Shown here: piece after piece, positions 1 to 64,000 of the stretch
How positions within the stretch are numbered: position 1 is the stretch's first letter
Layout: each line of letters starts with the position of its first letter
Assembly (NCBI GenBank): GCA_021800795.1
Contig: JAJYYO010000006.1
Coordinates: forward strand, 1-64,000
Direction of reading: 5' to 3'
Length of the DNA: 64,000 bases
Origin: Pseudomonadota bacterium
Lineage (GTDB): Bacteria > Pseudomonadota > Gammaproteobacteria > Burkholderiales > Gallionellaceae
Notes under the pieces: model-generated
Told to the model about the DNA's origin: nothing
Seen by the model: only the letters and a program-made list of their open reading frames with translations
Database searches by the model: none
Translations under genes and position numbers: made by a program

Positions 1-2220
1 ATAAAAACTACCGAGATAGCTGGCCGGATAATTCTTCAGCAAGTCGGGTGTGGCGATGACGAAAAAATTCACCCGCATCGAATCCCATTGCACGCGCCGC
101 AAACTGGTGACGGGCGCCCTGAACCGGTTGCCGGCCACATCGTAAGTCAATTCGTCGCCAAGATGAATATTCAACGTCCTGGCGATACCCTCTTCGACAG
201 ACAACTGCGCGTCATCATTCTGTCCTTCACGCAACAACTTGGGGCGCAGCCCATTAGTTGTGCGGGGAATCGATGATGACATGACGGATCTATCGTCATA
301 GTCAGAATTGAGTTGTCCTATCAGACCCTTGCGGTCTCTGCCCTCAGTCGTCTCTCTGGTGTCCCACCATTTCCCGCTCGCCAGCGTATTCCAGGCCGGC
401 ATCTTGTCGGAATAGGAAAGATTGAACTCGCGCTCCACCAGCCCGCGCGCTCTGGGCTCGGGATAATCCGCACCGTTAACCGCATGGTCATTTATCGCAA
501 CCAGACGGCCTCTTACCATGGGCAATAGCTGCGGCGCCGGCAAATCTTGCCGTGCAAAAAAATCCCGTATCGCCTGCTGCTGATCGGGCTGTATGCTCAC
601 CACGAAGCGGTTGGGCGTATCCGGCGGCAGCTTGTCCTGCCAGCTTTGCAACAAATCACCGCGCACCAGCGTCAACACCAGCAATGCCATGCCGCCCAGG
701 CTGAGTGCTGTCACCTGTACCGCCACGCCGCGTCCGTGTCGCGTCAGATTTTTGAATGCCTGCGCGATGACTCCGCCCGCGGCTTTTCCGGCAAAACGGC
801 CAAGGCCATTCAGCAGCAGCCAGGCCAGCGCGCCTGCCGCGAGCAACCCTGCCAGCAGGCCGCCCAGCACCATAAAACCCAGCTTCAGGCTGCCCGCCTG
901 CCATAAGAACAGTGCACATAGCACCAGCGCTGCCACGCCGTAAATCAGCCAGCCACGCGTTTCTGGCAGTCCCATCTCGCGGCGCATCACGCGCAGCGGC
1001 GACACGCGGCGCAGTTGCAGCAAGGGAAGGTAGGCAAAACCCAACAGCAAGGCGAAGCCGCTCACCGCCGCCTTGATCGCGGGCAATACACCCGGTTGCG
1101 GCAGACCAGCATCCGGCATGATGCTGCTAACCAGCGCCGCCTGTGTAACGAAGGCCATCAGCAAGCCCGCCGCCACCGCCAGAAATCCGGCCAGTAAAAA
1201 CTGATACAGAAACAGCCGCAGCACCTGATTTTGTTCAGCGCCCAGACAGCGCATCACCGCAACGCCATCCAGATGGCGCGCCACATAGCGCCTTGCCGAA
1301 AGCAGAATCGCCACGCCGGCCAGGATGGCAGTCGAGAGTGCGGCCAGCCCCAGAAAATGTTCGGCGCGTTCAAGGGCTGTGCGGATTTCCGGGCGCGCGT
1401 CGGTCACATCTTCCACTTTCTCGTTGCTGTTCAGCGGCAACGCCTGACGAAATGCCGCCACCTGCGCCGCGTCGCCTGCGACCATCATCCGATAAGTGAT
1501 GCGGCTGCCTTCCCGCAGCAGGCCGGTGGATGCCACATCGCTCTCATTCATCAGCACGCGCGGCGCAAAACCTGCAAAACCGACAGCCTGATCGACATCC
1601 TTCACGATGCGCGCGGCAACGATGAATTGCTGCGAACCGATACCCACTTTTTCACCCACATGAAGATCAAAGTGACGCATCAGACGATCGTCCACCCACA
1701 CCGTCCCAGAAATCAACAGTTGCTTTTCTCGTTTGCCCCCTCTCCCTCCGGGATAACCAGCGACTTGTCCGCTTGCGGACTTAGTCGAATGGCTAGTAGT
1801 TTCATCAGAGGGTTGGGGTGGGGGAACCGACGTCGGACGCACATCCCCTCCACTCCCATCATCGATCTCTATCTTCCCCCGCAGCGGATAGCCCGCCTCT
1901 ACCGACTGAATCTCGGCCAGCATCACCCGCCCCTGATGCGACACCATGCTGGGAAAAGTACGGCTCTCCACCACGCGCAAGCCGCGCAGCTCTGCTCTTT
2001 TGCGATAATCGGCAGATATCGGGCGCGTGGACGTGATGCGCAGATCGGCGCCCAGCAGACTGGCTGCCTGCTGTCCCAGCGCCTGCCTCACCCGGTCGGC
2101 GAACAGTCCGACCGTGGCGAGGCTGCCCACCGCCAGCACCAGCGCCAGCAGCAGCACGCGCCACTCCCCGACCCGCCAGTCGCGGCGCAGCAAGTTGAGG
2201 GACAGGCGAAGGAGGTTCAT
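1..2220 (-). CDS. YbbP-like FtsX-family ABC exporter permease, partial at the left edge
   Basis: The reading frame starts at an ATG at 2220 and stays open for 740 codons to the window edge, so the C-terminus is missing. The N-terminus (MNLLRLSLNLLRRDWR, then a hydrophobic segment) and the late motif VTSLRRVQWDSMRVNFF are typical of large YbbP/DUF214 permeases with FtsX domains. These pair with YbbA-type ATPases to act on lipids or proteins at the inner membrane. The YbbA-like gene lies 0.8 kb upstream on the same strand, separated by a toxin-antitoxin pair. Odd feature: about 35 codons around residues 131-165 are encoded by a palindromic repeat (1728-1827), inserted in frame between YPLRGKIEID and SGTVWVDDRL, which are normally close together. 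The start has only a weak ribosome site. Confidence 0.85.
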   Translation of the reverse strand, partial: MNLLRLSLNLLRRDWRVGEWRVLLLALVLAVGSLATVGLFADRVRQALGQQAASLLGADLRITSTRPISADYRKRAELRGLRVVESRTFPSMVSHQGRVMLAEIQSVEAGYPLRGKIEIDDGSGGDVRPTSVPPPQPSDETTSHSTKSASGQVAGYPGGRGGKREKQLLISGTVWVDDRLMRHFDLHVGEKVGIGSQQFIVAARIVKDVDQAVGFAGFAPRVLMNESDVASTGLLREGSRITYRMMVAGDAAQVAAFRQALPLNSNEKVEDVTDARPEIRTALERAEHFLGLAALSTAILAGVAILLSARRYVARHLDGVAVMRCLGAEQNQVLRLFLYQFLLAGFLAVAAGLLMAFVTQAALVSSIMPDAGLPQPGVLPAIKAAVSGFALLLGFAYLPLLQLRRVSPLRVMRREMGLPETRGWLIYGVAALVLCALFLWQAGSLKLGFMVLGGLLAGLLAAGALAWLLLNGLGRFAGKAAGGVIAQAFKNLTRHGRGVAVQVTALSLGGMALLVLTLVRGDLLQSWQDKLPPDTPNRFVVSIQPDQQQAIRDFFARQDLPAPQLLPMVRGRLVAINDHAVNGADYPEPRARGLVEREFNLSYSDKMPAWNTLASGKWWDTRETTEGRDRKGLIGQLNSDYDDRSVMSSSIPRTTNGLRPKLLREGQNDDAQLSVEEGIARTLNIHLGDELTYDVAGNRFRAPVTSLRRVQWDSMRVNFFVIATPDLLKNYPASYLGSFY
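1728..1827 (-). repeat. Palindromic repeat copy R1 inside the permease gene
   Basis: Read on the minus strand this is the long repeat form, with the landmarks CTAGCCATTCGACTAAG, the stem GTCCGC-AA-GCGGAC, CAAGTCGCTGGTTATCCC and GGAGGG. It lacks the terminal GCGAGTTTCAC seen in copies R2 and R3. It is translated in frame by the permease gene, giving a peptide with PQPSDETTSHSTK and GQVAGYPGGRG and no stop codon. Confidence 0.85.
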
Positions 2221-2301
2221 ATTCTATTCACGGAAAAACTGCAGCAGGCCCACTCATACTTTCCAACCACACGGCTGCATATAAGCCTTCAGTGTGAAAA
2301 A

Positions 2302-2601
2302 TCATTGATTCTCGACCCGCTCAGCCCAGTAATCCGGGCGACGATGCTGATGTGACACGGCGACAATCCAGACCTCATTCGCTCTCAACACATATCGTAA
2401 AGTATAGGAAAACCGGTTCATCACGTAGCGCCGCACCTCCTGCATCTCAACCGGAAACAACAACGGTGAACCTGCAATCCGAAGTGTCGCCTCACGCACA
2501 TCGTTTTTGAAACGTGCCCCTAAACCGGACTGCTGACGCTCAAACCAGTCACAGGCATCATTCAATTCGTTATTGGCAGCCTCCGCGAAGCGAATCTTCA
2601 T
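2302..2601 (-). CDS. RelE/ParE-family type II toxin
   Basis: A 99-residue protein with the RelE/ParE layout: N-terminal MKIRFAEAANNELNDACDWF helix, a central GSPLLFP-type segment, and a C-terminal strand VWIVAVSHQHRRPDYW. Such toxins cleave mRNA at ribosomes or poison gyrase; which one cannot be told here. Its ATG overlaps the antitoxin stop codon (TAATG), so the two are translationally coupled with the antitoxin first. The pair sits between the ABC ATPase and permease genes that are adjacent in many proteobacteria, suggesting a later insertion. Confidence 0.85.
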   Translation of the reverse strand: MKIRFAEAANNELNDACDWFERQQSGLGARFKNDVREATLRIAGSPLLFPVEMQEVRRYVMNRFSYTLRYVLRANEVWIVAVSHQHRRPDYWAERVENQ

Positions 2602-2807
2602 TACTTGTCGCCGAACACTTCTTCAAATGAGCACATCTTCATGCGCCCATCATCACACGCCTTTGCCCTGAACAAAGCCTCTTCCGCCCAAATCCTGTCG
2701 ATTTCTTCGTCAGACTTATCCAGACTTTGCATGATTTTTTCGGCCACTTCATAGCGCTCGGCAGCCTTCAATTGCAGCGCCATATCGATAATTTCGAGCT
2801 TACCCAT
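2601..2807 (-). CDS. Addiction-module antitoxin
   Basis: A 68-residue acidic, helical protein (MGKLEIIDMALQLKAAERYE then KIMQSLDKSDEEIDRIWAEEA) of the putative addiction module component type that accompanies RelE/ParE toxins. The start at 2807 is chosen over a longer open frame to 2897 because a strong GGAGGAGA ribosome site precedes it and the upstream codons look non-coding. It probably neutralises the toxin through its C-terminal end and may repress the promoter in the 234-bp gap upstream; no operator was clearly seen. Confidence 0.8.
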   Translation of the reverse strand: MGKLEIIDMALQLKAAERYEVAEKIMQSLDKSDEEIDRIWAEEALFRAKACDDGRMKMCSFEEVFGDK

Positions 2808-3041
2808 CACTTTCTCCTCCGAAATTAAGCCATTACAGCTTATCCTACCTGACCGACTGTTATCGCGCCAGCAACCCTGTCCGCCAGCAGCTGACAAATC
2901 TTGAAACAGGAGTCAATCAACTCGCGATTTGCGTGTTTGACATGGTTTTTCAGTCTTCTAAACTTTAATCGTTTTGGCGGATCATTTTTTCACCGGGATT
3001 TTTCGTTAAGAGACGTGTATTTTGCCTGAATGGCCGCCTGA

Positions 3042-3707
3042 TTACACGATCTTGCCTGCCGCAAGGCGCAACTGTCTGCCGCAGCGGGCGGCCAGCGCCT
3101 CGTCGTGAGTCACCAGTATCAGCGTGGTGCCCTGAGCCCGGTTCAGTTCGAACATCAGGTCGATGATCTGCGATCCTGTTTCAGCATCGAGATTGCCGGT
3201 CGGTTCGTCGGCGAACAGGATTTTCGGATGCACGACGAAGGCGCGGGCCAGCGCCACGCGCTGCTGCTCGCCGCCTGACAGGTGTTTGGGCAGGTGATGG
3301 GCACGGGCCGTGAGACCCACCTCGCGCAACGATTCGACAGCGCGCAAGCGCGCATCGGCCACCCCTTGCAGCTCCAGCGGCAACATGACGTTCTCAAGCG
3401 CGCTGAGTGCCGGCAACAACTGGAACGACTGAAACACAAAGCCTGCCAGCGCGCCGCGCAGGCGGGCGCGTCCGTCTTCATCCAGCGCAAATAAATCCGT
3501 CCCATTCAACTTCACAGTACCGCTGGAGGGCACATCAAGGCCCGCCAGCAGGCCCAGCAAGGTGGATTTGCCGGAGCCGGATGCGCCGACAATGGCGAGA
3601 CTCTCACCCGACATGACTGTGAAACTTGCATCAAACAAGATGGTCAATGGCTGTTCGCCACTTAACACTTGCTTAGAAAGGCTCACCGCCTGCACAATCG
3701 CTGTCAT
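3042..3707 (-). CDS. YbbA-like ABC transporter ATPase
   Basis: A 221-residue ATPase of the MacB/LolD/YbbA type. Walker A GASGSGKST (residues 41-49), the signature LSGGEQQRVALARAF, Walker B ILFADEPTGNLD and the switch histidine in VTHDEAL are intact. It should energise the YbbP-like permease at 1-2220. The start at 3707 has an AAGGA site about ten bases upstream; longer in-frame starts run into tesA. Its ATG overlaps the tesA ATG on the other strand by two bases, so each gene must be transcribed from within the other. Confidence 0.88.
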   Translation of the reverse strand: MTAIVQAVSLSKQVLSGEQPLTILFDASFTVMSGESLAIVGASGSGKSTLLGLLAGLDVPSSGTVKLNGTDLFALDEDGRARLRGALAGFVFQSFQLLPALSALENVMLPLELQGVADARLRAVESLREVGLTARAHHLPKHLSGGEQQRVALARAFVVHPKILFADEPTGNLDAETGSQIIDLMFELNRAQGTTLILVTHDEALAARCGRQLRLAAGKIV

Positions 3708-4326
3708 GAGAAATTTTTCCTTAAAAACCATCTTACTGATTGCAGTGCTATGGCTGCCACAAATGGCGCAAGCCGCAGTGCATGTTGCACCGAAGAACAT
3801 ACTGGTATTCGGCGACAGCCTGTCGGCGGGCTACGGCCTGGAACTCACGGAAAGCTGGCCTTACCTTTTGCAACAGGAACTGAATCACAGCAATTTCAAA
3901 GTGCTGAATGCCAGCATCAGCGGTGAGACTACGCTGGGAGGACGCCAGCGCTTCGCCAGATTGCTGGAACAATATCATCCGGCGATCGTGATCGTGGAAC
4001 TGGGCGCAAACGACGGGCTGCGCGGCTTCAGCGCGGCGGATATCGAGGACAACCTGAATGTCATTCTGGAACAAATCAACCAGGCTCGCGCCAAAACCTT
4101 GCTGGTCGGCATGAAACTGCCGCCCAATTACGGCGAACCTTACATCACGCAATTTCAAAACGTGTTTCCGCGGCTGGCGGCGAAACACCGCATCAGCCTG
4201 CTGCCATTTTTGCTCGAAGGCGTGGGCGCGGATCAGTTCCAGGCCGACAACATGCACCCCGCCGCCAGTGCACAGCCACGCATTATGACAAACGTGCTGC
4301 AAGCCTTAAAACCGCTGCTGCGCTGA
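3706..4326 (+). CDS. tesA: TesA-like GDSL arylesterase / lysophospholipase
   Basis: A 206-residue periplasmic SGNH hydrolase; E. coli TesA is about the same length. A signal peptide (MRNFSLKTILLIAVLWLPQM, cleavage near AQA) precedes the catalytic blocks: VFGDSLSAGYGL (nucleophile serine), a conserved Gly, GANDGLRG, and DNMHP (Asp-His pair). It likely hydrolyses acyl esters or lysophospholipids. The divergent arrangement with the YbbA/YbbP exporter matches that in E. coli and suggests a shared role in lipid handling. No clear ribosome site precedes the ATG at 3706, but later starts would lose the signal peptide. Confidence 0.88.
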   Translation: MRNFSLKTILLIAVLWLPQMAQAAVHVAPKNILVFGDSLSAGYGLELTESWPYLLQQELNHSNFKVLNASISGETTLGGRQRFARLLEQYHPAIVIVELGANDGLRGFSAADIEDNLNVILEQINQARAKTLLVGMKLPPNYGEPYITQFQNVFPRLAAKHRISLLPFLLEGVGADQFQADNMHPAASAQPRIMTNVLQALKPLLR

Positions 4327-4365
4327 CCTGCTTGTTATATCGCCACTCAAACCAACCACTGTACA

Positions 4366-4488
4366 CGTTCCCTCACCCCCGTCCCCCCTCTGGTGAAACA
4401 ACTAGCCAATCGACTAAGCCCGCAAGCGGGCAAGTCGCTGGTTATCCCGATGGGCGAGGGGTACGGTTCGTCGCTACGCGAGTTTCAC
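4366..4488 (+). repeat. Palindromic repeat copy R2
   Basis: A 123-base intergenic copy of the long form. It runs from CGTTCCCTCACCCCC through CTAGCCAATCGACTAAG, the stem GCCCGC-AA-GCGGGC and AAGTCGCTGGTTATCCC, to GCGAGTTTCAC. It differs from copy R3 (30785-30907) at only about five positions. Its last bases supply the stop codon of the convergent sppA gene. Confidence 0.9.
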
Positions 4489-5429
4489 CGCAGCGAAATC
4501 CCGCTGCCCTGAGTTGAGTAGCCTATCGCGCTCATCACGCCCATGCCGAAGCGTTTAGCCAGTCTGTCGGCAATACCTTCCTTCACCGTAAAATCCACGA
4601 CGTTTTCGGCCTTGATCACATCGCGCGCTACCGATTCCACCGTACCGTACCCGTCCGCCAGTCCCATTTCCACGCCGGCCTGACCGTTCCACACCAGCCC
4701 GCTGAAAGTATCCGGGGTTTCCTTCAGACGCGTGCCGCGCCCGGCTCTGACCACGGCGATGAACTGCTGGTGTATCTGGGCCAGCATCTGCTTGGCGTAT
4801 TCCTGCTGATCGGGACGAACCGCCGAGAAGGGATCCATGAAACCCTTGTTGCTGCCGGCGGTCACCAGACGGCGTTCCACACCCAGCTTTTCCATCGTTC
4901 CGGTAAAACCGAAGCCATCCATCAACACACCGATGGAGCCGATCAGACTGGCCTTGTCGACAAAAATCTTGTCGGCTGCTGCCGCCACGTAATAACCGCC
5001 GGACGCGCAAACATCACCCACCACCACATACAAGGGAACGGCAGGATATTTGGCGCGCAAGCGGCGAATTTCGTCGTTGATCTGGCCTGCCTGAACCGGA
5101 CTGCCGCCCGGACTGTTGATGCGCAGGATCACGCCCTGAGTATCCTTGTCCTTGAAAGCATCCTGCAAACTCGGGATCAGGTTGTCGGCGCTCGCCGCAC
5201 TGTCAGCGGCAATCACGCCCTCCATGTCCACCAGCGCTGTATGCTTGCCCGTACTCAGCGCGCTTTCGCTCTTGCCCATCCAGCCCATGAAGACAAACAG
5301 GACGATAAAAAGATAACCCAGGGTGAGCACCTTGAAGAAGATACCCCAGTGCCTGGCGCGGCGCTGCTCCTGAACGGCAGACATCGCCAGCTTCTCCAAC
5401 ACATCGCGTTCCCAATTTTGCTCTGACAT
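4485..5429 (-). CDS. sppA: SppA-type signal peptide peptidase (S49 family)
   Basis: A 314-residue, short-form S49 protease anchored by one membrane segment (about residues 27-50). The serine in GDVCASGGYYVAAAA and the lysine in AGSNKGFMDPF fit the Ser-Lys dyad of this family, and the INSPGGSP loop is present. It degrades cleaved signal peptides in the inner membrane. The TGA stop lies inside the end of repeat R2, so the C-terminus (QGSGISLR) may have been set by the repeat insertion. The HAD phosphatase gene lies 19 bp upstream on the same strand. Confidence 0.9.
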   Translation of the reverse strand: MSEQNWERDVLEKLAMSAVQEQRRARHWGIFFKVLTLGYLFIVLFVFMGWMGKSESALSTGKHTALVDMEGVIAADSAASADNLIPSLQDAFKDKDTQGVILRINSPGGSPVQAGQINDEIRRLRAKYPAVPLYVVVGDVCASGGYYVAAAADKIFVDKASLIGSIGVLMDGFGFTGTMEKLGVERRLVTAGSNKGFMDPFSAVRPDQQEYAKQMLAQIHQQFIAVVRAGRGTRLKETPDTFSGLVWNGQAGVEMGLADGYGTVESVARDVIKAENVVDFTVKEGIADRLAKRFGMGVMSAIGYSTQGSGISLR

Positions 5430-5448
5430 TTTATTCCTTAAGTTTTAG

Positions 5449-6105
5449 TTATGCGTTGGTCCTGAACCATGCACGCAGTTGCGAAAAATCATGCATCAGC
5501 GCCAGCGGTTTCAACTCCAGCAACTGCTCCGCCGGATGCGCGCCGAAGGCGACCGCCACCACATCCACACCGGCATTCCGGGCCAGCAGCACATCGTGCG
5601 TGGTATCGCCGACCATCAGGGTACGCCCGGCACTGACAGCCAATTCTTCCATCAGTTCAAACAACATGGCCGGATTCGGCTTGGAAAAAGTCTGCTCTGC
5701 CGTACGCGTGGCATGAAAATAGTGCTTCATCCCCGAAGACTCAAGCGCCCTTTGCAAACCGGCGCTGTTCTTGCCGGTTGCCACACCCAGCGCATAACCC
5801 GCCTCATGCAACTCGGCGATCGTCTCGCGCGCCCCCTCGAACAAGGGGATCGCCTGATCCTGCGCCAGAAAATGATGGCGATAGCGCGCCACCAGCGGCT
5901 CATACATCGCTTCCGGCGCATCCGGTACAGCATGACGCAATGCCCGGCTCAATCCCAGTCCAATCACATGTCGCGCGGTTTCATCGTCTGGAACGGTCAA
6001 ATCCAGATCGCGGCAGGCGGATTGAATCGATCCTGCAATAATCGCAGTGGAATCCATCACCGTGCCGTCCCAGTCGAACACAATCAAATCGTAACGTTTG
6101 CTCAT
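5449..6105 (-). CDS. HAD-IA family phosphatase (phosphoglycolate phosphatase-like)
   Basis: A 218-residue HAD hydrolase. Motif I is FDWDGTVMD (nucleophile D11, acid D13), motif II is the T in GVATGK, motif III is the K in FSKPNP and motif IV is MVGDTTHD. A helical cap lies between motifs I and II, as in Gph and pyrophosphatase-type HADs. The natural substrate is unknown; small sugar phosphates or phosphoglycolate are typical. It probably forms a two-gene operon with sppA. In related bacteria these genes follow rluC; here rluC is 2.5 kb away with rlmM and an EamA gene between. Confidence 0.85.
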   Translation of the reverse strand: MSKRYDLIVFDWDGTVMDSTAIIAGSIQSACRDLDLTVPDDETARHVIGLGLSRALRHAVPDAPEAMYEPLVARYRHHFLAQDQAIPLFEGARETIAELHEAGYALGVATGKNSAGLQRALESSGMKHYFHATRTAEQTFSKPNPAMLFELMEELAVSAGRTLMVGDTTHDVLLARNAGVDVVAVAFGAHPAEQLLELKPLALMHDFSQLRAWFRTNA

Positions 6106-6177
6106 TCAAGCTTTCATGCAAAGCGCGAATATTAGCACTTTCGCGCATGCTTTCCCAACCTGTGACACAATACGCGC

Positions 6178-7521
6178 ATGCAAACGAAAAACCCAAAAAA
6201 AAAGGTTTCGGTGAAGGACAATGCGGCAAAGCCGCGTCGCGCCGGGACTCAAACGATTCAAAAGACAATTCCGGGCGGAGCTTCCGCGAGGGACGATAAG
6301 CCGCGTCGCTCATCGACTCAACCAGCATCCAAACCAGGCAAAGCGCCGGTAAAAGCCATCGCGGCCAAACCACGGCGTATCGGCACCAAGCTGTCCCGGC
6401 TGCTGGAGCTGAATGTAGTGGCAGTCAAAACACCTGCACGCACGGCAAAACCGCGCTCTGACGGCACCGCTTCCCTTACCCACTGGCTGCTGTATTGCCG
6501 CCCCGGCTTCGAGAAAGACTGTGCGCAGGAGGCAGTAGGCCAGGCCCGCCGACAGCAACCTGTTCTGGCCGAGCAGCCTGATGTCATCCCTGACAGCGGT
6601 TATGCGCTTGTCGCGATCAACGAGCAAACGCTCGACTATCGGGAGCTGATTTTTGCGCGCCAGCTGATCCGTTTGCACCACACCATAGACACGCTGCCCG
6701 AACGCGACCGTCTGACGCCCATCCTTTTAGCGATTGCTGCCCTTCCCGGCAACTTCGGTGCGCTGTGGCTGGAAGTGCCGGACACCAACGACGGAAAGAC
6801 ACTCTCCGCCTTCACCCGCCGTTTTCAGCCTTTACTGGAAACAGCGCTGCGCGAACGGGGACGCATGGTTGACGACATCAAGCTGCCGCGTCTGCATATT
6901 TTCTTCCCCGACAAGTCTTCCGCACTGACAGGCACCAGCGACCCGTACAACAGTTCATCGTCCATCATGGGCATCGCCCGCCAGTCCATGCCCGCCGAGG
7001 CGCCCAGCCGCTCAACGCTCAAGCTTGCCGAAGCCATCGACGTATTTCTGGACAAGAGCGAGCAAACGCGCTTGTTGCGCAGCGGCATGACGGCGGTGGA
7101 TCTGGGCGCGGCCCCCGGCGGCTGGACCTGGCAGATGGTCAGGCGCGGTATACGTGTGACCGCCGTGGACAATGGCGACATGAAGGGGACGATGGACAAA
7201 AATCCGCTGGTCGAACACTTAAGACAGGACGGTTTTAAATACGCGCCCCGCAAAGCGGTGGACTGGCTGATCTGCGACATGGTTGAAAAACCCGCCAAGG
7301 TCGCCGAACTGATAGGCAACTGGTTCGCCTCCGGCTGGTGTCGCCATGCGATTTTCAATCTAAAACTGCCGATGAAACAGCGCGTTGCCGCATTGGATGC
7401 TGCCTTGGGCGGCATCCGCTCGCGCCTGGAGATGGAAGGCTTCAGTTACAAGATGACCGCCAAACAGCTCTACCACGACCGTGAAGAAATCACGGTGTTT
7501 CTGACTCGCACCAAACATTAG
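6178..7521 (+). CDS. rlmM: 23S rRNA 2'-O-ribose methyltransferase RlmM with a repetitive basic N-terminal extension
   Basis: Residues from about 100 to 447 match RlmM (C2498 2'-O-methylation of 23S rRNA): THWLLYCRPGFE for the THUMP-like region, VDLGAAPGGWTWQMVRRG for the SAM-binding motif, and VDWLICDMVEKP. The protein is about 80 residues longer than the E. coli enzyme because of an N-terminal tail carrying a motif like KPRRxGT four times (near residues 18, 41, 64 and 91, spaced 23, 23 and 27). No ATG lies between residue 1 and the RlmM domain, so the tail is probably translated. An A9 run (6195-6203) sits in codons 6-9. No obvious ribosome site precedes the start. Confidence 0.88.
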   Translation: MQTKNPKKKVSVKDNAAKPRRAGTQTIQKTIPGGASARDDKPRRSSTQPASKPGKAPVKAIAAKPRRIGTKLSRLLELNVVAVKTPARTAKPRSDGTASLTHWLLYCRPGFEKDCAQEAVGQARRQQPVLAEQPDVIPDSGYALVAINEQTLDYRELIFARQLIRLHHTIDTLPERDRLTPILLAIAALPGNFGALWLEVPDTNDGKTLSAFTRRFQPLLETALRERGRMVDDIKLPRLHIFFPDKSSALTGTSDPYNSSSSIMGIARQSMPAEAPSRSTLKLAEAIDVFLDKSEQTRLLRSGMTAVDLGAAPGGWTWQMVRRGIRVTAVDNGDMKGTMDKNPLVEHLRQDGFKYAPRKAVDWLICDMVEKPAKVAELIGNWFASGWCRHAIFNLKLPMKQRVAALDAALGGIRSRLEMEGFSYKMTAKQLYHDREEITVFLTRTKH

Positions 7522-7556
7522 CCCAACCCGATTAAAGTTTTTGCTTTCAAATCAAC

Positions 7557-8459
7557 ATGAGCGTATCCAATTCATCTCGCGCCGGCTTGATTGCGGCTTT
7601 TTTCACCATTTGCATCTGGGCAGGTTTCATTCTGGTCAGCCGCCACGGCGGCAAGAGCGTATTGACCGGCTGGGATGTGACCGCGTTGCGTTTCGGCGTG
7701 GGCGCGCTGATCGCGCTATTTTTTCTGCCGCGCGTGGCATTGCCGCCGTATAAAGTGATCCTGCTGTTTTCAGTATTCGGCGGAGTGGGTTACGCCGTCG
7801 CCGTGTATGTCGCCTTTCGCCTGGCGCCCGCTGCCCACGCGGCCGTGTTGCTGCCCGGCGCGCTGCCCTTTACCACCGCTGTGATTGCCTGGTTGTGGCT
7901 GCGGCAAAAACCGTCACCGTCACAGCGAATTGCACTGATGCTGGTTTTTTTCGGTATCGCATTGACCGCCGCCGACACGCTGTCCCGCGGAGCACACCTG
8001 ACCGGCATGCAGATGTTGGGCGACCTGCTGTTTCTGTGCGGCTCCTCTTCATGGGCGGTATTCACACTGCTGTTGCGTCGCTACCCGGCGCCACCGCTCA
8101 CGGCGGCAGTCAGCACGACGCTGGGCAGCGCAATTGTGTATTTGCCGATCTGGTGGCTATTCCTGCCCAGCACGCTGGACCAGGCACCCGCAGCTGAAAT
8201 TGCCATGCAGGCAATCTATCAGGGGGTACTGGTCGTATTCGTCGCGATGATGCTCTACACTTTTGCAGTCCGTCGTCTCGGCGCCCAAACGGTGGCGCTG
8301 CTGATGGCCATCGTGCCCGGCTTGGCCGCCGTCGCCGCCGTACCCGTTCTGGGTGAACCGCTCTCGATGCTCACCCTCGCGGGATTGGGCGCAGTCACGG
8401 CGGGCGCACTGTTGGGTGCGCGGCTGATTTCACTTAAAGAAAACAAGGTTGAGATTTGA
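7557..8459 (+). CDS. EamA/DMT-family transporter
   Basis: A 300-residue membrane protein with ten predicted hydrophobic segments in two repeated EamA halves (first starting SNSSRAGLIAAFFTIC, second near LGDLLFLCGSSSWAVFTLLL). Members export or exchange small metabolites such as amino acids; the substrate here cannot be told. It starts 36 bp after rlmM on the same strand, so co-transcription is possible, but the ribosome site is weak. Confidence 0.85.
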   Translation: MSVSNSSRAGLIAAFFTICIWAGFILVSRHGGKSVLTGWDVTALRFGVGALIALFFLPRVALPPYKVILLFSVFGGVGYAVAVYVAFRLAPAAHAAVLLPGALPFTTAVIAWLWLRQKPSPSQRIALMLVFFGIALTAADTLSRGAHLTGMQMLGDLLFLCGSSSWAVFTLLLRRYPAPPLTAAVSTTLGSAIVYLPIWWLFLPSTLDQAPAAEIAMQAIYQGVLVVFVAMMLYTFAVRRLGAQTVALLMAIVPGLAAVAAVPVLGEPLSMLTLAGLGAVTAGALLGARLISLKENKVEI

Positions 8460-8602
8460 AAATTTAGTCCGGCGGCGGCGCCGCCAACGATAATGATGTG
8501 ATGAGCAGCCATGTAATAAACCCTCTGGTTTATAAGCAAACGCTTAATTTTAACCTCATAGGGTAATCCGCTAATTCAGGGCATCAGAAAGATACAAGTC
8601 CG

Positions 8603-9547
8603 CTAAGATGAAGCCGCATCCAGTTTTGCAACAAAGCTCGCCAGTTCTGGCGGCAGCGGCGCACTGATCAGCAACGGTTCGAAGGTTAACGGATGATTGA
8701 AGGCGATGCTGTACGCGTGCAGAAACATGCGTTTCAACCCCTGCTTCATCAACTCCCGGTTGCGCGCAAAGTCGCCGTATTTGTCATCCCCGGCAATCGG
8801 GAAACCCAGATGAGACAGATGCACGCGAATCTGGTGGGTACGGCCGGTTTTTAACTGCGCCTCCAATAAACTGAATCCAGGCCAGTTCTTTTGCAGCGTG
8901 AAAATGGTGTGCGAGGCTTGCCCGCCCTCCTTTACCATCACGCGCTTCTCGCCCTGCGGGGTATCGAATTTGTAGAGCGGCAGTTTGACGTGCTGGCGGG
9001 CGTTATTCCATTGCCCCAGCACCAGCGTCAGATAACGCTTGTCGCTGTTGCCTTCCCTCATGATCTCGTGCATCGCGGTGAGCGCGGAACGCTTCTTCGC
9101 CAGCAGCAAAACCCCCGATGTTTCCCGGTCCAGCCTGTGCACCAGCTCCAGAAACTTGGCCTCTGGACGGGCACGGCGCATCTGCTCGATCACCCCGAAG
9201 CTGACCCCGCTGCCGCCATGCACCGCGATACCGGCGGGTTTGTTCACCACCAGCAGCGCATCATCCTCGTAAATGATCGGCAGTTCCACGGCAGGAATGT
9301 AAACCTGCGCGACTTCTTCTTTTTGCGCCACACGCACGGGCGGGATGCGCAGCAGGTCACCCAGCTTCAGACGATAGGTCTGATCGACGCGTTTCTTGTT
9401 CACGCGCACTTCTCCGCGCAAAATGCGGTAAATATGGCTCTTCGGCACGCCTTTCAGATGTCGAAAAAGAAAGTTGTCGATGCGCTGCGCATCGCCGCTT
9501 TCATCGATCTCTACAAATGTGACAGATTCTTTGCTTAAACTATTCAT
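8603..9547 (-). CDS. rluC: 23S rRNA pseudouridine synthase RluC
   Basis: A 314-residue enzyme with an N-terminal S4 domain (RIDNFLFRHLKGVPKSHIYR, RGEVRVNKKR) followed by the RluA-type catalytic domain. The catalytic motif is LVHRLDRETSGVLL with the active Asp, and HQIRVH lies downstream. It makes pseudouridines 955, 2504 and 2580 in E. coli. The start at 9547 is preferred over the open frame extending to 9766 because the S4 domain begins right after it and the upstream codons look non-coding. It is divergent from rne, as in many gamma- and betaproteobacteria. Confidence 0.9.
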   Translation of the reverse strand: MNSLSKESVTFVEIDESGDAQRIDNFLFRHLKGVPKSHIYRILRGEVRVNKKRVDQTYRLKLGDLLRIPPVRVAQKEEVAQVYIPAVELPIIYEDDALLVVNKPAGIAVHGGSGVSFGVIEQMRRARPEAKFLELVHRLDRETSGVLLLAKKRSALTAMHEIMREGNSDKRYLTLVLGQWNNARQHVKLPLYKFDTPQGEKRVMVKEGGQASHTIFTLQKNWPGFSLLEAQLKTGRTHQIRVHLSHLGFPIAGDDKYGDFARNRELMKQGLKRMFLHAYSIAFNHPLTFEPLLISAPLPPELASFVAKLDAASS

Positions 9548-10100
9548 TATGCTTATACTTCGCCGTTCGCGCGTTTTGGATTGGGTAGGGATACAGCCGA
9601 CGATTTCCGACTGATTTGTACAGTTCTGATTGTTGCACAGGCGCTCTGCGCCCCCGCCAACCGCAACCCGGTTAATATCGCTCACCGGAACCAGCAGTGA
9701 TAGTAATTGATTTACGCGCTCAAAGCACCTGTGGATTTCCGCAACAGGGCAGACGAGTTGCAACACTGATTGAGCCGGATTGGTAAGGGCGCCGCATGTC
9801 AGCAGCCTTTCTCATCCGGGAATTCTCCCCTGTTGCAACGAATGCCGTGTTGCCCAAAACAATTTAAGACCAACTACCAAAGAGAACCGATCTGACGACC
9901 CTTAAAGTAAAATTCGCTCACGCGTTCGTTTGCCTCCTTGCCCACTTGTGGGAGAGGATTGAGGCGAGGGAAACGGGTATGACGAGTTTATCTTCAGGTT
10001 ATGCCATACCCGTTGGTATACGCCGTCAGCAGCTCCTCTCACACGCCTAACCGCATGTAGCTTGAATCTTGCCCGTGTCAGAGCGCGGGAGACAACATAA
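9548..10100. other. rluC-rne intergenic region
   Basis: These 553 bases hold the divergent promoters and the rne leader; no convincing gene was seen. Repeat copy R6 (9907-9975) lies in it. A perfect 10-bp inverted repeat (AACGGGTATG at 9972-9981 with CATACCCGTT at 10005-10014) partly uses the end of R6 and would form a hairpin about 90 bases before the rne start. In E. coli the rne leader folds into hairpins that RNase E recognises for autoregulation; a like role here is inference. Confidence 0.5.
9907..9975 (-). repeat. Palindromic repeat copy R6, short form
   Basis: On the minus strand it reads CGTTTCCCTCGCCTCAATCC, then a small stem CCCAC-AA-GTGGG, then GGAGGCAAACGAACGCG and GCGAATTTTAC. 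It lacks the CTAGCC/CGACT middle of the long form and matches copy R5 in msrB over most of its length. It sits in the rne leader region. Confidence 0.75.
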
Positions 10101-12605
10101 ATGAAACGCATGTTATTCAATGCGACACAACCGGAAGAACTCCGTGTCGCCATTGTTGACGGTCAGAAACTCATCGACCTCGACATTGAAATCGCCGGCA
10201 AAGAACAACGCAAGAGCAACATCTACCAGGCCGTCATCACCCGCATCGAACCCAGTTTAGAGGCATGCTTCGTCGAATACGGCGGCAACCGTCACGGCTT
10301 CCTGCCCTTCAAGGAAGTATCCCCGCAGTTTTACCAGCCCGGTTGCGGCAGCCGCCCCAGCATCAAGGAAGCGTTGCGCGAAGGTCAGGAATTGCTGGTC
10401 CAGATTGAAAAGGACGAGCGCGGCAACAAGGGCGCGGCGCTGACTACCTACATCAGCCTGGCGGGTCGCTACATCGTACTGATGCCGAACAACCCGAACG
10501 GCGGCGGTGTTTCACGCCGCATCGAGGGTGATGAACGCACCGAACTGCGCGAAGTGCTATCCAACCTGGAAGTCCCGGAAGGCATGAGCATCATCGCGCG
10601 CACCGCCGGCATTGGACGCAATGAAGAAGAATTGCAGTGGGATCTGAACTACCTGAATCAACTGTGGACAGCGATTGCAGACGCGGCAAAATCTGAAAAA
10701 GCCCCTTCACTGATTTATCTGGAAAGCTCGCTGGTGGTTCGCGCGATCCGCGACTATTTCAATCCGGAAATCGGCGAAATCCTGATCGACACCGACGAGG
10801 TGTACCAGCAGGCACACGCGTTCATGAGCACGGTGATGCCGGACAACGTCAACCGCATCAAGCGCTACGTGGACGACGTACCGCTGTTCTCGCGCTTTCA
10901 GATCGAACACCAGATCGAATCGGCCCATTCGCGCGAAGTGCGTCTGCCGTCCGGCGGCGCGATCGTCATCGACCATACCGAAGCGTTGACTGCGATCGAC
11001 ATCAATTCGGCGCGCGCGACCAAAGGCTCGGACATTGAAGCGACTGCATTCAACACCAATCTGGAAGCGGCGGAAGAAATCGCAAGGCAGATGCGTTTGC
11101 GCGATCTGGGCGGCCTGATCGTGATCGACTTCATCGACATGGAAAACAGCAAAAACCAGCGCGACGTGGAAAACCGCCTGCGCGACTCGCTGCGCTTCGA
11201 CCGCGCCCGCGTGCAGACCGCCAAGATTTCGCGCTTCGGCCTGCTGGAACTGTCCCGTCAGCGCCTGCAACCTTCATTGGGCGAGAGCAACTATATCACC
11301 TGCCCGCGTTGCAGCGGTATCGGCCATATCCGCGGCACCGAATCTTCCGCCTTGCACATCCTGCGCATCATTCAGGAAGAGGCCATGAAGGACAGCAGTG
11401 CGGCGATCCATGCGCAAGTGCCGGTTGATGTCGCAACCTTTTTGCTCAACGAGAAGCGCGCCGACCTGCACCGCATCGAATCCCGCCTGAAAGTGCCGAT
11501 CACCCTGATTCCCAACCCGCATCTGGAAACGCCCAGCTACAGCATCAACCGCCTTCGCCAGGACGAACTGACAGGCGAAGCGCAGCCCAGCTACACGCTG
11601 GTAGAAAAACCTGAAGAGGACAAGGCCGCACAGGAACCGCAAAAAGGCGTACGCACGCAAGCCGCCGTCAAGGGCATTACGCCAGTCGCACCTGCACCGA
11701 TGAAGACGGAACAGGCGGCGCCCGGCATGTTCAGCCAACTCGGCGGCTGGTTTAAATCGCTGTTTGCCGGCGAACCTGTCAAGGAAACGCCCGTTGCCAG
11801 CCGTCCTCAGCGCGCCCGCAGCGAACGACCTGAACGCGCCGAACAGCGCAGCGAAGGAGGCAACCGCAAGCGTCGCGAGCGCAACGACAGGCCGGAGCGC
11901 AACACTGCCGTTGAAAAACCGGCTGATAAACCTGCCGACAAAACGGCTCCCGCAGAAGTCAGACAGCCCAAGCCGCCCCGTCCGCCTAAAAAGCCGGTTG
12001 AGCCGCGTGAGGAAAAGCCGGCAATCGAAAGCCCGGTAGCGGCTCCGGTTGAACTCGAAAGCGAGGCGGAAAAGACCGAGAAGAGCAACAGCCGTCGCCG
12101 CGGACGCCGTGGCGGTCGCCGCGAACGTGAGAAACGCGATGTCGTGCCGGGTGCTGAAGAGACCGGTGTTGAAACTACGGATAACGCAGCGGGTCAAAAC
12201 GCGGTCGCTGCAAGCCCCCGCAAGCCGACGGAATATGTGGCGATGCCCAGCAACTTTGTCGCTGCTGAAGCTGCGGTGACGATTGCTGCCGTCGAGGCTG
12301 CGCCTGTGCTGGCTGAGTCTGCTGTCATGGCTGCTCCGACCCCTGAACCGATCGCAGCCGCTGTCATCATTCAGACTGAAGCTGCGGCGACGCTCCCTGT
12401 TGCCGCGCCGGAAGTCGCCGCACCGCTCATCAAGATCGCGACGCCTGCCGGCGAACTGGTGCAGATCGAGACGGCACCGCACAAGATCGTACCTGTTGAA
12501 ACAAAACCATCCGCTCAGCCGGTCAATCGCCGCCGTACCCGTCAGCTTGAGGTGTATGTCGAGAATGAGCCGCTGGTGCAGATCGAAACGCAATCTAAAG
12601 ACTAA
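10101..12605 (+). CDS. rne: Ribonuclease E
   Basis: An 834-residue endonuclease. Residues 1-125 form the N-terminal and S1 region (MKRMLFNATQPEELRVAIVDG). Catalytic aspartates lie in ALTAIDINSARA and LIVIDFIDM. The zinc link CPRCSGIGHIRGTES is near residue 405 and the small domain ends near 510. The rest is low-complexity, rich in Pro, Ala, Glu and Arg (ERPERAEQRSEGGNRKRRER, SRRRGRRGGRRERE), as in the RNA-binding degradosome scaffold. The enzyme matures rRNA and tRNA and initiates mRNA decay at the membrane. A GGGAGA ribosome site precedes the ATG. A strong terminator follows at 12620. Confidence 0.95.
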   Translation: MKRMLFNATQPEELRVAIVDGQKLIDLDIEIAGKEQRKSNIYQAVITRIEPSLEACFVEYGGNRHGFLPFKEVSPQFYQPGCGSRPSIKEALREGQELLVQIEKDERGNKGAALTTYISLAGRYIVLMPNNPNGGGVSRRIEGDERTELREVLSNLEVPEGMSIIARTAGIGRNEEELQWDLNYLNQLWTAIADAAKSEKAPSLIYLESSLVVRAIRDYFNPEIGEILIDTDEVYQQAHAFMSTVMPDNVNRIKRYVDDVPLFSRFQIEHQIESAHSREVRLPSGGAIVIDHTEALTAIDINSARATKGSDIEATAFNTNLEAAEEIARQMRLRDLGGLIVIDFIDMENSKNQRDVENRLRDSLRFDRARVQTAKISRFGLLELSRQRLQPSLGESNYITCPRCSGIGHIRGTESSALHILRIIQEEAMKDSSAAIHAQVPVDVATFLLNEKRADLHRIESRLKVPITLIPNPHLETPSYSINRLRQDELTGEAQPSYTLVEKPEEDKAAQEPQKGVRTQAAVKGITPVAPAPMKTEQAAPGMFSQLGGWFKSLFAGEPVKETPVASRPQRARSERPERAEQRSEGGNRKRRERNDRPERNTAVEKPADKPADKTAPAEVRQPKPPRPPKKPVEPREEKPAIESPVAAPVELESEAEKTEKSNSRRRGRRGGRREREKRDVVPGAEETGVETTDNAAGQNAVAASPRKPTEYVAMPSNFVAAEAAVTIAAVEAAPVLAESAVMAAPTPEPIAAAVIIQTEAAATLPVAAPEVAAPLIKIATPAGELVQIETAPHKIVPVETKPSAQPVNRRRTRQLEVYVENEPLVQIETQSKD

Positions 12606-12619
12606 GTCTCACCCGTAAC

Positions 12620-12658
12620 AGGAAAGCCGCACGATAACAATCGTGCGGCTTTCCTTTT
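12620..12658 (+). terminator. Rho-independent terminator of rne
   Basis: A perfect 16-bp stem (AGGAAAGCCGCACGAT with ATCGTGCGGCTTTCCT), the loop AACA and a following T-run. It begins 15 bases after the rne stop codon. The A-rich start of the stem is short, so use in the reverse direction is less likely. Confidence 0.9.
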
Positions 12659-12674
12659 GCGCTCGCAAAATCCC

Positions 12675-13154
12675 CTATTGCTGCTGCCGGATGTATTGCA
12701 ACAACCCTTGCGCGGCATCCTCCGCCATATCCAGCACACGCTCGAAACCCTGTTCGCCGCCGTAATATGGATCAGGCACTTCGCGCTCGTTATGATGGCG
12801 CGCATAATCGAGAAACAGCCCGAGCTGCTTTTTGCATCCGCGCGGCGCCAGATACTGCAAAATTGCAAGATTCGCCTTGTCCATCGCCAGCACATAATCG
12901 AAACGTTCAAAATCAGAACGATCCACCTGCCGCCCGCGCAAGCCGCTCATCTCATAGCCGCGCTGCCCTGCCGCATGCTGTGAGCGCAAATCAGGCTGAT
13001 GTCCGATGTGATAATCGTGCGTACCCGCCGAATCGATCAGGATGGATGCCGACAACCCGGCACTCTCGACGTAATGGCGAAATACCGCCTCCGCCGTGGG
13101 GGAGCGACAGATATTACCCATGCAGACAAATAAAACCGCAACTTTATTCTTCAT
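12675..13154 (-). CDS. Low-molecular-weight protein tyrosine phosphatase
   Basis: A 159-residue enzyme with the P-loop VCMGNICRSPTAE (C11 nucleophile, R17) and the general acid in VPDPYYGG; DSAGTHDYHIG is also typical. Stand-alone copies dephosphorylate tyrosine-phosphorylated proteins, often in exopolysaccharide control, or arginine phosphate. No tyrosine kinase or polysaccharide gene is adjacent, so the substrate is unknown. The ATG at 13154 is used; a GTG three codons upstream is an alternative. It lies downstream of pfp on the same strand, but a terminator separates them. Confidence 0.9.
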   Translation of the reverse strand: MKNKVAVLFVCMGNICRSPTAEAVFRHYVESAGLSASILIDSAGTHDYHIGHQPDLRSQHAAGQRGYEMSGLRGRQVDRSDFERFDYVLAMDKANLAILQYLAPRGCKKQLGLFLDYARHHNEREVPDPYYGGEQGFERVLDMAEDAAQGLLQYIRQQQ

Positions 13155-13181
13155 AATACTCACTGAAAATCCGACAAATCC

Positions 13182-13205
13182 AAAAAACCGGCCTGAGCCG
13201 GTCTT
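13182..13205 (-). terminator. Rho-independent terminator of pfp
   Basis: On the minus strand the sequence is AGACCGGCTCAGGCCGGT followed by six T. The stem ACCGGC/GCCGGT and U-tract lie 21 bases after the phosphofructokinase stop and before the phosphatase start. Confidence 0.8.
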
Positions 13206-13226
13206 CTGGGTAGTATTGCCCGTAAA

Positions 13227-14414
13227 TTACAGACGGCCGATTTTCGGCAACTCACCCACCAGAGGCGCGACATAGTCTATCCATGCAGCCGTCACATCGT
13301 TGCCCGCCGCGTTGATATATTCGTCCTTCATATGGGTCGCCTCTTTTGCCACCGATGACAGCGGCGTGATGAAACATTCGCTGGCATAGGGCTGGTTTGA
13401 AAGACGCCGGATCGACACCGAACCTGGCTCCCCGGTGCCGGCGGCGTGATTGACGGCATACTCGCCCACCTCACGCGCTTCCCTTGCATCCACCTCAGAA
13501 ATAATCGTCGGGAACGAACGCTGCAAATAGCCAAAAGTATCGGCACGCACGCGCACTTTTTGTCCCGGAAAGGCTTCCTTGACCAGTGCCGCCAGCGTAT
13601 CGCCCAGCGCACCGCTGCCGGACAACTGGACATTGCCGTGCGAGTCGCGTTCGCCGCTGGTCGAGATCGGATTGCCGTCCTTGTCGGTAATCCCTTCAGA
13701 AACAGCGATCACACAGCGACCGTATTTCGCCATGATATTACGCACGTCATTCTGAAAAGATTCGATGTTGAACACGCGTTCAGGCAGATAAATCAGATGC
13801 GGTCCGTCGCCCTCCGCCTGACGCGCCAGCGCTGCCGCAGCGGTCAGAAATCCGGCGCTGCGCCCCATCACCACGTTGACCTTGATGCCCGACAAGGCAT
13901 AGTTGTCGCGGTCGTCCCCCATGAAAGCCAGCGCCACAAAACGCGCGGCGGACGCAAAACCGGGGCAATGATCGGTCACTTTCAGATCGTTATCGATGGT
14001 CTTGGGAATGTGCACGGTGCAAAAATCGTAATGCGCATCTTTTGCCATCTCGGCGATGATATGCGCCGTCTCGGCGGAATCATTGCCGCCGACGTAAAAG
14101 AAAAATCGCACATCGTTTTTTTTGAACACTTCGAAAACCTTTTCGCATTCGGCGCGGCCGGGCTTCAGACGCACCGAACCCAGCGCTGCGGCAGGCGTGT
14201 TGGCTACCAGTTCAAGCTGTTCGAGGCTCTGCGTGGAAAGGTCGATGAAATCCTCTTTCATGATCCCGGCAATCCCGTGGCGTGCGCCAAGAATGCCGGT
14301 GATATTGGCATGCCCGCGTGCGGCAAGTATGGCGCCGACCAGCGACTGATTGATAACAGCGGTAGGACCGCCCGATTGCCCAATGACCATTTTGCCGACG
14401 AGTTGCTTTGCCAT
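13227..14414 (-). CDS. pfp: Pyrophosphate-dependent 6-phosphofructokinase
   Basis: A 395-residue PfkA-family protein. Two positions that separate PPi- from ATP-dependent enzymes point to PPi: Asp112 in GGNDSA, where ATP enzymes have Gly, and Lys138 in PKTIDND, where ATP enzymes usually have Gly. Substrate motifs MGRSAG and PERVF are present. It interconverts fructose 6-phosphate and fructose 1,6-bisphosphate reversibly with pyrophosphate. It faces ppa head to head over 117 bp, so two enzymes competing for pyrophosphate share a control region. GGGAGA precedes the ATG. Confidence 0.9.
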   Translation of the reverse strand: MAKQLVGKMVIGQSGGPTAVINQSLVGAILAARGHANITGILGARHGIAGIMKEDFIDLSTQSLEQLELVANTPAAALGSVRLKPGRAECEKVFEVFKKNDVRFFFYVGGNDSAETAHIIAEMAKDAHYDFCTVHIPKTIDNDLKVTDHCPGFASAARFVALAFMGDDRDNYALSGIKVNVVMGRSAGFLTAAAALARQAEGDGPHLIYLPERVFNIESFQNDVRNIMAKYGRCVIAVSEGITDKDGNPISTSGERDSHGNVQLSGSGALGDTLAALVKEAFPGQKVRVRADTFGYLQRSFPTIISEVDAREAREVGEYAVNHAAGTGEPGSVSIRRLSNQPYASECFITPLSSVAKEATHMKDEYINAAGNDVTAAWIDYVAPLVGELPKIGRL

Positions 14415-14485
14415 AACACGTTCTCCCTGGTTAAAGTTGCGATATTTTAACTGAATACGAGCAGGCGACAGCGCCTCTCATCGCA

Positions 14486-14491
14486 TATAAT
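14486..14491 (+). promoter_or_regulatory. Candidate -10 element of the ppa-folD promoter
   Basis: A perfect TATAAT lies 40 bases before the ppa start codon, giving a leader of about 34 bases. The hexamer 17 bases upstream (AGGCGA) is a poor -35 match, so the promoter may depend on an activator or another element. Confidence 0.5.
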
Positions 14492-14531
14492 TACACAACT
14501 TTCCGGTTTTAACTTTATATCAAGGAACAAC

Positions 14532-15074
14532 ATGAGTCTGCTGAACGTCCGTCCCGGTGACAAATTACCTCACGAATGCAATGTCATCATCGAAATCCCC
14601 AAACATGCCGACCCGGTCAAATACGAAGTGGATAAAACCTCGGGCGTATTGGTGGTGGATCGCTTTATCGGTTCGTTGATGCGTTACCCCTGCAATTACG
14701 GCTTCATTCCTGAAACCATCGCGGACGACGGCGACCCGGTGGACGTGCTGGTCATCACCCCGTTCCCCATCGTCCACGGCGCGATCATCCCCTGTCGTCC
14801 GGTCGGCATGCTGAGCATGTCGGACGAAGGCGGCGAAGATGCCAAAATCATCGCGGTTCCAACCGACAAGCTCACCCCGCTGTATCACGACATCGAGACT
14901 TATGAAGATTTGCCGAAAATCACGCTGGAACAGATCAAGCACTTCTTCGAGCTCTACAAGGCGCTGGAACCGGGCAAATGGGTCAAGATCAAGGGATTTG
15001 AGGGGGTTGCAGCCGCTCATGCGGAAATCATGAACGGTCTGGCAACCTACAAAAAAACTGTCGCGGGCAAATAA
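14532..15074 (+). CDS. ppa: Inorganic pyrophosphatase (family I)
   Basis: A 180-residue soluble pyrophosphatase. The hallmark [10 protein letters not shown] (metal-binding aspartates), [13 protein letters not shown] and the lysine/tyrosine set are intact and the length is standard. It hydrolyses pyrophosphate and so pulls biosynthetic reactions forward. An AAGGA ribosome site lies at good spacing. The stop overlaps the folD start (TAATG). Confidence 0.95.
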
Positions 15075-15949
15075 TGACTGCGCAAATCATAGACGGCAAG
15101 GCCATTGCCCAACAGGTGCGCGCCGAATGGAAAATTCGCTCCGATAAATTGATTGCGCAAGGCGTCACCCCCGGCATGGCGGTCATCATCGTGGGCAATG
15201 ATCCTGCCTCCAAAGTGTATGTCGCCAACAAGGTGAAAGCCTGCGCGGAACTTGGCCTTTATTCGATACACGTAGAGATGCCCGCCGACACAAGCGAAGC
15301 CGCCTTGCTGGCCGAAGTGGACGCCCTGAACAAAAATCCTGCAATACACGGCATTCTGGTGCAACTGCCGCTGCCCGGACATCTGGATGCGCACAAGGTG
15401 ATCGAGGCGATCAATCCCGACAAGGACGTGGATGGTTTCCACCAGATGAATGTCGGCGCGCTGGTCACAGGCGAAACCCCCTTCCCTTCCTGCACGCCTT
15501 ACGGTGTGATGGTGATGCTGGAAAAAACCGGTATTCAGATCGAAGGAAAGCACGCCGTGGTGGTGGGACGCAGCAACATCGTCGGCAAGCCGATGGCGCT
15601 GTTGCTGCTGCATAAAAACGCAACGGTGACCATCTGCACCTCAAAGACCGTGGATCTGGCCAAACACACCCGGGATGCCGACATTCTGGTGGCCGCAGTG
15701 GGCAAACCCAACTTCATCACGGGCGACATGGTCAAGCCGGGCGCTGTGGTGATCGACGTCGGCATCAACCGCAACAGCGACGGCAAGCTGGTCGGCGACG
15801 TGGACTTTGCCAGCGTTTCGGCAGTCGCGGGCTTCCTCACCCCGGTTCCGGGCGGCGTAGGCCCGATGACCATCACCATGCTGATCGCCAACACGGTGAG
15901 AGCCGCGGAACGGTTGTCCGGTTTGGTCAAGCATGCTGACGCGGAATAA
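15074..15949 (+). CDS. folD: FolD bifunctional methylenetetrahydrofolate dehydrogenase/cyclohydrolase
   Basis: A 291-residue enzyme of normal length. The motifs are [13 protein letters not shown] (active-site Lys and Tyr), [11 protein letters not shown], the NADP-binding [13 protein letters not shown] and [14 protein letters not shown]. It interconverts 5,10-methylene- and 10-formyl-tetrahydrofolate. It is coupled to ppa by a one-base overlap. A TIR-bounded element begins eight bases after the TAA, and the last A of the stop codon belongs to the target duplication of that element. Confidence 0.95.
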
Positions 15950-15956
15950 AGTTCTA
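15949..15956. repeat. Left copy of an 8-bp target duplication
   Basis: AAGTTCTA stands immediately left of the terminal inverted repeat at 15957. The same eight bases follow the right end at 16144-16151. A further AAGTTCTA occurs at 16164-16171 in the same downstream stretch, so the local sequence was already repetitive or was duplicated again. Confidence 0.65.
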
Positions 15957-16143
15957 GGCTATGTCACAGTGTGTGTTGAACATCGGGTAGGGTGGATAAA
16001 GCGCACCTGCCTGTCGGCAGACAGGAGCGCGTATCCACCATGCACCATTGCTTTTCGGTGGAAACGCTACGCTTTTTCCACCCTACAAATAACACATAAA
16101 TTCATAATGTTACGCAACACCAATAAGTAACTGTGACATAGCC
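15957..16143. mobile_element. 187-bp MITE-like element with 13-bp inverted ends and 8-bp target duplication
   Basis: Perfect terminal inverted repeats GGCTATGTCACAG (15957-15969) and CTGTGACATAGCC (16131-16143) bound a stretch with no gene. It is flanked by the direct repeat AAGTTCTA. Nested inside is a second palindromic unit with 10-bp ends GTAGGGTGGA/TCCACCCTAC (15987-15996 and 16077-16086) and an inner CCTGTC/GACAGG stem. An 8-bp duplication fits transposons of the IS1595 type, among others; the family is inference. It inserted at the stop codon of folD. Confidence 0.65.
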
Positions 16144-16151
16144 AAGTTCTA

Positions 16152-16533
16152 TCCCAACGAATAAAGTTCTATCCTGAAAGTTCTTTCTAAGATGTTGGCT
16201 GATTCGAAATATCCTGGGTGCAAAAAGCTTCCCTAATCGTGTGTAAATCTCGACTAATTCTTGAGCTTTTCTTTATCAAGATGAATGTACACACCAGTGT
16301 AGTGTTGCATTCTTGATGGAATTTATAATGACAAATCTCTCCTAGCCCAGCAGTTGGGTGTGGGGCCACGCTGGCGCGAGCGGTATGCCCAGTTACGTTT
16401 GAGAGATCTTTGAGAGCCGCTGGCGGCGCGGCAATCCAGAATGCTTAAAGCTAGACCCCAGTGAGCTAAGGCATACAGATCGAGCTAAGAGCCATAGTCT
16501 ACGGGAAAGTCATCAGAATGCAACCATTCAAAT
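16152..16533. other. folD-purA intergenic stretch right of the MITE
   Basis: About 380 bases between the right end of the 187-bp element and the purA stop codon. Repeats of AAAGTTCT occur at its left edge. A minus-strand open frame at 16187-16369 has no recognisable product and no ribosome site. I see no RNA gene, no terminator with a T-run and no convincing promoter here; both flanking genes end into it. Confidence 0.45.
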
Positions 16534-19056
<2,523 letters not shown>

Positions 19057-19057
<1 letters not shown>

Positions 19058-19242
19058 TATTTAATCCAGTACAACAGCAGCAAACCGGCAATCATCGCGG
19101 TTAAGCCAATAAAACGAAGTTGCCCATCGCTCATGGTGAGCAGATGGCGAAAGGTTTCGCGCCAAGTCTCGGGAAACAGGAACGGCATTATCCCTTCAAT
19201 GACCAGCATTATCGCAAAACCCGTCAGCCAGTAACTCAGCAC
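19057..19242 (-). CDS. DUF2065 (YjeT-type) small membrane protein
   Basis: A 61-residue protein with two hydrophobic segments (LTGFAIMLVIEGIMPFLF and FIGLTAMIAGLLLLYWI) around a short polar turn ETWRETFRHL. This family follows hflC in many proteobacteria; its role is unknown. The start codon is GTG and overlaps the hflC stop (TAGTG). Its stop overlaps the hisZ start, so the three genes are translationally linked. Confidence 0.85.
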
Positions 19243-20114
19243 TACTTGGCGGCCTTACCGGGGTTCTTCATATACTTGAAGAAGGCCGAACTCGGATCCA
19301 CCACCATCACATCGCTCTTGCTCTTGAAGCTCTGCTTGTAGGCTTCAAGACTTCGATAAAAGGAATAAAACTCGGCATTCCTGCCAAATGCAGCGGCGTA
19401 AATCGATGACGCCTCGGCATCGCCCTCGCCCTTGGTCTGCTGTGCCTCGCGATAGGCCTGAGCCAAAATCACTTCACGCTGTTTGTCGGCATCAGCCTTG
19501 ATCTTTTCGCCCTCGGCAGCACCGGATGCACGCAATTCGTTCGCTACCCGCTTACGCTCTGCATCCATGCGGCGATATACCGAGTCGCTGATCTCGGAAG
19601 GGAAATCCACACGTTTCAAGCGCACATCCAGCACCTGAATACCAATCTTGCGCGCGTCTGCATCGATTTTTTGACGCAATACCGTCATGATCTGCTCACG
19701 TTCACCGGAAACCACTTCGTTTATGGTGCGCTTACCGAACTCCTCACGCATGCTCGAATTGACCGTCTGCCTCAGACGCGTGTTGGCGCGCTCTTCATCG
19801 CCACCCACGCTGATGTAATACTGTTTTACGTCGATAATGCGCCATTTGACGAAGGAGTCGACCATCACGTTTTTCTTTTCTGCCGTAATAAAACGCTCCG
19901 GCTCCCCGGTATCCAGCGTCTGAATACGCGAGTCAAAAAAACGCACATTCTGTATCAACGGGATTTTGAAATACAAACCCGGTTTGGTTTTAACACCGAC
20001 GATTTCACCCAGTTGAAACACGATCGCGTTCTGGCGCTGATCCACCACAAACATACTCAGACTCAACAGGATCAGCACAATCACCGCACCGATCAAAATA
20101 TTAGCTGCTTTCAT
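19242..20114 (-). CDS. hflC: HflC, SPFH-domain regulator of FtsH
   Basis: A 290-residue protein with an N-terminal membrane anchor (IGAVIVLILLSLSMFVV) and a prohibitin-like SPFH domain containing FFDSRIQTLDTGEPER, followed by helical stretches with AERKRVANELRASGAAEG. With HflK it forms a large periplasmic cage around the FtsH protease and modulates turnover of membrane proteins. It overlaps hflK by four bases (ATGA). Confidence 0.93.
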   Translation of the reverse strand: MKAANILIGAVIVLILLSLSMFVVDQRQNAIVFQLGEIVGVKTKPGLYFKIPLIQNVRFFDSRIQTLDTGEPERFITAEKKNVMVDSFVKWRIIDVKQYYISVGGDEERANTRLRQTVNSSMREEFGKRTINEVVSGEREQIMTVLRQKIDADARKIGIQVLDVRLKRVDFPSEISDSVYRRMDAERKRVANELRASGAAEGEKIKADADKQREVILAQAYREAQQTKGEGDAEASSIYAAAFGRNAEFYSFYRSLEAYKQSFKSKSDVMVVDPSSAFFKYMKNPGKAAK

Positions 20115-21298
20115 CGGGCCTCCCGATCACGGCTCAGCAGCGAATCTCGCGCACGCTGTGCCGCACTATTGTCATTATTCTGCGATGTGGCCGCCTGCGG
20201 TTCAACCTTGCCCACCGCAGGTCCTTCCGCGGGTACGACTGCGGCACGACTGGCTTCCATCAACTTGTCCAAAGGCAGATACAGCAGACTGCTGCCGTTC
20301 TTTTGATCGACCATGACCTTGCTGACATTGCCCATCACTTGCGACATCGTATCCAGATACATACGCTCGCGAGTCACCACGGGCGCCTTCTCGTATTCGA
20401 CCAGAATTTGCTTGAAGCGACTGGCATCGCCCTCCGCGTTGGCAATCACGCTTTGTTTATAGCCTTGCGACTCCTGTATCAGCCGGGCTGCCGTACCACT
20501 CGCGCGCGGGATTACATCGTTGGCATAGGACTGACCTTCATTCTTCTGCCTTTCCTTATCCTGTCCGGCCTTCACCGCATCGTCGAACGCGGCCTGCACC
20601 TGCTCGGGCGGTTGTGCATTCTGCATGGTCAGCTTGCTGATCTGAATGCCCGACTTGTAGCGATCCAGAATTTCCTGAATCAGCTTGGTCGCAGCAGCAG
20701 CCACCTGTTCGCGTCCTTCGTAAAGCACAAAGTCCATCTTGTTCTTGCCGACCACCTCGCGTATCGCGGATTCCGCCGCCTGACGCACGTTTTCGTCGGG
20801 ATTGCGATTATTGAACAAATATTCAGCCGGGTCATTCAGGACGTACTGAACCGCGAATTGAATATCGATGATATTTTCATCATCCGTCAGCATCAGCGAT
20901 TCTTTCAGCATCTTGTTCTTGACGTTATCGCGATAACCTACTTCAACGGTCCTGACCTGGCTCAGATTGACAATTTCCACGGTTTCGACCGGAAACGGAA
21001 TATGCCAGCGCGGACCGGGTTGCGTGGTTTCCAGCATCTTGCCAAAGCGCAATACCACACCGCGCTGACTCGCATCGACAATATAAAAGCCGCTGGCCAG
21101 CCAGATCAATACGGCGATGATGACGAGCAGTCCCAGCCCGCCGCCGTTCAGCTTGGGCATGGCAGGTCCGCCACCCTTGCCGGCACCGCCTTTATCGCCC
21201 ATCAAGGACGCCACCTTCGCGTTCAATTTACGCAACAGCTCTTCCAGATCAGGCGGGCCGCCGTTCTTATTACCCCATTTCGGGTCATTCAATCCCAT
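20111..21298 (-). CDS. hflK: HflK, SPFH-domain regulator of FtsH
   Basis: A 395-residue partner of HflC. The Gly-rich cytoplasmic N-terminus (KWGNKNGGPPDLEELLRKL, then GGAGKGGGPAMP) precedes a single membrane segment (LGLLVIIAVLIWLASGFYIV) and the SPFH domain with VDASQRGVVLRFGK. The C-terminal tail is Ala- and Gln-rich. Its start lies inside the end of hflX (10-bp overlap). Confidence 0.93.
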   Translation of the reverse strand: MGLNDPKWGNKNGGPPDLEELLRKLNAKVASLMGDKGGAGKGGGPAMPKLNGGGLGLLVIIAVLIWLASGFYIVDASQRGVVLRFGKMLETTQPGPRWHIPFPVETVEIVNLSQVRTVEVGYRDNVKNKMLKESLMLTDDENIIDIQFAVQYVLNDPAEYLFNNRNPDENVRQAAESAIREVVGKNKMDFVLYEGREQVAAAATKLIQEILDRYKSGIQISKLTMQNAQPPEQVQAAFDDAVKAGQDKERQKNEGQSYANDVIPRASGTAARLIQESQGYKQSVIANAEGDASRFKQILVEYEKAPVVTRERMYLDTMSQVMGNVSKVMVDQKNGSSLLYLPLDKLMEASRAAVVPAEGPAVGKVEPQAATSQNNDNSAAQRARDSLLSRDREAR

Positions 21299-22437
21299 GG
21301 CTCATTTCTCGCTTGTTTAATTTTATTTTCGATTTGTTCTGAGGCAAGCTTGGCGTCCCGTGCCTCGGACAAGGCAAGCCTGAGCCCATCCAGTCCGGCA
21401 CCGCTTTTTGCGCTCAGAAAAACGCGGCAGATTCTACCATAGTCGTCGCGCTGCACGCCCGGCGGCATATCGGTCAAATCCACTTTATTAAGCACCAGCA
21501 ACTGCGGAATATCTCCCGCTTCAATTTCCGCCAGCACCTTGTTCACTTCACTGATCTGATCGTCGCGATTCGGGTTGCTGGCATCCACCACATGCAGCAG
21601 CAGATCGGCCTGCACGGTTTCCTCCAGCGTACTGCGAAACGCCGCAACCAGACTATGCGGCAAATGCCGGATGAAGCCGACCGTATCCGACAAGACGATC
21701 TCGCCCTCCCCCTCAGAAAACATCTTGCGGGAAGTGGTGTCCAGCGTGGCAAACAACTGATCTGCCACATACACGTTGGCCTTGGTCAGACGATTGAACA
21801 ACGTGGATTTGCCTGCATTGGTATAGCCTACGATGGATGCGGAAAAAACCCCCGAACGATTGCGCGAACGGCGCTGCACATCGCGTTGTGCCTTGAGCTT
21901 CTCCAGACGCTCCTTCAACAGGTGCACGCGCTTGTCCAGCTTGCGCCTGTCGAGTTCCAGCTGCGTCTCACCTGGGCCCCGCGCGCCCACGGCAAATTTC
22001 TGTTGTCCCATATCGGTATTGAGTCCTACCAGACGGGTCGCCAGATACTTGAGTTGCGCAAGTTCGACCTGCACCTTTCCCTCATGGCTTTGCGCGCGTT
22101 GCGCAAAAATATCCAGAATCAGCATGGTTCGATCGATGACGCGGGTATTTAAAGCCGCAGACAGATTGCGCATTTGCGCGGGAGACAGGTCGTGATTGAA
22201 AATCACCAGCGGGATTTCCATGCGCTCTACCATTTCAGCGATTTCCTGCACCTTGCCGCTTCCGGCAAACAGGGCCGCATCCGGACGTATGCGGCGCGCC
22301 TCGACGGTCGCCAAGGTGCGCACACCGGCCGTTTCAGCCAGCAGCCGCAACTCTTCCAGACTTTCCCGGTAGTCTGCATCACCAAAATCTATACTGACCA
22401 GCAGTGCCGCTTCGGAAGCTTTTGACTTTTGCTGCAT
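21289..22437 (-). CDS. hflX: GTPase HflX
   Basis: A 382-residue Obg-related GTPase that binds the 50S subunit and rescues or splits stalled ribosomes under stress. The N-terminal HflX domain (DAALFAGSGKVQEIAEMV, FNHDLSPAQMRNL) is followed by the subfamily signature GARGPGETQLELDRR and the G domain: G1 GYTNAGKST, G3 DTVGFIRHLP, G4 NKVDL. The start overlaps the hfq stop (TAATG). Confidence 0.95.
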   Translation of the reverse strand: MQQKSKASEAALLVSIDFGDADYRESLEELRLLAETAGVRTLATVEARRIRPDAALFAGSGKVQEIAEMVERMEIPLVIFNHDLSPAQMRNLSAALNTRVIDRTMLILDIFAQRAQSHEGKVQVELAQLKYLATRLVGLNTDMGQQKFAVGARGPGETQLELDRRKLDKRVHLLKERLEKLKAQRDVQRRSRNRSGVFSASIVGYTNAGKSTLFNRLTKANVYVADQLFATLDTTSRKMFSEGEGEIVLSDTVGFIRHLPHSLVAAFRSTLEETVQADLLLHVVDASNPNRDDQISEVNKVLAEIEAGDIPQLLVLNKVDLTDMPPGVQRDDYGRICRVFLSAKSGAGLDGLRLALSEARDAKLASEQIENKIKQARNEPWD

Positions 22438-22682
22438 TACTCGGCAGCGGCCTCATCGTCATAGGAAATATTGACTGCGCGTGCCGGGACAATAGTGGAA
22501 ATGGCGTGTTTATAGACCATCTGAATAACGGAATTGTTTTTTAGCAGCACTACGTACTGGTCAAAAGATTCGACCTGCCCCTGCAGCTTGATGCCATTGA
22601 CCAGATAAATCGCGACCTGGACATGCTCCCTGCGCAGCGTATTCAGGAAGGGATCTTGCAAATGTTGGCCTTTGGCGCTCAT
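22437..22682 (-). CDS. hfq: RNA chaperone Hfq
   Basis: An 81-residue Sm-like protein. Sm1 is recognisable in [20 protein letters not shown] and [18 protein letters not shown], and Sm2 in [10 protein letters not shown]. It forms hexamers that pair small RNAs with mRNAs. The start at 22682 gives the standard N-terminus MSAKGQ; the frame extending to 22775 lies in the promoter region. It is the first gene of the hfq-hflX-hflK-hflC-DUF2065-hisZ-purA block. Confidence 0.96.
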
Positions 22683-22724
22683 ATTATTGCTCTTTTTGTA
22701 GGTAAGTGAAACACACTTTGTCGG

Positions 22725-22753
22725 ATTCTGACACGAAAGGCCAGATGCGGCAA
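22725..22753 (-). promoter_or_regulatory. Candidate hfq promoter
   Basis: On the minus strand TTGCCG (22748-22753) and CAGAAT (22725-22730) are spaced by exactly 17 bases and would start transcription about 36 bases before the hfq ATG. The match to the sigma-70 consensus is fair, not strong. Confidence 0.4.
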
Positions 22754-22769
22754 CCCCGGTTTGTTGAAC

Positions 22770-22904
22770 ATGCACAAGGTCATTTCCGAAGATGCCATGC
22801 AGGGTGCGCTCAAGCGCATTCCGGAAGATGCAGGTACTGAATCACGCCACCTTGGACACTTACCGACCCACACAAGCCAATCGCCTCTGTCTTGGCACTG
22901 GTAG
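22770..22904 (+). pseudogene. Possible N-terminal remnant of an insertion-sequence transposase
   Basis: The frame begins [20 protein letters not shown] and ends at a TAG 44 codons later. The first 23 residues resemble, from memory, the start of IS4/IS1380-type transposases; the rest does not continue into the expected catalytic domain, so most of the element is deleted. It occupies the hfq-prxQ intergenic region and has no ribosome site. The rest of that 363-base gap (22683-23045) holds the two divergent promoters; no other gene is seen. Confidence 0.35.
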
Positions 22905-23045
22905 TTTCGCCGCGACTCAATCTTTGTAGACGTAACTGCGTGCAACGTCTTTTGACACAAGCATGACTAATTTTGCAACACAACATTTCGTTTCTGACAT
23001 AATGACGCATCTCATCTTTTTTGCAGACAAACTGAAAGTTAAAGC

Positions 23046-23504
23046 ATGTCAGAAAATCTGATTAACGAATTCTCCCTTCCCGCCACCGGCGGCGGCAGCT
23101 TTACGCTCTCCTCTGCACTGGGCAAACATCTGGTGATCTTCTTTTATCCCAAGGACGACACGCCGGGTTGCACCACCGAGGCCGTACAGTTTCGCGACCT
23201 GTACGAACAATTTCAGCAAGCGAATTGCAGCGTGATCGGCATTTCACGCGACAACCTCAAGTCGCATGAAAATTTCAAGGAAAAATTCACGCTTCCTTTT
23301 GAACTGTTATCGGACACCAACGAAACCGTCTGCGAGATGTTCGGCGTGATGAAGGAAAAAAGCATGTATGGCAAACCGGTGCGCGGCATCGAACGCAGCA
23401 CCTTCGTCATCGACAAGACGGGCAAGCTGCGCCGGGAATGGCGTAAACTCAAGGCCGACGGCCATGCCCGGGAAGTCCTCGATTTCATTACAACTCTAGA
23501 CTAA
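23046..23504 (+). CDS. bcp: Thiol peroxidase of the PrxQ/Bcp family
   Basis: A 152-residue peroxiredoxin. The peroxidatic cysteine is in the motif FYPKDDTPGCTTEAV. The resolving cysteine five residues later, present in E. coli Bcp, is replaced (the motif reads CTTEAVQF); the candidate partner is the cysteine in ETVCEMFGV, as in other PrxQ subtypes. It reduces hydrogen peroxide and organic peroxides using thioredoxin. It is followed after 9 bp by the PIN-PhoH gene, probably in one transcript. Confidence 0.92.
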   Translation: MSENLINEFSLPATGGGSFTLSSALGKHLVIFFYPKDDTPGCTTEAVQFRDLYEQFQQANCSVIGISRDNLKSHENFKEKFTLPFELLSDTNETVCEMFGVMKEKSMYGKPVRGIERSTFVIDKTGKLRREWRKLKADGHAREVLDFITTLD

Positions 23505-23513
23505 AGGAAGCTC

Positions 23514-24920
23514 ATGCGCCAACGCAAAAAAGCGGTATCCGATACCAAGTTGTTTGTTTTGGACACCAACGTGTTATTGCATGATCCCACCAGCCTGTAC
23601 CGTTTCGAGGAACACGACATCTGCCTGCCGATGTTCGTACTGGAGGAACTGGACAACAAGAAAAAAGGCATGACCGAAGTGGCGCGCAACGCACGCCAGG
23701 TCAGCCGGTTCCTCGACGAAATCGTCAACGATGCGCCGCGCAACATCGAAGAGGGCATCTCGCTCAAATCTGAATCGCACAAGAACAGCACCGGTCGCCT
23801 GTATTTGCAAACCAGCTTCATCAAACAGGAACTGCCGAACAATCTTGAACTCGGCAAGGCGGACAACGCGATTCTCGGCGTGGTCATCGGCCTGCAACAC
23901 CAGCAACCCGAACGCTCGGTCATTCTGGTCAGCAAAGACATCAACATGCGCATCAAGGCGCGTGCGCTGGGACTGGAAGCGCAGGACTATTTCAACGACA
24001 AGGTGCTGGAAGACACCGACCTGCTTTATGGCGGCGTGCTGGAACTGCCCGTGGATTTCTGGGAAACCCATGGCCGCGAGATGAAATCCTGGGTCAAGGA
24101 CGGCCACACCTACTACCAGGTAAGCGGACCGCTGTGCGCAGCGTTTTTCGTCAATCAGTTCGTCTTCAAGGAAGACGACACACCCTTTTATGCCATCGTG
24201 CTGGAACAGAACGACACGAGCGCCCTGCTGCGCACGCTGACCGATTACACGCACAGCAAAAACAACGTGTGGGGCATCGTCGCCCGCAATCGCGAACAAA
24301 ACTTCGTGCTCAACTTGCTGTTGAACCCGGATATCGATTTCGTAACCCTGCTGGGCCAGGCGGGTACCGGCAAGACCCTGCTGACACTGGCTGCGGGCCT
24401 GATGCAGACGCTGGAATCCAAACTCTATTCGGAAATCATCATCACCCGTGTGACCGTGCCCATCGGCGAAGACATCGGTTTTCTGCCCGGCACCGAAGAG
24501 GAAAAGATGACCCCGTGGATGGGCGCGCTGGAAGACAATCTGGACGTGCTGAACAAAACCGACGAGGAGGCAGGAGATTGGGGACGGGCCGCGACCCGCG
24601 ACCTGATCCGTTCGCGCATCAAGGTCAAGTCGCTCAATTTCATGCGCGGCCGTACTTTTTTGAATAAATACATCATCATCGACGAGTCGCAGAACCTGAC
24701 GCCAAAACAGATGAAAACGCTGATCACGCGCGCCGGCCCCGGCACCAAGGTGGTCTGCATGGGCAATATCGCGCAGATCGACACGCCTTATCTGTCTGAA
24801 GGAAGCTCCGGTCTGACCTATGTAGTAGACCGTTTCAAAGGATGGGAGCATGGCGGTCATATCACCCTGCTGCGCGGTGAACGGTCAAGACTGGCAGATC
24901 ATGCTGGAGAGGTATTGTAA
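23514..24920 (+). CDS. PIN domain-PhoH ATPase fusion protein
   Basis: A 468-residue protein. Residues about 10-150 form a PIN nuclease domain (FVLDTNVLLHDP, VLEELDNKKKG, ADNAILGVV, VILVSKDINMRIKA supplying the acidic cluster). Residues about 255-455 are a PhoH-like P-loop domain (LLGQAGTGKTLL; Walker B YIIIDESQNLTPKQMK). Related PhoH2 proteins couple RNA unwinding to cleavage in an ATP-dependent way; that activity here is inference. The gene is widely paired with bcp in betaproteobacteria. Confidence 0.9.
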   Translation: MRQRKKAVSDTKLFVLDTNVLLHDPTSLYRFEEHDICLPMFVLEELDNKKKGMTEVARNARQVSRFLDEIVNDAPRNIEEGISLKSESHKNSTGRLYLQTSFIKQELPNNLELGKADNAILGVVIGLQHQQPERSVILVSKDINMRIKARALGLEAQDYFNDKVLEDTDLLYGGVLELPVDFWETHGREMKSWVKDGHTYYQVSGPLCAAFFVNQFVFKEDDTPFYAIVLEQNDTSALLRTLTDYTHSKNNVWGIVARNREQNFVLNLLLNPDIDFVTLLGQAGTGKTLLTLAAGLMQTLESKLYSEIIITRVTVPIGEDIGFLPGTEEEKMTPWMGALEDNLDVLNKTDEEAGDWGRAATRDLIRSRIKVKSLNFMRGRTFLNKYIIIDESQNLTPKQMKTLITRAGPGTKVVCMGNIAQIDTPYLSEGSSGLTYVVDRFKGWEHGGHITLLRGERSRLADHAGEVL

Positions 24921-25028
24921 GGGGAAGAGTCCATCCGCCGTATTAAAAAATCCGGCGGATATCTGTAATCTCTCAAAAATATAGCTAAGCTGCTGGTTAA
25001 ATGACATCTTTAGGTAGATAATTCGGCA

Positions 25029-25592
25029 ATGCAAGAAATAAAAAAAACTGACGCCGAATGGCGCGCCGAACTCACTCCGGAACAATACAAAATATGTCGC
25101 CAGTGCGGCACGGAACCGGCATTTACAGGCGAATACTGGAATTGCCACGATGCAGGCATTTATCGCTGCGTGTGCTGCTCTCACCCGCTGTTCGATGCGA
25201 CCGCCAAATTTGAATCCGGCAGCGGCTGGCCCAGCTTCTGGCAGCCGCTAAAAGTGACTAACAGGCATGACGAAGAAACCACGTATGATGAAAATCGCAG
25301 CCCCTGCGTCCCTCACCTCAATCCTCTCCCGAAGGGAGAGGAGGCAAACGAACGCTTACGCGAGTCACACGTTAATGTATCAATACGCCGCGATACCAGT
25401 CCTCGCGAGGGGGACGCCGAAGGGTACCCGATGCCTGCGGCATCACCCAATCGCTGTCACGGCATGATACGCGATGAAGTAAACTGCGCCCATTGCGGTG
25501 CACACTTAGGTCACGTATTCCCCGATGGGCCAGCGCCCAGCGGATTGCGCTTTTGCATTAACTCAGCCGCTCTGGCACTCGATAGAAGCTAA
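25029..25592 (+). CDS. msrB: Peptide methionine (R)-S-oxide reductase MsrB with a repeat-encoded insertion
   Basis: A 187-residue protein, about 50 longer than usual. Zinc-site cysteines are C47/C50 (CVCC) and C153/C156 (CAHC); [11 protein letters not shown] and the catalytic C176 in GLRFCINSA are intact. The extra residues, about 91-140, lie between VT...YDENR and CHGMIRDEV, which are nearly adjacent in normal MsrB, and contain repeat R5 (25307-25370) read as [19 protein letters not shown]. The frame is preserved. The insertion falls in a surface loop by family knowledge, so the enzyme may still work. It heads an operon with yciB, yciI, bolA and a PpiC gene. Confidence 0.9.
25307..25370 (+). 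repeat. Palindromic repeat copy R5, short form, inside msrB
   Basis: It reads CGTCCCTCACCTCAATCC, the stem TCTCCC-GAA-GGGAGA, GGAGGCAAACGAACGC and GCGAGTCACAC. It lacks the CTAGCC/CGACT middle of the long form, like copy R6. It is translated in frame in msrB. A further inserted stretch to about 25448 includes the small palindrome GATGCC-TGC-GGCATC. Confidence 0.85.
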
Positions 25593-25595
25593 ACC

Positions 25596-26210
25596 ATGAA
25601 ACTGTTGTTCGATGTTTTTCCCGTCATACTGTTTTTCATTTTTTTCAAATTCGGCAATTTATACCCTGAAACATCGGAAGCGATACTGGCGTCCTTTCAT
25701 ATCGTTCTGGGGGAAGAAATAAAGCCCGCCATATTTCTTGCCACGTTGGTTTCAATTTTTGCCACCACCGTACAGATCATCTGGTCGAAATACCGTCATG
25801 GCAAGATAGATACCATGCTCTGGGTTAGTTTTTTCGTCATCGCTCTGTTCGGCGGCGCCACCCTGATATTTCACAACGACACCTTCATCAGGTGGAAACC
25901 CAGCGTACTGTACTGGCTGTTTTCCATCACACTGATGGGATCGAACCTGCTGTTCAAAAAAAATCTGATACGCAGCACGCTAAGCAGTAAAATGGCTCTG
26001 CCGGTACGCGTGTGGAACCGTCTGAACCTGAGTTGGGGGCTGTTTTTCGCCGTGCTCGGCTTTGTCAACCTGTATGTAGCTTACAATTACTCCATCGAAA
26101 CCTGGGTCAATTTCAAACTGTTCGGCTTCACCGGTCTGATGTTGATTTTCATCGTGGCGCAAAGCGCCTGGCTGGCAAAATATGTGACTGAGAAAAAGGA
26201 AAACAATTGA
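25596..26210 (+). CDS. yciB: YciB-type inner-membrane septation protein
   Basis: A 204-residue membrane protein with about five to six hydrophobic segments; KLLFDVFPVILFFIFFKF at the N-terminus and the GGATLIFHNDTFIRWKPS and WRxLN-like block (VWNRLNLSWGLFFAVLGFVN) are typical of YciB/IspZ. It takes part in envelope synthesis and cell division. It starts 3 bp after msrB and ends overlapping yciI (TGATG). An A8 run lies at 25957-25964 within the gene. Confidence 0.9.
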   Translation: MKLLFDVFPVILFFIFFKFGNLYPETSEAILASFHIVLGEEIKPAIFLATLVSIFATTVQIIWSKYRHGKIDTMLWVSFFVIALFGGATLIFHNDTFIRWKPSVLYWLFSITLMGSNLLFKKNLIRSTLSSKMALPVRVWNRLNLSWGLFFAVLGFVNLYVAYNYSIETWVNFKLFGFTGLMLIFIVAQSAWLAKYVTEKKENN

Positions 26211-26512
26211 TGCTTTATGCAATTACAGGCCTGGATGTGCCGGACAGTCTCGCCAGGCGTCAGGCATCTCGCCCTGCTCATGTGGCGCGCCTGCAAGCGC
26301 TGCAAGAACAAGGCCGCCTGATGCTGGCGGGTCCGTTTCCGGCTATCGATGCCGAAGATCCGGGTACTGCGGGGTATACCGGCAGCCTGATCGTGGCTGA
26401 GTTTGCTTCGCTGGCTGAGGCGCAAACCTGGGCGAATGAAGAACCCTACCTTGCCGGCGGCGTTTATGCTCATATCAACGTCAGGCCATTCAGAAAGACC
26501 TTTCCCTCATGA
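26210..26512 (+). CDS. yciI: YciI family protein
   Basis: A 100-residue protein with a ferredoxin-like fold: LYAITGLDVPDSLARRQASR, then HVARLQALQEQGRLMLAGPF and the conserved Asp-Pro in AIDAEDPGTAGYTGS, and HINVRPF near the end. A catalytic His-Asp pair is proposed for this family but the reaction is unknown. The ATG at 26210 overlaps the yciB stop, and its own stop overlaps the bolA start (ATGA). Confidence 0.9.
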   Translation: MLYAITGLDVPDSLARRQASRPAHVARLQALQEQGRLMLAGPFPAIDAEDPGTAGYTGSLIVAEFASLAEAQTWANEEPYLAGGVYAHINVRPFRKTFPS

Positions 26513-26772
26513 ACCGTATCGAAGCAATGCGAGCCCGCCTCGCCACACTCAAGCCGGTTTCTCTCGAAATCGTCGACGAAAGCCATAAACACGCGGGGCA
26601 TGCAGGTGCGCGCGACGGTGGCGGTCATTATTTGTTACAAATTGTCACAACTGAGTTCACCGGAAAGACTACGATGGCGCGCCACCGCATGATATATTCC
26701 GCACTGGGAGAAATGATGAAGCGTGAAATACACGCCCTCAACATACAGGCGAACACGCCGGAAGAAATTTGA
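26509..26772 (+). CDS. bolA: BolA family protein
   Basis: An 87-residue BolA-like protein (MNRIEAMRARLATLKPVSLE, the His-rich DESHKHAGHAGARDGGGHY and MIYSALGEMMKREIHALNIQ). BolA proteins bind monothiol glutaredoxins with an iron-sulfur cluster and some bind DNA. The conserved His in the SHKHAGH segment could be a cluster ligand. It overlaps yciI by four bases. Confidence 0.92.
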   Translation: MNRIEAMRARLATLKPVSLEIVDESHKHAGHAGARDGGGHYLLQIVTTEFTGKTTMARHRMIYSALGEMMKREIHALNIQANTPEEI

Positions 26773-26803
26773 ATTTTTGTTTTTTATTTTTATGAGGACT
26801 TAC

Positions 26804-27589
26804 ATGTTGAAAACTCACAATCTGGCAGCAATGACCATTCTGGCCGCACTGGCAATCAATCCTGCTTTCGCCGAAGACAAATCCGCTGCCGTGGTGAATG
26901 GCGTCTCCATTCCGCAGGAGCGCGTGGAAATGAGCGTGAAAGCCGCCGAAGCACAGGGTCGTGCAGACAATCCTGAATTGCGCAAGGCCATTCGGGACGA
27001 TCTGATCAACCGCGAAGTAATCGTTCAGGCTGCCGTAAAACAGGGCCTGGATAAGACACCCGCTGTCGTTGAACAAATCGACGTAGCCAAACAGAACGTA
27101 CTTGTGAATGCATTTGTACAGGATAGCATCAAGAAAACCCCGATTACCGATGCACAGCTCCTGCAGGAATATGACACTCTCAAGGCCAAACTCGGCGATA
27201 AGGAATACGAGGTAAGCCACATTCTGGTTAAAACCGAAGCCGAAGCTAAAGAAATCATTGCGAAGCTCGAAAAAAAGGCTAAATTCGAAAAGCTTGCTGA
27301 AAAGTCTATCGATACCGGCTCCGCAGCACATGGCGGATCACTGGGCTGGACAGTACCGAAAAATCTGGTTGAACCCTTCGCCAACGCCCTGCTGAACCTG
27401 AAAAAAGGCGAATACACCAGGGTACCCGTACAAACACAGTTCGGCTGGCACGTCATCAAGCTGGACAATATTCGCCCGCTGAAGGTGCCGAGTTTCGAAG
27501 AATTGAAACCTCAGTTACAACAGCGTCTGCAACAACAGGCAATACAGAAAACCGTTGCCGATCTGCGCGCAGCAGCAAAAATAGAATAA
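26804..27589 (+). CDS. Periplasmic PpiC-type peptidyl-prolyl isomerase
   Basis: A 261-residue secreted parvulin. The signal peptide is MLKTHNLAAMTILAALAINP with cleavage after AFA; residues about 25-130 are a SurA/PrsA-like chaperone part and about 135-225 the PpiC domain (EVSHILVKTEAEAKEII, AHGGSLGWTVPKNLVEPFA, QFGWHVIKLD). It assists folding of exported proteins. The ATG at 26804 has an AGGA site six bases upstream; the open frame from 26723 overlaps bolA and is not used. A symmetrical terminator follows. Confidence 0.92.
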   Translation: MLKTHNLAAMTILAALAINPAFAEDKSAAVVNGVSIPQERVEMSVKAAEAQGRADNPELRKAIRDDLINREVIVQAAVKQGLDKTPAVVEQIDVAKQNVLVNAFVQDSIKKTPITDAQLLQEYDTLKAKLGDKEYEVSHILVKTEAEAKEIIAKLEKKAKFEKLAEKSIDTGSAAHGGSLGWTVPKNLVEPFANALLNLKKGEYTRVPVQTQFGWHVIKLDNIRPLKVPSFEELKPQLQQRLQQQAIQKTVADLRAAAKIE

Positions 27590-27600
27590 CGATTCCTGTC

Positions 27601-27655
27601 GGACAACAATCAAAAAGGCACCGGAAGGTGCCTTTTTTGATTGTCCGAAAACAAA
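27601..27655 (+). terminator. Rho-independent terminator after the msrB-PpiC operon
   Basis: A long near-perfect hairpin: GGACAA and AATCAAAAAGGCACC pair with GGTGCCTTTTTTGATT and GTCC around a GGAA loop. The T-run is on the plus side and an A-run on the other, so it could stop transcription in both directions. Confidence 0.88.
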
Positions 27656-27852
27656 TAACTTCCAGCCTAGATCGAAATACATAGACCGTTTGGCATATTG
27701 CCCATCCTCTCCTCAGCAGCTATGGTGCAATTGCCTTTTAATTTTGCTGGCTCGGCAGCGCGTCCAAGAGCAACGCGCTCAGCGCGATTGCGAAACGGAG
27801 ATAAAAACAGCCTGTTTTTGATTACTCATCAGCAATATCGGGGGAAAATAAA

Positions 27853-29133
27853 ATGACAAAAGAATCTACCGATGCAGCATTAACCGGAACCATTGGCCAT
27901 GCGTCCAGCCATGCTCATGCGGCAATACATTTTCAAAATATGATTCTGGCTATTACCGTATCCTGTCTAACGGGCTGCAGCACCTATTGGAGACCCACTG
28001 TCGGCATGCTGGCCCCACCAAAAGAAGTCCCGCAACACGCGATAGACAATATGCCTGGATTGTCAGCAGTTGTTAATGAGACCAACACAAAAATAACCAC
28101 CCTTGCAGACAAACGAGATTCGAGCCTGACGACAAACCGGATTTTGGGTGTTTCGACATTCGGTCTGGGACTGGCAGCTGCAGGCTATGGATTATATGGT
28201 GGCCATGCCAATGCGATGAAGAATCTCGCTTTCGCATCGGGCGGCGCCTATGTCGGCTCGTCGTTATTCACACCGCTTGCTCAAACCGAGATTTACCACT
28301 CAGGAATTCAGGCGCTTTCGTGCATTAACGACAAGGCCGCACGCACCCTTTACCAGATTGATGAAGATATTGAAACTTTGAAAAAAACGCCCCCTCTTGA
28401 TTCCAGCGCTTTCAGTTGCACACTATCCGGCAATGGAATTATTGAACAGAAAAATGCGTATAACAAAGCCAAATCAGCAGAAATGCTTGCAACATCCAAA
28501 GATTACAGCCTTGCCCAAACGGCAAGAAGCGCCAGCAACAATGTACTCATGGAACTGGACAAACAGCTCATCGCGTTGACCCCCAATCCTGACGCCATTT
28601 TGAATGCGGCCAAATCAATATTGCCTTCAGGAGGAATCAGCTCTGTAGGAATCAGTTCTGGAGAAGTCAGTTTGGCAGGTATTAGTACAGACAAACAGCT
28701 GCTACTAAAAAGGAGGAAAGAAAAACGCTCCTGCAAAGAACAGGAACAAGCCAGTGCAGACACCCGTTTGAATGAGCGCACAGCGAACTATCAGACGATA
28801 GAAAAATCGCTGATTGAAGCACTGAACTATATGGATGGCCTCTCATCCGCATGCGTATTGGACGAGAAACCCGTTACACCCGTCACGCTTTCCCAGGATG
28901 AAGTAACGGTTACAAAAGACATTAAATATGTGAATGTCGTAATTAGCGGCGGCAGAGAACCCTACTTGATAACACATTCAGATATACCAGGGTTGATCGT
29001 TAATTTCATTCAGCCAAGAACTATCAATATCATTTCGACTACTGGCCTTCAGGCTGGCGATCACAAAGTAGAAATCAGGGATAATTCAACCGTCACCACA
29101 CCCAGGATACTGACAATTAAAGTACCTAAATGA
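27853..29133 (+). CDS. Unknown A+T-rich lipoprotein-like protein
   Basis: A 426-residue protein I do not recognise. A hydrophobic stretch MILAITVSCLTGCSTYW holds a lipobox (LTGC), but it lies about 30 residues from the first Met and lacks a basic n-region unless the upstream part counts. A Gly/Ala segment near residues 95-140 (LGLAAAGYGLYGGHANA) may be membrane-associated. Residues about 255-280 repeat Gly-Ile-Ser units, a charged patch (LLLKRRKEKRSCKEQEQ) follows, and the last 80 residues look like a beta-rich Ig-type domain. Codon use is more A+T-rich than the neighbours, suggesting acquisition. A GGGGG purine-rich ribosome site precedes the ATG. Confidence 0.7.
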   Translation: MTKESTDAALTGTIGHASSHAHAAIHFQNMILAITVSCLTGCSTYWRPTVGMLAPPKEVPQHAIDNMPGLSAVVNETNTKITTLADKRDSSLTTNRILGVSTFGLGLAAAGYGLYGGHANAMKNLAFASGGAYVGSSLFTPLAQTEIYHSGIQALSCINDKAARTLYQIDEDIETLKKTPPLDSSAFSCTLSGNGIIEQKNAYNKAKSAEMLATSKDYSLAQTARSASNNVLMELDKQLIALTPNPDAILNAAKSILPSGGISSVGISSGEVSLAGISTDKQLLLKRRKEKRSCKEQEQASADTRLNERTANYQTIEKSLIEALNYMDGLSSACVLDEKPVTPVTLSQDEVTVTKDIKYVNVVISGGREPYLITHSDIPGLIVNFIQPRTINIISTTGLQAGDHKVEIRDNSTVTTPRILTIKVPK

Positions 29134-29168
29134 CCATATATTGGCTAAAATGTTAGTTAAAAATCAAC

Positions 29169-29942
29169 TCAAATCCCCCGGCTCTTCCTGATCAGGTCAT
29201 GTGCCAGCTGAATCTCCTTGGCCTGTTCGGTTGCCATGGCGATCATGTCCGCCGGCATGCCCTGTCCGATCAGCTTGTCAGGGTGGTACTGGCTCATCAG
29301 ACGACGGTAGGCGCGCTTGATCTCGGCATCGGTGCTGTCCTTCGTGACACCCAGTGCCTTATAGGCATCCTCCAGCGCTCCTGCTTCACCCGCCTGCCCT
29401 CCTGAAAAATGCGATTGATTCAGCACCATGTCCATCAACTGCTTGAAGGCGGCCTGATCGTAGCCCAGGCGGGCGGCTATATCGGCGAGCAGCGCTTGTT
29501 CCGCCGGATGAAAATGCCCGTCAGCCAGCGCCATCACGATCAGATAAACCAGCAACATCTGCCTCAAGTTACGGGTATGCCCGCAAATAGCCATGAACCG
29601 CTGGCAAACGGGCGCGATGTCAAATGCGGCATCCGCGCCCTGCCTGAACCAGACAATTGCCTGGCTGCGGTGATCGGAAGTCATGCCCAGCTTCTGCATG
29701 AACTGCTCGACATGATCTATCTCATCCTGGGAGACAACCCCGTCGGCCTTGGCCAGCTTGCCCATGGCGATGAACACCGTTTCCAGGAACACACCCTGAC
29801 GCAACGCATTCTGCAAAGGGTTGATCGCACCCGCGCCATACGCTTGCATGCGATCAAAAAACGACCCGATAAAAAGGCCCGCCAGCGCCCCGAAGAATCC
29901 GAAAAAATAATAACCCGCAACAAAACCGATGAACTTGAACAA
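29169..29942 (-). CDS. djlA: DjlA-like membrane-anchored J-domain co-chaperone
   Basis: A 257-residue protein: an N-terminal Gly-rich membrane segment (GFVAGYYFFGFFGALAGLFIGS), a TerB-like helical domain (residues about 50-165, AKADGVVSQDEIDHVEQFM, ALADGHFHPAEQALL) and a C-terminal J domain with the HPD tripeptide in RRLMSQYHPDKLIGQG. DjlA stimulates DnaK ATPase and affects capsule and stress signalling in E. coli. The start codon is TTG at 29942 with GGAG five bases before it; no suitable ATG is present. Confidence 0.9.
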   Translation of the reverse strand: MFKFIGFVAGYYFFGFFGALAGLFIGSFFDRMQAYGAGAINPLQNALRQGVFLETVFIAMGKLAKADGVVSQDEIDHVEQFMQKLGMTSDHRSQAIVWFRQGADAAFDIAPVCQRFMAICGHTRNLRQMLLVYLIVMALADGHFHPAEQALLADIAARLGYDQAAFKQLMDMVLNQSHFSGGQAGEAGALEDAYKALGVTKDSTDAEIKRAYRRLMSQYHPDKLIGQGMPADMIAMATEQAKEIQLAHDLIRKSRGI

Positions 29943-30026
29943 GACGACTCCAGGGTAAAAAGTTAAACCAAAGCATCCGGGATGGGTTCACGCCTGCCCT
30001 TTCGGGCAGCAAAGCGCTTTCCCGCA

Positions 30027-30680
30027 TCAAGAGTTCAGTGTCAGCAAAAAAACGTTTTCCTGCATGCTGCTCAAACCGCGCTCGACAAAGCGCGGGTTAT
30101 CCGGCAGTGCATCGACCTGCTTTAACAGGCGCACTTCCGCATATTCGCGATAGAGCGATTCCACCTCGTCGACGGATACCGCAAACGGCGGCCCTGACAT
30201 TTCCGCCTGCGGATAATCGAAAGTGATGAGCAGAATCCGGGTTCCAGGCGGCAATATGCTCACCAGATGGCACACGTAGCGCTCGCGCAATTCAGGCGGC
30301 AGGGCGACCATCGACGCGCGGTCGTATACCGCGCTCACCCTTGCCACATCATCAACGCACAGGTCGAAAAAATCACCGCACAGTATGCGTATATCATCCG
30401 CTTCAAAGCATTCAAATTTCCCGCTGCGAACGCGATGCGCCGTGTAGCCGTTTTCCTCGAAAAATGCCTGCGCCGCAATCGGACTCAGTTCCACACCAAG
30501 CACCGAAAGGCCCTGCTTGCGCAACCACAGCATGTCAAGACTTTTACCGCACAGCGGCACGAACACCAGACTGCCGTCGTCCTGATGCGGCCAATATTGC
30601 CGCAGGTAAGGGTTAATCTCGTCCTGATGAAAGCCGGTTTGCTCCAGCTCCCAACGTTCCAGCCAAAATTCTTTTTTCAT
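30027..30680 (-). CDS. tpm: Thiopurine S-methyltransferase family protein
   Basis: A 217-residue SAM-dependent methyltransferase. The N-terminal WLERWELEQTGFHQDEINPYL, the SAM-binding VFVPLCGKSLDMLWL, GVELSPIAAQAFF and VYDRASMVALPP are characteristic of bacterial TPMT, which methylates selenium and tellurium oxyanions and thiopurines. The possible link to selenium handling with the Sec system at 50-59 kb is only suggestive. A GAGG site precedes the ATG. Confidence 0.92.
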   Translation of the reverse strand: MKKEFWLERWELEQTGFHQDEINPYLRQYWPHQDDGSLVFVPLCGKSLDMLWLRKQGLSVLGVELSPIAAQAFFEENGYTAHRVRSGKFECFEADDIRILCGDFFDLCVDDVARVSAVYDRASMVALPPELRERYVCHLVSILPPGTRILLITFDYPQAEMSGPPFAVSVDEVESLYREYAEVRLLKQVDALPDNPRFVERGLSSMQENVFLLTLNS

Positions 30681-31166
30681 TTTGATGTCCTCTAACGATC
30701 ATGGCAAGAAAGCCGCCCCTGATGATGCAATGATTTTCGCAGGAATATTGTCCAGTGGACAATAACTCGCAAACCCGCCATGATCGTTCCCTCACCCCCG
30801 TTCCCCCTCTGGTGAAACAACTAGCCAATCGACTAAGCCCGCAAGCGGGCAAGTCGCTGGTTATCCCGGAGGGCGAGGAGTACGGTTCGTCGCTTCGCGA
30901 GTTTCACGTTAATGGGCATGGCGTCAAGTATAGCGCACCCGGGTAAATCAGCGTGCCCTGCCAATCAATACCAGACGTAAATGCAAAAAAAGTTCGTTGC
31001 TGTCATAAACCCGTATCGCCCGGCTTGCTGTATCCTGCATTGGTGATATTGCTTCAACCGGAATAATTCCGCAAGGGCGCAAAGCGCCCGAATCATTTGA
31101 TCTCCTGGCGGATTACGCAGATAATTTTACATTCCAGTATCGAATGCCATCCAGCGGAGCTAGCCA
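30681..31166. other. tpm-MCE operon intergenic region
   Basis: A 486-base gap between divergent genes. It contains repeat copy R3 (30785-30907) and a small perfect hairpin GGGCGC-AAA-GCGCCC (31075-31089) without a T-run. It must hold the promoters for tpm and the MCE operon, but no consensus pair stands out. No further gene was seen. Confidence 0.5.
30785..30907 (+). repeat. Palindromic repeat copy R3
   Basis: An intergenic 123-base long-form copy, about 96 percent identical by eye to R2 (4366-4488), with the same ends CGTTCCCTCACCCCC and GCGAGTTTCAC and the stem GCCCGC-AA-GCGGGC. Confidence 0.9.
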
Positions 31167-32294
31167 GTGATAAAACGCGCTGCCCAAACGGAACCACCCC
31201 GACTGTCCATCGATGGACCGGTTGCGCGTTGCGCGGGAGCCTGGATAGTACGGGAAATCGCGCCGCTCGAAAAAAATCTGCCAGACATATCCTGGCCGGT
31301 CGCAGGCGATCTGATATTCGACTGCGCCGAGCTGTCGGCGCTCGATACGACAGGCGCCTGGTTGCTGCACCGCACTGTCCATGCACAGGAACTGCGCGGA
31401 TTGCGCGCCACACTGACGGGCTTGCGGCCTGAGTTCGCCGCCTTATTGCAACTGATTGACTCCAGCGCCTTCGCGCCTGAAGCTTGTGCACCCGCCATTC
31501 CAGATGTATTGACCCGCATCGGACTATCGTCCTGGCGCGGACTCACAGGGCTGTATGACATGCTGGCCTTTATCGGCGAGACTTCGGTCATCCTGCTGCG
31601 CTCGCTGATTCAGCCACACCGCATCCGCTGGCGTCCCATACTCCGCAACCTGCAGACCGCAGGATTTGAGGCGTTGCCGATTGTCGGACTGCTATCCTTC
31701 CTGATGGGACTGGTCATCGCGTATCAGGGCGCGGATCAGTTGCAGCGCTTCGGCGCCAATATTTTCATCGCCGATCTGGTGGGCTTATCCATGCTGCGCG
31801 AGTTATCCCCGCTGCTCACCGCCATCATCGTTGCAGGGCGCTCCGGCTCCGCCTATGCCGCGCAGATCGGCACGATGAAAGTCACCGAAGAAATCGATGC
31901 GCTGCGCACCATCGGTATATCACCTGCCGAATTGCTGGTCTTACCCAAGTTGATCGCACTGATTATCGCGCTGCCGCTGCTTACCGTTTATGCCGACATC
32001 ACCGGCGTACTCGGCGGCATGATCATGGCGCGCTCTAAACTCGATGTCAGTTTCGATGTGTTTCTCGACCGTTTGGGCGACGCGATTCAACTGTCCTCCT
32101 ATCTGACCGGCGTCAGTAAGGCGCCGGTCTTTGCCGTGATCATCGCGCTGGTCGGGTGCTATCAGGGCTTGCAGGTTACCGGCAGCGCCGACAGTGTAGG
32201 CCGGCAGACAACGGTGAGCGTGGTGCAGGCCATTTTTCTGGTCATCCTGTCCGATGCCTTGTTTTCCATTGTGTTCAACTGGTTGCAGATATGA
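31167..32294 (+). CDS. MCE-system ABC permease with N-terminal STAS domain (MlaB-MlaE fusion type)
   Basis: A 375-residue protein. Residues about 10-115 form a STAS-like domain (LIFDCAELSALDTTGAWLL), which in the Mla system is the separate MlaB. The rest is an MlaE permease (LPIVGLLSFLMGLVIAYQG, LRELSPLLTAIIVAGRSGSA, EEIDALRTIGISP). It should be the inner-membrane core of a lipid transporter moving phospholipids between the membranes. The start is GTG with GGAG nine bases upstream. It overlaps the ATPase gene by four bases (ATGA). Confidence 0.92.
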   Translation: MIKRAAQTEPPRLSIDGPVARCAGAWIVREIAPLEKNLPDISWPVAGDLIFDCAELSALDTTGAWLLHRTVHAQELRGLRATLTGLRPEFAALLQLIDSSAFAPEACAPAIPDVLTRIGLSSWRGLTGLYDMLAFIGETSVILLRSLIQPHRIRWRPILRNLQTAGFEALPIVGLLSFLMGLVIAYQGADQLQRFGANIFIADLVGLSMLRELSPLLTAIIVAGRSGSAYAAQIGTMKVTEEIDALRTIGISPAELLVLPKLIALIIALPLLTVYADITGVLGGMIMARSKLDVSFDVFLDRLGDAIQLSSYLTGVSKAPVFAVIIALVGCYQGLQVTGSADSVGRQTTVSVVQAIFLVILSDALFSIVFNWLQI

Positions 32295-33244
32295 AAAACG
32301 TAACGCACATCGCCCTTTCTCCCTTCCCTCACCCAAACCCTGATGAGGCAACTAGCCATTCGACTAAGGCATCAAAAAACGATGCCCAAGTCGCTGGTTA
32401 TCTCCCGGAGGGGAGAGCGCAGCGAGGGGGGCGAAGCCGGACAAACGAATCGCTACGCGAATTTCAAAATACTGAGCCGGTCATCGCCATCGGCAACCTG
32501 CATTCCCGTTTCGGTCAAAACGTGGTGCATGACAACATCAGCCTGAGCGTGGCGCCGGGTGAAATTTTCGCGCTGGCAGGCGGCAGCGGTTGCGGCAAGT
32601 CCACCCTGCTGCGCACCATTTTGCTGTTGCAAAAGCCGGTGTCGGGTTCGATCCGGGTGTTCGGCCGGGAAGTGCTCGGCCTGAACGACGAACAAGCCCT
32701 GCCGCTGCGCCGCCGCTTCGGCGTGATGTTCGAGCGGGGCGCACTGTTCGGTTCGCTCACCGTCGCGGAAAACGTGGGCATGGTGCTGCGCGAACACACA
32801 AGACTTGGGAAAGCCTTGATAGCGGAAGTGGCAGCACTTAAAATCGCCCTGACCGGGCTACCCCCCGATGCAGGCGCCAAGTATCCGAGCGAATTGAGCG
32901 GCGGCATGCGCAAACGGGCGGCGCTGGCGCGCGCCATCGCACTCGATCCCGAGTTGCTGTTTCTCGATGAGCCCACCGCAGGACTCGACCCCTTAAGCGC
33001 TGCCGGCATAGACGAGCTGATACTGAGCTTGCGCAATGCGCTGGGATTGACCATCATGCTGGTCACGCATGACCTTGATCTGCTGTGGCGCGTAGCCGAC
33101 CGGGTCGCGGTGCTGGGTGAAGGCCATATTCTGGGAGTCGGCAGCATGGCGGAATTATCGAAAATGGAACATCCGATCATCAGGAACTATTTCTACGGGC
33201 CTCGCGGACGCGCCGCGAGTGAACAGGCATGGAAGAAAAGGTAA
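32291..33244 (+). CDS. MlaF-like ABC ATPase with a repeat-encoded N-terminal extension
   Basis: A 317-residue ATPase. Walker A GGSGCGKST, the signature LSGGMRKRAALARAI, Walker B LLFLDEPTAGLDP and THDLDLL are intact. The ABC domain starts only near residue 60 (PVIAIGNLHSRFG); the first 60 residues come mostly from repeat R4 (32322-32467). No ATG, GTG or TTG lies in frame between the first codon and the ABC domain, and the ATG overlaps the permease stop, so translation must pass through the repeat. It powers the MCE transporter and overlaps the next gene by 16 bp. Confidence 0.92.
   Translation: MKNVTHIALSPFPHPNPDEATSHSTKASKNDAQVAGYLPEGRAQRGGRSRTNESLREFQNTEPVIAIGNLHSRFGQNVVHDNISLSVAPGEIFALAGGSGCGKSTLLRTILLLQKPVSGSIRVFGREVLGLNDEQALPLRRRFGVMFERGALFGSLTVAENVGMVLREHTRLGKALIAEVAALKIALTGLPPDAGAKYPSELSGGMRKRAALARAIALDPELLFLDEPTAGLDPLSAAGIDELILSLRNALGLTIMLVTHDLDLLWRVADRVAVLGEGHILGVGSMAELSKMEHPIIRNYFYGPRGRAASEQAWKKR
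32322..32467 (+). repeat. Palindromic repeat copy R4 encoding the MlaF N-terminus
   Basis: A long-form copy: TTCCCTCACCCAAACCCTGA, CTAGCCATTCGACTAAG, the stem GGCATC-AAAAAAC-GATGCC, CAAGTCGCTGGTTATC, CCGGAGGGGAGA, and the end CGAATCGCTACGCGAATTTCAA. The inner stem has a sequence unlike R1-R3 but still pairs perfectly. It is read as PHPNPDEATSHSTK ... QVAGY ... RTNESLREFQ. Confidence 0.88.
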
Positions 33245-34143
33245 ATTTCGCGGTAGTCGGCATCTTCGTACTGCTGCTGGGTACGGCACTGATAGGCGGC
33301 GTGCTGTGGCTGGGCAGCGGAAAATCCTACCGCATCGCATACGATGTCTACCAGGCCTACATGAGGGAGTCCGTATCCGGGCTGAATCTAAATGCGCCGG
33401 TGCGCTATCGCGGGGTGGAGGTCGGACGGGTGCAAAAAATCACGCTCGCACCGGACAACGTAGAACAGGTGCAACTGACGCTGAACATCCAACACGGCAC
33501 ACCGATCAAGGTGGATACGGTGGCGCTGCTCCAGACACATGGCCTGACCGGCCTCACTTATGTCGAACTGACCGGCGGCAGCCGGGACTCGCCGGCACTC
33601 GAAAAGCAGAGCGGAGCAGCATTCCCTGTGATCAAGACCGGGCCATCGCTGATGATGCGTCTGGACACATCGGTCAGCGCCTTGCTTGTCAATCTCAATC
33701 GCACCTCCGAAAATTTCAACGCCTTGCTCAATGGGGATAACCGCCACGCCATCGGACACACGCTGGCCGATCTTGAAATCCTGACCCATACCCTGGCATC
33801 ACGGCAGACCACAATTGATTCCAGCCTTGCCAACGCGTCTGTCACCATGGTAAACACCGCGCGTCTGTCCGGTGAACTGCCGCAACTTGCACTTCGCATC
33901 CAGCACAGTGCGGACACCTTTGATCGCATGTCCGGCGAGGTTGAGCGTGCAGGTGTCAGCACACGCGCAACGATGGACAGCGCCCGGCAATTCACCAGTG
34001 AAACGCTGCCGGAAATTCAACAACTGGTGCTGCAATTGCGCGATTTGACCGGCTCGTTGCAGCGTTTGAGCGGTGAACTGGAACAAAACCCGAGCATGTT
34101 GTTGCGCGGCAAGGCCGCAGCAACGCGCGGCCCGGGCGAATGA
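33229..34143 (+). CDS. MCE domain protein (MlaD-like)
   Basis: A 304-residue protein with one N-terminal membrane segment (NFAVVGIFVLLLGTALIGGVLWL) and an MCE domain at about residues 38-120 (GLNLNAPVRYRGVEVGRVQKI, LTGLTYVELTGG). A long helical C-terminus follows, with repeated heptad-like stretches and a final low-complexity tail. MCE proteins form hexameric rings that carry lipids across the periplasm. It overlaps the ATPase gene, and the lipoprotein gene follows. Confidence 0.92.
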   Translation: MEEKVNFAVVGIFVLLLGTALIGGVLWLGSGKSYRIAYDVYQAYMRESVSGLNLNAPVRYRGVEVGRVQKITLAPDNVEQVQLTLNIQHGTPIKVDTVALLQTHGLTGLTYVELTGGSRDSPALEKQSGAAFPVIKTGPSLMMRLDTSVSALLVNLNRTSENFNALLNGDNRHAIGHTLADLEILTHTLASRQTTIDSSLANASVTMVNTARLSGELPQLALRIQHSADTFDRMSGEVERAGVSTRATMDSARQFTSETLPEIQQLVLQLRDLTGSLQRLSGELEQNPSMLLRGKAAATRGPGE

Positions 34144-34175
34144 TAGCCAGCTGGCGTAATACGAAGGGAGTCGAG

Positions 34176-34775
34176 ATGAACAAATACCTTACCTGCTGGA
34201 TGGCAGCCTTGCTGCTCACCGGATGTACCGCCTTTTCGGCGCCAAAAGTTGAAAACACGCATCTGTACCTGCTCGATGCAACACCTGCCGATCAGGTATC
34301 GGGGCAGCGGCGTGATCTGGTTCTGGCAGTCAGCCAGCCTGACAGCTGGCCCGGCTTCGATACGCCTCAGATGGCCTACCTGCGCCAGCCGCTGGCTCTG
34401 GAATATTTCGCGACCCATCGCTGGGCGGACACCCCATCAAGAATGCTCAAACCGCTGCTGGTACGCGCACTTGAACCGCATTTTCGCGCCGTCGTGCAGG
34501 CCCCTGGCATGCTGCCCGCCGATCTTCGTCTGGATACGGAAATCGTCAAGCTGCAACAAAATTTCTCCGTCAAACCCAGCCGGATACAACTGATATTGCG
34601 TGCACAACTGACTGACGTAAAGAACAAACGGGTCATCGCAACGAAGCTGTTCGATGAAACAGAAAATACCGACAGCGACGACGCCTACGGCGGCGTGCTG
34701 GCCGCCAACCGAGCGCTGCAGCGGGCACTGCAACAGCTGGTCGAATTTTGCCTTGACGCATCGCAGCAGGAGTAA
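34176..34775 (+). CDS. ABC-type transport auxiliary lipoprotein (PqiC-like)
   Basis: A 199-residue lipoprotein with a type II signal (MNKYLTCWMAALLLTGC) and family features such as LYLLDATPADQ and MAYLRQPLALEYFATHRWADTPSRML. PqiC/LetC-like proteins work with MCE transporters on the outer-membrane side. The ATG at 34176 is chosen because GGGAG precedes it and it gives a clean signal; an upstream ATG at 34140 overlaps the MCE gene and is an alternative. Confidence 0.85.
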   Translation: MNKYLTCWMAALLLTGCTAFSAPKVENTHLYLLDATPADQVSGQRRDLVLAVSQPDSWPGFDTPQMAYLRQPLALEYFATHRWADTPSRMLKPLLVRALEPHFRAVVQAPGMLPADLRLDTEIVKLQQNFSVKPSRIQLILRAQLTDVKNKRVIATKLFDETENTDSDDAYGGVLAANRALQRALQQLVEFCLDASQQE

Positions 34776-34827
34776 GATGGAGGCACTTGAATTTTTCGAT
34801 AGGTAACTTTTTCAAAGGAGAACCATC

Positions 34828-35490
34828 ATGCAAAACGACACACTGGAAGCCGACGTAAAGAGCGCCATCGAGCAGGGTCACGATGTACAGGAACTGGTCA
34901 AACAGCTGACCCTGCGTCGCATCAGCGCGCGTTCGCTGGACATCGAATCGTTGCGGCAAATCGCAAGCAGCGTACTGCGCGGCGCGCGTGCGGGTGTACA
35001 AAAAGAGTTGAGCCTGTCGGCAGCACAGACTCACACTGCGCGGACGCAACTGGGGCAAGCTGTCGCGGGTCTCGATATGGCACTGGCTCAGGTAGCTTCT
35101 GCCGTAAGACTCGCCATCGAAGAAGCAAGCAGCCGCGCGCAAAAATTTTCCGGCGAAGATCTGGCTCGCGCACGCGGCGATCTGGAAAGCCTGGAAACCC
35201 TGCTGGTGGAAACCCTGCAAACTTCCGCATCAAGCGCCAGGGATGCAGCGAGCGATATTCTGCACGACCTTGCAGCGCATAGCCGTACCCAGGGTTCCGC
35301 AGCCGGCGCTCAGCTGAAAGAAACGCTGGCCGTCATCACACACCAGTTGGGCGCAGCTGGACGCACTCAGGCTGTTGCCGGATTGCATCTGGCACAGGCC
35401 ACCTCCGACCTGTTGCGTCAGATCACCGCAGGCGTGCTCACCGGTGTCGCCGAGCACGTCAAACCCGAAACACACAGCAAGGAAAACTGA
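34828..35490 (+). CDS. Helical Ala-rich protein of the MCE operon, uncertain DUF6781-like
   Basis: A 220-residue soluble protein rich in Ala, Leu, Gln and Ser, predicted to be almost wholly helical, with phasin-like character. It starts DTLEADVKSAIEQGHDVQEL and contains near-repeats of about 40 residues (QLGQAVAGLDMALAQVASAV; QLGAAGRTQAVAGLHLAQAT). I associate it weakly with an uncharacterised family (DUF6781). A GGAG site precedes the ATG, and its stop overlaps the next start (TGATG), tying it to the ABC1 kinase gene. Confidence 0.7.
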   Translation: MQNDTLEADVKSAIEQGHDVQELVKQLTLRRISARSLDIESLRQIASSVLRGARAGVQKELSLSAAQTHTARTQLGQAVAGLDMALAQVASAVRLAIEEASSRAQKFSGEDLARARGDLESLETLLVETLQTSASSARDAASDILHDLAAHSRTQGSAAGAQLKETLAVITHQLGAAGRTQAVAGLHLAQATSDLLRQITAGVLTGVAEHVKPETHSKEN

Positions 35491-37196
35491 TGCTGTTGCA
35501 GGCACTGGTGGCAGTACGCGACTTGTCCCGCCTGCACGATATCGCCGCCATCCTGTTCCGTTACGGTTTCGGCGACATCGCAAGCCGGATGGGGCTGACG
35601 CATGCGCTGGATCGCGCCGGCATGCGCCACACCTCGGAATACGCGAACCTGCCGCCGCCCGTACGGCTGCGACGGGCGCTCGAAGAGATGGGGCCGACTT
35701 TCGTCAAGCTCGGCCAGTTGCTTGCTACCCGGGTGGATTTGTTCGAACCCGAATGGATTGCCGAATTCGGCAAACTGCAAGACAGCGCACCACCGGTGCC
35801 TTACGCCGACATCCGTGAGCAGCTCACCGAGGATCTGGGCGCTGCGCCCGAAGAGATATTCAAGCATTTCAACAGAGAGCCGCTGGCTGCCGCCTCTATC
35901 GCACAGGTTTACCGCGCCCGCCTGGAGGACGACAGCGAAGTAGTGGTCAAGGTGCGCCGGCCCGGCATCCGTCCGGTGATCGAGGCCGACCTGCGCTGGC
36001 TGATGCGCCTGTCGGAACTGGCCGAATCGGAAAGTCCGGAGCTGCGCAGCTTTCGTCCCAGGGAAGTGGTGCGTCAGTTTGCCCTGTCGCTCAGACGTGA
36101 GCTCGATTTTTCAGTCGAATGTCGCAACGCAGAGCATATCAGACAAAATTTCGCCAACTACCCCGGCACGGCGGAAGCAGCGACCGAAACGCCGCTCATT
36201 GTCATCCCGCGCGTCTACTGGCAGTGGACCGGTGAGCGGGTATGCGTGCAGGAATACATAGAAGGCATCCCCGGGCGCCACCTTCAGGCAGTGGATGAGG
36301 CAGGGCTGGATCGCAGGATACTCGCCCGGCTGGGCGCTCGCGCGGTGCTGAAGATGATCGTCGAGGATGGCTTCTTTCACGCCGACCCGCACCCCGGCAA
36401 CGTGTTCTATTTGCCCGGCAACCGCATCGCCTTCATCGATTTCGGCATGGTGGGGCGGCTGACCGACGAACGCCGTGAACAGTTAATTCACCTGCTGCTG
36501 GCACTGGTGCGCCATGAACCAAAACGGGTGCTCGATGTGCTGCTCGACTGGACCGGCGACGGGGTACAGGACGAGGCCGGGCTCACACTGGAAATCCAGA
36601 TCTTCCTTGACCAATACCACGGTCTGCCGCTGAAGCAGCTCAGTCTGGGCGGCATGCTCTCCGATATGGTGGCCATCCTGCGCCAGCATCATTTGATGCT
36701 GCCCGCCGATCTGGCTCTGCTGATCAAGGCCTTTATTTCTCTGGAGGGCATGGGACGCGAACTTGATCCCGACTTCGACATCGCCGCTGAGGCCATGCCG
36801 ATGCTGGAGCAATTGCTGCGCGCGCGTTACACGCCACTCGCGCTCATCAAACGCGGCGGGCAGGCGGTGACTGAAGCGCTGACGTTGATCGCAGGACTGC
36901 CCCACGATCTCTCACGGCTGTTGCGCGCAGCGCGTCGCGGCCGGCTGGAAATCCACATCGATGTCGCCAATTTAAAGCATGTCGGCAATCAGCTCGACGG
37001 TGCTGCCAACCGCCTGGTAATCGGCATCGTAGTCGCCGCCCTCATCGTGGGTTCCTCCATCGTCACGACCGTATCCGGCGTCTCCAGCCTGTTTGGCCTG
37101 CCTGTGCTGAGTCTGTTCGGCTTCCTCTGCGCCGGAATAGGCGGGTTGTGGCTGATACTGTCCATCTGGAGAAGCAGCCGCGCCGACCGGGAGTAA
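35490..37196 (+). CDS. ABC1/UbiB-family atypical kinase-like protein
   Basis: A 568-residue protein. The family KxGQ motif is at 73-76 (KLGQLLATR). The Ala-rich loop AAASIAQVYRA replaces a Gly-rich loop, VVVKVRRPG holds the conserved Lys, and HADPHPGN and DFGMVG complete the site. Two hydrophobic C-terminal segments (IGIVVAALIVGSSIVTTV, VLSLFGFLCAGIGGLWLIL) match UbiB anchors. UbiB aids ubiquinone synthesis or lipid extraction; the MCE operon location suggests lipid handling rather than the ubi pathway. The TAA stop forms the left target duplication of the adjacent element. Confidence 0.88.
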   Translation: MLLQALVAVRDLSRLHDIAAILFRYGFGDIASRMGLTHALDRAGMRHTSEYANLPPPVRLRRALEEMGPTFVKLGQLLATRVDLFEPEWIAEFGKLQDSAPPVPYADIREQLTEDLGAAPEEIFKHFNREPLAAASIAQVYRARLEDDSEVVVKVRRPGIRPVIEADLRWLMRLSELAESESPELRSFRPREVVRQFALSLRRELDFSVECRNAEHIRQNFANYPGTAEAATETPLIVIPRVYWQWTGERVCVQEYIEGIPGRHLQAVDEAGLDRRILARLGARAVLKMIVEDGFFHADPHPGNVFYLPGNRIAFIDFGMVGRLTDERREQLIHLLLALVRHEPKRVLDVLLDWTGDGVQDEAGLTLEIQIFLDQYHGLPLKQLSLGGMLSDMVAILRQHHLMLPADLALLIKAFISLEGMGRELDPDFDIAAEAMPMLEQLLRARYTPLALIKRGGQAVTEALTLIAGLPHDLSRLLRAARRGRLEIHIDVANLKHVGNQLDGAANRLVIGIVVAALIVGSSIVTTVSGVSSLFGLPVLSLFGFLCAGIGGLWLILSIWRSSRADRE

Positions 37197-37463
37197 GGAC
37201 TCGTTCATGAATAACTTGGACTTACGTTGCCGTGTATTCGGGATGGATGCAAGGCGCGAAGCGTGGCGAATGGTTGTTCCATTCGCAAGCTTTGCAACGC
37301 CGCAGACGCCAGAATACACGGCAACCCTCCGGGCTGTGGTCGCTTTGGGCGCACCCCGGCGTTGCGAGCCGCTTGTTGTGAATGACACAACCGCACGGCT
37401 CGCGCCTTGAGCTGCATCCCAAAGCGACCTCAGCATAAGTCCAAGTTATTCATGAACGAGCCC
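37197..37463. mobile_element. 267-bp MITE-like element with 30-bp inverted ends
   Basis: Ends at 37197-37226 and 37434-37463 are inverted copies of GGACTCGTTCATGAATAACT and onward, with two mismatches in 30. Flanking TAA trinucleotides (37194-37196, which is the upstream stop codon, and 37464-37466) look like a 3-bp duplication. The interior has further perfect inverted repeats: GTTGCCGTGTATTC (37226-37239) with 37312-37325, and GGTCGCTTTGGG (37338-37349) with 37418-37429. No intact gene lies inside. A TNA duplication fits some IS5-family elements; the family is inference. Confidence 0.75.
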
Positions 37464-37489
37464 TAAGCAACACAACGAATTGGTTTTGT

Positions 37490-38371
37490 TTAACGTCCGG
37501 CGCGCAGAGCGGCGATGCGCTCATCCAGCGGCGGATGGGTCATGAACAAACGGCTCATGCCAGTACCGCCGGATATGCCGGAGGCGGCCATCTCGGATGG
37601 CAAGGATACCTGCTCGTGATTGATCTTCAGGCGTTCCAGCGCTGCGATCATCTTTTCACGACCGGCAAGCTGCGCAGCACCCGCATCGGCGCGAAATTCG
37701 CGTTGACGCGAGAACCACATCACGATGAGGCTGGCCAATACGCCCAGCACCAGTTGCGCTGCAATTTCTGCAATAAAGGTGCCGATGCCGGGCCCACGCT
37801 GTTCGCCCTCCCTGCGCAGCAACGAATCGACAAAAATCCCGAACAGTCTGGAGAAGAACACCACAAAGGTGTTCACTACGCCCTGAATCAGCGTCAGCGT
37901 CACCATATCGCCGTTGGCGACATGACTGATTTCGTGCGCCAGCACCGCCTCCGCCTCATCGCGGCTCATACTCCGCAACAACGCGGTGCTCACCGCCACC
38001 AGCGCCTCATTCCTGTTCCAGCCGGTGGCAAAGGCATTCACGTCCGGGGCATCGTAAATCGCCACTTCCGGCATGCCGATGCCGACGGACTGCGCCTGAC
38101 GCCGTACGGTTTCCATCAGCCAGCGTTCGGTCGGATCGGCAGGCGCAATGATAATCTGTGCGCCCACCATACGTTTTGCCGACCATTTGGAGAGAAACAG
38201 GGAAACGATAGAACCGGCAAAGCCGATCACCAGCGACATCACCAACAGCGCGTTGAAGTTGATCGTAGCGCTCTGCTCCAGCATGCGATCGACACCCAGC
38301 AGGCGCAAGGTGATATTGATCACGAACAAGACCGCCAGATTGGTCAGAATAAACAGAAAAATTCGTTTCAT
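37490..38371 (-). CDS. htpX: Membrane protease HtpX
   Basis: A 293-residue M48 zinc protease. The N-terminus has two membrane segments ([38 protein letters not shown]). The zinc motif HEISH is in [15 protein letters not shown] and the third ligand in [12 protein letters not shown]. It degrades misfolded membrane proteins together with FtsH, whose regulators HflKC are also in this window. The C-terminus ends [14 protein letters not shown], typical for the family. Confidence 0.95.
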
Positions 38372-38539
38372 CGTGATCTCCCAACATGCGGCTTAACGCA
38401 AATTTGCGCAACGATTGCCGGTTAAATGAGGCTGATCCCTCGTTTTTTCAAGTACCGACGCAAGCGATAAATTCCCCGTGCAGCTCATCGAGGCGAGCGT
38501 GACTTGACAACAGCCTGACTAGGCAACTAAGCTTCCGGC

Positions 38540-39856
38540 ATGCTCTCTCTTATCAACCAGAATCTGCAAGCTCCCTTGAACGATCCCATTACCGGCTTTC
38601 TCAATCGTACCGACTGTTTTGACGCCGTCGCTCAACTGGCCTCCCGGGCCACGTCTGAACGCCCGCTCTCCATCGTCTGGATTGCGCTGGATCGAATAAA
38701 ACAGATCAATGAATCCTTCGGACATCAGGGTGGGGACGTGGTGATATTCCAGATCGCCAGCCGTCTGCGCAACAAGTCAGGAACTGACGCGCTCTGGTTC
38801 CGCATGGCAGGGGATGAATTCGTATGCCTCTCGCCTGTCGGCAATTCGGAGCTGGCACATCAGTTCGCGTCAACCTTGCTGAACGAAATTCAAGCTCCCC
38901 TGCCCTTGAATAATCTGCTGCTCCACCCTTCGGCCAGCCTGGGCGTGGCAATACTGGAAACAGACGAGACGCCCTCCGCCTGTCTGGAGCGTGCCGACCG
39001 CGCCATGAACTCGGCCAAGCGCGCGGGGGGAGGACGCGTGGAGAGCTCCAGCCCGGAGGCAATACCCGGGCGATGGGGCGTTCATCTGGCTCATCACGAA
39101 CTGCAAATCGAAAACCAACTGCACCTTGCCATCGGACAAGGGGGACTGTGCCTGCATTACCAGCCCTGCGTTGACAATGAAGGTCGCATCTCGTCTGTCG
39201 AGGCGCTGATGCGCTGCACCAGCCACCCGCTGTCACCAAACGAATTCATACCGATCGCCGAAAAAACAGGGCTGATTATTCGTCTGGGAGAATGGAGCCT
39301 GCTGGAAGGAGCGCGCTTTGCAAAGCGTCTTGCCGCCAGCGGGCAGCATACAACGGTGTCCATCAACGTCTCGCGTGCGCAATTTTCCGCGCAAAACTTT
39401 CCGCAGACACTCCATGCCGCGCTGCTTTGCGCCGATGTCAATCCCGGGCTGATTGAACTGGAGCTCACCGAATCGCTGTTCATGGACAATTCCAGCACGG
39501 TACAGACAAATCTGCGCGCCACGCTGGATGCCGGCATAAAAATCGCCATAGACGATTTCGGCACGGGTTATTCGTGTCTGGCAACACTCAAGGACATCAG
39601 CGCGGGCAAGATCAAGATAGACCGCGCCTTTGTCGTCGCACTGCCTCACGACCGCCGCGCATTATCCGTGGTCAGGTCAATAGCCCGCCTTGGCGAGGAT
39701 CTGGGGATGCTGGTTGTTGCAGAAGGCGTTGAAAGCCAGGATCAGGTTGATTCCCTGCTGGATGCAGGCGTTCACATCATACAGGGTTATATTCACGCCC
39801 GCCCGATGCCGGAGGAGAGCCTCCTGGCATGGCTTATGAACAGGAAAAACACATGA
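38540..39856 (+). CDS. GGDEF-EAL domain protein with altered GGDEF site
   Basis: A 438-residue cytoplasmic cyclic-di-GMP signalling protein. Residues about 10-165 are a GGDEF domain with the active site AGDEF (residues 90-94) instead of GGDEF. Residues about 185-430 are an EAL domain with EALMR at 221, NVSRAQF, ELTES, the double Asp in IDDFGTGYS, KIDRAF and VAEGVE, so phosphodiesterase activity is expected. No membrane or sensor domain precedes it. The next gene, an HDOD protein, overlaps by four bases. Confidence 0.9.
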   Translation: MLSLINQNLQAPLNDPITGFLNRTDCFDAVAQLASRATSERPLSIVWIALDRIKQINESFGHQGGDVVIFQIASRLRNKSGTDALWFRMAGDEFVCLSPVGNSELAHQFASTLLNEIQAPLPLNNLLLHPSASLGVAILETDETPSACLERADRAMNSAKRAGGGRVESSSPEAIPGRWGVHLAHHELQIENQLHLAIGQGGLCLHYQPCVDNEGRISSVEALMRCTSHPLSPNEFIPIAEKTGLIIRLGEWSLLEGARFAKRLAASGQHTTVSINVSRAQFSAQNFPQTLHAALLCADVNPGLIELELTESLFMDNSSTVQTNLRATLDAGIKIAIDDFGTGYSCLATLKDISAGKIKIDRAFVVALPHDRRALSVVRSIARLGEDLGMLVVAEGVESQDQVDSLLDAGVHIIQGYIHARPMPEESLLAWLMNRKNT

Positions 39857-40710
39857 CACCCCCCTATTCCACAGTCGAGTCGCAACTGGAAAGCTCTTTG
39901 TACAAAATCGGCATCCCGCCGCGCCCTGCCATACTCGACCGCATCCACGCGGAAATGCAGAAGGATGAACCCGACTTTAAACAACTATCCGACATCATCT
40001 CAGCCGATGTCGCCCTCTCGGCGAGCCTGATCAGCATCACCAACTCGCCCTACTTCGGTTTGCGCGGCCATGTGCATTCGACCCGGGAGGCCATGATGGT
40101 ACTGGGCCTTAATATCACCAGCAAGGCAATTGCCGGTATCGCCATGCGACACGCTTTCCCCCAGTCGCCGCACCTCGAACGTTTCTGGGATGCCTCGGCC
40201 CGCATCGCACGGCTCTCCGGCTGGCTTGCACAGCGTATCACCAAACTGAGCGCCGACGATGCCTACACCTTCGGACTGTTCCGCGATTGCGGCATACCGA
40301 TACTGCTGTCCCATTTTCCCGAATACACCGGAATACTGAAAGAGGCCAACCACGACGCCGCCCGCAGTTTCACCGACATTGAGGACATTGTGTTGCCCAC
40401 CAACCATGCCGTGGTAGGCTATGTGCTGGCACAAAACTGGTGGCTCTCCGACGAAACCATCCTGTCCATACGCCACCATCACAATGCGGACATCCTGAGC
40501 ACCCCTGCCATCCCGCCCTCGATGAACAGCCGACAGATGATCGCCATCGCACAACTGGCCGAACACCTGTTGCAGCAGCACTCAGGCCTCAGCATCACTC
40601 AGGAATGGGTCAAGCTGGGATCCGCCTGCCTGCATCTGCTCAGGCTCGCCGAAGACGACATAAAGAAACTTCTTGCGGAAGCAATCCCGGTAATCGAAGC
40701 CGAAAACTGA
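39853..40710 (+). CDS. HDOD domain signalling protein
   Basis: A 285-residue HDOD protein (residues about 20-215; MQKDEPDFKQLSDIISADVA, SLISITNSPYFGL, GLFRDCGIPILLSHF, TNHAVVGYVLAQNWWL, ILSIRHHHN). HDOD domains resemble HD phosphohydrolases but usually lack the catalytic set and act in regulation. The ATG at 39853 has AGGA before it and overlaps the GGDEF-EAL stop (ATGA), so the two proteins are probably made together. Confidence 0.88.
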   Translation: MTPPYSTVESQLESSLYKIGIPPRPAILDRIHAEMQKDEPDFKQLSDIISADVALSASLISITNSPYFGLRGHVHSTREAMMVLGLNITSKAIAGIAMRHAFPQSPHLERFWDASARIARLSGWLAQRITKLSADDAYTFGLFRDCGIPILLSHFPEYTGILKEANHDAARSFTDIEDIVLPTNHAVVGYVLAQNWWLSDETILSIRHHHNADILSTPAIPPSMNSRQMIAIAQLAEHLLQQHSGLSITQEWVKLGSACLHLLRLAEDDIKKLLAEAIPVIEAEN

Positions 40711-40712
40711 AT

Positions 40713-40943
40713 CTAAAACCGGACTTGTTGCATATACAGTTGCTCAACTTTGACGCGAGCCCACGGCGTCCTTCGCAAAAATTTCAAGCTGGATTTGATA
40801 CTGGGATCATGGCTGAAGCAGCGCACCGGTACGGCGGCAGCCATGGCTTCCCAACCGATGTTCTCGGACAACTGCGTGACGATGGCCTCCAAAGTAACGC
40901 CTTCGGGCGGGGAACGGGGAACTGAATTTTTAATGGTATCCAT
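40713..40943 (-). CDS. VF530-family DNA-binding protein
   Basis: A 76-residue protein of the VF530/DUF2132 family: GVTLEAIVTQLSENIGWEAM and the C-terminal signature DPSIKSSLKFLRRTPWARVK. The solved family member is a small helical fold proposed to bind DNA. It converges with the HDOD gene, with only two bases between the stop codons. Confidence 0.88.
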   Translation of the reverse strand: MDTIKNSVPRSPPEGVTLEAIVTQLSENIGWEAMAAAVPVRCFSHDPSIKSSLKFLRRTPWARVKVEQLYMQQVRF

Positions 40944-41069
40944 CCCGGCATTTTACAGGCGATTGCCCATCTTTGGCATTTGCAACGGGCTTCCTGAATT
41001 CCGGCCTGCGCCCGGAAAATCAGTTGAATCAATTACAGCATGAGTGAGCAGCGGGTAGCCACCTTGCGG

Positions 41070-42275
41070 CTAACTGCTGTACATGTATTCCCGCGTGAGT
41101 GGCAATTGAATGGCCGCTGTATTTGTAAGCTTGCACGCGAGAACCTGATAGACATTTATCCAGCCATGGGAAAAAGCATGGGCGCAACCTGCCAGATAGA
41201 TTTCCCAGATACGAAACCGCCGTTCTCCAGCGACGGCGACCGCCTGGTCGCGGTTCGATTCGAGGCGACTGGCCCATTCGTGACAGGTGCGCGCATAATG
41301 ACGCCGCAGCGACTCTACATCGGCCACCTCCAGTCCGGCCGCCGCCATTTCTTTCAACGCCAGACTAAGGTGCGGCAACTCTCCGTCAGGGAAAACGTAT
41401 TGGTCGATAAATTCTCCAGCACCGGAGACGAGCTCCCGACTTTCCACATCGCTTGTGGTGATGCCATGGTTCAACACCAGGCCGTCGTCCGTCAGAAGCT
41501 TGCATATCTTGCCAAAATACATGGGAAGATTCTTCAATCCCACGTGCTCGAACATGCCGATACTCGCAATTTTGTCAAACACACCGTCGTCAGGCAAGTC
41601 GCGGTAATCGCGCAACTCAACCGTGCAGCGCTCCTGCAAACCTTCCGCCAGAATACGGCTTTGGACATACTCGAATTGGTTTTTCGATAGGGTGATCCCA
41701 GTGGCAACTGCGCCATACTTCTTTGCCGCTCGCAGAATCAACGCCCCCCAGCCGCAGCCTATATCGAGAAAACGTTCGCCCGGTTTAATCATCAGCTTGT
41801 TCAGAATATGATCCAGCTTCTGTTCCTGTGCCGTTTCCAGAGAGTCATCCTCGTGCCGGTAATAAGCGCATGAATAAACCATGTTTCGGTCAAGGAACAT
41901 GGCATAGAAATCGTTCGAGACATCGTAATGATATTCGATAGCCTCGCGGTCTCGTCTGTGGCTGTGGTGCCTGAAGAAATGAAATCTTGCACGTTGGCTG
42001 GCAGCGACGCTGCTAACCAGACTTTCTGCGATTCTGAATATCTCGTGAATCGATCCCTCGACGCGTATGTGTCCATCCACAAATGCCTCGCCCAGCTTAT
42101 TAAGGTCGGGCGGCGTAAAATACCGGAGCGCCGACAGCTTTGGGATATAGACCGTAACGGTGGGTTCAGCGGAAAGATTAAACTCGCGCCCGTTCCATAA
42201 CACGACCCGCAACGGAATGATAAAGTTGGCAGGGATGCGTTTGAACAATTTTTCAAGGCGGTATTCAATAAACAT
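41070..42275 (-). CDS. cfa: Cyclopropane-fatty-acyl-phospholipid synthase family protein
   Basis: A 401-residue SAM-dependent enzyme that adds a methylene bridge to unsaturated acyl chains of membrane phospholipids. The N-terminal lipid-binding domain (residues about 1-95) is followed by EYHYDVSNDFYAMFLD, YSCAYYRHEDDSLETAQEQK, the SAM motif FLDIGCGWGAL, ITLSKNQFEY, SIGMFEHVGLKN and DQYVFPDGELPHL. All are typical of CFA synthases of normal length. Confidence 0.92.
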   Translation of the reverse strand: MFIEYRLEKLFKRIPANFIIPLRVVLWNGREFNLSAEPTVTVYIPKLSALRYFTPPDLNKLGEAFVDGHIRVEGSIHEIFRIAESLVSSVAASQRARFHFFRHHSHRRDREAIEYHYDVSNDFYAMFLDRNMVYSCAYYRHEDDSLETAQEQKLDHILNKLMIKPGERFLDIGCGWGALILRAAKKYGAVATGITLSKNQFEYVQSRILAEGLQERCTVELRDYRDLPDDGVFDKIASIGMFEHVGLKNLPMYFGKICKLLTDDGLVLNHGITTSDVESRELVSGAGEFIDQYVFPDGELPHLSLALKEMAAAGLEVADVESLRRHYARTCHEWASRLESNRDQAVAVAGERRFRIWEIYLAGCAHAFSHGWINVYQVLACKLTNTAAIQLPLTREYMYSS

Positions 42276-42414
42276 TGCGATCCTTAACCTGCGATGCGGA
42301 CGCCCTGACGTGCCAGGGCAAAGCCGTTATTATTTCTGCCAGGCGCAGTCAGGTCAGGCACAGGAGTCACCCACTGCGACTTCATGGGCCCATCGCCTTT
42401 CCCATACATTCATG

Positions 42415-42447
42415 ACGGTATCCCGATATTCCGGTTTAACGATCGAT
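42415..42447 (-). repeat. 33-base copy of a segment of the Pal-like gene
   Basis: ACGGTATCCCGATATTCCGG and the following 13 bases recur at 44477-44509 inside the Pal-like gene with a single difference. On the minus strand both read the peptide SIVKPEYRDTV. Here it lies in a 285-base intergenic stretch between the DegQ and Cfa genes, inside a short open frame that continues as MNVWERRWAHEV; I do not recognise that frame. Confidence 0.6.
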
Positions 42448-42560
42448 AGTCGCCCTGGTGTCCTCGTAAGAGCCAGATCGACGACTTACTTCTTAACGTC
42501 ATTACCGGCACCGGCTGAGTGAAAATACTTTCACATTCAGCTTCACCTCATCTCGCCCTC

Positions 42561-44084
42561 TCATTTCAATTGAATCACAACAAACAGGCTTGCACCGTTG
42601 CGTTTAACGAGGAGCAGTGTGCGATTCGGTGACTTGCCAAGCGCATTCTGAAGGTCGCTGACGTTAATAATCGGCTCGCGATTGGCTTCTACTATGAGAT
42701 CGCCGACCTGTAGGTTTGCCATTGATGCGGGACTTTCCAGGTCAACGCCTGAGATGAGCACCCCCTTCTCACCTTGCAGGTCGAATTGCATGGCCAGTTC
42801 CGGCGTCAGCGTCTGCACGCTCAGGCCAAGCTTGGCCAATTGATCTGCCGCCTTGCCGAACGGCTTGGACGTCGTAGTCGTTTCGGCGGTCAACTTGCCG
42901 ATTGTCGCGCTGAATGTTCGCTCCTTGCCGTCCCGGATCACATCGATCTTGACGCCGCTGCCAGGCGCAGTCGCCGCAACGAGATTGCGCAGTTGCCGCG
43001 TATCTCGCACCTCCTTGCCATCCAGGCGCACAATGACATCGCCAGCCTTTAGCCCGGCTTTTTCCGCCGGGGAATCCTTGTTGACCTGCGACACAAGCGC
43101 ACCCTTTGTGTCTGGCAAATGAAACTGATCGGCCAGTTCCTTGTTGAGGTCTTGAATAACAATCCCCAGCATGCCGCGAGTAATTTCTTCGCCCTTGATC
43201 AGGGTAGGCAACATGGCCTTGATCATGTTTGAAGGAATGGCGAAGCCCACGCCAGCAGATTGACCCTCGCCGCCGAAACTCGCGCCGCCGGTGGCGATGG
43301 CGCTATTCATGCCGACAACTTCACCCCGCATGTTGACGAGCGGTCCTCCAGAGTTGCCGGGGTTGATCGGCGCGTCGGTCTGAAGAAAATCCTCATAAGC
43401 TGCGATACCCACATCCGAGCGTCCTTTTGCGCTGATAATACCGCTGGTGACGGTCTGCACAAGCCCAAATGGTGCGCCTACCGCCATCACAAGATGGCCG
43501 ACTTCCAGGGCATCTGAATTGCCCAACTCTACGATTTGCAAATCGTTTGGGACATCGCCCGTTATTTTTATGATCGCAACATCCGTCTTCGGATCAACCC
43601 CTATAATTTTGGCATCGAAGCTGCGCTTGTCAGCGAGTTGCACCTTAATCTTGTCCACATTGCTTATAACGTGGTAGTTGGTCAGGATATAGCCCTGCTT
43701 GTCAAGAATCATCCCCGACCCCATGCCGCTCTGTGGAACTCTGAACTCTTTGGGTTGGCTATGGAGCTTCGGCTGCTGCCCAAAAAACTGATTGAAAAAA
43801 TCATCGCCAAATGGGAAGGCAAACGGAAATCCCTGGGATTGGATTGTCACTGTTTTTTCCGAATATACGCTGACGACCGCCGGTTTAATGTGCCTGGCCA
43901 CTGCAGCGAACGCCATCCCGAGTTGCTCTGCCGGAGCGATTACGGATACGCTGATGGAACCGGGAGCGGTGTACTTTGCAACGGGCGACTGGGTGGATCC
44001 CATGGTCGAGAGCAGGACGGCTGCAACGAATATTGCAATTCCGGCAGTGATGCCGATTGCACGCGATGCCTTGGAGATGTTCAT
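42561..44084 (-). CDS. DegP/DegQ-type periplasmic serine protease
   Basis: A 507-residue HtrA protein. An N-terminal hydrophobic segment (IGITAGIAIFVAAVLLSTMG) exports or anchors it. The triad is His in LTNYHVI, Asp in DPKTDVAII and Ser in GNSGGPL. Two PDZ domains follow (RGMLGIVIQDLNKELADQF; LGLSVQTLTPELAMQFDL). It degrades and refolds damaged envelope proteins. The loop before the triad (FPFAFPFGDDFFNQFFGQQ) is Phe/Pro-rich, as in LA loops of DegP/DegQ. Confidence 0.93.
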   Translation of the reverse strand: MNISKASRAIGITAGIAIFVAAVLLSTMGSTQSPVAKYTAPGSISVSVIAPAEQLGMAFAAVARHIKPAVVSVYSEKTVTIQSQGFPFAFPFGDDFFNQFFGQQPKLHSQPKEFRVPQSGMGSGMILDKQGYILTNYHVISNVDKIKVQLADKRSFDAKIIGVDPKTDVAIIKITGDVPNDLQIVELGNSDALEVGHLVMAVGAPFGLVQTVTSGIISAKGRSDVGIAAYEDFLQTDAPINPGNSGGPLVNMRGEVVGMNSAIATGGASFGGEGQSAGVGFAIPSNMIKAMLPTLIKGEEITRGMLGIVIQDLNKELADQFHLPDTKGALVSQVNKDSPAEKAGLKAGDVIVRLDGKEVRDTRQLRNLVAATAPGSGVKIDVIRDGKERTFSATIGKLTAETTTTSKPFGKAADQLAKLGLSVQTLTPELAMQFDLQGEKGVLISGVDLESPASMANLQVGDLIVEANREPIINVSDLQNALGKSPNRTLLLVKRNGASLFVVIQLK

Positions 44085-44205
44085 GGATGTCCTTTAGTAA
44101 ATCAGATCGGTACGGACTTACCTCGCATAACAGTTCGTGCCTTGCATCTGAGAATCAGTTCTTTTTGCCTTGCGTGACATCATGAGTTGAACAGCCGGGT
44201 TCAGT

Positions 44206-44736
44206 TTATGGATTCAGATTGTGATCAAAATCAACCCGTCGATTCTCTTTCCAGCATTCTTCTGCATGGCAAGTAAGGCGCGGCTTTTCTTCTCCAAAGC
44301 TCACCGTCTTCATCTGGATCGCATAAACACCCAATATTTCCAGCGTCTTACGAACAGCTGTGGCACGCCTGTCGCCTAATGCGAGGTTGTATTCGCTACT
44401 ACCGCGTTCATCGCAATTGCCTTCCAATGTCACGGTATCATTGCCGTGAGACTTGATGAAATCAGCCTGCTGTTGTACGGTATCCCGATATTCCGGCTTA
44501 ACGATCGATTTATCAAAGTCAAAATAGACGCTCTTATTTTTAAGGTCTTGCAGTTGTTCAGCCAACTTCCTGGCGCTGATCTCTGCTTGTGACGGAATTG
44601 CGGTTTGAACTGCTGCAGGCGGCTGTACCGCAGGCTTTGTTTCAGGCTGTGCGGCCTGAGGCGGGCTCGTCTTGGGGGTGGAGGCGCATGCGGCAAGCAC
44701 CAGGCAAGCCGCGATAACTGTCATTAAATTTTTCAT
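44206..44736 (-). CDS. Pal-like OmpA-domain lipoprotein
   Basis: A 176-residue lipoprotein with signal MKNLMTVIAACLVLAAC (lipobox LAAC). A Pro/Ala/Gln-rich linker is followed by an OmpA C-terminal peptidoglycan-binding domain (VYFDFDKSIVKPEYRD, LEGNCDERGSSEYNLALGDRRA, KTVSFGEEKP, ENRRVDF). It resembles Pal but is not next to tolB or ybgF, so it may be a second copy. The end (TCHAEECWKENRR) has two cysteines. The start at 44736 is preferred because of the signal peptide. Confidence 0.85.
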   Translation of the reverse strand: MKNLMTVIAACLVLAACASTPKTSPPQAAQPETKPAVQPPAAVQTAIPSQAEISARKLAEQLQDLKNKSVYFDFDKSIVKPEYRDTVQQQADFIKSHGNDTVTLEGNCDERGSSEYNLALGDRRATAVRKTLEILGVYAIQMKTVSFGEEKPRLTCHAEECWKENRRVDFDHNLNP

Positions 44737-44854
44737 GTCCTGGCTCTCCCGTGTCAAGAGTTTGGTGTAGCCCACCTTGGTTCATTGTTCTGATACTGAC
44801 GAAGCTGCGGCCAGCATTTGCATATTGTCAACGATCATCGTTTGAGGCAACACG

Positions 44855-45295
44855 TCACTGCTTCGGCGTGCCCTTCCAGTGAAAATACAGGTCTTTGCCT
44901 TCCTTGCCACTCAACGTAACCTCCTGTGACTCGGTCATCCCCTTGAAGCGCGCGCTAATCTTGTACTTGCCGTTAGGCAGCATCACGTAGAGCATCGGTC
45001 CCGCGTTGGATAGCTCAAAAACAGAATTACCCCTGGCGTCGGAAATAACGACCGAAACATCGGCGGTAAACTCTCCATCCTTGCGTTCGGAAAAAATCAG
45101 GCGCAGCGGAAACTCATGTGCGGTACGGTGCATAAAGTCCACTTCGTCTTTGCCGATACCTCCGTTGAGGTAAGTCTTTCCCATAAAGGTCTGCGCGACA
45201 ACCGGCTCGCCAGCCTGCTCATTTGCCGCCACCGGAACAGATGCTGCAAGGGTTGCGCCTATCAGTGCGGCAAATAGAATTGAATGAGTTTTCAT
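44855..45295 (-). CDS. Secreted protein with carboxypeptidase-regulatory-like domain
   Basis: A 146-residue exported protein: signal peptide MKTHSILFAALIGATLAASV with cleavage after VAA, then YLNGGIGKDEVDFMHRTAHE and a beta-sandwich part (ADVSVVISDARGNSVFEL, VMLPNGKYKISARFKG). It resembles uncharacterised betaproteobacterial periplasmic proteins with a carboxypeptidase-regulatory-like fold. Function unknown; the neighbours are the Pal-like and DegQ envelope proteins. Confidence 0.75.
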   Translation of the reverse strand: MKTHSILFAALIGATLAASVPVAANEQAGEPVVAQTFMGKTYLNGGIGKDEVDFMHRTAHEFPLRLIFSERKDGEFTADVSVVISDARGNSVFELSNAGPMLYVMLPNGKYKISARFKGMTESQEVTLSGKEGKDLYFHWKGTPKQ

Positions 45296-45363
45296 GATGT
45301 TTTTCCTCCAGTAAAATTAGGCGGCAAACGTTGTATTACACATAAATAAACTGATGCACACAA

Positions 45364-45480
45364 CTATTTCCTGCATGATCCCGACTGGCGGCAAGCGCCT
45401 TTTGTAAATTCATTAAAACGATTCAGACGTTTCGACACTTCTTCGAGTTCTTTGATTGGATTCCATTTAGCCAGATTCAT
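45364..45480 (-). CDS. 38-residue protein resembling the N-terminus of Hsp20
   Basis: A short frame starting MNLAKWNPIKELEEVSKRLN and ending in GACRQSGSCRK. The start resembles small heat-shock proteins, which often begin with a W-x-P-x-KELE and RLNR pattern, but no alpha-crystallin domain follows. Its ATG overlaps the stop of the SAP-domain gene (ATGA) and GGAG lies upstream, which argues for real translation. Two cysteines near the end could bind a metal. It may be a truncated hsp20 or an independent microprotein. Confidence 0.5.
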   Translation of the reverse strand: MNLAKWNPIKELEEVSKRLNRFNEFTKGACRQSGSCRK

Positions 45481-45683
45481 GATGGCACTCCCGCACCGGC
45501 GGCAGCAAAACAATCTTCACGCCAGCTACAATCCGATTGATCGCACTCTCCGCTGGTGGCTGTACCATAACAATCAAAGTTGCCTTCCTCCAGTTGAATT
45601 GATTTAATCAGTTCGAGTTTTGAGAGCTTGCCAGGATAAATATCGTGCGATTTGGCAATGCCGCGTATCACTTCCATTTTCAT
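45477..45683 (-). CDS. Small SAP-domain-like protein with a Cys-rich tail
   Basis: A 68-residue protein. Residues 1-32 look like a SAP/Rho-N helix-turn-helix (VIRGIAKSHDIYPGKLSKLE, LIKSIQ), a nucleic-acid-binding unit. The tail has four cysteines (FDCYGTATSGECDQSDCSWREDC) that could bind zinc or iron. An AAGGA ribosome site is well placed. I recall similar small proteins in Nitrosomonadales but no defined role. Its stop overlaps the start of the 38-residue frame. Confidence 0.75.
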   Translation of the reverse strand: MKMEVIRGIAKSHDIYPGKLSKLELIKSIQLEEGNFDCYGTATSGECDQSDCSWREDCFAAAGAGVPS

Positions 45684-45820
45684 GACTGTTTCCTTGTAAG
45701 ATTAAAACTCCAAACAACGATGCGAAAATTATGCGCTGATTAACTCAGAAAACGCCATAGGCGGATGCTGATTTTTCTATAGGGAAAACGCCCAGTTAAA
45801 ATCAGAATTTACCGTCTTAA

Positions 45821-46075
45821 CACTGTGATAATTTGCTGCTATTGTGCGCCATCTGTTTTCTGGCTGCCGAAAATCTGATGCTCGCAGCCTGTGCCATCGG
45901 GCTGGGCAGTTGCGTCATCGGTTCTTCCGTTGCTGCGCTGAACACGCCGGAAGTAAAAACAAAACTCGGCATTCCGGCTGAATTTAATGCAGTGGCACCG
46001 ATCATCGTGGGAGTGCCCGCCGGCGTAACACCAGCCACTTCAAGAAAGGAACCATTGATTCTCGCCTGGGTATAA
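45821..46075 (+). pseudogene. C-terminal fragment of a nitroreductase
   Basis: The open frame after a TAA at 45818 contains FLAAENLMLAACAIGLGSCV, IGSSVAALNTPEVKTKLGIP and VAPIIVGVPAG, which correspond to the C-terminal FMN-binding half of nitroreductase-family enzymes. The N-terminal half, including the FMN phosphate-binding arginines, is absent and no ATG start lies in place. It is a decayed gene upstream of the deacetylase operon. Confidence 0.75.
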
Positions 46076-46144
46076 TTGCAGCTCACTGCCGGTTCTGGCC
46101 GGACAGGGCAAAACGACGATTCAGAATATAGAAACCGGGCTGAG

Positions 46145-46936
46145 ATGAAAAAAATATGGCATGGCTGGCTGCTTGCTTTTCTGCTCGCTCAGCCGGTTGG
46201 ATTTGCATGCAGCGCAGAACCTGCTGGAAACGATATTGCCGTGCCCATTCTGGTCTACCATCGCTTCGGGCCGGTGGTGGCAGACGCAATGACCGTCAGA
46301 ACGTCGGTTTTTGCATCCCACCTTGAATACCTCAGGACAAATGGTTACACCGTGATTCCTTTGCGGCGCCTGACAGCCTATCTGACTGGCGATGCGCCTC
46401 CTCCACCCGCCCGCTCTGTCGTGATTACCGCTGATGACGGGCATAAATCGGTTTTTACCGATATGTTTCCGCTCATCAGTCGTTACCATGTCCCGGTCAC
46501 TTTGTTTATCTACCCCTCGGCCATTTCCAACGCACACTATGCGATGACGTGGCAGCAGTTGCGCGAGATGCAAAACAGCGGCCTCGTCGACATCCAATCG
46601 CACACGTATTGGCATCCCAACTTCAAAAAGGAAAAAATTCGCCTTGAAGCGAATGACTATGAAAAATTTGTCCAAATGCAGATGAGCAAGTCAAAAGAGG
46701 TTCTGGAACAACGGCTGAAAATCCATGTCGACATGCTTGCCTGGCCATTTGGCATTTATGACGACGATCTGATGAGTGCTGCCAGACAGACCGGCTATCT
46801 CGCCGGTTTCACGCTGGAAAGGCGCACGGCTGACCGTTCGGACAACCTGATGGCTTTGCCTCGTTATCTGATGACTGATCGGGTACAGCTTGAAAAGCTG
46901 CTCTCTTCACCACAACCTTCCAACAGGACACCGTGA
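46145..46936 (+). CDS. Secreted polysaccharide deacetylase
   Basis: A 263-residue NodB-homology carbohydrate esterase (CE4-like). The signal peptide MKKIWHGWLLAFLLAQPVGF ends near CSA. VPILVYHRFGP begins the domain, TADDGHKSVF stands for the usual TFDDG metal/catalytic motif, and SHTYWHPN holds the His ligands. LAWPFGIYDDDL is motif 4. It likely removes N-acetyl groups from poly-GlcNAc, chitin-like or peptidoglycan chains in the periplasm. The stop overlaps the next start (GTGA). The start at 46145 is set by the signal peptide. Confidence 0.88.
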   Translation: MKKIWHGWLLAFLLAQPVGFACSAEPAGNDIAVPILVYHRFGPVVADAMTVRTSVFASHLEYLRTNGYTVIPLRRLTAYLTGDAPPPPARSVVITADDGHKSVFTDMFPLISRYHVPVTLFIYPSAISNAHYAMTWQQLREMQNSGLVDIQSHTYWHPNFKKEKIRLEANDYEKFVQMQMSKSKEVLEQRLKIHVDMLAWPFGIYDDDLMSAARQTGYLAGFTLERRTADRSDNLMALPRYLMTDRVQLEKLLSSPQPSNRTP

Positions 46937-48204
46937 AAAATCTCAAATGCCTTTTTCTCGTTTTGTTTTTGGCCGCGCTGAGTCCTGCGGGTGCTGCGAA
47001 CTATAGCGGCAGCGTCATCGATGCCGCCACCAATAAGCCGATCGAAGGCGCTTTTGTCACACTCGGCAACAGCGTTGTACGCACCGACCGGAGCGGAAAA
47101 TTTCAAATGGAAGGCAGTGACGATGCGCTCGGCATCAGGGCTTACGGGCACATGCGGCGGACTGCAAAAACAAGCGCCCTGAGCGATGGCGCCCCCGTTG
47201 CGCTGAACCCTTTTACACCCAAGGCACTCTATCTTTCGCTGCTTGGCATTGGCAATAAACAATTGCGTGAATCGGCGCTGAGTCTCATTGCGGACACCGA
47301 GCTCAACTCTCTGGTAATCGATCTGAAGGATGACATGGGCCGAGTCGCCTTCAGGAGCGAGACGCCTCTTGCAACGGAAATCGGCGCACAAAAAACGCTT
47401 ACCATCAAGAATATGAGTGCGCTGGTGGGCAATCTGCATGAAAAAGGGATCTATCTCATCGCCAGAATCGTCGTTTTTAAAGATGATCCGCTTGTCATGG
47501 CAAAACCCGAACTTGCCATCAGAACTGCGGGCGGGGAAATCTGGAGGGACAGAGAGGGGCTGGCATGGAGCAATCCTTACAGCAAGACTGCCCGGGACTA
47601 CAACATCGATCTGGCGGTTGAGGCGGCGCGCGCCGGTTTTGATGAAATCCAGTTTGACTACGTCAGATTCCCCGATGCGCCCGGGCTCGCCTACTCAACG
47701 CCGAACACCGAAGAAAACCGGGTCGCTGCCATTTCAGAATTTCTTAATGAGGCGAGGAAAAGGCTGACCCCCTATAACGTTTTTCTCGCAGCGGACATCT
47801 TCGGATATGCTGCCTGGAATACCAACGATACTTACATAGGCCAGAAACTGGAGAGCTTACCTTCAATTTTGGATTATATTTCCCCCATGCTCTATCCCTC
47901 CGGATTTCAGTTCGGCATTCCGGGCTATCCTGATCCGGTACATCATCCGCGCGAAATCGTCTATTTTTCCCTTGAAAAGGCGATACAGCGCACCAAGTTG
48001 CCGGGAATACGCTTCAGGCCATGGCTACAGGCATTCCGCGACTACGCTTTTGACAGGACGCCGTTCAAAGGAGAACAAATCCGGGCACAGATTGATGCAG
48101 CCGACAGCGTCGGCAGCGACGGATGGATGTTGTGGAATCCGCACAATATTTACACACGAGAAGGCCTGCTACCCAAATCCCCCGCTGTTTTGCAGACCAA
48201 GTGA
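46933..48204 (+). CDS. Secreted DUF4015-type putative glycoside hydrolase
   Basis: A 423-residue protein with signal peptide MKNLKCLFLVLFLAALSPAG. Residues about 22-85 form a carboxypeptidase-regulatory-like beta domain (YSGSVIDAATNKPIEGAFVT). The remainder is a TIM-barrel hydrolase of the DUF4015 family: LNSLVIDLKDDMGRV, YLIARIVVFKDDPL, FDEIQFDYVRFPD and FLAADIFGYAAW. Its substrate is unknown, probably an amino-sugar polymer given the neighbours. The start is GTG overlapping the previous stop; the end overlaps the next gene the same way. Confidence 0.83.
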   Translation: MKNLKCLFLVLFLAALSPAGAANYSGSVIDAATNKPIEGAFVTLGNSVVRTDRSGKFQMEGSDDALGIRAYGHMRRTAKTSALSDGAPVALNPFTPKALYLSLLGIGNKQLRESALSLIADTELNSLVIDLKDDMGRVAFRSETPLATEIGAQKTLTIKNMSALVGNLHEKGIYLIARIVVFKDDPLVMAKPELAIRTAGGEIWRDREGLAWSNPYSKTARDYNIDLAVEAARAGFDEIQFDYVRFPDAPGLAYSTPNTEENRVAAISEFLNEARKRLTPYNVFLAADIFGYAAWNTNDTYIGQKLESLPSILDYISPMLYPSGFQFGIPGYPDPVHHPREIVYFSLEKAIQRTKLPGIRFRPWLQAFRDYAFDRTPFKGEQIRAQIDAADSVGSDGWMLWNPHNIYTREGLLPKSPAVLQTK

Positions 48205-50528
48205 AGCGCGTTATCACAATACTGTTGCTTTTCACCACCTTGGGCGCGGTTGCGGAGGACCAGCCGAGCCTGTCGAATCTGGCACCGATCGCCGAGCTCA
48301 CCAATATGGAAATTCAGGCGGGACACCTCCCCGGCGCTGTCGTGCTGGTCGGCAACCGGACAAAAATACTTTACCGGGAAGCTTATGGTCGGCGGGCGCT
48401 GCAACCCGATCCGCTGCCCATGACGATTAACACCCGCTTCGACCTGGCATCATTGACCAAGGTGGTTGCGACAAGCACCGCCATCATGCAACTGGTCGAG
48501 CGTCGAAAACTCCGCCTTGACGATCCTGTAGCCAGATACTGGCCGCAGTTTGCCGAAAATGGCAAGGCCGGCATCACCATCCGGCAGTTGCTGACACATT
48601 ATTCCGGCCTGCGCGCCGATCTGGACTCGAACTGGTCGGGTTACCGTGCCGCAACCGGGAATATCGTTGCGGAAAAACCCGTCTCGCCCCCGGGCCGTGA
48701 TTACCTCTACAGCGACATCAATTTCGAGATACTGGGAATGCTGGTCAAACGGGTTTCCGGCACGCCGCTGGATATATATTGCGCCAGACACATCTTCCGC
48801 CCGTTAGGGATGAAAAACACCGGCTTCAAACCCTCGTCCGGGCAGCAACACACTATCGCACCCACCGAGTATATGGACGGCAGGCTGCGCTGGGGCGAGG
48901 TGCACGACCCGACGGCCTATCGCATGGGCGGCGTTGCCGGTCACGCCGGGCTGTTTTCAACAGCGGACGATCTCGCCATCTTTGCCAGGATGATGCTGGG
49001 CGGCGGACGCTGGCATGGCACTCGAATTTTAAGCCGCCGCTCAGTGGAAGAAATGACTATCCCTCAGTCACCGCCAAGCAATGCAAAATTGCGTGGATTA
49101 GGCTGGGAACTCGGCGCACCCTTCGCGCCCAACCGCGAACAGCTGCCTGCTGTAGGCTCTTTCGGGCACTACGGATACACCGGTACGCTGCTGTGGATCG
49201 ATCCTGTCAGCAAAACTTTCCTCATCGTGCTGAGCAACCGGGTGCATCCTTATGGCAAAGGGGACGCCAATCCCTTGCGCAGAGGTGTATTGATGATCGT
49301 ATCCGATGCGATGGCGCCTGAATCGACCGACCGGGTACTCGCCGCCCGCCCCGCACTGTCCCCTTACTTCAAACTTGCAACTGCGCATCCTGAAATCCAT
49401 CCTGTCGCAAAAGTTTCGACGGGCCTGGATGTTCTGGAAGCTGAAGGGTTTGCGCCCTTGAAAAACCTGCGCGTCGGGGTCATCACCAACCAGACCGGCG
49501 TCGACGCCAAGGGGCGTCACATCGCAGATCTGCTATACAGGGCGCCTGACGTAAAACTCACTGCCATCTTCAGCCCGGAACACGGGATCAGCGGCAATCT
49601 GGACGAAAAATTCGCATCAAACACGGAGGCGCTGACAGGGCTGCCGGTGTACAGCCTGTACGGGGACGTCAGACGACCGACAGACGAAATGCTCAAGGGA
49701 CTCGACGCCCTGGTGTTCGATATACAGGATGCCGGCGTGCGCTTCTACACTTATGCCACAACCATGGCCTATGCCATGGAAGCTGCCGCTCACCACAATA
49801 TCGATTTTTATGTTCTCGATCGCCCCGATCCGATCGGAGCGGATACGGTGCAAGGCCCGATGCTGGACGCGGACATGACATCTTTCACCGCCTATTTCCC
49901 TCTCCCCGTGAGGCATGGCATGACCATAGGCGAACTGGCCGGGCTGTTCAATGCCGGCATCGGTGCAAAGCTCCATGTCATCAAAATGCGCGGCTACCAG
50001 CGGCAAGACTGGTACGACGATACCGGTCTGAAATGGATCGCTCCCTCCCCCAATCTGCGCACACTCACCGAAACTACCCTTTATCCCGGCACAGGCCTGC
50101 TGGAAGGCGCAAATTTAAGCGTTGGACGCGGCACCGACACCCCTTTCGAACTGCTTGGCGCGCCGTGGATCGATGGCAAAGCACTTGCCGAGTACCTGAA
50201 CCGGCGCAAGATAACCGGCGTATTTTTCATACCCGTCGATTTCACGCCCGATGCCAACCACAACAAAAATCAACCGTGCCATGGCGTGCGCATCCTGTTG
50301 ATCGATCGCCATACGCTGGATTCACCGTTGCTGGGCCTGGAAATAGCCAGTGCGCTTTATCGGCTATATCCGGCGGAATTTCACCTCCAGGAAATCCTGG
50401 GCATGGTGGGCTCACGCACAGTGCTGCAAGCCATTGCAGAGGGGCAGGATCCGAAGATCATCTCGTCGCAATGGCAGGACGCAACTCAGGCGTTCACTGC
50501 GCTGCGAAAAGGCTATCTGCTCTATTAA
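48201..50528 (+). CDS. Serine hydrolase (beta-lactamase fold) fused to a NamZ-type exo-N-acetylmuramidase
   Basis: A 775-residue secreted protein with signal peptide MKRVITILLLFTTLGAVAED. Residues about 25-400 are a class C beta-lactamase/AmpC-like esterase or DD-peptidase domain with S84-x-x-K87 (SLTK) and Y170-S-D. Residues about 407-775 are a DUF1343/NamZ domain (LRVGVITNQTG, FSPEHGI, FDIQDAGVRFYTYATTM, LDRPDPIG, GRGTDTPFELLGAPW). NamZ releases terminal MurNAc from peptidoglycan fragments. The GTG at 48201 overlaps the previous stop; the longer open frame from 48123 would lose the signal. Fusion suggests peptide trimming plus sugar release from wall fragments. Confidence 0.88.
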   Translation: MKRVITILLLFTTLGAVAEDQPSLSNLAPIAELTNMEIQAGHLPGAVVLVGNRTKILYREAYGRRALQPDPLPMTINTRFDLASLTKVVATSTAIMQLVERRKLRLDDPVARYWPQFAENGKAGITIRQLLTHYSGLRADLDSNWSGYRAATGNIVAEKPVSPPGRDYLYSDINFEILGMLVKRVSGTPLDIYCARHIFRPLGMKNTGFKPSSGQQHTIAPTEYMDGRLRWGEVHDPTAYRMGGVAGHAGLFSTADDLAIFARMMLGGGRWHGTRILSRRSVEEMTIPQSPPSNAKLRGLGWELGAPFAPNREQLPAVGSFGHYGYTGTLLWIDPVSKTFLIVLSNRVHPYGKGDANPLRRGVLMIVSDAMAPESTDRVLAARPALSPYFKLATAHPEIHPVAKVSTGLDVLEAEGFAPLKNLRVGVITNQTGVDAKGRHIADLLYRAPDVKLTAIFSPEHGISGNLDEKFASNTEALTGLPVYSLYGDVRRPTDEMLKGLDALVFDIQDAGVRFYTYATTMAYAMEAAAHHNIDFYVLDRPDPIGADTVQGPMLDADMTSFTAYFPLPVRHGMTIGELAGLFNAGIGAKLHVIKMRGYQRQDWYDDTGLKWIAPSPNLRTLTETTLYPGTGLLEGANLSVGRGTDTPFELLGAPWIDGKALAEYLNRRKITGVFFIPVDFTPDANHNKNQPCHGVRILLIDRHTLDSPLLGLEIASALYRLYPAEFHLQEILGMVGSRTVLQAIAEGQDPKIISSQWQDATQAFTALRKGYLLY

Positions 50529-50620
50529 GAGCCTGCCGGGATTAATACATGCTGTGCCGGAACAGCTGGCCAAGTGCGGTTATTCAGATTTGTCCAGCGG
50601 CCTGCCGGCTTACATTCAGG

Positions 50621-50626
50621 TAGAAT
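50621..50626 (+). promoter_or_regulatory. Candidate -10 element of the selC promoter
   Basis: TAGAAT lies 16 bases before the tRNA, which would place the transcript start about nine bases upstream of the mature 5' end. The -35 region is poor (CGGCCT at 17-base spacing). Confidence 0.35.
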
Positions 50627-50641
50627 GCATACTTTACAAAT

Positions 50642-50737
50642 GGAAGAGATTCGCTCCCCGGTGGGGCGGCCGGACTTCAAATCCGGTTGAGCACGCCAGC
50701 GTGCTTGGGTGGGTTCGACTCCCACTCTCTTCCGCCA
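50642..50737 (+). tRNA. selC: tRNA-Sec (UCA anticodon)
   Basis: A 96-base tRNA gene including encoded CCA. It has the eight-base-pair acceptor stem GGAAGAGA/TCTCTTCC peculiar to bacterial tRNA-Sec, a long D stem (CGCTCCCC/GGGGCG), anticodon stem CCGGA/TCCGG with anticodon TCA at 50677-50679, a long variable arm AGCACGC/GCGTGCT and a T arm GTGGGTTCGACTCCCAC. It decodes UGA in fdoG with SelB. It converges with selB, 30 bases from its stop. Confidence 0.97.
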
Positions 50738-50767
50738 CAAGGCTTACATCTTGCCGGAAATCCAGCT

Positions 50768-52681
50768 TTAAAACATCGTATCGATGGTCGTGACTTCCTG
50801 ACGCAGGCGATGTTTGTCGCCGGTGCGGCGGGTATAAGCGATACGGTTAAAAAACTCCAGAATCTGGATAGCCAGTTTACGGCCGGTGTTAACCTGATCG
50901 CGAAATTCTGAGGCGCTGACGCCGTCGTGTATTTCCGACATTTCCTTGATGATAAATGATAATTGCTGTATTGCCTGCTTGGTGAAGTAATGATCGTGCG
51001 CGACCAGATACACCTCGCCAATTCTTGCCACGCGTCGCAATAAAATGCGGACTTTGCTCTCATCCATCGATAATGCGCGGGCTATATCCCTGACGCGAGG
51101 CGGCTGAAATGGATCCGCTTGCAATAACGGCAAAATCATTTGCCATTGTTTTTCTTCGGCAGTCGTGAGCGTCACCCTATGATCAGGCAGATGTATCCAT
51201 GAGCCGCTTTGGGATACTCGTCCGGCGAGCAGTAACTCATCCAGTAAAACAGTAAAAACCGGACGCGCCAGTTCGGGCAATGCCATACGATGCAATCGTG
51301 TCCGGTCGGGTCCCATGAAGTCTGCATTCTCTTCGTGTTCCAGGCTTAAGCGGGTTAATACGCGCAGCTTTAATTGTGACCAGCACGCAGGCGTAAAAGC
51401 GAAATCAGCGGATGGCGTAGTCACAATATGCATGGGCGTACTGCGCCACAGCGCTTCTTCCCGGCGGATGTTTCTGTTTTGCGCAAATCGCGTCAGATCC
51501 ATTCCGCTCGCAGCACCCGTGATGGCAAGCGTCAGCGCCTGGTCATGATCTCGTATCTGCATGGCTTGCAGCGCGGCGATACGCGCCGGAATACGCCGGT
51601 TCTTGGCAGGCGGGAACGCATCCAGCACCATGCCGCCGCCCAGCGTGCGGCTTGCCGACTGATCGCGCAGAATAAAACGGTCGCCATTGAGCGCGCAGAC
51701 CGGCTTGTCGGTAACCAGCTGAACCAGCGCCATACCGGCGGGTTCGATTGCATCGCCTTCCAGCAGGGATACACGCGCCATCACATCGGACGTGCCGATA
51801 TGCAAATGCACCGGTGTCCAGTGTTTAAGCGCCTTTTTCTCTTCGCTGAGCAACTGAAAATGCGCATCGAAGCGTTGAGTGGGTGCATGAACCGGCGCCG
51901 CCAGAACCCAGTCACCGCGTTGCACGTCCCCCTTTTCAAAATGAATGCCGGCGAGATTAAGCGCGCAGCGTTGTCCGGCATGACCGGATTCGGCCGCCCG
52001 GTTCTGTGCATGAATACCGCGCACGCGCACCTCGATGCCCGGCGGTGAAACGATTAATTTATCCCCTACGCGAACTTCACCCGAGAACACCGTACCGGTG
52101 ACGACCGTCCCGGAACCTGCAATCGTAAATGAGCGGTCAACTGCCAGCCTGAAATAACCGGTGTTGGGTTTTACAGGCTGTTCGAGTGCGGTTTTATCCA
52201 GATGAGCACGTAATTCGGCTACGCCCTGACCTGTAATGGAGGAAAGCGGAAATATCGGACTATTCCCCAGGCCGGTGCCTGATAACAGACTTTGGATTTC
52301 ATCCATGACAGCCGCGCTGCGTTCCGGTGCAACCCGGTCGATCTTGGTGAGCGCGACTGCGCCGCAATGGAGTCCCAGCAGATTCAGGATGGACAAATGC
52401 TCGCGCGTTTGCGGCATGGGCCCATCGTCTGCGGCGATGACCAGCAACACGTAATCTATTCCCGTCGCACCGGCCAGCATGTTGTGTATGAGTTTTTCAT
52501 GCCCCGGCACATCTACAAAACCCAACACATCGCCGCCGGGCAGAGGGGTATAGGCATAACCCAGATCGATGGTAATGCCGCGCGCCTTTTCTTCCTTCAG
52601 GCGGTCTGCATCCACGCCGGTGAGGGCTTTAACAAGTGAAGTTTTGCCGTGATCGATATGGCCTGCGGTACCGATGATCAT
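50768..52681 (-). CDS. selB: Selenocysteine-specific elongation factor SelB
   Basis: A 637-residue GTPase that carries Sec-tRNA to UGA codons. The EF-Tu-like part has G1 [10 protein letters not shown]2-region [12 protein letters not shown]3 DVPGHEKLI and G4 TKID. Beta-barrel domains follow ([17 protein letters not shown]). From about residue 370 come winged-helix repeats that bind the SECIS hairpin, ending [20 protein letters not shown]. It starts 19 bp after selA and is the last gene of the fdo-sel operon. Confidence 0.95.
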
Positions 52682-52700
52682 CTGTTGGAAATTACCGTGA

Positions 52701-54158
52701 TTAAGCGATTATGCTTAACTGCCCGAGTTGAACAATAAATTCATTGACATACTTCTCTTCCAGACAGCGCAGATCCAGACAAAAGGCGCCGTCTGTAATT
52801 CTGCCCAGCACCGGCACCGGAAGACTGCGAAATGCCTGCTCAATTTTCTTCAACGCGCTGCCCTCGCCTCTGCCCCGGACGTGTGGCGTAATGGATAAAC
52901 ACATGCTGGGCAAGAGATCAATGGGAAGCGAACCGCTGCCGATCTGGCTGTGACAGGGCTTGATCGCCACCTTCGCGTGGCCGGCCAGCGCCTGTTCCAT
53001 AACAGGCAGCAGGATTTTTGCCATGCTGTCGATTTCCATCACAGAGCGCGTCAGCAGGCGCAAGGTAGGCAGATTCTGTGTGAGGCGCTCCGGATCGCGA
53101 TAAAGCCGCAGAACTGCATCCAGTGCGGCATAAGTCATCTTGTCTACCCGCAGCGCTCTTTTGAGCGGATTTTTTTTGATTCTGGCGATAAAGTCTCGGC
53201 GCCCGATAATAATGCCGGCCTGCGGGCCACCCAGCAATTTGTCGCCGCTGAACGTCACCAGATCGGCCCCGCTTGCAAGCGATTCCTGCGGCGACGGCTC
53301 ACTGGGCAAACCCAGTTTTTTGAGATCAGCTAATGTGCCGCTGCCAAGATCGACCATGAACGGCAAGCCATGCTCATGGGCCAGATCGGCCAGATCCTTT
53401 TCCGCAACGGTCGCGGTAAATCCCTGTATCGCATAATTGCTGGTATGCACCTTGAGCAGCAGCGCCGTTTTACTTGAAACTGATTCCGCATAATCCTTCA
53501 AATGCGTGCGGTTGGTGGCGCCCACTTCCTTGAGTTTGCAGCCGGCCCGCGACATGATGTCGGGTACTCGAAACGAACCGCCGATTTCCACCAGTTCGCC
53601 GCGCGATACGATGACTTCCCTGCGCAAACCCAGTGTATTGAGTGCGAGAAAAACCGCTGCCGCATTGTTGTTGACGACCGTTGCGGCTTCGGCCCCGGTC
53701 AATTCCAGCAGCAAGGGCTCGATCAGGCTGTCGCGATCGCCGCGAGACCCGCCATCGAGGTCATATTCCAGATTGCATGGTCGGGTCATGGCATCGATTA
53801 CCGCCTGGATCGCCACATCCGGCAGCTGGGCGCGTCCGAGATTGGTGTGCAGCACGGTGCCGGTCAGGTTATATACCGGCCGCAGCGTTGGGCGGGAGGC
53901 TCGCTGTAGTCTCGATTGCAGGTATGAGTTGATTGCAGGCTCTGTCAATATATCCGGGGGCGCGATATCGAGCCGGGTTACCTGGTCGCGCAGTTCAGTG
54001 AGCATGGCGCGGATTGCCGTTAATACCGGCATGCGACCATATTCGACAATCAAATCTTGAGTAGCAGCCATATTCAGCACGCGATCCACCGACGGGATCG
54101 CGGCCAACAGGACGCTGGCTGGCGTTTTGGATACTGTATTCGACTGAGTGTTCGGCAT
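52701..54158 (-). CDS. selA: L-seryl-tRNA(Sec) selenium transferase SelA
   Basis: A 485-residue PLP enzyme that converts seryl-tRNA-Sec to selenocysteinyl-tRNA. NLTGTVLHTNLGRAQLP, EYDLDGGSRGDRD, VNNNAAAVFL and the PLP lysine K307 in TFSGDKLLGGPQAGI are intact and the length is standard. It needs selenophosphate from SelD, which is not in this window. It follows fdhE by 15 bp and precedes selB by 19 bp. An A8 run (read on the minus strand) lies near 53168-53175. Confidence 0.95.
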   Translation of the reverse strand: MPNTQSNTVSKTPASVLLAAIPSVDRVLNMAATQDLIVEYGRMPVLTAIRAMLTELRDQVTRLDIAPPDILTEPAINSYLQSRLQRASRPTLRPVYNLTGTVLHTNLGRAQLPDVAIQAVIDAMTRPCNLEYDLDGGSRGDRDSLIEPLLLELTGAEAATVVNNNAAAVFLALNTLGLRREVIVSRGELVEIGGSFRVPDIMSRAGCKLKEVGATNRTHLKDYAESVSSKTALLLKVHTSNYAIQGFTATVAEKDLADLAHEHGLPFMVDLGSGTLADLKKLGLPSEPSPQESLASGADLVTFSGDKLLGGPQAGIIIGRRDFIARIKKNPLKRALRVDKMTYAALDAVLRLYRDPERLTQNLPTLRLLTRSVMEIDSMAKILLPVMEQALAGHAKVAIKPCHSQIGSGSLPIDLLPSMCLSITPHVRGRGEGSALKKIEQAFRSLPVPVLGRITDGAFCLDLRCLEEKYVNEFIVQLGQLSIIA

Positions 54159-54173
54159 GAACGGTCAGGGTGG

Positions 54174-55091
54174 TTACGCGGCTATAGCCGAAGGGGATAT
54201 GAGAAACAGGTTGGGGCCACTTCTGCTCCTGCCGTTTTCATCCATCATCAGATCCAGGACGAGCGTAGCGAGATCGTCGGCAACCGGATCGACCTGCGGA
54301 TCTTTGTCCATATGCATGATTTTCAGATAAGTGCCGCATTCTTCACAAGCTTCAGCCTTAACTGCACCGGATGCACCCTCAATCATAAAATATGAAATGC
54401 CCTTGGTGGACTCGCAATTCGTGCACTTGACGCGAACCATATGCCATTGCGTATTGCACACCGAACAACACAGATAACGCAGCCCATTCTCGCTGCCGCC
54501 GATGCGGACGATACTGGCCGCGGGAGGAGAGGCGCACACCGGACACAGATTGCTGATGTCGCTGGGGGCAAAAGCCTGTGTACCCAGCGTGCTTGCCATA
54601 TGCGTCCAGTAAACCTGGAGTGCCGCAGCGACAAAAGGTGCTGCACCAAGCTCCATACCATCGAATTGACCGGAGAGAATATCCGTTGCAAATGCTTCCA
54701 GCGCTGCGCTATCCATCTGTTGCAAACGCATGAGAATTATCTTTGTCTCTGGCGTAGCTGTGCATATGACCTGTGCAATGATTTGCCTGAGCGCTTCCTG
54801 CCATACGGGATCACGCGGCCAGCTCTGCACCGAGAGCGGCGGCATGCCATGTTCCCGGCACAGCATGAGCTCGGCTTCGGTCGGTAACGCTGCCTCGGGA
54901 AAGACTGTCAGCGCGGCATGCTGGGCGTCGGTCAAATCCGCCATGAACAGCAAAAAACCCTTCATGACATGACCTTCAGCCAGTTGACGCAGACGTACGG
55001 TCTTGTCGCGAAAGGCACTGTCCGGCTGGTGGATGAAAGGGATTTCACCTGCCGGCGGCTCTATTTGTCCGGGCTGGATGACGGTAGTCAA
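54174..55091 (-). CDS. fdhE: Formate dehydrogenase accessory protein FdhE
   Basis: A 305-residue cytoplasmic rubredoxin-like protein needed for assembly of respiratory formate dehydrogenases. Four CxxC motifs are visible (CPVC, CSVC, CTNC, CEEC), matching the two metal-binding sites of FdhE. The start codon is TTG, overlapping the fdoI stop (TTGA), with AAGGA nine bases upstream; no nearby ATG exists, so coupling to fdoI is likely. Confidence 0.92.
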   Translation of the reverse strand: MTTVIQPGQIEPPAGEIPFIHQPDSAFRDKTVRLRQLAEGHVMKGFLLFMADLTDAQHAALTVFPEAALPTEAELMLCREHGMPPLSVQSWPRDPVWQEALRQIIAQVICTATPETKIILMRLQQMDSAALEAFATDILSGQFDGMELGAAPFVAAALQVYWTHMASTLGTQAFAPSDISNLCPVCASPPAASIVRIGGSENGLRYLCCSVCNTQWHMVRVKCTNCESTKGISYFMIEGASGAVKAEACEECGTYLKIMHMDKDPQVDPVADDLATLVLDLMMDENGRSRSGPNLFLISPSAIAA

Positions 55092-55723
55092 AGCTTGGCA
55101 TCCTTTGAAATTTCTTTATACCAGGCAGGATGATGATGTTTAGCCCAGGCTGTCGTTACCGTGCCGCGCGTCATGGCGCGAATGGAACCTTTGGTCCAGA
55201 TGGCCGCATAGACATGCACAATGATGGCCACGATGGCGATGAAAGCCGCCAAAGCATGGATCAAGACAGCCAGCCGTATGATGCTGATTGAAAAGAAGGG
55301 GGCAAAATAAGGACGCCAGACGATGAAACCGGACAGCATCAGCATGGGGACGACGACAACCAGCGACCAGAACAAATACTTCTGGCCGATATTGTACTTT
55401 CCGACTTCAGGCAAATTGCGGGCTTTGTTGGCCATAATTTCACCCAGGTGCTTTTGCCATTCCCGGTCGGCATTGGTGATGTAATTATGCCCCCAGAATT
55501 TGACAATCAGGCCCAGAAAAGACACAAACATGACAACGCCGATAAAGGGATGCAAAATTCTGCTCCAGGGGCCTCCGCCGAATAAATTGCTTAGAAAGTA
55601 AAAAGCGGGGTGGAATAGCGCAAGACCACTCAACGCCAGCATGATAAAAGTAATCGCAACGAGCCAATGATTCATCCGTTCATTGGCGGAGTAACGAACT
55701 ACCAGATTAGTCTTGATCGACAT
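55088..55723 (-). CDS. fdoI: Formate dehydrogenase cytochrome b subunit (gamma)
   Basis: A 211-residue membrane protein with four hydrophobic segments: MNHWLVAITFIMLALSGLAL, the IGVVMFVSFLGLIVKF block, LFWSLVVVVPMLMLSGFIVW and HALAAFIAIVAIIVHVY. Histidines within them match the two b-heme sites of FdnI/FdoI. It passes electrons from the iron-sulfur subunit to the quinone pool. It lies between fdoH (35 bp upstream) and fdhE (overlap). Confidence 0.93.
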   Translation of the reverse strand: MSIKTNLVVRYSANERMNHWLVAITFIMLALSGLALFHPAFYFLSNLFGGGPWSRILHPFIGVVMFVSFLGLIVKFWGHNYITNADREWQKHLGEIMANKARNLPEVGKYNIGQKYLFWSLVVVVPMLMLSGFIVWRPYFAPFFSISIIRLAVLIHALAAFIAIVAIIVHVYAAIWTKGSIRAMTRGTVTTAWAKHHHPAWYKEISKDAKL

Positions 55724-55758
55724 TTGCTGCTCCTCAATTTTTAGTTACCCCACCGCAA

Positions 55759-56634
55759 TCAATGCAGTTCGGATTCGGATTCTTCTTCAACTTCATTTGG
55801 ACCTACCTTGATGAAGTGGAAAAATCCGGCCAGCGCGACCAAACCGATCCCCAGGCTCATCAGCGGTTTTGTGACGCCTTTCCAGAGTGCGACCATCGGA
55901 CTGATCGAAGGGTCTTTAGGCAAACCATGATACAGCTCAGGCTGATCCGCATGTTGCAACACGTACATCACATGCGTACCGCCCACGCCTTTGGGATCGT
56001 AAAGCCCGGCGTTGCTGTAACCGCGTTCCTTGAGATCGACAACACGTTCCGCAGCATGCTCGATCATGTCTGCTTTACTGCCGAACACCAGCGCTCCGGT
56101 CGGGCAGCTTTTTACACAGGCCGGCTCCATGCCAACGCCCACCCGGTCGGAACAGAGCGTACATTTGTAAGCCTTGTTGTCCTTCTTGGAAATGCGCGGA
56201 ACATTGAACGGGCAGCCGGCAATGCAATAACCGCAGCCGATGCAGGCTTCTTCGTGAAAATCGACTATGCCGTTGCTGTATTGAACAATCGCACCGGGTG
56301 CAGGGCATGCCTTGAGACAGCCCGGATCGGCGCAATGCATGCAACCATCCTTGCGGATCAGCCACTCCAGCTTGTCTTTTTCCAGTTCGACTTCGGAGAA
56401 GCGCATGACGGTCCAGGAATCAGCCGTCAAGTCGCGCGGATTATCGTAGATGCCGGCATTGCTGCCGATTTCATCGCGAATATCGTTCCACTCCATGCAG
56501 GCGGCCTGACACGCCTTGCAGCCTATGCACTTGGATACATCGATCAGCTTGGCGACCTCGATGGTCTGACGCACGCCGGGCGGCGGGGTTGTTGTCGCGG
56601 AGACACGCTGGATATCTAATGATTGTAATGCCAT
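55759..56634 (-). CDS. fdoH: Formate dehydrogenase iron-sulfur subunit (beta)
   Basis: A 291-residue protein with four [4Fe-4S] cluster motifs: [46 protein letters not shown] and CTLCSDRVG with CVKSCP. A single C-terminal membrane anchor ([19 protein letters not shown]) fits FdnH/FdoH. It links the catalytic subunit to the cytochrome b. It starts 12 bp after fdoG. Confidence 0.95.
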
Positions 56635-56646
56635 GATCCGCCTCCC

Positions 56647-59600
56647 TTATGCTTTCTCGATGTTGACGAGGAATGACTTGAATTCCGGTGTCTGGGTATT
56701 CGCATCGCCCACAAAGGGAGTCAGGGTGTTGGCAAGGTAGCCATTTTTAGCCAGGCCCTTGAATCCCCAGTGTATCGGAATACCCACGGTGTGCACCGGC
56801 TGGCCGTTGACGCTGAGCATTTTGAGGCGTTTGGTCACGACTGCCACCGCCTTGATATGCCCCCGGTTGGACGACACCTTAACCTTGTCGCCCGCTTTGA
56901 TGCCCTTTGACTTGGCGAGCTCCTCGCCAATCTCGACGAATTGCTCCGGCTGAAGAATCGCGTTGAGTCTGACGTGCTTGGTCCAGTAGTGGAAGTGCTC
57001 CGTCAATCGATAAGTCGTGCCGACATACGGGAAATCACGCGCTTTGCCGAAAGCTTCCAGATCATCTTTGAACACCCGCGCAGCCGGATTGCTGATCACA
57101 TTGGGGTGCAGCGGATTGGTGCCTATCGGCGTTTCGAACGGCTCATAATGTTCGGGGAATGGGCCTTCCGCCATCTTGTCGACGGCGAACAGGCGGGCCA
57201 CGCCTTCCGGATTCATGATGAACGGGCCGACATTTTCCTCCGGAGCCGCATCAGGCCTCATGTCAGGCACATCCATGCCCGTCCATTTGCTCTCCTTGGC
57301 ATTCCAGGAAATCACCTTCCGTTTGGCATCCCATGGCTTGCCGGACGCGTCGCACGAGGCGCGGTTATAAAGAATGCGCCGGTTTGCCGGCCAGGCATAA
57401 GCCCAGTTCAGCGTATTACCCAGGCCGCTCGGATCGGAATTATCCCGCCGCTCCATCAGATTGCCCGCCTGAGACCAGGAGCCGGTGAAAATCCAGCAAC
57501 CGGCAGAAGTGGAACCGTCATCCCGCAGATGGGCGAAACTGGCCAGTTGTTCGCCGGCTTTGGCCAGCACCTTGGTTGCATCCTTGGGATCTGTGACATC
57601 TGCCAGCGCCTTGCCGTTAAATTCCTTCGCAAGCTCTTCGGAGGAAGGACTGTCGGGAATCTTGTAGGGCCAGGTCGTGTTAAGGATCGCATCGGGGAAC
57701 GCGCCGCCCTCCTGCTTGTACATTTCGCGCAGTTTGAGGAACAAGCCGGCGATGATTTCAGCATCGCCCCTGGCTTCACCCGGTGCGTCCGCGCCCTTGT
57801 AATGCCATTGCAATACGCGGCTGGAACTGACCAGCGAGCCGTCTTCCTCCGCAAAGCAGGTGGAAGGCAGGCGGAATACTTCGGTCTGAATTTTGGAAGA
57901 ATCAACGTCGTTGAATTCAGCGAAGTTTTTCCAGAATTCGGAAGTTTCCGTCGCCAGCGGATCGATGATGACCAGGTATTTCAGTTTGGCCAGCGCTTCG
58001 CCGATTTTGGCCTTGTTCGGGAAGGACGCCAGCGGGTTGAAACCCTGCGCGAAGTAACCGTTCATCTTGCCCTGATGCATCAGTTCGAATACTTGCAGCA
58101 CGTCGTAAACCTTATCCAGCTTGGGCAGCCAGTCAAAGCACCAGTTGTTCTCCTTGGTCGCGGCATCGCCGTACCAGGATTTCATCAGGCTGACGTGAAA
58201 CTTGGGATAGTTCTGCCAGTAGCTCATCTGCCCGGGACGCAGCGGTTTCAGCGCACGTGCGTTCAGGTAACCTTCAAAATCCTGCTCCTTCTCGCCTGCC
58301 AAAGTCATGTAACCCGGCAGCATGTTGGACAGCAGCCCGAGATCGGTCAGTCCCTGAATGTTTGAATGTCCGCGCAGCGCGTTGATACCGCCGCCCGCCA
58401 TGCCCATGTTGCCCAGCAGTATCTGGATCATCGCCATGGTGCGGATGTTCTGGGAGCCGATAGAATGTTGCGTCCAGCCCAGTGCATACAGGAAGGTGGT
58501 GGTTTTGTCAGGCGCGGAAGTCGCAGCGATCATCTCGCATACGTGCAGAAACTGTTCCGTAGGCGTACCTGTGATCTTGCTCACCATTTCCGGCGTATAG
58601 CGGGAATAGTGCTGCTTCATCAGATTGAATACACAACGCGGATTCTGCAGCGTTTCGTCCACCAGCACGAAACCATCCGAACCCTTCTGGTAGGACCATG
58701 AAGTCTTGTCGTACTTGCGTTTATCCTTGTCGTAGCCTGAGAACAGGCCCTCATCGAAATTGTAATCGCCATTTACCAGAAAGGTGGCATCGGAGTATTT
58801 TTTGACGTATTCGTGCTGAATCTTGTCATGGCTTAACAGGTAGTTGATCATGCCGCCCAAAAACGCAATATCCGACCCGGAGCGTATCGGGGCGTAATAA
58901 TCCGCCACCGCCGCGGAACGGGTGAAGCGCGGATCGACCACAATCAGTCTGGCCTTGTTGTGCGCCTTGGCCTCAGTTACCCACTTGAAGCCGCACGGAT
59001 GCGCTTCGGCCGCATTGCCGCCCATGATTACGATCACATTTGCATTCTTGATATCGACCCAATGATTGGTCATCGCGCCGCGGCCGAACGTAGGGGCAAG
59101 ACTTGCCACCGTAGGTCCGTGTCATACGCGCGCTTGATTATCGAATGCCAGCATTCCCAGGTTGCGAACGACCTTGTGCGTCAGGTAGCCAGACTCATTG
59201 GAAGACGCCGAGGCCGCCAGAAACCCTGTGCTCAACCAACGATTAACAGTTAAACCATCTGCTGTTTTAGCGACAAAATTGCTGTCGCGATCCGTTTTCA
59301 TCAGCCTGGCAATACGGGTAAACGCGTCATCCCATGAAATGCGTTTCCATTCACTGGAACCCGCTTCGCGTACTTCCGGATATTTGAGGCGGCTGGGACT
59401 ATGCACAAAATCCAGCAGGCTGGCACCCTTGGGGCACAGTGTGCCGCGATTCACCGGATGGTCGGGATCGCCTTCGATATGAATGATGGTCGATTTTGCA
59501 TTCTTGGCTTTATCGCCCAGGCTGTACATCAGGATGCCGCAGCCGACCGAGCAGTAGGGGCAGGTGTTGCGTGTTTCGGTGGCGCGCTCAAGTTTGAAAG

Positions 59601-59709
59601 TGCGGGTTTCTGCCAGTGCTTCATTGGGAGAAAATCCCATCATTGCCAAGCTTGAACTCCCTATGCTCGCCGTGCAGATTTTGAAGAATTGTCTTCTAGT
59701 GACTTGCAT
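56647..59709 (-). CDS. fdoG: Selenocysteine-containing formate dehydrogenase catalytic subunit
   Basis: A 1020-residue molybdenum enzyme oxidising formate to CO2 at the periplasmic face. The UGA at 59122-59124 is codon 196 and reads Sec, the same residue number as in E. coli FdnG/FdoG. The context is DNQARV-U-HGPTVASLAPTFGRG. N-terminal MQVTRRQFFK is a Tat signal; C50, C53, C57 and C92 ligate a [4Fe-4S] cluster. Molybdopterin motifs follow, such as NANVIVIMGGNAAEAHP. The ATG at 59709 has a strong GGAGGAATC site. A conventional reading splits it into two false genes at the UGA. Confidence 0.97.
59085..59124 (-). promoter_or_regulatory. SECIS element of fdoG
   Basis: Directly after the UGA the minus strand reads CACGGACCTACGGTGGCAAG and on to GTTCGGCCG. 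The apical stem GGCAA (59107-59103) pairs with UUGCC (59099-59095) around GUC; seen as a four-pair stem, the loop is AGUCU, like the SelB-binding GGUCU loop of E. coli fdhF. The sequence is also close to that of E. coli fdnG. Confidence 0.85.
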
Positions 59710-59937
59710 GATTCCTCCAGATGAATGATATTGAATTTCATTATTTTCTATAACATAAAGCCTGATTGCGCTTCGGGCGGACACCGGATATCCATAATCG
59801 TCAATCTTGTTCTCATTCAGCAGCGGCAATCACCTAACCTGAAATAATGCACCAGGGTATAAGTCAATTTGTAAATTTTATCGCTCTTTATAATCGCGTT
59901 TGATTCTACTCCGAAACAACTACACTTTCCCAGCATT

Positions 59938-62319
59938 TCAAATTTTCGTGACGACCCCGTTGTCAGCCAGCTTGTGCCAGGTTTCCAGCAATGTGTCCGG
60001 ATTGAGCGACAGGGTCTGAATGCCTGTGTCCACCAGCCATTGCGCAAAATCGAAGTGGTCGGATGGTCCCTGACCGCAGATCCCGACGTATTTATCCAGC
60101 CGGTTGCAGGCGGTGATCGCCATCTTCAGCAGTATTTTGACCGCAGGATCGCGCTCATCAAACCTGTCCGCAACCAGACTCGAATCACGATCCAGCCCCA
60201 GCGTAAGCTGGGTTAAATCGTTGGAGCCGATGGAAAATCCGTCGAAGAACTGCAAAAAATCTTCGGCCAGCAAGGCATTGGAAGGTATTTCGCACATCAT
60301 GATCAGGCGCAAACCATGCTCGCCGCGACGCAGACCATGCGCAGACATGGCGGCAACCACATCGCGCGCTTCCTGCACTGTGCGCACGAACGGGATCATC
60401 AACTCCACATTGGTGTAACCCAGCTTTTCACGCACACGTTTCATGGCGCGACATTCCAGTTCAAAACAGTCGGTAAAGTTTGCGGCAACATAGCGTCCTG
60501 CGCCCCGGAAGCCGATCATCGGGTTTTCTTCCATCGGCTCGTAGATCTCTCCGCCCAACAATTTACGATATTCGTTCGACTTGAAGTCGGACAGACGCAC
60601 GATGACAGGCCTGGGCCAGAATGCGGCGGCCAACGTGGATACACCTTCGGTGATTTTTTCCACATAGAACTCTTCAGGATCCGCGTAACCCGCTGACCGC
60701 TGCAGCACGGCTTCGCGCAGTTTTACGGGCAGCTTGTCGTGTTCCAGCACCGCCTTGGGATGAATGCCGATCAGGTTATTGATGATGAATTCCAGCCTGG
60801 CCAGCCCGACTCCTGCGGAAGGCAATTGTGCGAATTCAAAAGCCAGATTGGGATTGCCGACGTTGAGCATCAGTTTAACCGGCAGCGGCGGCAAGGCATC
60901 TTCACTGCGAACGGCGACTTCGAACGATAGCCTGCCGTGGTACACATAGCCGGTATCCCCTTCCGCACAGGAGGCTGTGACAATCTCACCCTCGTGCAGT
61001 GCGCTGGTGGCATTGCCACAGCCGACGATGGCGGGAATACCCAGTTCGCGAGCGATAATCGCGGCATGACAGGTGCGCCCGCCGCGATTGGTAATGATGG
61101 CGGATGCCATTTTCATCACCGGCTCCCAGTTCGGGTCGGTCATATCGGTGACCAGCACATCGCCCGGCTGCACCTGATTCATTTCGGCGACACTCGCGAC
61201 GATACGCACCCTGCCGGCACCGATTTTCTGACCGATGGCGCGCCCCTCGACCAGCACGTCGCCGCGTTGTTGCAATCGATATTTCTCCGTAGCGCTGCCG
61301 GATAAGGCATTCGACTGCACCGTTTCCGGGCGCGCTTGCAGAATATACAGCTTGCCGTCGATGCCATCTTTGCCCCATTCGATATCCATCGGACGACCAT
61401 AATGCCGCTCGATACATAGGGCGTGGCGCGCCAGCAGCAACACGTCCTCGTCGTTCAGTGAAAAACGCGACTGCTCGTCAGCGGCAATAGACTCAATGCG
61501 TGTGGAACGACCTGCGGATTGTTGTTCATCAAACACCATGCGCAGTTGTTTTGAACCTAAGGTGCGGCGCACGATAGCCGGAAATCCGGCGGAAAGTTGC
61601 GGTTTGTGTACGTAAAATTCGTCCGGATTGACCGCCCCCTGCACCACCATTTCACCCAGTCCGTAAGCGGAAGTAATGAACACTGCATCGCGAAATCCGG
61701 ATTCGGTGTCCAGGGTGAACATCACACCGGATGCGCCCAGATCGGATCTCACCATGCGCTGTATGCCGGCTGACAGCGCGACGTCGGCATGCGTAAAATC
61801 CTTGTGTACGCGGTAGGAGATGGCGCGGTCATTATAAAGTGAGGCAAACACCTCGCGGATGGCATGCAGAATATTGTTGATGCCGCGGATATTGAGAAAT
61901 GTCTCCTGTTGTCCGGCGAACGAGGCATCCGGCAAATCTTCGGCAGTCGCAGAAGAGCGCACAGCGAAACTGGCGTCTGAATCGCCTGCCAGAATTGCAT
62001 AATGCGCATGCACTTCTTCCTCCAGGCGCTTCGGCAGCGGCGCATCGACTATCCAGCCGCGTATTTTGCGACCCGCTTCGGCAAGGGCGACGATATCTTC
62101 AACGTTGAGTTTTTCAAGCAAGCCCTCGATGCGTTCCGCCAGTCCGTCGTGCGTTAGAAAATCCCGGTAGGCCTGCGCCGTCGTGGCAAACCCGCCTGGC
62201 ACCTGCACACCGGAGGCACTCAGAGCGGAAATCATCTCGCCCAAAGAAGCGTTTTTTCCGCCCACTTCCAGGATGTCTGTAAGACCTAATGACTGGTACG
62301 GAATAACATAGGGTTGCAT
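59938..62319 (-). CDS. ppsA: Phosphoenolpyruvate synthase
   Basis: A 793-residue enzyme (E. coli 792) converting pyruvate and ATP to PEP, AMP and phosphate. [12 protein letters not shown] begins the ATP-grasp domain, [19 protein letters not shown] is conserved, the catalytic His is in [15 protein letters not shown], and [16 protein letters not shown] ends the PEP-binding barrel. The start at 62319 has AAGGAG upstream; a longer frame to 62457 is discarded. It lies between the monocarboxylate symporter and fdoG on the same strand and supports growth on pyruvate-like carbon. Confidence 0.95.
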
Positions 62320-62483
62320 GGGCTGCTCCTTATTTCTTTGAAGGTGTATTGATTTGCATTCGGTACCGTTTACAGAGTCGCACAGGGCAACATCCTCAAA
62401 CGACAGCCTGTCGAGCCGAATCCCGACCATCTCAACAAACCTGCCGGGACTCAACAATGCCGTTCAATGTAAGCCGACCGCGG

Positions 62484-63974
62484 TTACGCGGGTACGGCAG
62501 GACTTTTCGTTAATTGTGCTGCCGACATCATTGCAGAGATGGCAAACATCAGCGCAAGGTTAACCGCCAGGGCAATCAGACCTATATAAATCGGATAAGT
62601 ATTGCCGGCGATGTTCAATGCAAAAATCGGTTTGAGATCCTGAATAAATGCCAGCGATGTTCCGCAGACGATGCCCGCAAGCCAACCGGCAAAGAGTGCC
62701 GGCAGCTTCAGGCTTCTTGTGTACAGCGAAAAAACGATCGCCGGGAAGGTTTGCAAAACCCACACGCCGCCAAGCAACTGCAAGTCAATCGCAAATTTGG
62801 TCGGCAAGAAAACGACAAAGGCCAACGCACCAAATTTAACCAGCAAGGAAACCAGTTTTGCCGTGCCGGCTTCTTGCGCAGGCGTAATAGCGGAATTGAC
62901 CAGCGGCTTCCAAAGATTGCGGGTGAACAGATTGGCGGCACCGATGGACATGATCGCAGCAGGCACCAAAGCGGCAATCGCAATCGCAGCAGCGGCGAAA
63001 CCAAGGAACCATGAGGGGAAAATACGAGCAAACAGGGCCGGTACAATCTCGGAACTATTGGTGACCTTTATTCCCGCAGCAATGGCCATGTAACCCATCA
63101 ACGCGATCAGACCCAACAATAAGGTGTACGCCGGCAACAGAATGGCATTCTTCCTGATCGCAGCTACGCCAGAAGAACTCAGAATGGCCGTCATTGTATG
63201 AGGGTACATAAATGCGGCCATCGCCGAACCCAACGCCAGCGACCCGTAGGCCAGAAACTGTGCAGGTTTGAGGGTGACTCCGGTCATTCCGCCTTTGATG
63301 GCGAAGTAGTGATCTGCAGCAGAAAATACGGAAGCATATCCGCCAAGCTTGCTGGGAATCAGACAAACCGCCGCAATCACCACGATATAAATCATGATGT
63401 CTTTTACAAAGGCAATCATTGCCGGTGCCCGAATACCGCTGGTGTAGGTATAAAATGCCAGCACCAGGAACGCGATAACCAGCGGTATTTCGCCGGAGAT
63501 GCCCAGGCTTCTAATCACAACCTGCATACCGACCAGCTGTAGCGCAATATAAGGCATGGTTGCTGTAATTCCGGTCAAGGCGATCGCGGCGGCAAACCAT
63601 TTTCCACCATAAACACCCTGTACAAAATCGGCTGCCGTGATGTGATTATCCTTATGGCAGGCTTCCCACAGTTTAGGCATCACCATAAATACAAAGGGAT
63701 AAACGATGATAGTGTAAGGCAGGGCAAAGAAGCCATAAGCGCCAACGGCATACACCAGCGCGGGCACGGCGATTACGGTATATGCGGTATAGAAATCGCC
63801 GCCGATCAGAAACCAGGTAATCAACGTGCCAAACTGGCGGCCACCCAACCCCCATTCATGGAGCTGGGTAAGATCACCCGATTTCCACCGGGCAGCCATG
63901 AAGCCGACAATCGTGACGAGAGCAAAAAAGCCAAGGAATACGATACTGGCTGTGAGATTAAACGTGGTTGGCAT
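62484..63974 (-). CDS. Sodium:solute symporter, monocarboxylate (MctP-like)
   Basis: A 496-residue SSS-family transporter with about 13 hydrophobic segments. LHEWGLGGRQFGTLITWFLIGGDFYTAYT, a hallmark with R-x-G, and DFVQGVYGGKWFAAAIAL are typical. From memory it resembles MctP/acetate-type permeases that import acetate, pyruvate or lactate. Proximity to ppsA suggests pyruvate or lactate uptake. The start overlaps the stop of the upstream gene (TAATG), as in the DUF3311-mctP pairs of many proteobacteria. Confidence 0.88.
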   Translation of the reverse strand: MPTTFNLTASIVFLGFFALVTIVGFMAARWKSGDLTQLHEWGLGGRQFGTLITWFLIGGDFYTAYTVIAVPALVYAVGAYGFFALPYTIIVYPFVFMVMPKLWEACHKDNHITAADFVQGVYGGKWFAAAIALTGITATMPYIALQLVGMQVVIRSLGISGEIPLVIAFLVLAFYTYTSGIRAPAMIAFVKDIMIYIVVIAAVCLIPSKLGGYASVFSAADHYFAIKGGMTGVTLKPAQFLAYGSLALGSAMAAFMYPHTMTAILSSSGVAAIRKNAILLPAYTLLLGLIALMGYMAIAAGIKVTNSSEIVPALFARIFPSWFLGFAAAAIAIAALVPAAIMSIGAANLFTRNLWKPLVNSAITPAQEAGTAKLVSLLVKFGALAFVVFLPTKFAIDLQLLGGVWVLQTFPAIVFSLYTRSLKLPALFAGWLAGIVCGTSLAFIQDLKPIFALNIAGNTYPIYIGLIALAVNLALMFAISAMMSAAQLTKSPAVPA

Positions 63975-64000
63975 TATTTACCCGCCTTGTACACAATAAA
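63974..64000 (-). CDS. C-terminal end of a gene upstream of the symporter, probably DUF3311
   Basis: Only eight codons remain in the window (FIVYKAGK) followed by TAA, overlapping the symporter ATG by one base. Small DUF3311 membrane proteins commonly precede MctP-type symporters and end in a similar hydrophobic-basic tail; identity is inference. Confidence 0.4.
   Translation of the reverse strand, partial: FIVYKAGK

Follow-up and report, generated by a model that had tools for sequence, protein, structure and literature searches.

Rickettsia is the best-known source of palindromic repeats inserted in frame in protein-coding genes; some cases have also been described for ERIC, Correia and other small repeats. 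Rickettsia palindromic elements are 100–150 bp long, occur both intergenically and in frame within conserved protein genes and, in the passages of PMC2229807, PMC10969869, PMC3767692 and PMC2635572 that deal with them, are treated as tolerated inserts. The relevant part of PMC2229807 also presents MITEs with open frames (the 107-bp Correia element, ERIC and YPAL) as non-autonomous entities with TA ends that produce in-frame fusions. The intrastrand triplex motif TM (Holder et al. 2015, PMC4666352) is reported, in the sections of that paper drawn on here, from more than 260 genomes; repeats of Enterobacter sp. 638 are given as CCCTCTCCCXX(X)GGGAGAGGG in the excerpt concerned of PMC2869309; and TnpA-REP, according to a portion of PMC8266576, cleaves at CT beside REP sequences.

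Here we analyze a palindromic repeat in a 64,000-nt stretch of DNA (the window) from a member of the iron-oxidizing Gallionellaceae (GCA_021800795.1, contig JAJYYO010000006.1). The literature searched on such repeats held nothing on its inner module (B, below) or on Gallionellaceae; for its outer module (A) the triplex motif was found. We hold, at a probability of about 0.83, that the repeats are non-autonomous mobile palindromes, retained in frame where they lie within protein genes, as opposed to a single ancestral protein motif. This reading is built on direct observation of the copies, their modules, insertion sites and frames, the extra segments in host proteins, and orthologues without the insert.

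Six copies in the window

The six copies reported in the first-pass annotation (R1 to R6, Table 1) are real: R2 and R3 match at 96% over 123 nt, and R1, R4, R5 and R6 were recovered both as inverted-repeat partners and by covariance models of modules A and B. R2, R3 and R6 do lie between genes; the hosts of R1, R4 and R5 show, respectively, an FtsX domain, ABC_tran and MsrB homology, and the peptides of these three copies are read through with zero stops. What had been taken for a single family is, in R1 to R4, an element B nested in an element A; R5 and R6 have A without B. R5, placed at 25307-25370, starts at ~25259, since a degenerate C module precedes A.

Table 1. Positions of repeat copies, B modules and host genes in the window.
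Feature	Position	Strand	Composition or context
R1, module A (3′ end lost) carrying B	1728..1827	(-)	in FtsX-type permease gene
Module B of R1, 54 nt net	1753..1807	(-)	frame F1
FtsX-type permease gene hosting R1	1-2217	(-)	cut by contig end
R2, A+B	4366..4490	(+)	intergenic
Module B of R2	4391..4445	(+)	
R6, module A without B	9902..9972	(-)	intergenic
R5 extended, degenerate C + A between two TA steps	25259..25374	(+)	in msrB (25029-25592)
R3, module C with inner segment, then A+B	30693..30907	(+)	intergenic
Module B of R3	30810..30864	(+)	
R4, A (lengthened right arm) carrying B	32320..32467	(+)	N-terminal part of MlaF-like ABC ATPase gene
Module B of R4, 60 nt net	32341..32401	(+)	frame F1
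MlaF-like ABC ATPase gene hosting R4	ATG at 32291		

A single constant reading frame had been claimed for R1, R4 and R5. This does not hold: only the frame of B (F1) is common to R1 and R4, while the outer palindrome gives PPPQPS..GGRGGKR for R1 and, in another frame, PHPNP..NESLREF for R4 and PHLNP..NERLRE for R5. The outer frame of R1 differs as a result of the position of B, which occupies different T's of CCCTCTCCC. The proposed common peptide pattern survives for B, which gives DETTSHSTK..QVAGY in both R1 and R4, but not for the NExLRE end, which R1 lacks.

Structure and insertion sites of the modules

Two units make up the repeat, which is mosaic in structure: modules C and A form the outer one (~115 nt), and the inner one is a hairpin, module B (54 or 60 nt). 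The outer unit runs from C into A and measures ~112–118 nt where both ends are clear; the C head and A tail are both recognizable in only 20 of 121 A matches. On its sequence the unit may be flanked by TA, the insert in MsrB amounting to 112 nt plus TA. Module A has the triplex/hairpin motif CCCTCACCC..CCCTCTCCC..GGGAGAGGG, whose head is the known motif TM: compared by eye with the TMECO table, an alignment of 25 copies shows a CCCTCTCCC-loop-GGGAGAGGG hairpin together with a third GGGTGAGGG/CCCTCACCC arm.

Module B is a separate imperfect hairpin of 54/60 nt with a fixed 12-nt 5′ tail, TGATGAAACAAC. Its stem covaries: 68 matches, drawn from 58 selected sources and aligned to the covariance model, show 67 double-change cells against 14.2 in shuffles, and 0 of 500 shuffles reached as high a count. 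Insertion takes place at C|T and duplicates nothing further than T; the hairpin loop of A is a frequent site, and two different T's of CCCTCTCCC are used. B also occurs alone (loci L015 and L017) and nested in other B copies (L009, L013, L164 and L185); the empty sites available at the DNA level are those within A or B copies. The base preceding B is C in 72 of 85 matches in the genome of origin; of 121 copies in relatives, 87 have C there and 34 have T. Searched with Rfam covariance models, the R3 stretch had no hit with E of 1 or below, and nothing across the window's copies reached the gathering score. A search for carriage of B by phage returned one viral contig.

Genome-wide distribution and frame use

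In the genome of origin the covariance models returned at least 85 matches to B (150 of 1473 candidates scored; 15 of the 85 with E above 1e-4) and at least 144 to A (150 of 1430 candidates scored), a repeat family far beyond chance. Of the A matches 130 were carried on; 123 lie away from B matches, 114 of these were read, and individual examples of A-only genic copies were checked.

Twenty-seven of the 85 B matches lie within open genes, in a list set by hand in which a copy counts as genic if an open frame runs through it; homology was seen on both sides in 13. The 27 use all three frames that B leaves open (14 in F1, 10 in F2 and three in the reverse frame R0), though unevenly (14:10:3, p = 0.03). 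Three open frames of six is the commonest outcome for mononucleotide shuffles of B (34%), so that we see no special openness in the element and make no claim that B is built for translation. Net length is divisible by three in 26 of the 27 genic copies versus 39 of the 58 others (p = 0.0024), a result that is partly circular because genic status was assigned by an open frame through the copy. Relatives contribute 121 B copies in 117 stretches, 37 of them in ORFs of at least 250 aa (ORF length being the sole criterion): 21 in F1, eight in R0, seven in F2 and one in R2. Searches extended over the family and order of the genome of origin, and a capped pattern scan of named genomes gave 117 stretches, among whose titles Rickettsia does not appear. 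Module A is likewise used in several frames.

The first-pass annotation had set in-frame spread against random frames and mostly broken genes: in the genome-wide tally three frames of B are used, on both strands, and mostly broken genes were not seen. Long open frames stand on either side, on one strand, at 22 of the 58 non-genic matches; judged by eye from the open-frame layout, the means by which broken hosts were sought throughout in place of homology, these look like two neighboring genes (HisA/HisF-like or AtpA/AtpG-like, for example) and not one split gene.

Host proteins and their extra segments

In this genome ~30 protein genes, some of them essential, hold palindromic repeats with the reading frame unbroken. 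The 13 B hosts with family, structure or orthologue matches on both sides are FtsX, MurC, HsdR, LeuS, WaaA, SBP_bac_5, Gmd, an RND pump, GspA/ExeA, MutS, PolA, HsdM and Dpp ABC. In the remaining 14 of 27 the match is one-sided or the copy lies near an end: MlaF, ApbE, HsdS, a PLP decarboxylase, CcmH, an RnfC-like protein, a GTPase, a haem-oxygenase-like protein, HupH, a VWA protein, CbiB, APH, RlmN (L187, a truncated B of 53 nt net, E = 0.7) and a kinase-like ORF with a sub-threshold HATPase match. Three long-ORF cases (L017, L185 and L196) were excluded because they lie upstream of the start.

The hosts compared show a bounded extra segment relative to solved structures or orthologues, as expected of the in-frame mobile inserts first proposed. 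Against solved chains, query residues 327 to 359 of MutS correspond to chain residues 332 to 331, 585 to 636 of LeuS to 568 to 570, 301 to 335 of Gmd to 280 to 283, 341 to 382 of MurC to 331 to 335, and 417 to 452 of HsdM to 448 to 452, the right side of this last being weak. For A-only Fpg, 73 to 109 correspond to 64 to 65, and for MsrB 75 to 141 to 92 to 101; in AcnA the insert is only partly gapped. The 38 extra residues of MsrB (78–115) represent 114 nt net, fitting 112 nt plus TA. Its predicted model is weak (mean pLDDT 66), with residues 78–107 below 50, but so are residues 23–37.

Were B or A removed from the message or skipped, by bypass or splicing, the protein would lack the extra peptide. 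That the elements are compact and structured speaks for such a process; yet skipping requires neither an open frame nor a length divisible by three, and the 13 hosts with two-sided homology are open through the copy. We consider skipping improbable.

Comparison with orthologues

Peptides derived from A fill a loop of MurC in eight of 29 orthologues, in two frames, and are absent from 21. At site 1 of the FtsX permease 14 of 29 orthologues have 14–62 residues and 15 have 0–6. Across species the same permease contains B in three frames: F1 in the window, F2 at L040 and R0 at L111, with F2 again at L266 as judged from the peptide. From the three frames in one permease and the mostly empty MurC loop, the inserts look like tolerated mobile inserts, working, as far as sequence can tell, like Rickettsia palindromic elements.

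These comparisons also bear on whether the peptides are ancestral functional segments, palindromic by chance. Some do recur (PHPNPLPEGEG.., DETTSHSTK..), but the same DNA lies between genes and in unrelated hosts, on either strand and in several frames, and frame use already contradicts common descent as protein. Most aligned orthologues are without the insert and share no common one (MurC, 21 of 29 without; FtsX permease site 1, 15 of 29 with 0–6 residues), in keeping with the initial view that it is not ancestral. An ancestral origin is thus the least credible of the explanations weighed here, and very nearly negligible.

Under the mobile-insert explanation, B and A would probably enter the genome in any frame and on either strand, B at C|T steps with A's own hairpin loop as its favorite target, and selection would then remove most genic insertions. 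Survivors would be those with a net length divisible by three and one stop-free frame of the element in register; the host protein, if translated throughout, would gain ~18–50 residues and presumably still work. The best candidate mover of A would be a DUF559 nuclease, with none known for B.

Candidate movers

Little has been published on DUF559 (PF04480), a family of nuclease-like proteins. One of its endonuclease-like members might mobilize A-type palindromes, forming with them an IS-like unit of which lone C-A units would be non-autonomous derivatives; we offer this tentatively, at somewhat less than even odds, as an addition to the mobile-insert explanation and not as its competitor. In the genome of origin metG contains an in-frame DUF559 gene, flanked by inverted A matches at C6:105446 (-) and C6:105864 (+). 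All six DUF559 loci in the first set examined adjoin A-type palindromes, five of them on both sides by regular expression, and at L118 a B-carrying palindrome lies on the other side of the gene. For inverted-repeat bracketing, 13 of 20 DUF559 loci exceed the 99th percentile of 2577 control windows. Among 14 outside records, hand-picked from 43 with a DUF559 match, seven have flanking inverted repeats above all 2577 windows (Azospirillum lipoferum, two Sinorhizobium, Deinococcus, Sphingomonas, Novosphingobium and Pseudanabaena), but the other seven fail the 99th percentile, and the control windows overlap and come from five of the 14 records plus the window.

This evidence is one of association, and DUF559 could be cargo. 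In four genomes DUF559 has one shared position next to the FtsX permease gene (loci L267, L270, L274 and L278), and two E. coli records are alike, as are two from Sinorhizobium; ~9 independent positions therefore pass. The flanking repeats also differ in sequence between phyla. A link of triplex-type palindromes with DUF559 genes was not found in the literature searched. Slightly less probable is the wider proposition: that, in Pseudomonadota, Deinococcota and Cyanobacteriota alike, triplex-forming palindromes and others like them owe their transposition or homing to DUF559, that its non-autonomous palindromes flood Gallionellaceae-type genomes as in-frame inserts, and that a separate hairpin parasite, B, inserts at C|T in their loops.

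For B we considered a RAYT/IS200-type (Y1 HUH) transposase, as for REP sequences. The bulged hairpin, fixed 5′ tail and C|T insertion without duplication are consistent with such a mover, the CT cleavage of TnpA-REP resembles the C|T target, and Y1 genes occur in 64 of 80 genomes of the family. However, no GTAG lies next to the hairpin in the B alignment, only one of 35 Y1 loci scanned by regular expression holds a B and none an A, and other repeats, by eye, adjoin the Y1 genes of the genome of origin. Nor is there strand bias of B against GC skew (37 of 85 in the genome of origin, 64 of 121 in relatives). We regard a RAYT as an unlikely mover of B. Genes bracketed by B copies were a second candidate, rejected on inspection by eye: eight close B pairs enclose ordinary-looking genes or no long ORF. 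Neither the 35 Y1 loci nor these pairs yielded a mobilizer of B.

Significance and relation to known systems

Here the inserts lie in core enzymes (MurC, LeuS, MutS, PolA, MetG and AcnA), and related species act as natural replicates in which a given host loop may stand empty or contain one element or another, in differing frames; how mobile DNA adds protein segments thus becomes directly testable. The DUF559 link offers a candidate enzyme for triplex repeats: if true, it would give a handle on their spread, and DUF559 with its palindromes would be a new class of minimal mobile element.

The small hairpins and CT site recall REP/RAYT systems in the portion of PMC8266576 cited, from which the repeats differ in the missing GTAG and in the rarity of neighboring RAYTs. 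The C-A unit resembles MITEs with open frames, as excerpted above, in being non-autonomous, with in-frame fusions and possibly TA ends; unlike them it has no clear terminal inverted repeat beyond ACG. The head of module A is the motif of TM and of the Enterobacter sp. 638 repeats; as described in the parts of PMC4666352 and PMC2869309 used here, it is mostly intergenic, and these descriptions are silent on A's tail, an inner B unit and in-frame inserts. Compared by description, the repeats resemble the Rickettsia elements, an apt precedent as the first-pass annotation had held: in both, palindromes occur in frame within conserved protein genes as well as intergenically. The present repeats are set apart by their occurrence in other bacteria, by two nested elements with a 54/60-nt inner unit, by three frames of B including the reverse strand, and by the occupation of one host loop by different elements.

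Composite structure of the repeats

The palindromic sequences, which a first-pass annotation treated as one repeat family, resolve into separable units that combine as a mosaic. Module A, the outer palindrome, is ∼68 nt long (consensus TTCCCTCACCCAAACCCTCTCCCGGAGGGAGAGGGGACAAACGAATCGCTACGCGAGTTTCACGTTAA) and often has module C (TAACGGGCATGGC..GCCATGCCCG) at its 5′ side. Module B, an inner hairpin element, consists of TGATGAAACAACTAGCCATTCGACTAAG, then a variable apical hairpin, then CAAGTCGCTGGTTAT. Of the six copies in the window (R1 to R6), R1–R4 are composed of A and B, and R5 and R6 have A but no B. That B is an element separate from A follows from three observations: within A it is found at either of two T's of CCCTCTCCC; it occurs alone, without A, in two stretches (L015, L017); and it is nested within other copies of B, where it again occupies a C|T step (L009, L013, L164, L185). 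In places B and B-like units are stacked in several layers, likewise at C|T steps (L009, L013, L164, L179, L195).

The net inserted length of B is 54 or 60 nt in 25 of 27 copies within genes of the own genome (G000), in 33 of 58 other matches there and in 104 of 121 copies from relatives. Standard pairs occupy 95.7% of stem cells (62 distinct rows), and both sides are changed in 67 cells versus 14.2 in shuffles (none of 500 as high), in an alignment that was fitted to the model and hence leans towards it; shifting the partner strand abolishes the signal. Aligning 22 distinct rows with MAFFT leads to the same picture. A variant, B-prime, has the outer stem TAAGTA/TACTTA instead of TAGCCA/TGGTTA. 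Of its five copies, four have a net length of 59 nt and no open frame among the six, and the fifth, of 60 nt, has open frames. An Rfam search returned no family that fits B.

Insertion within protein genes

The own genome contains at least 85 matches to B, for each of which the flanks were read and the open reading frames through the copy tabulated; a Pfam scan covered 30 of these frames. By hand count 27 of the 85 are genic. In-frame insertion, first noticed in three genes of the window, is both real and more extensive than it had seemed. Hosts were assigned from Pfam together with reading, and names beyond the Pfam label are our interpretation. Read in forward frame F1, B lies in genes for an FtsX permease, MurC, HsdR, CbiB, an RnfC-like protein, MlaF, LeuS, WaaA, an SBP_bac_5 protein, CcmH, HupH, a GTPase and a haem-oxygenase-like protein, and in a kinase-like frame whose HATPase match falls under the cut-off. 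In forward frame F2 the hosts are Gmd, an AcrB-type RND pump, a PLP decarboxylase, a GspA/ExeA-like protein, ApbE, MutS, PolA, HsdS, an APH-fold protein and RlmN; in reverse-strand frame R0 they are HsdM, a VWA protein and a Dpp-type ABC ATPase. The single constant reading frame initially proposed was an impression from a small sample. B leaves open F1, F2 and R0, with a few exceptions in reverse frame R2, and genes use all three; shuffled sequences most often have three frames open (34%).

Matches occur on both sides of the copy in 13 of the 27 genic hosts. Net length is divisible by three in 26 of 27 genic copies versus 39 of 58 others (p = 0.0024), a contrast partly built in because copies were called genic for having an open frame. 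When the layout around the 58 non-genic matches was checked, 22 had long open frames on both sides, on one strand; by eye these look like two genes each.

Alignment to solved chains shows a bounded extra segment at the repeat peptide in MutS, LeuS, Gmd and MurC, and also in HsdM, where the right side is weak in this alignment and the Pfam match spans the copy. In PolA the copy is N-terminal of the Klenow part, and in RlmN it is ahead of the matched part. Module A alone forms a bounded extra segment in Fpg and MsrB and is partly gapped in AcnA; Pfam further places A inserts in MetG, HsdR genes and others. The predicted structure of MsrB, a model weak overall, gives the insert a pLDDT below 50. 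LeuS (L158) carries at residues 352-393 a second extra segment of ∼40 residues that is not B-type.

Orthologues with and without inserts

Under 20% of 29 aligned orthologues have residues 78-115 and 125-143 of MsrB, and the 13 listed are without both. Among 20 MlaF orthologues compared by eye, one from another genus (L208) has an in-frame N-terminal C and A, and one (L211) has another extension; the rest are without a repeat peptide there. The MurC loop has 9-10 residues in 21 of 29 orthologues and 24-36 residues, with A-derived peptides, in the other eight (three QPSP-type, five NPLP-type); B occupies it in the own genome only. At site 1 of the FtsX permease, 14 of 29 orthologues have 14-62 residues, which by eye fall into several types; the other 15 have 0-6, one of these being a cut frame. 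In this permease B is read in F1 (window), F2 (L266 at site 2, L040 at site 1) and R0 (L111 at site 2). These comparisons show re-use of host loops, which would favour independent insertions.

Positions of individual features in the window and in contigs C6 and C28 of the own genome
Feature	Position	Strand	Remark
Degenerate B-like stretch with another repeat type (..SSSIPRTTNGLR..GQND)	window about 205-360	-	second insert site of FtsX permease
Second, different palindromic insert of MsrB	window about 25399-25456		residues 125-143; missing in most aligned orthologues
Inverted repeats	window 37196-37245 / 37415-37464		50 nt, 82% complementary, spacing 169 nt
tRNA-Sec gene	window 50642-50733	+	above Rfam gathering score
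SECIS_3 element	window 59069-59127	-	above Rfam gathering score
Fifth B-prime copy	C6:95706		
DUF559 domain, whole, with A peptides in frame within metG (L348)	C6, about 105450-105915		
C-A unit between EPSP synthase and cytidylate kinase domains (L388)	C28, near 237675		one 676-aa open frame

Given its tRNA-Sec gene and SECIS_3 element, the organism probably uses selenocysteine.

Distribution

Under strict filters 62 of 80 genomes sampled from the family, representing 14 of 15 genera, showed B, and no copy turned up in some congeneric genomes (G048, G065, G077). In the order it is present in at least 24 of 300 genomes, at least 15 of them outside the family, where each has 1-18 matches, scoring having been capped at 19. 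A pattern scan of named genomes returned at least 117 stretches with B, which, among the matches listed, come mostly from Gallionella, Gallionellaceae, Sideroxydans and Nitrosomonadales MAGs, and further from Betaproteobacteria, Gammaproteobacteria, Sideroxyarcus, Sulfuricella and Ferrigenium.

Candidate movers and relation to known elements

It is possible, at somewhat under even odds, that a DUF559 protein is the mover of A. The DUF559 gene embedded in metG has inverted copies of A on either side, the insert preceding the tRNA_bind domain. A-type palindromes adjoin DUF559 in all six loci of a first set, four of which are one shared position in four family genomes (L267, L270, L274, L278), the palindrome-bracketed gene there directly adjoining the FtsX permease gene; another of the six (L118) is from a Betaproteobacteria MAG. 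Flanking inverted repeats exceed all control windows in 7 of 14 outside records, hand-picked among 43 matches. In total 13 of 20 loci, at about nine independent positions, lie past the 99th percentile of controls. In excerpts of papers containing the word DUF559 no link between this family and palindromes was found.

At the 35 Y1 (REP-type transposase) loci read, Y1 genes showed no association with B, a copy of which lies at one of them. Two RAYT-like Y1 genes of the own genome (L033, L035) are by eye flanked by their own, unrelated repeats, and the first sits between what we take to be gatA and gatB.

Our literature search found no paper on these repeat elements. B resembles REP substrates (PMC8266576) in having a C|T target and a bulged hairpin; it differs from REP systems in having no GTAG. 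By analogy, the B and A inserts appear to work like Rickettsia palindromic elements.
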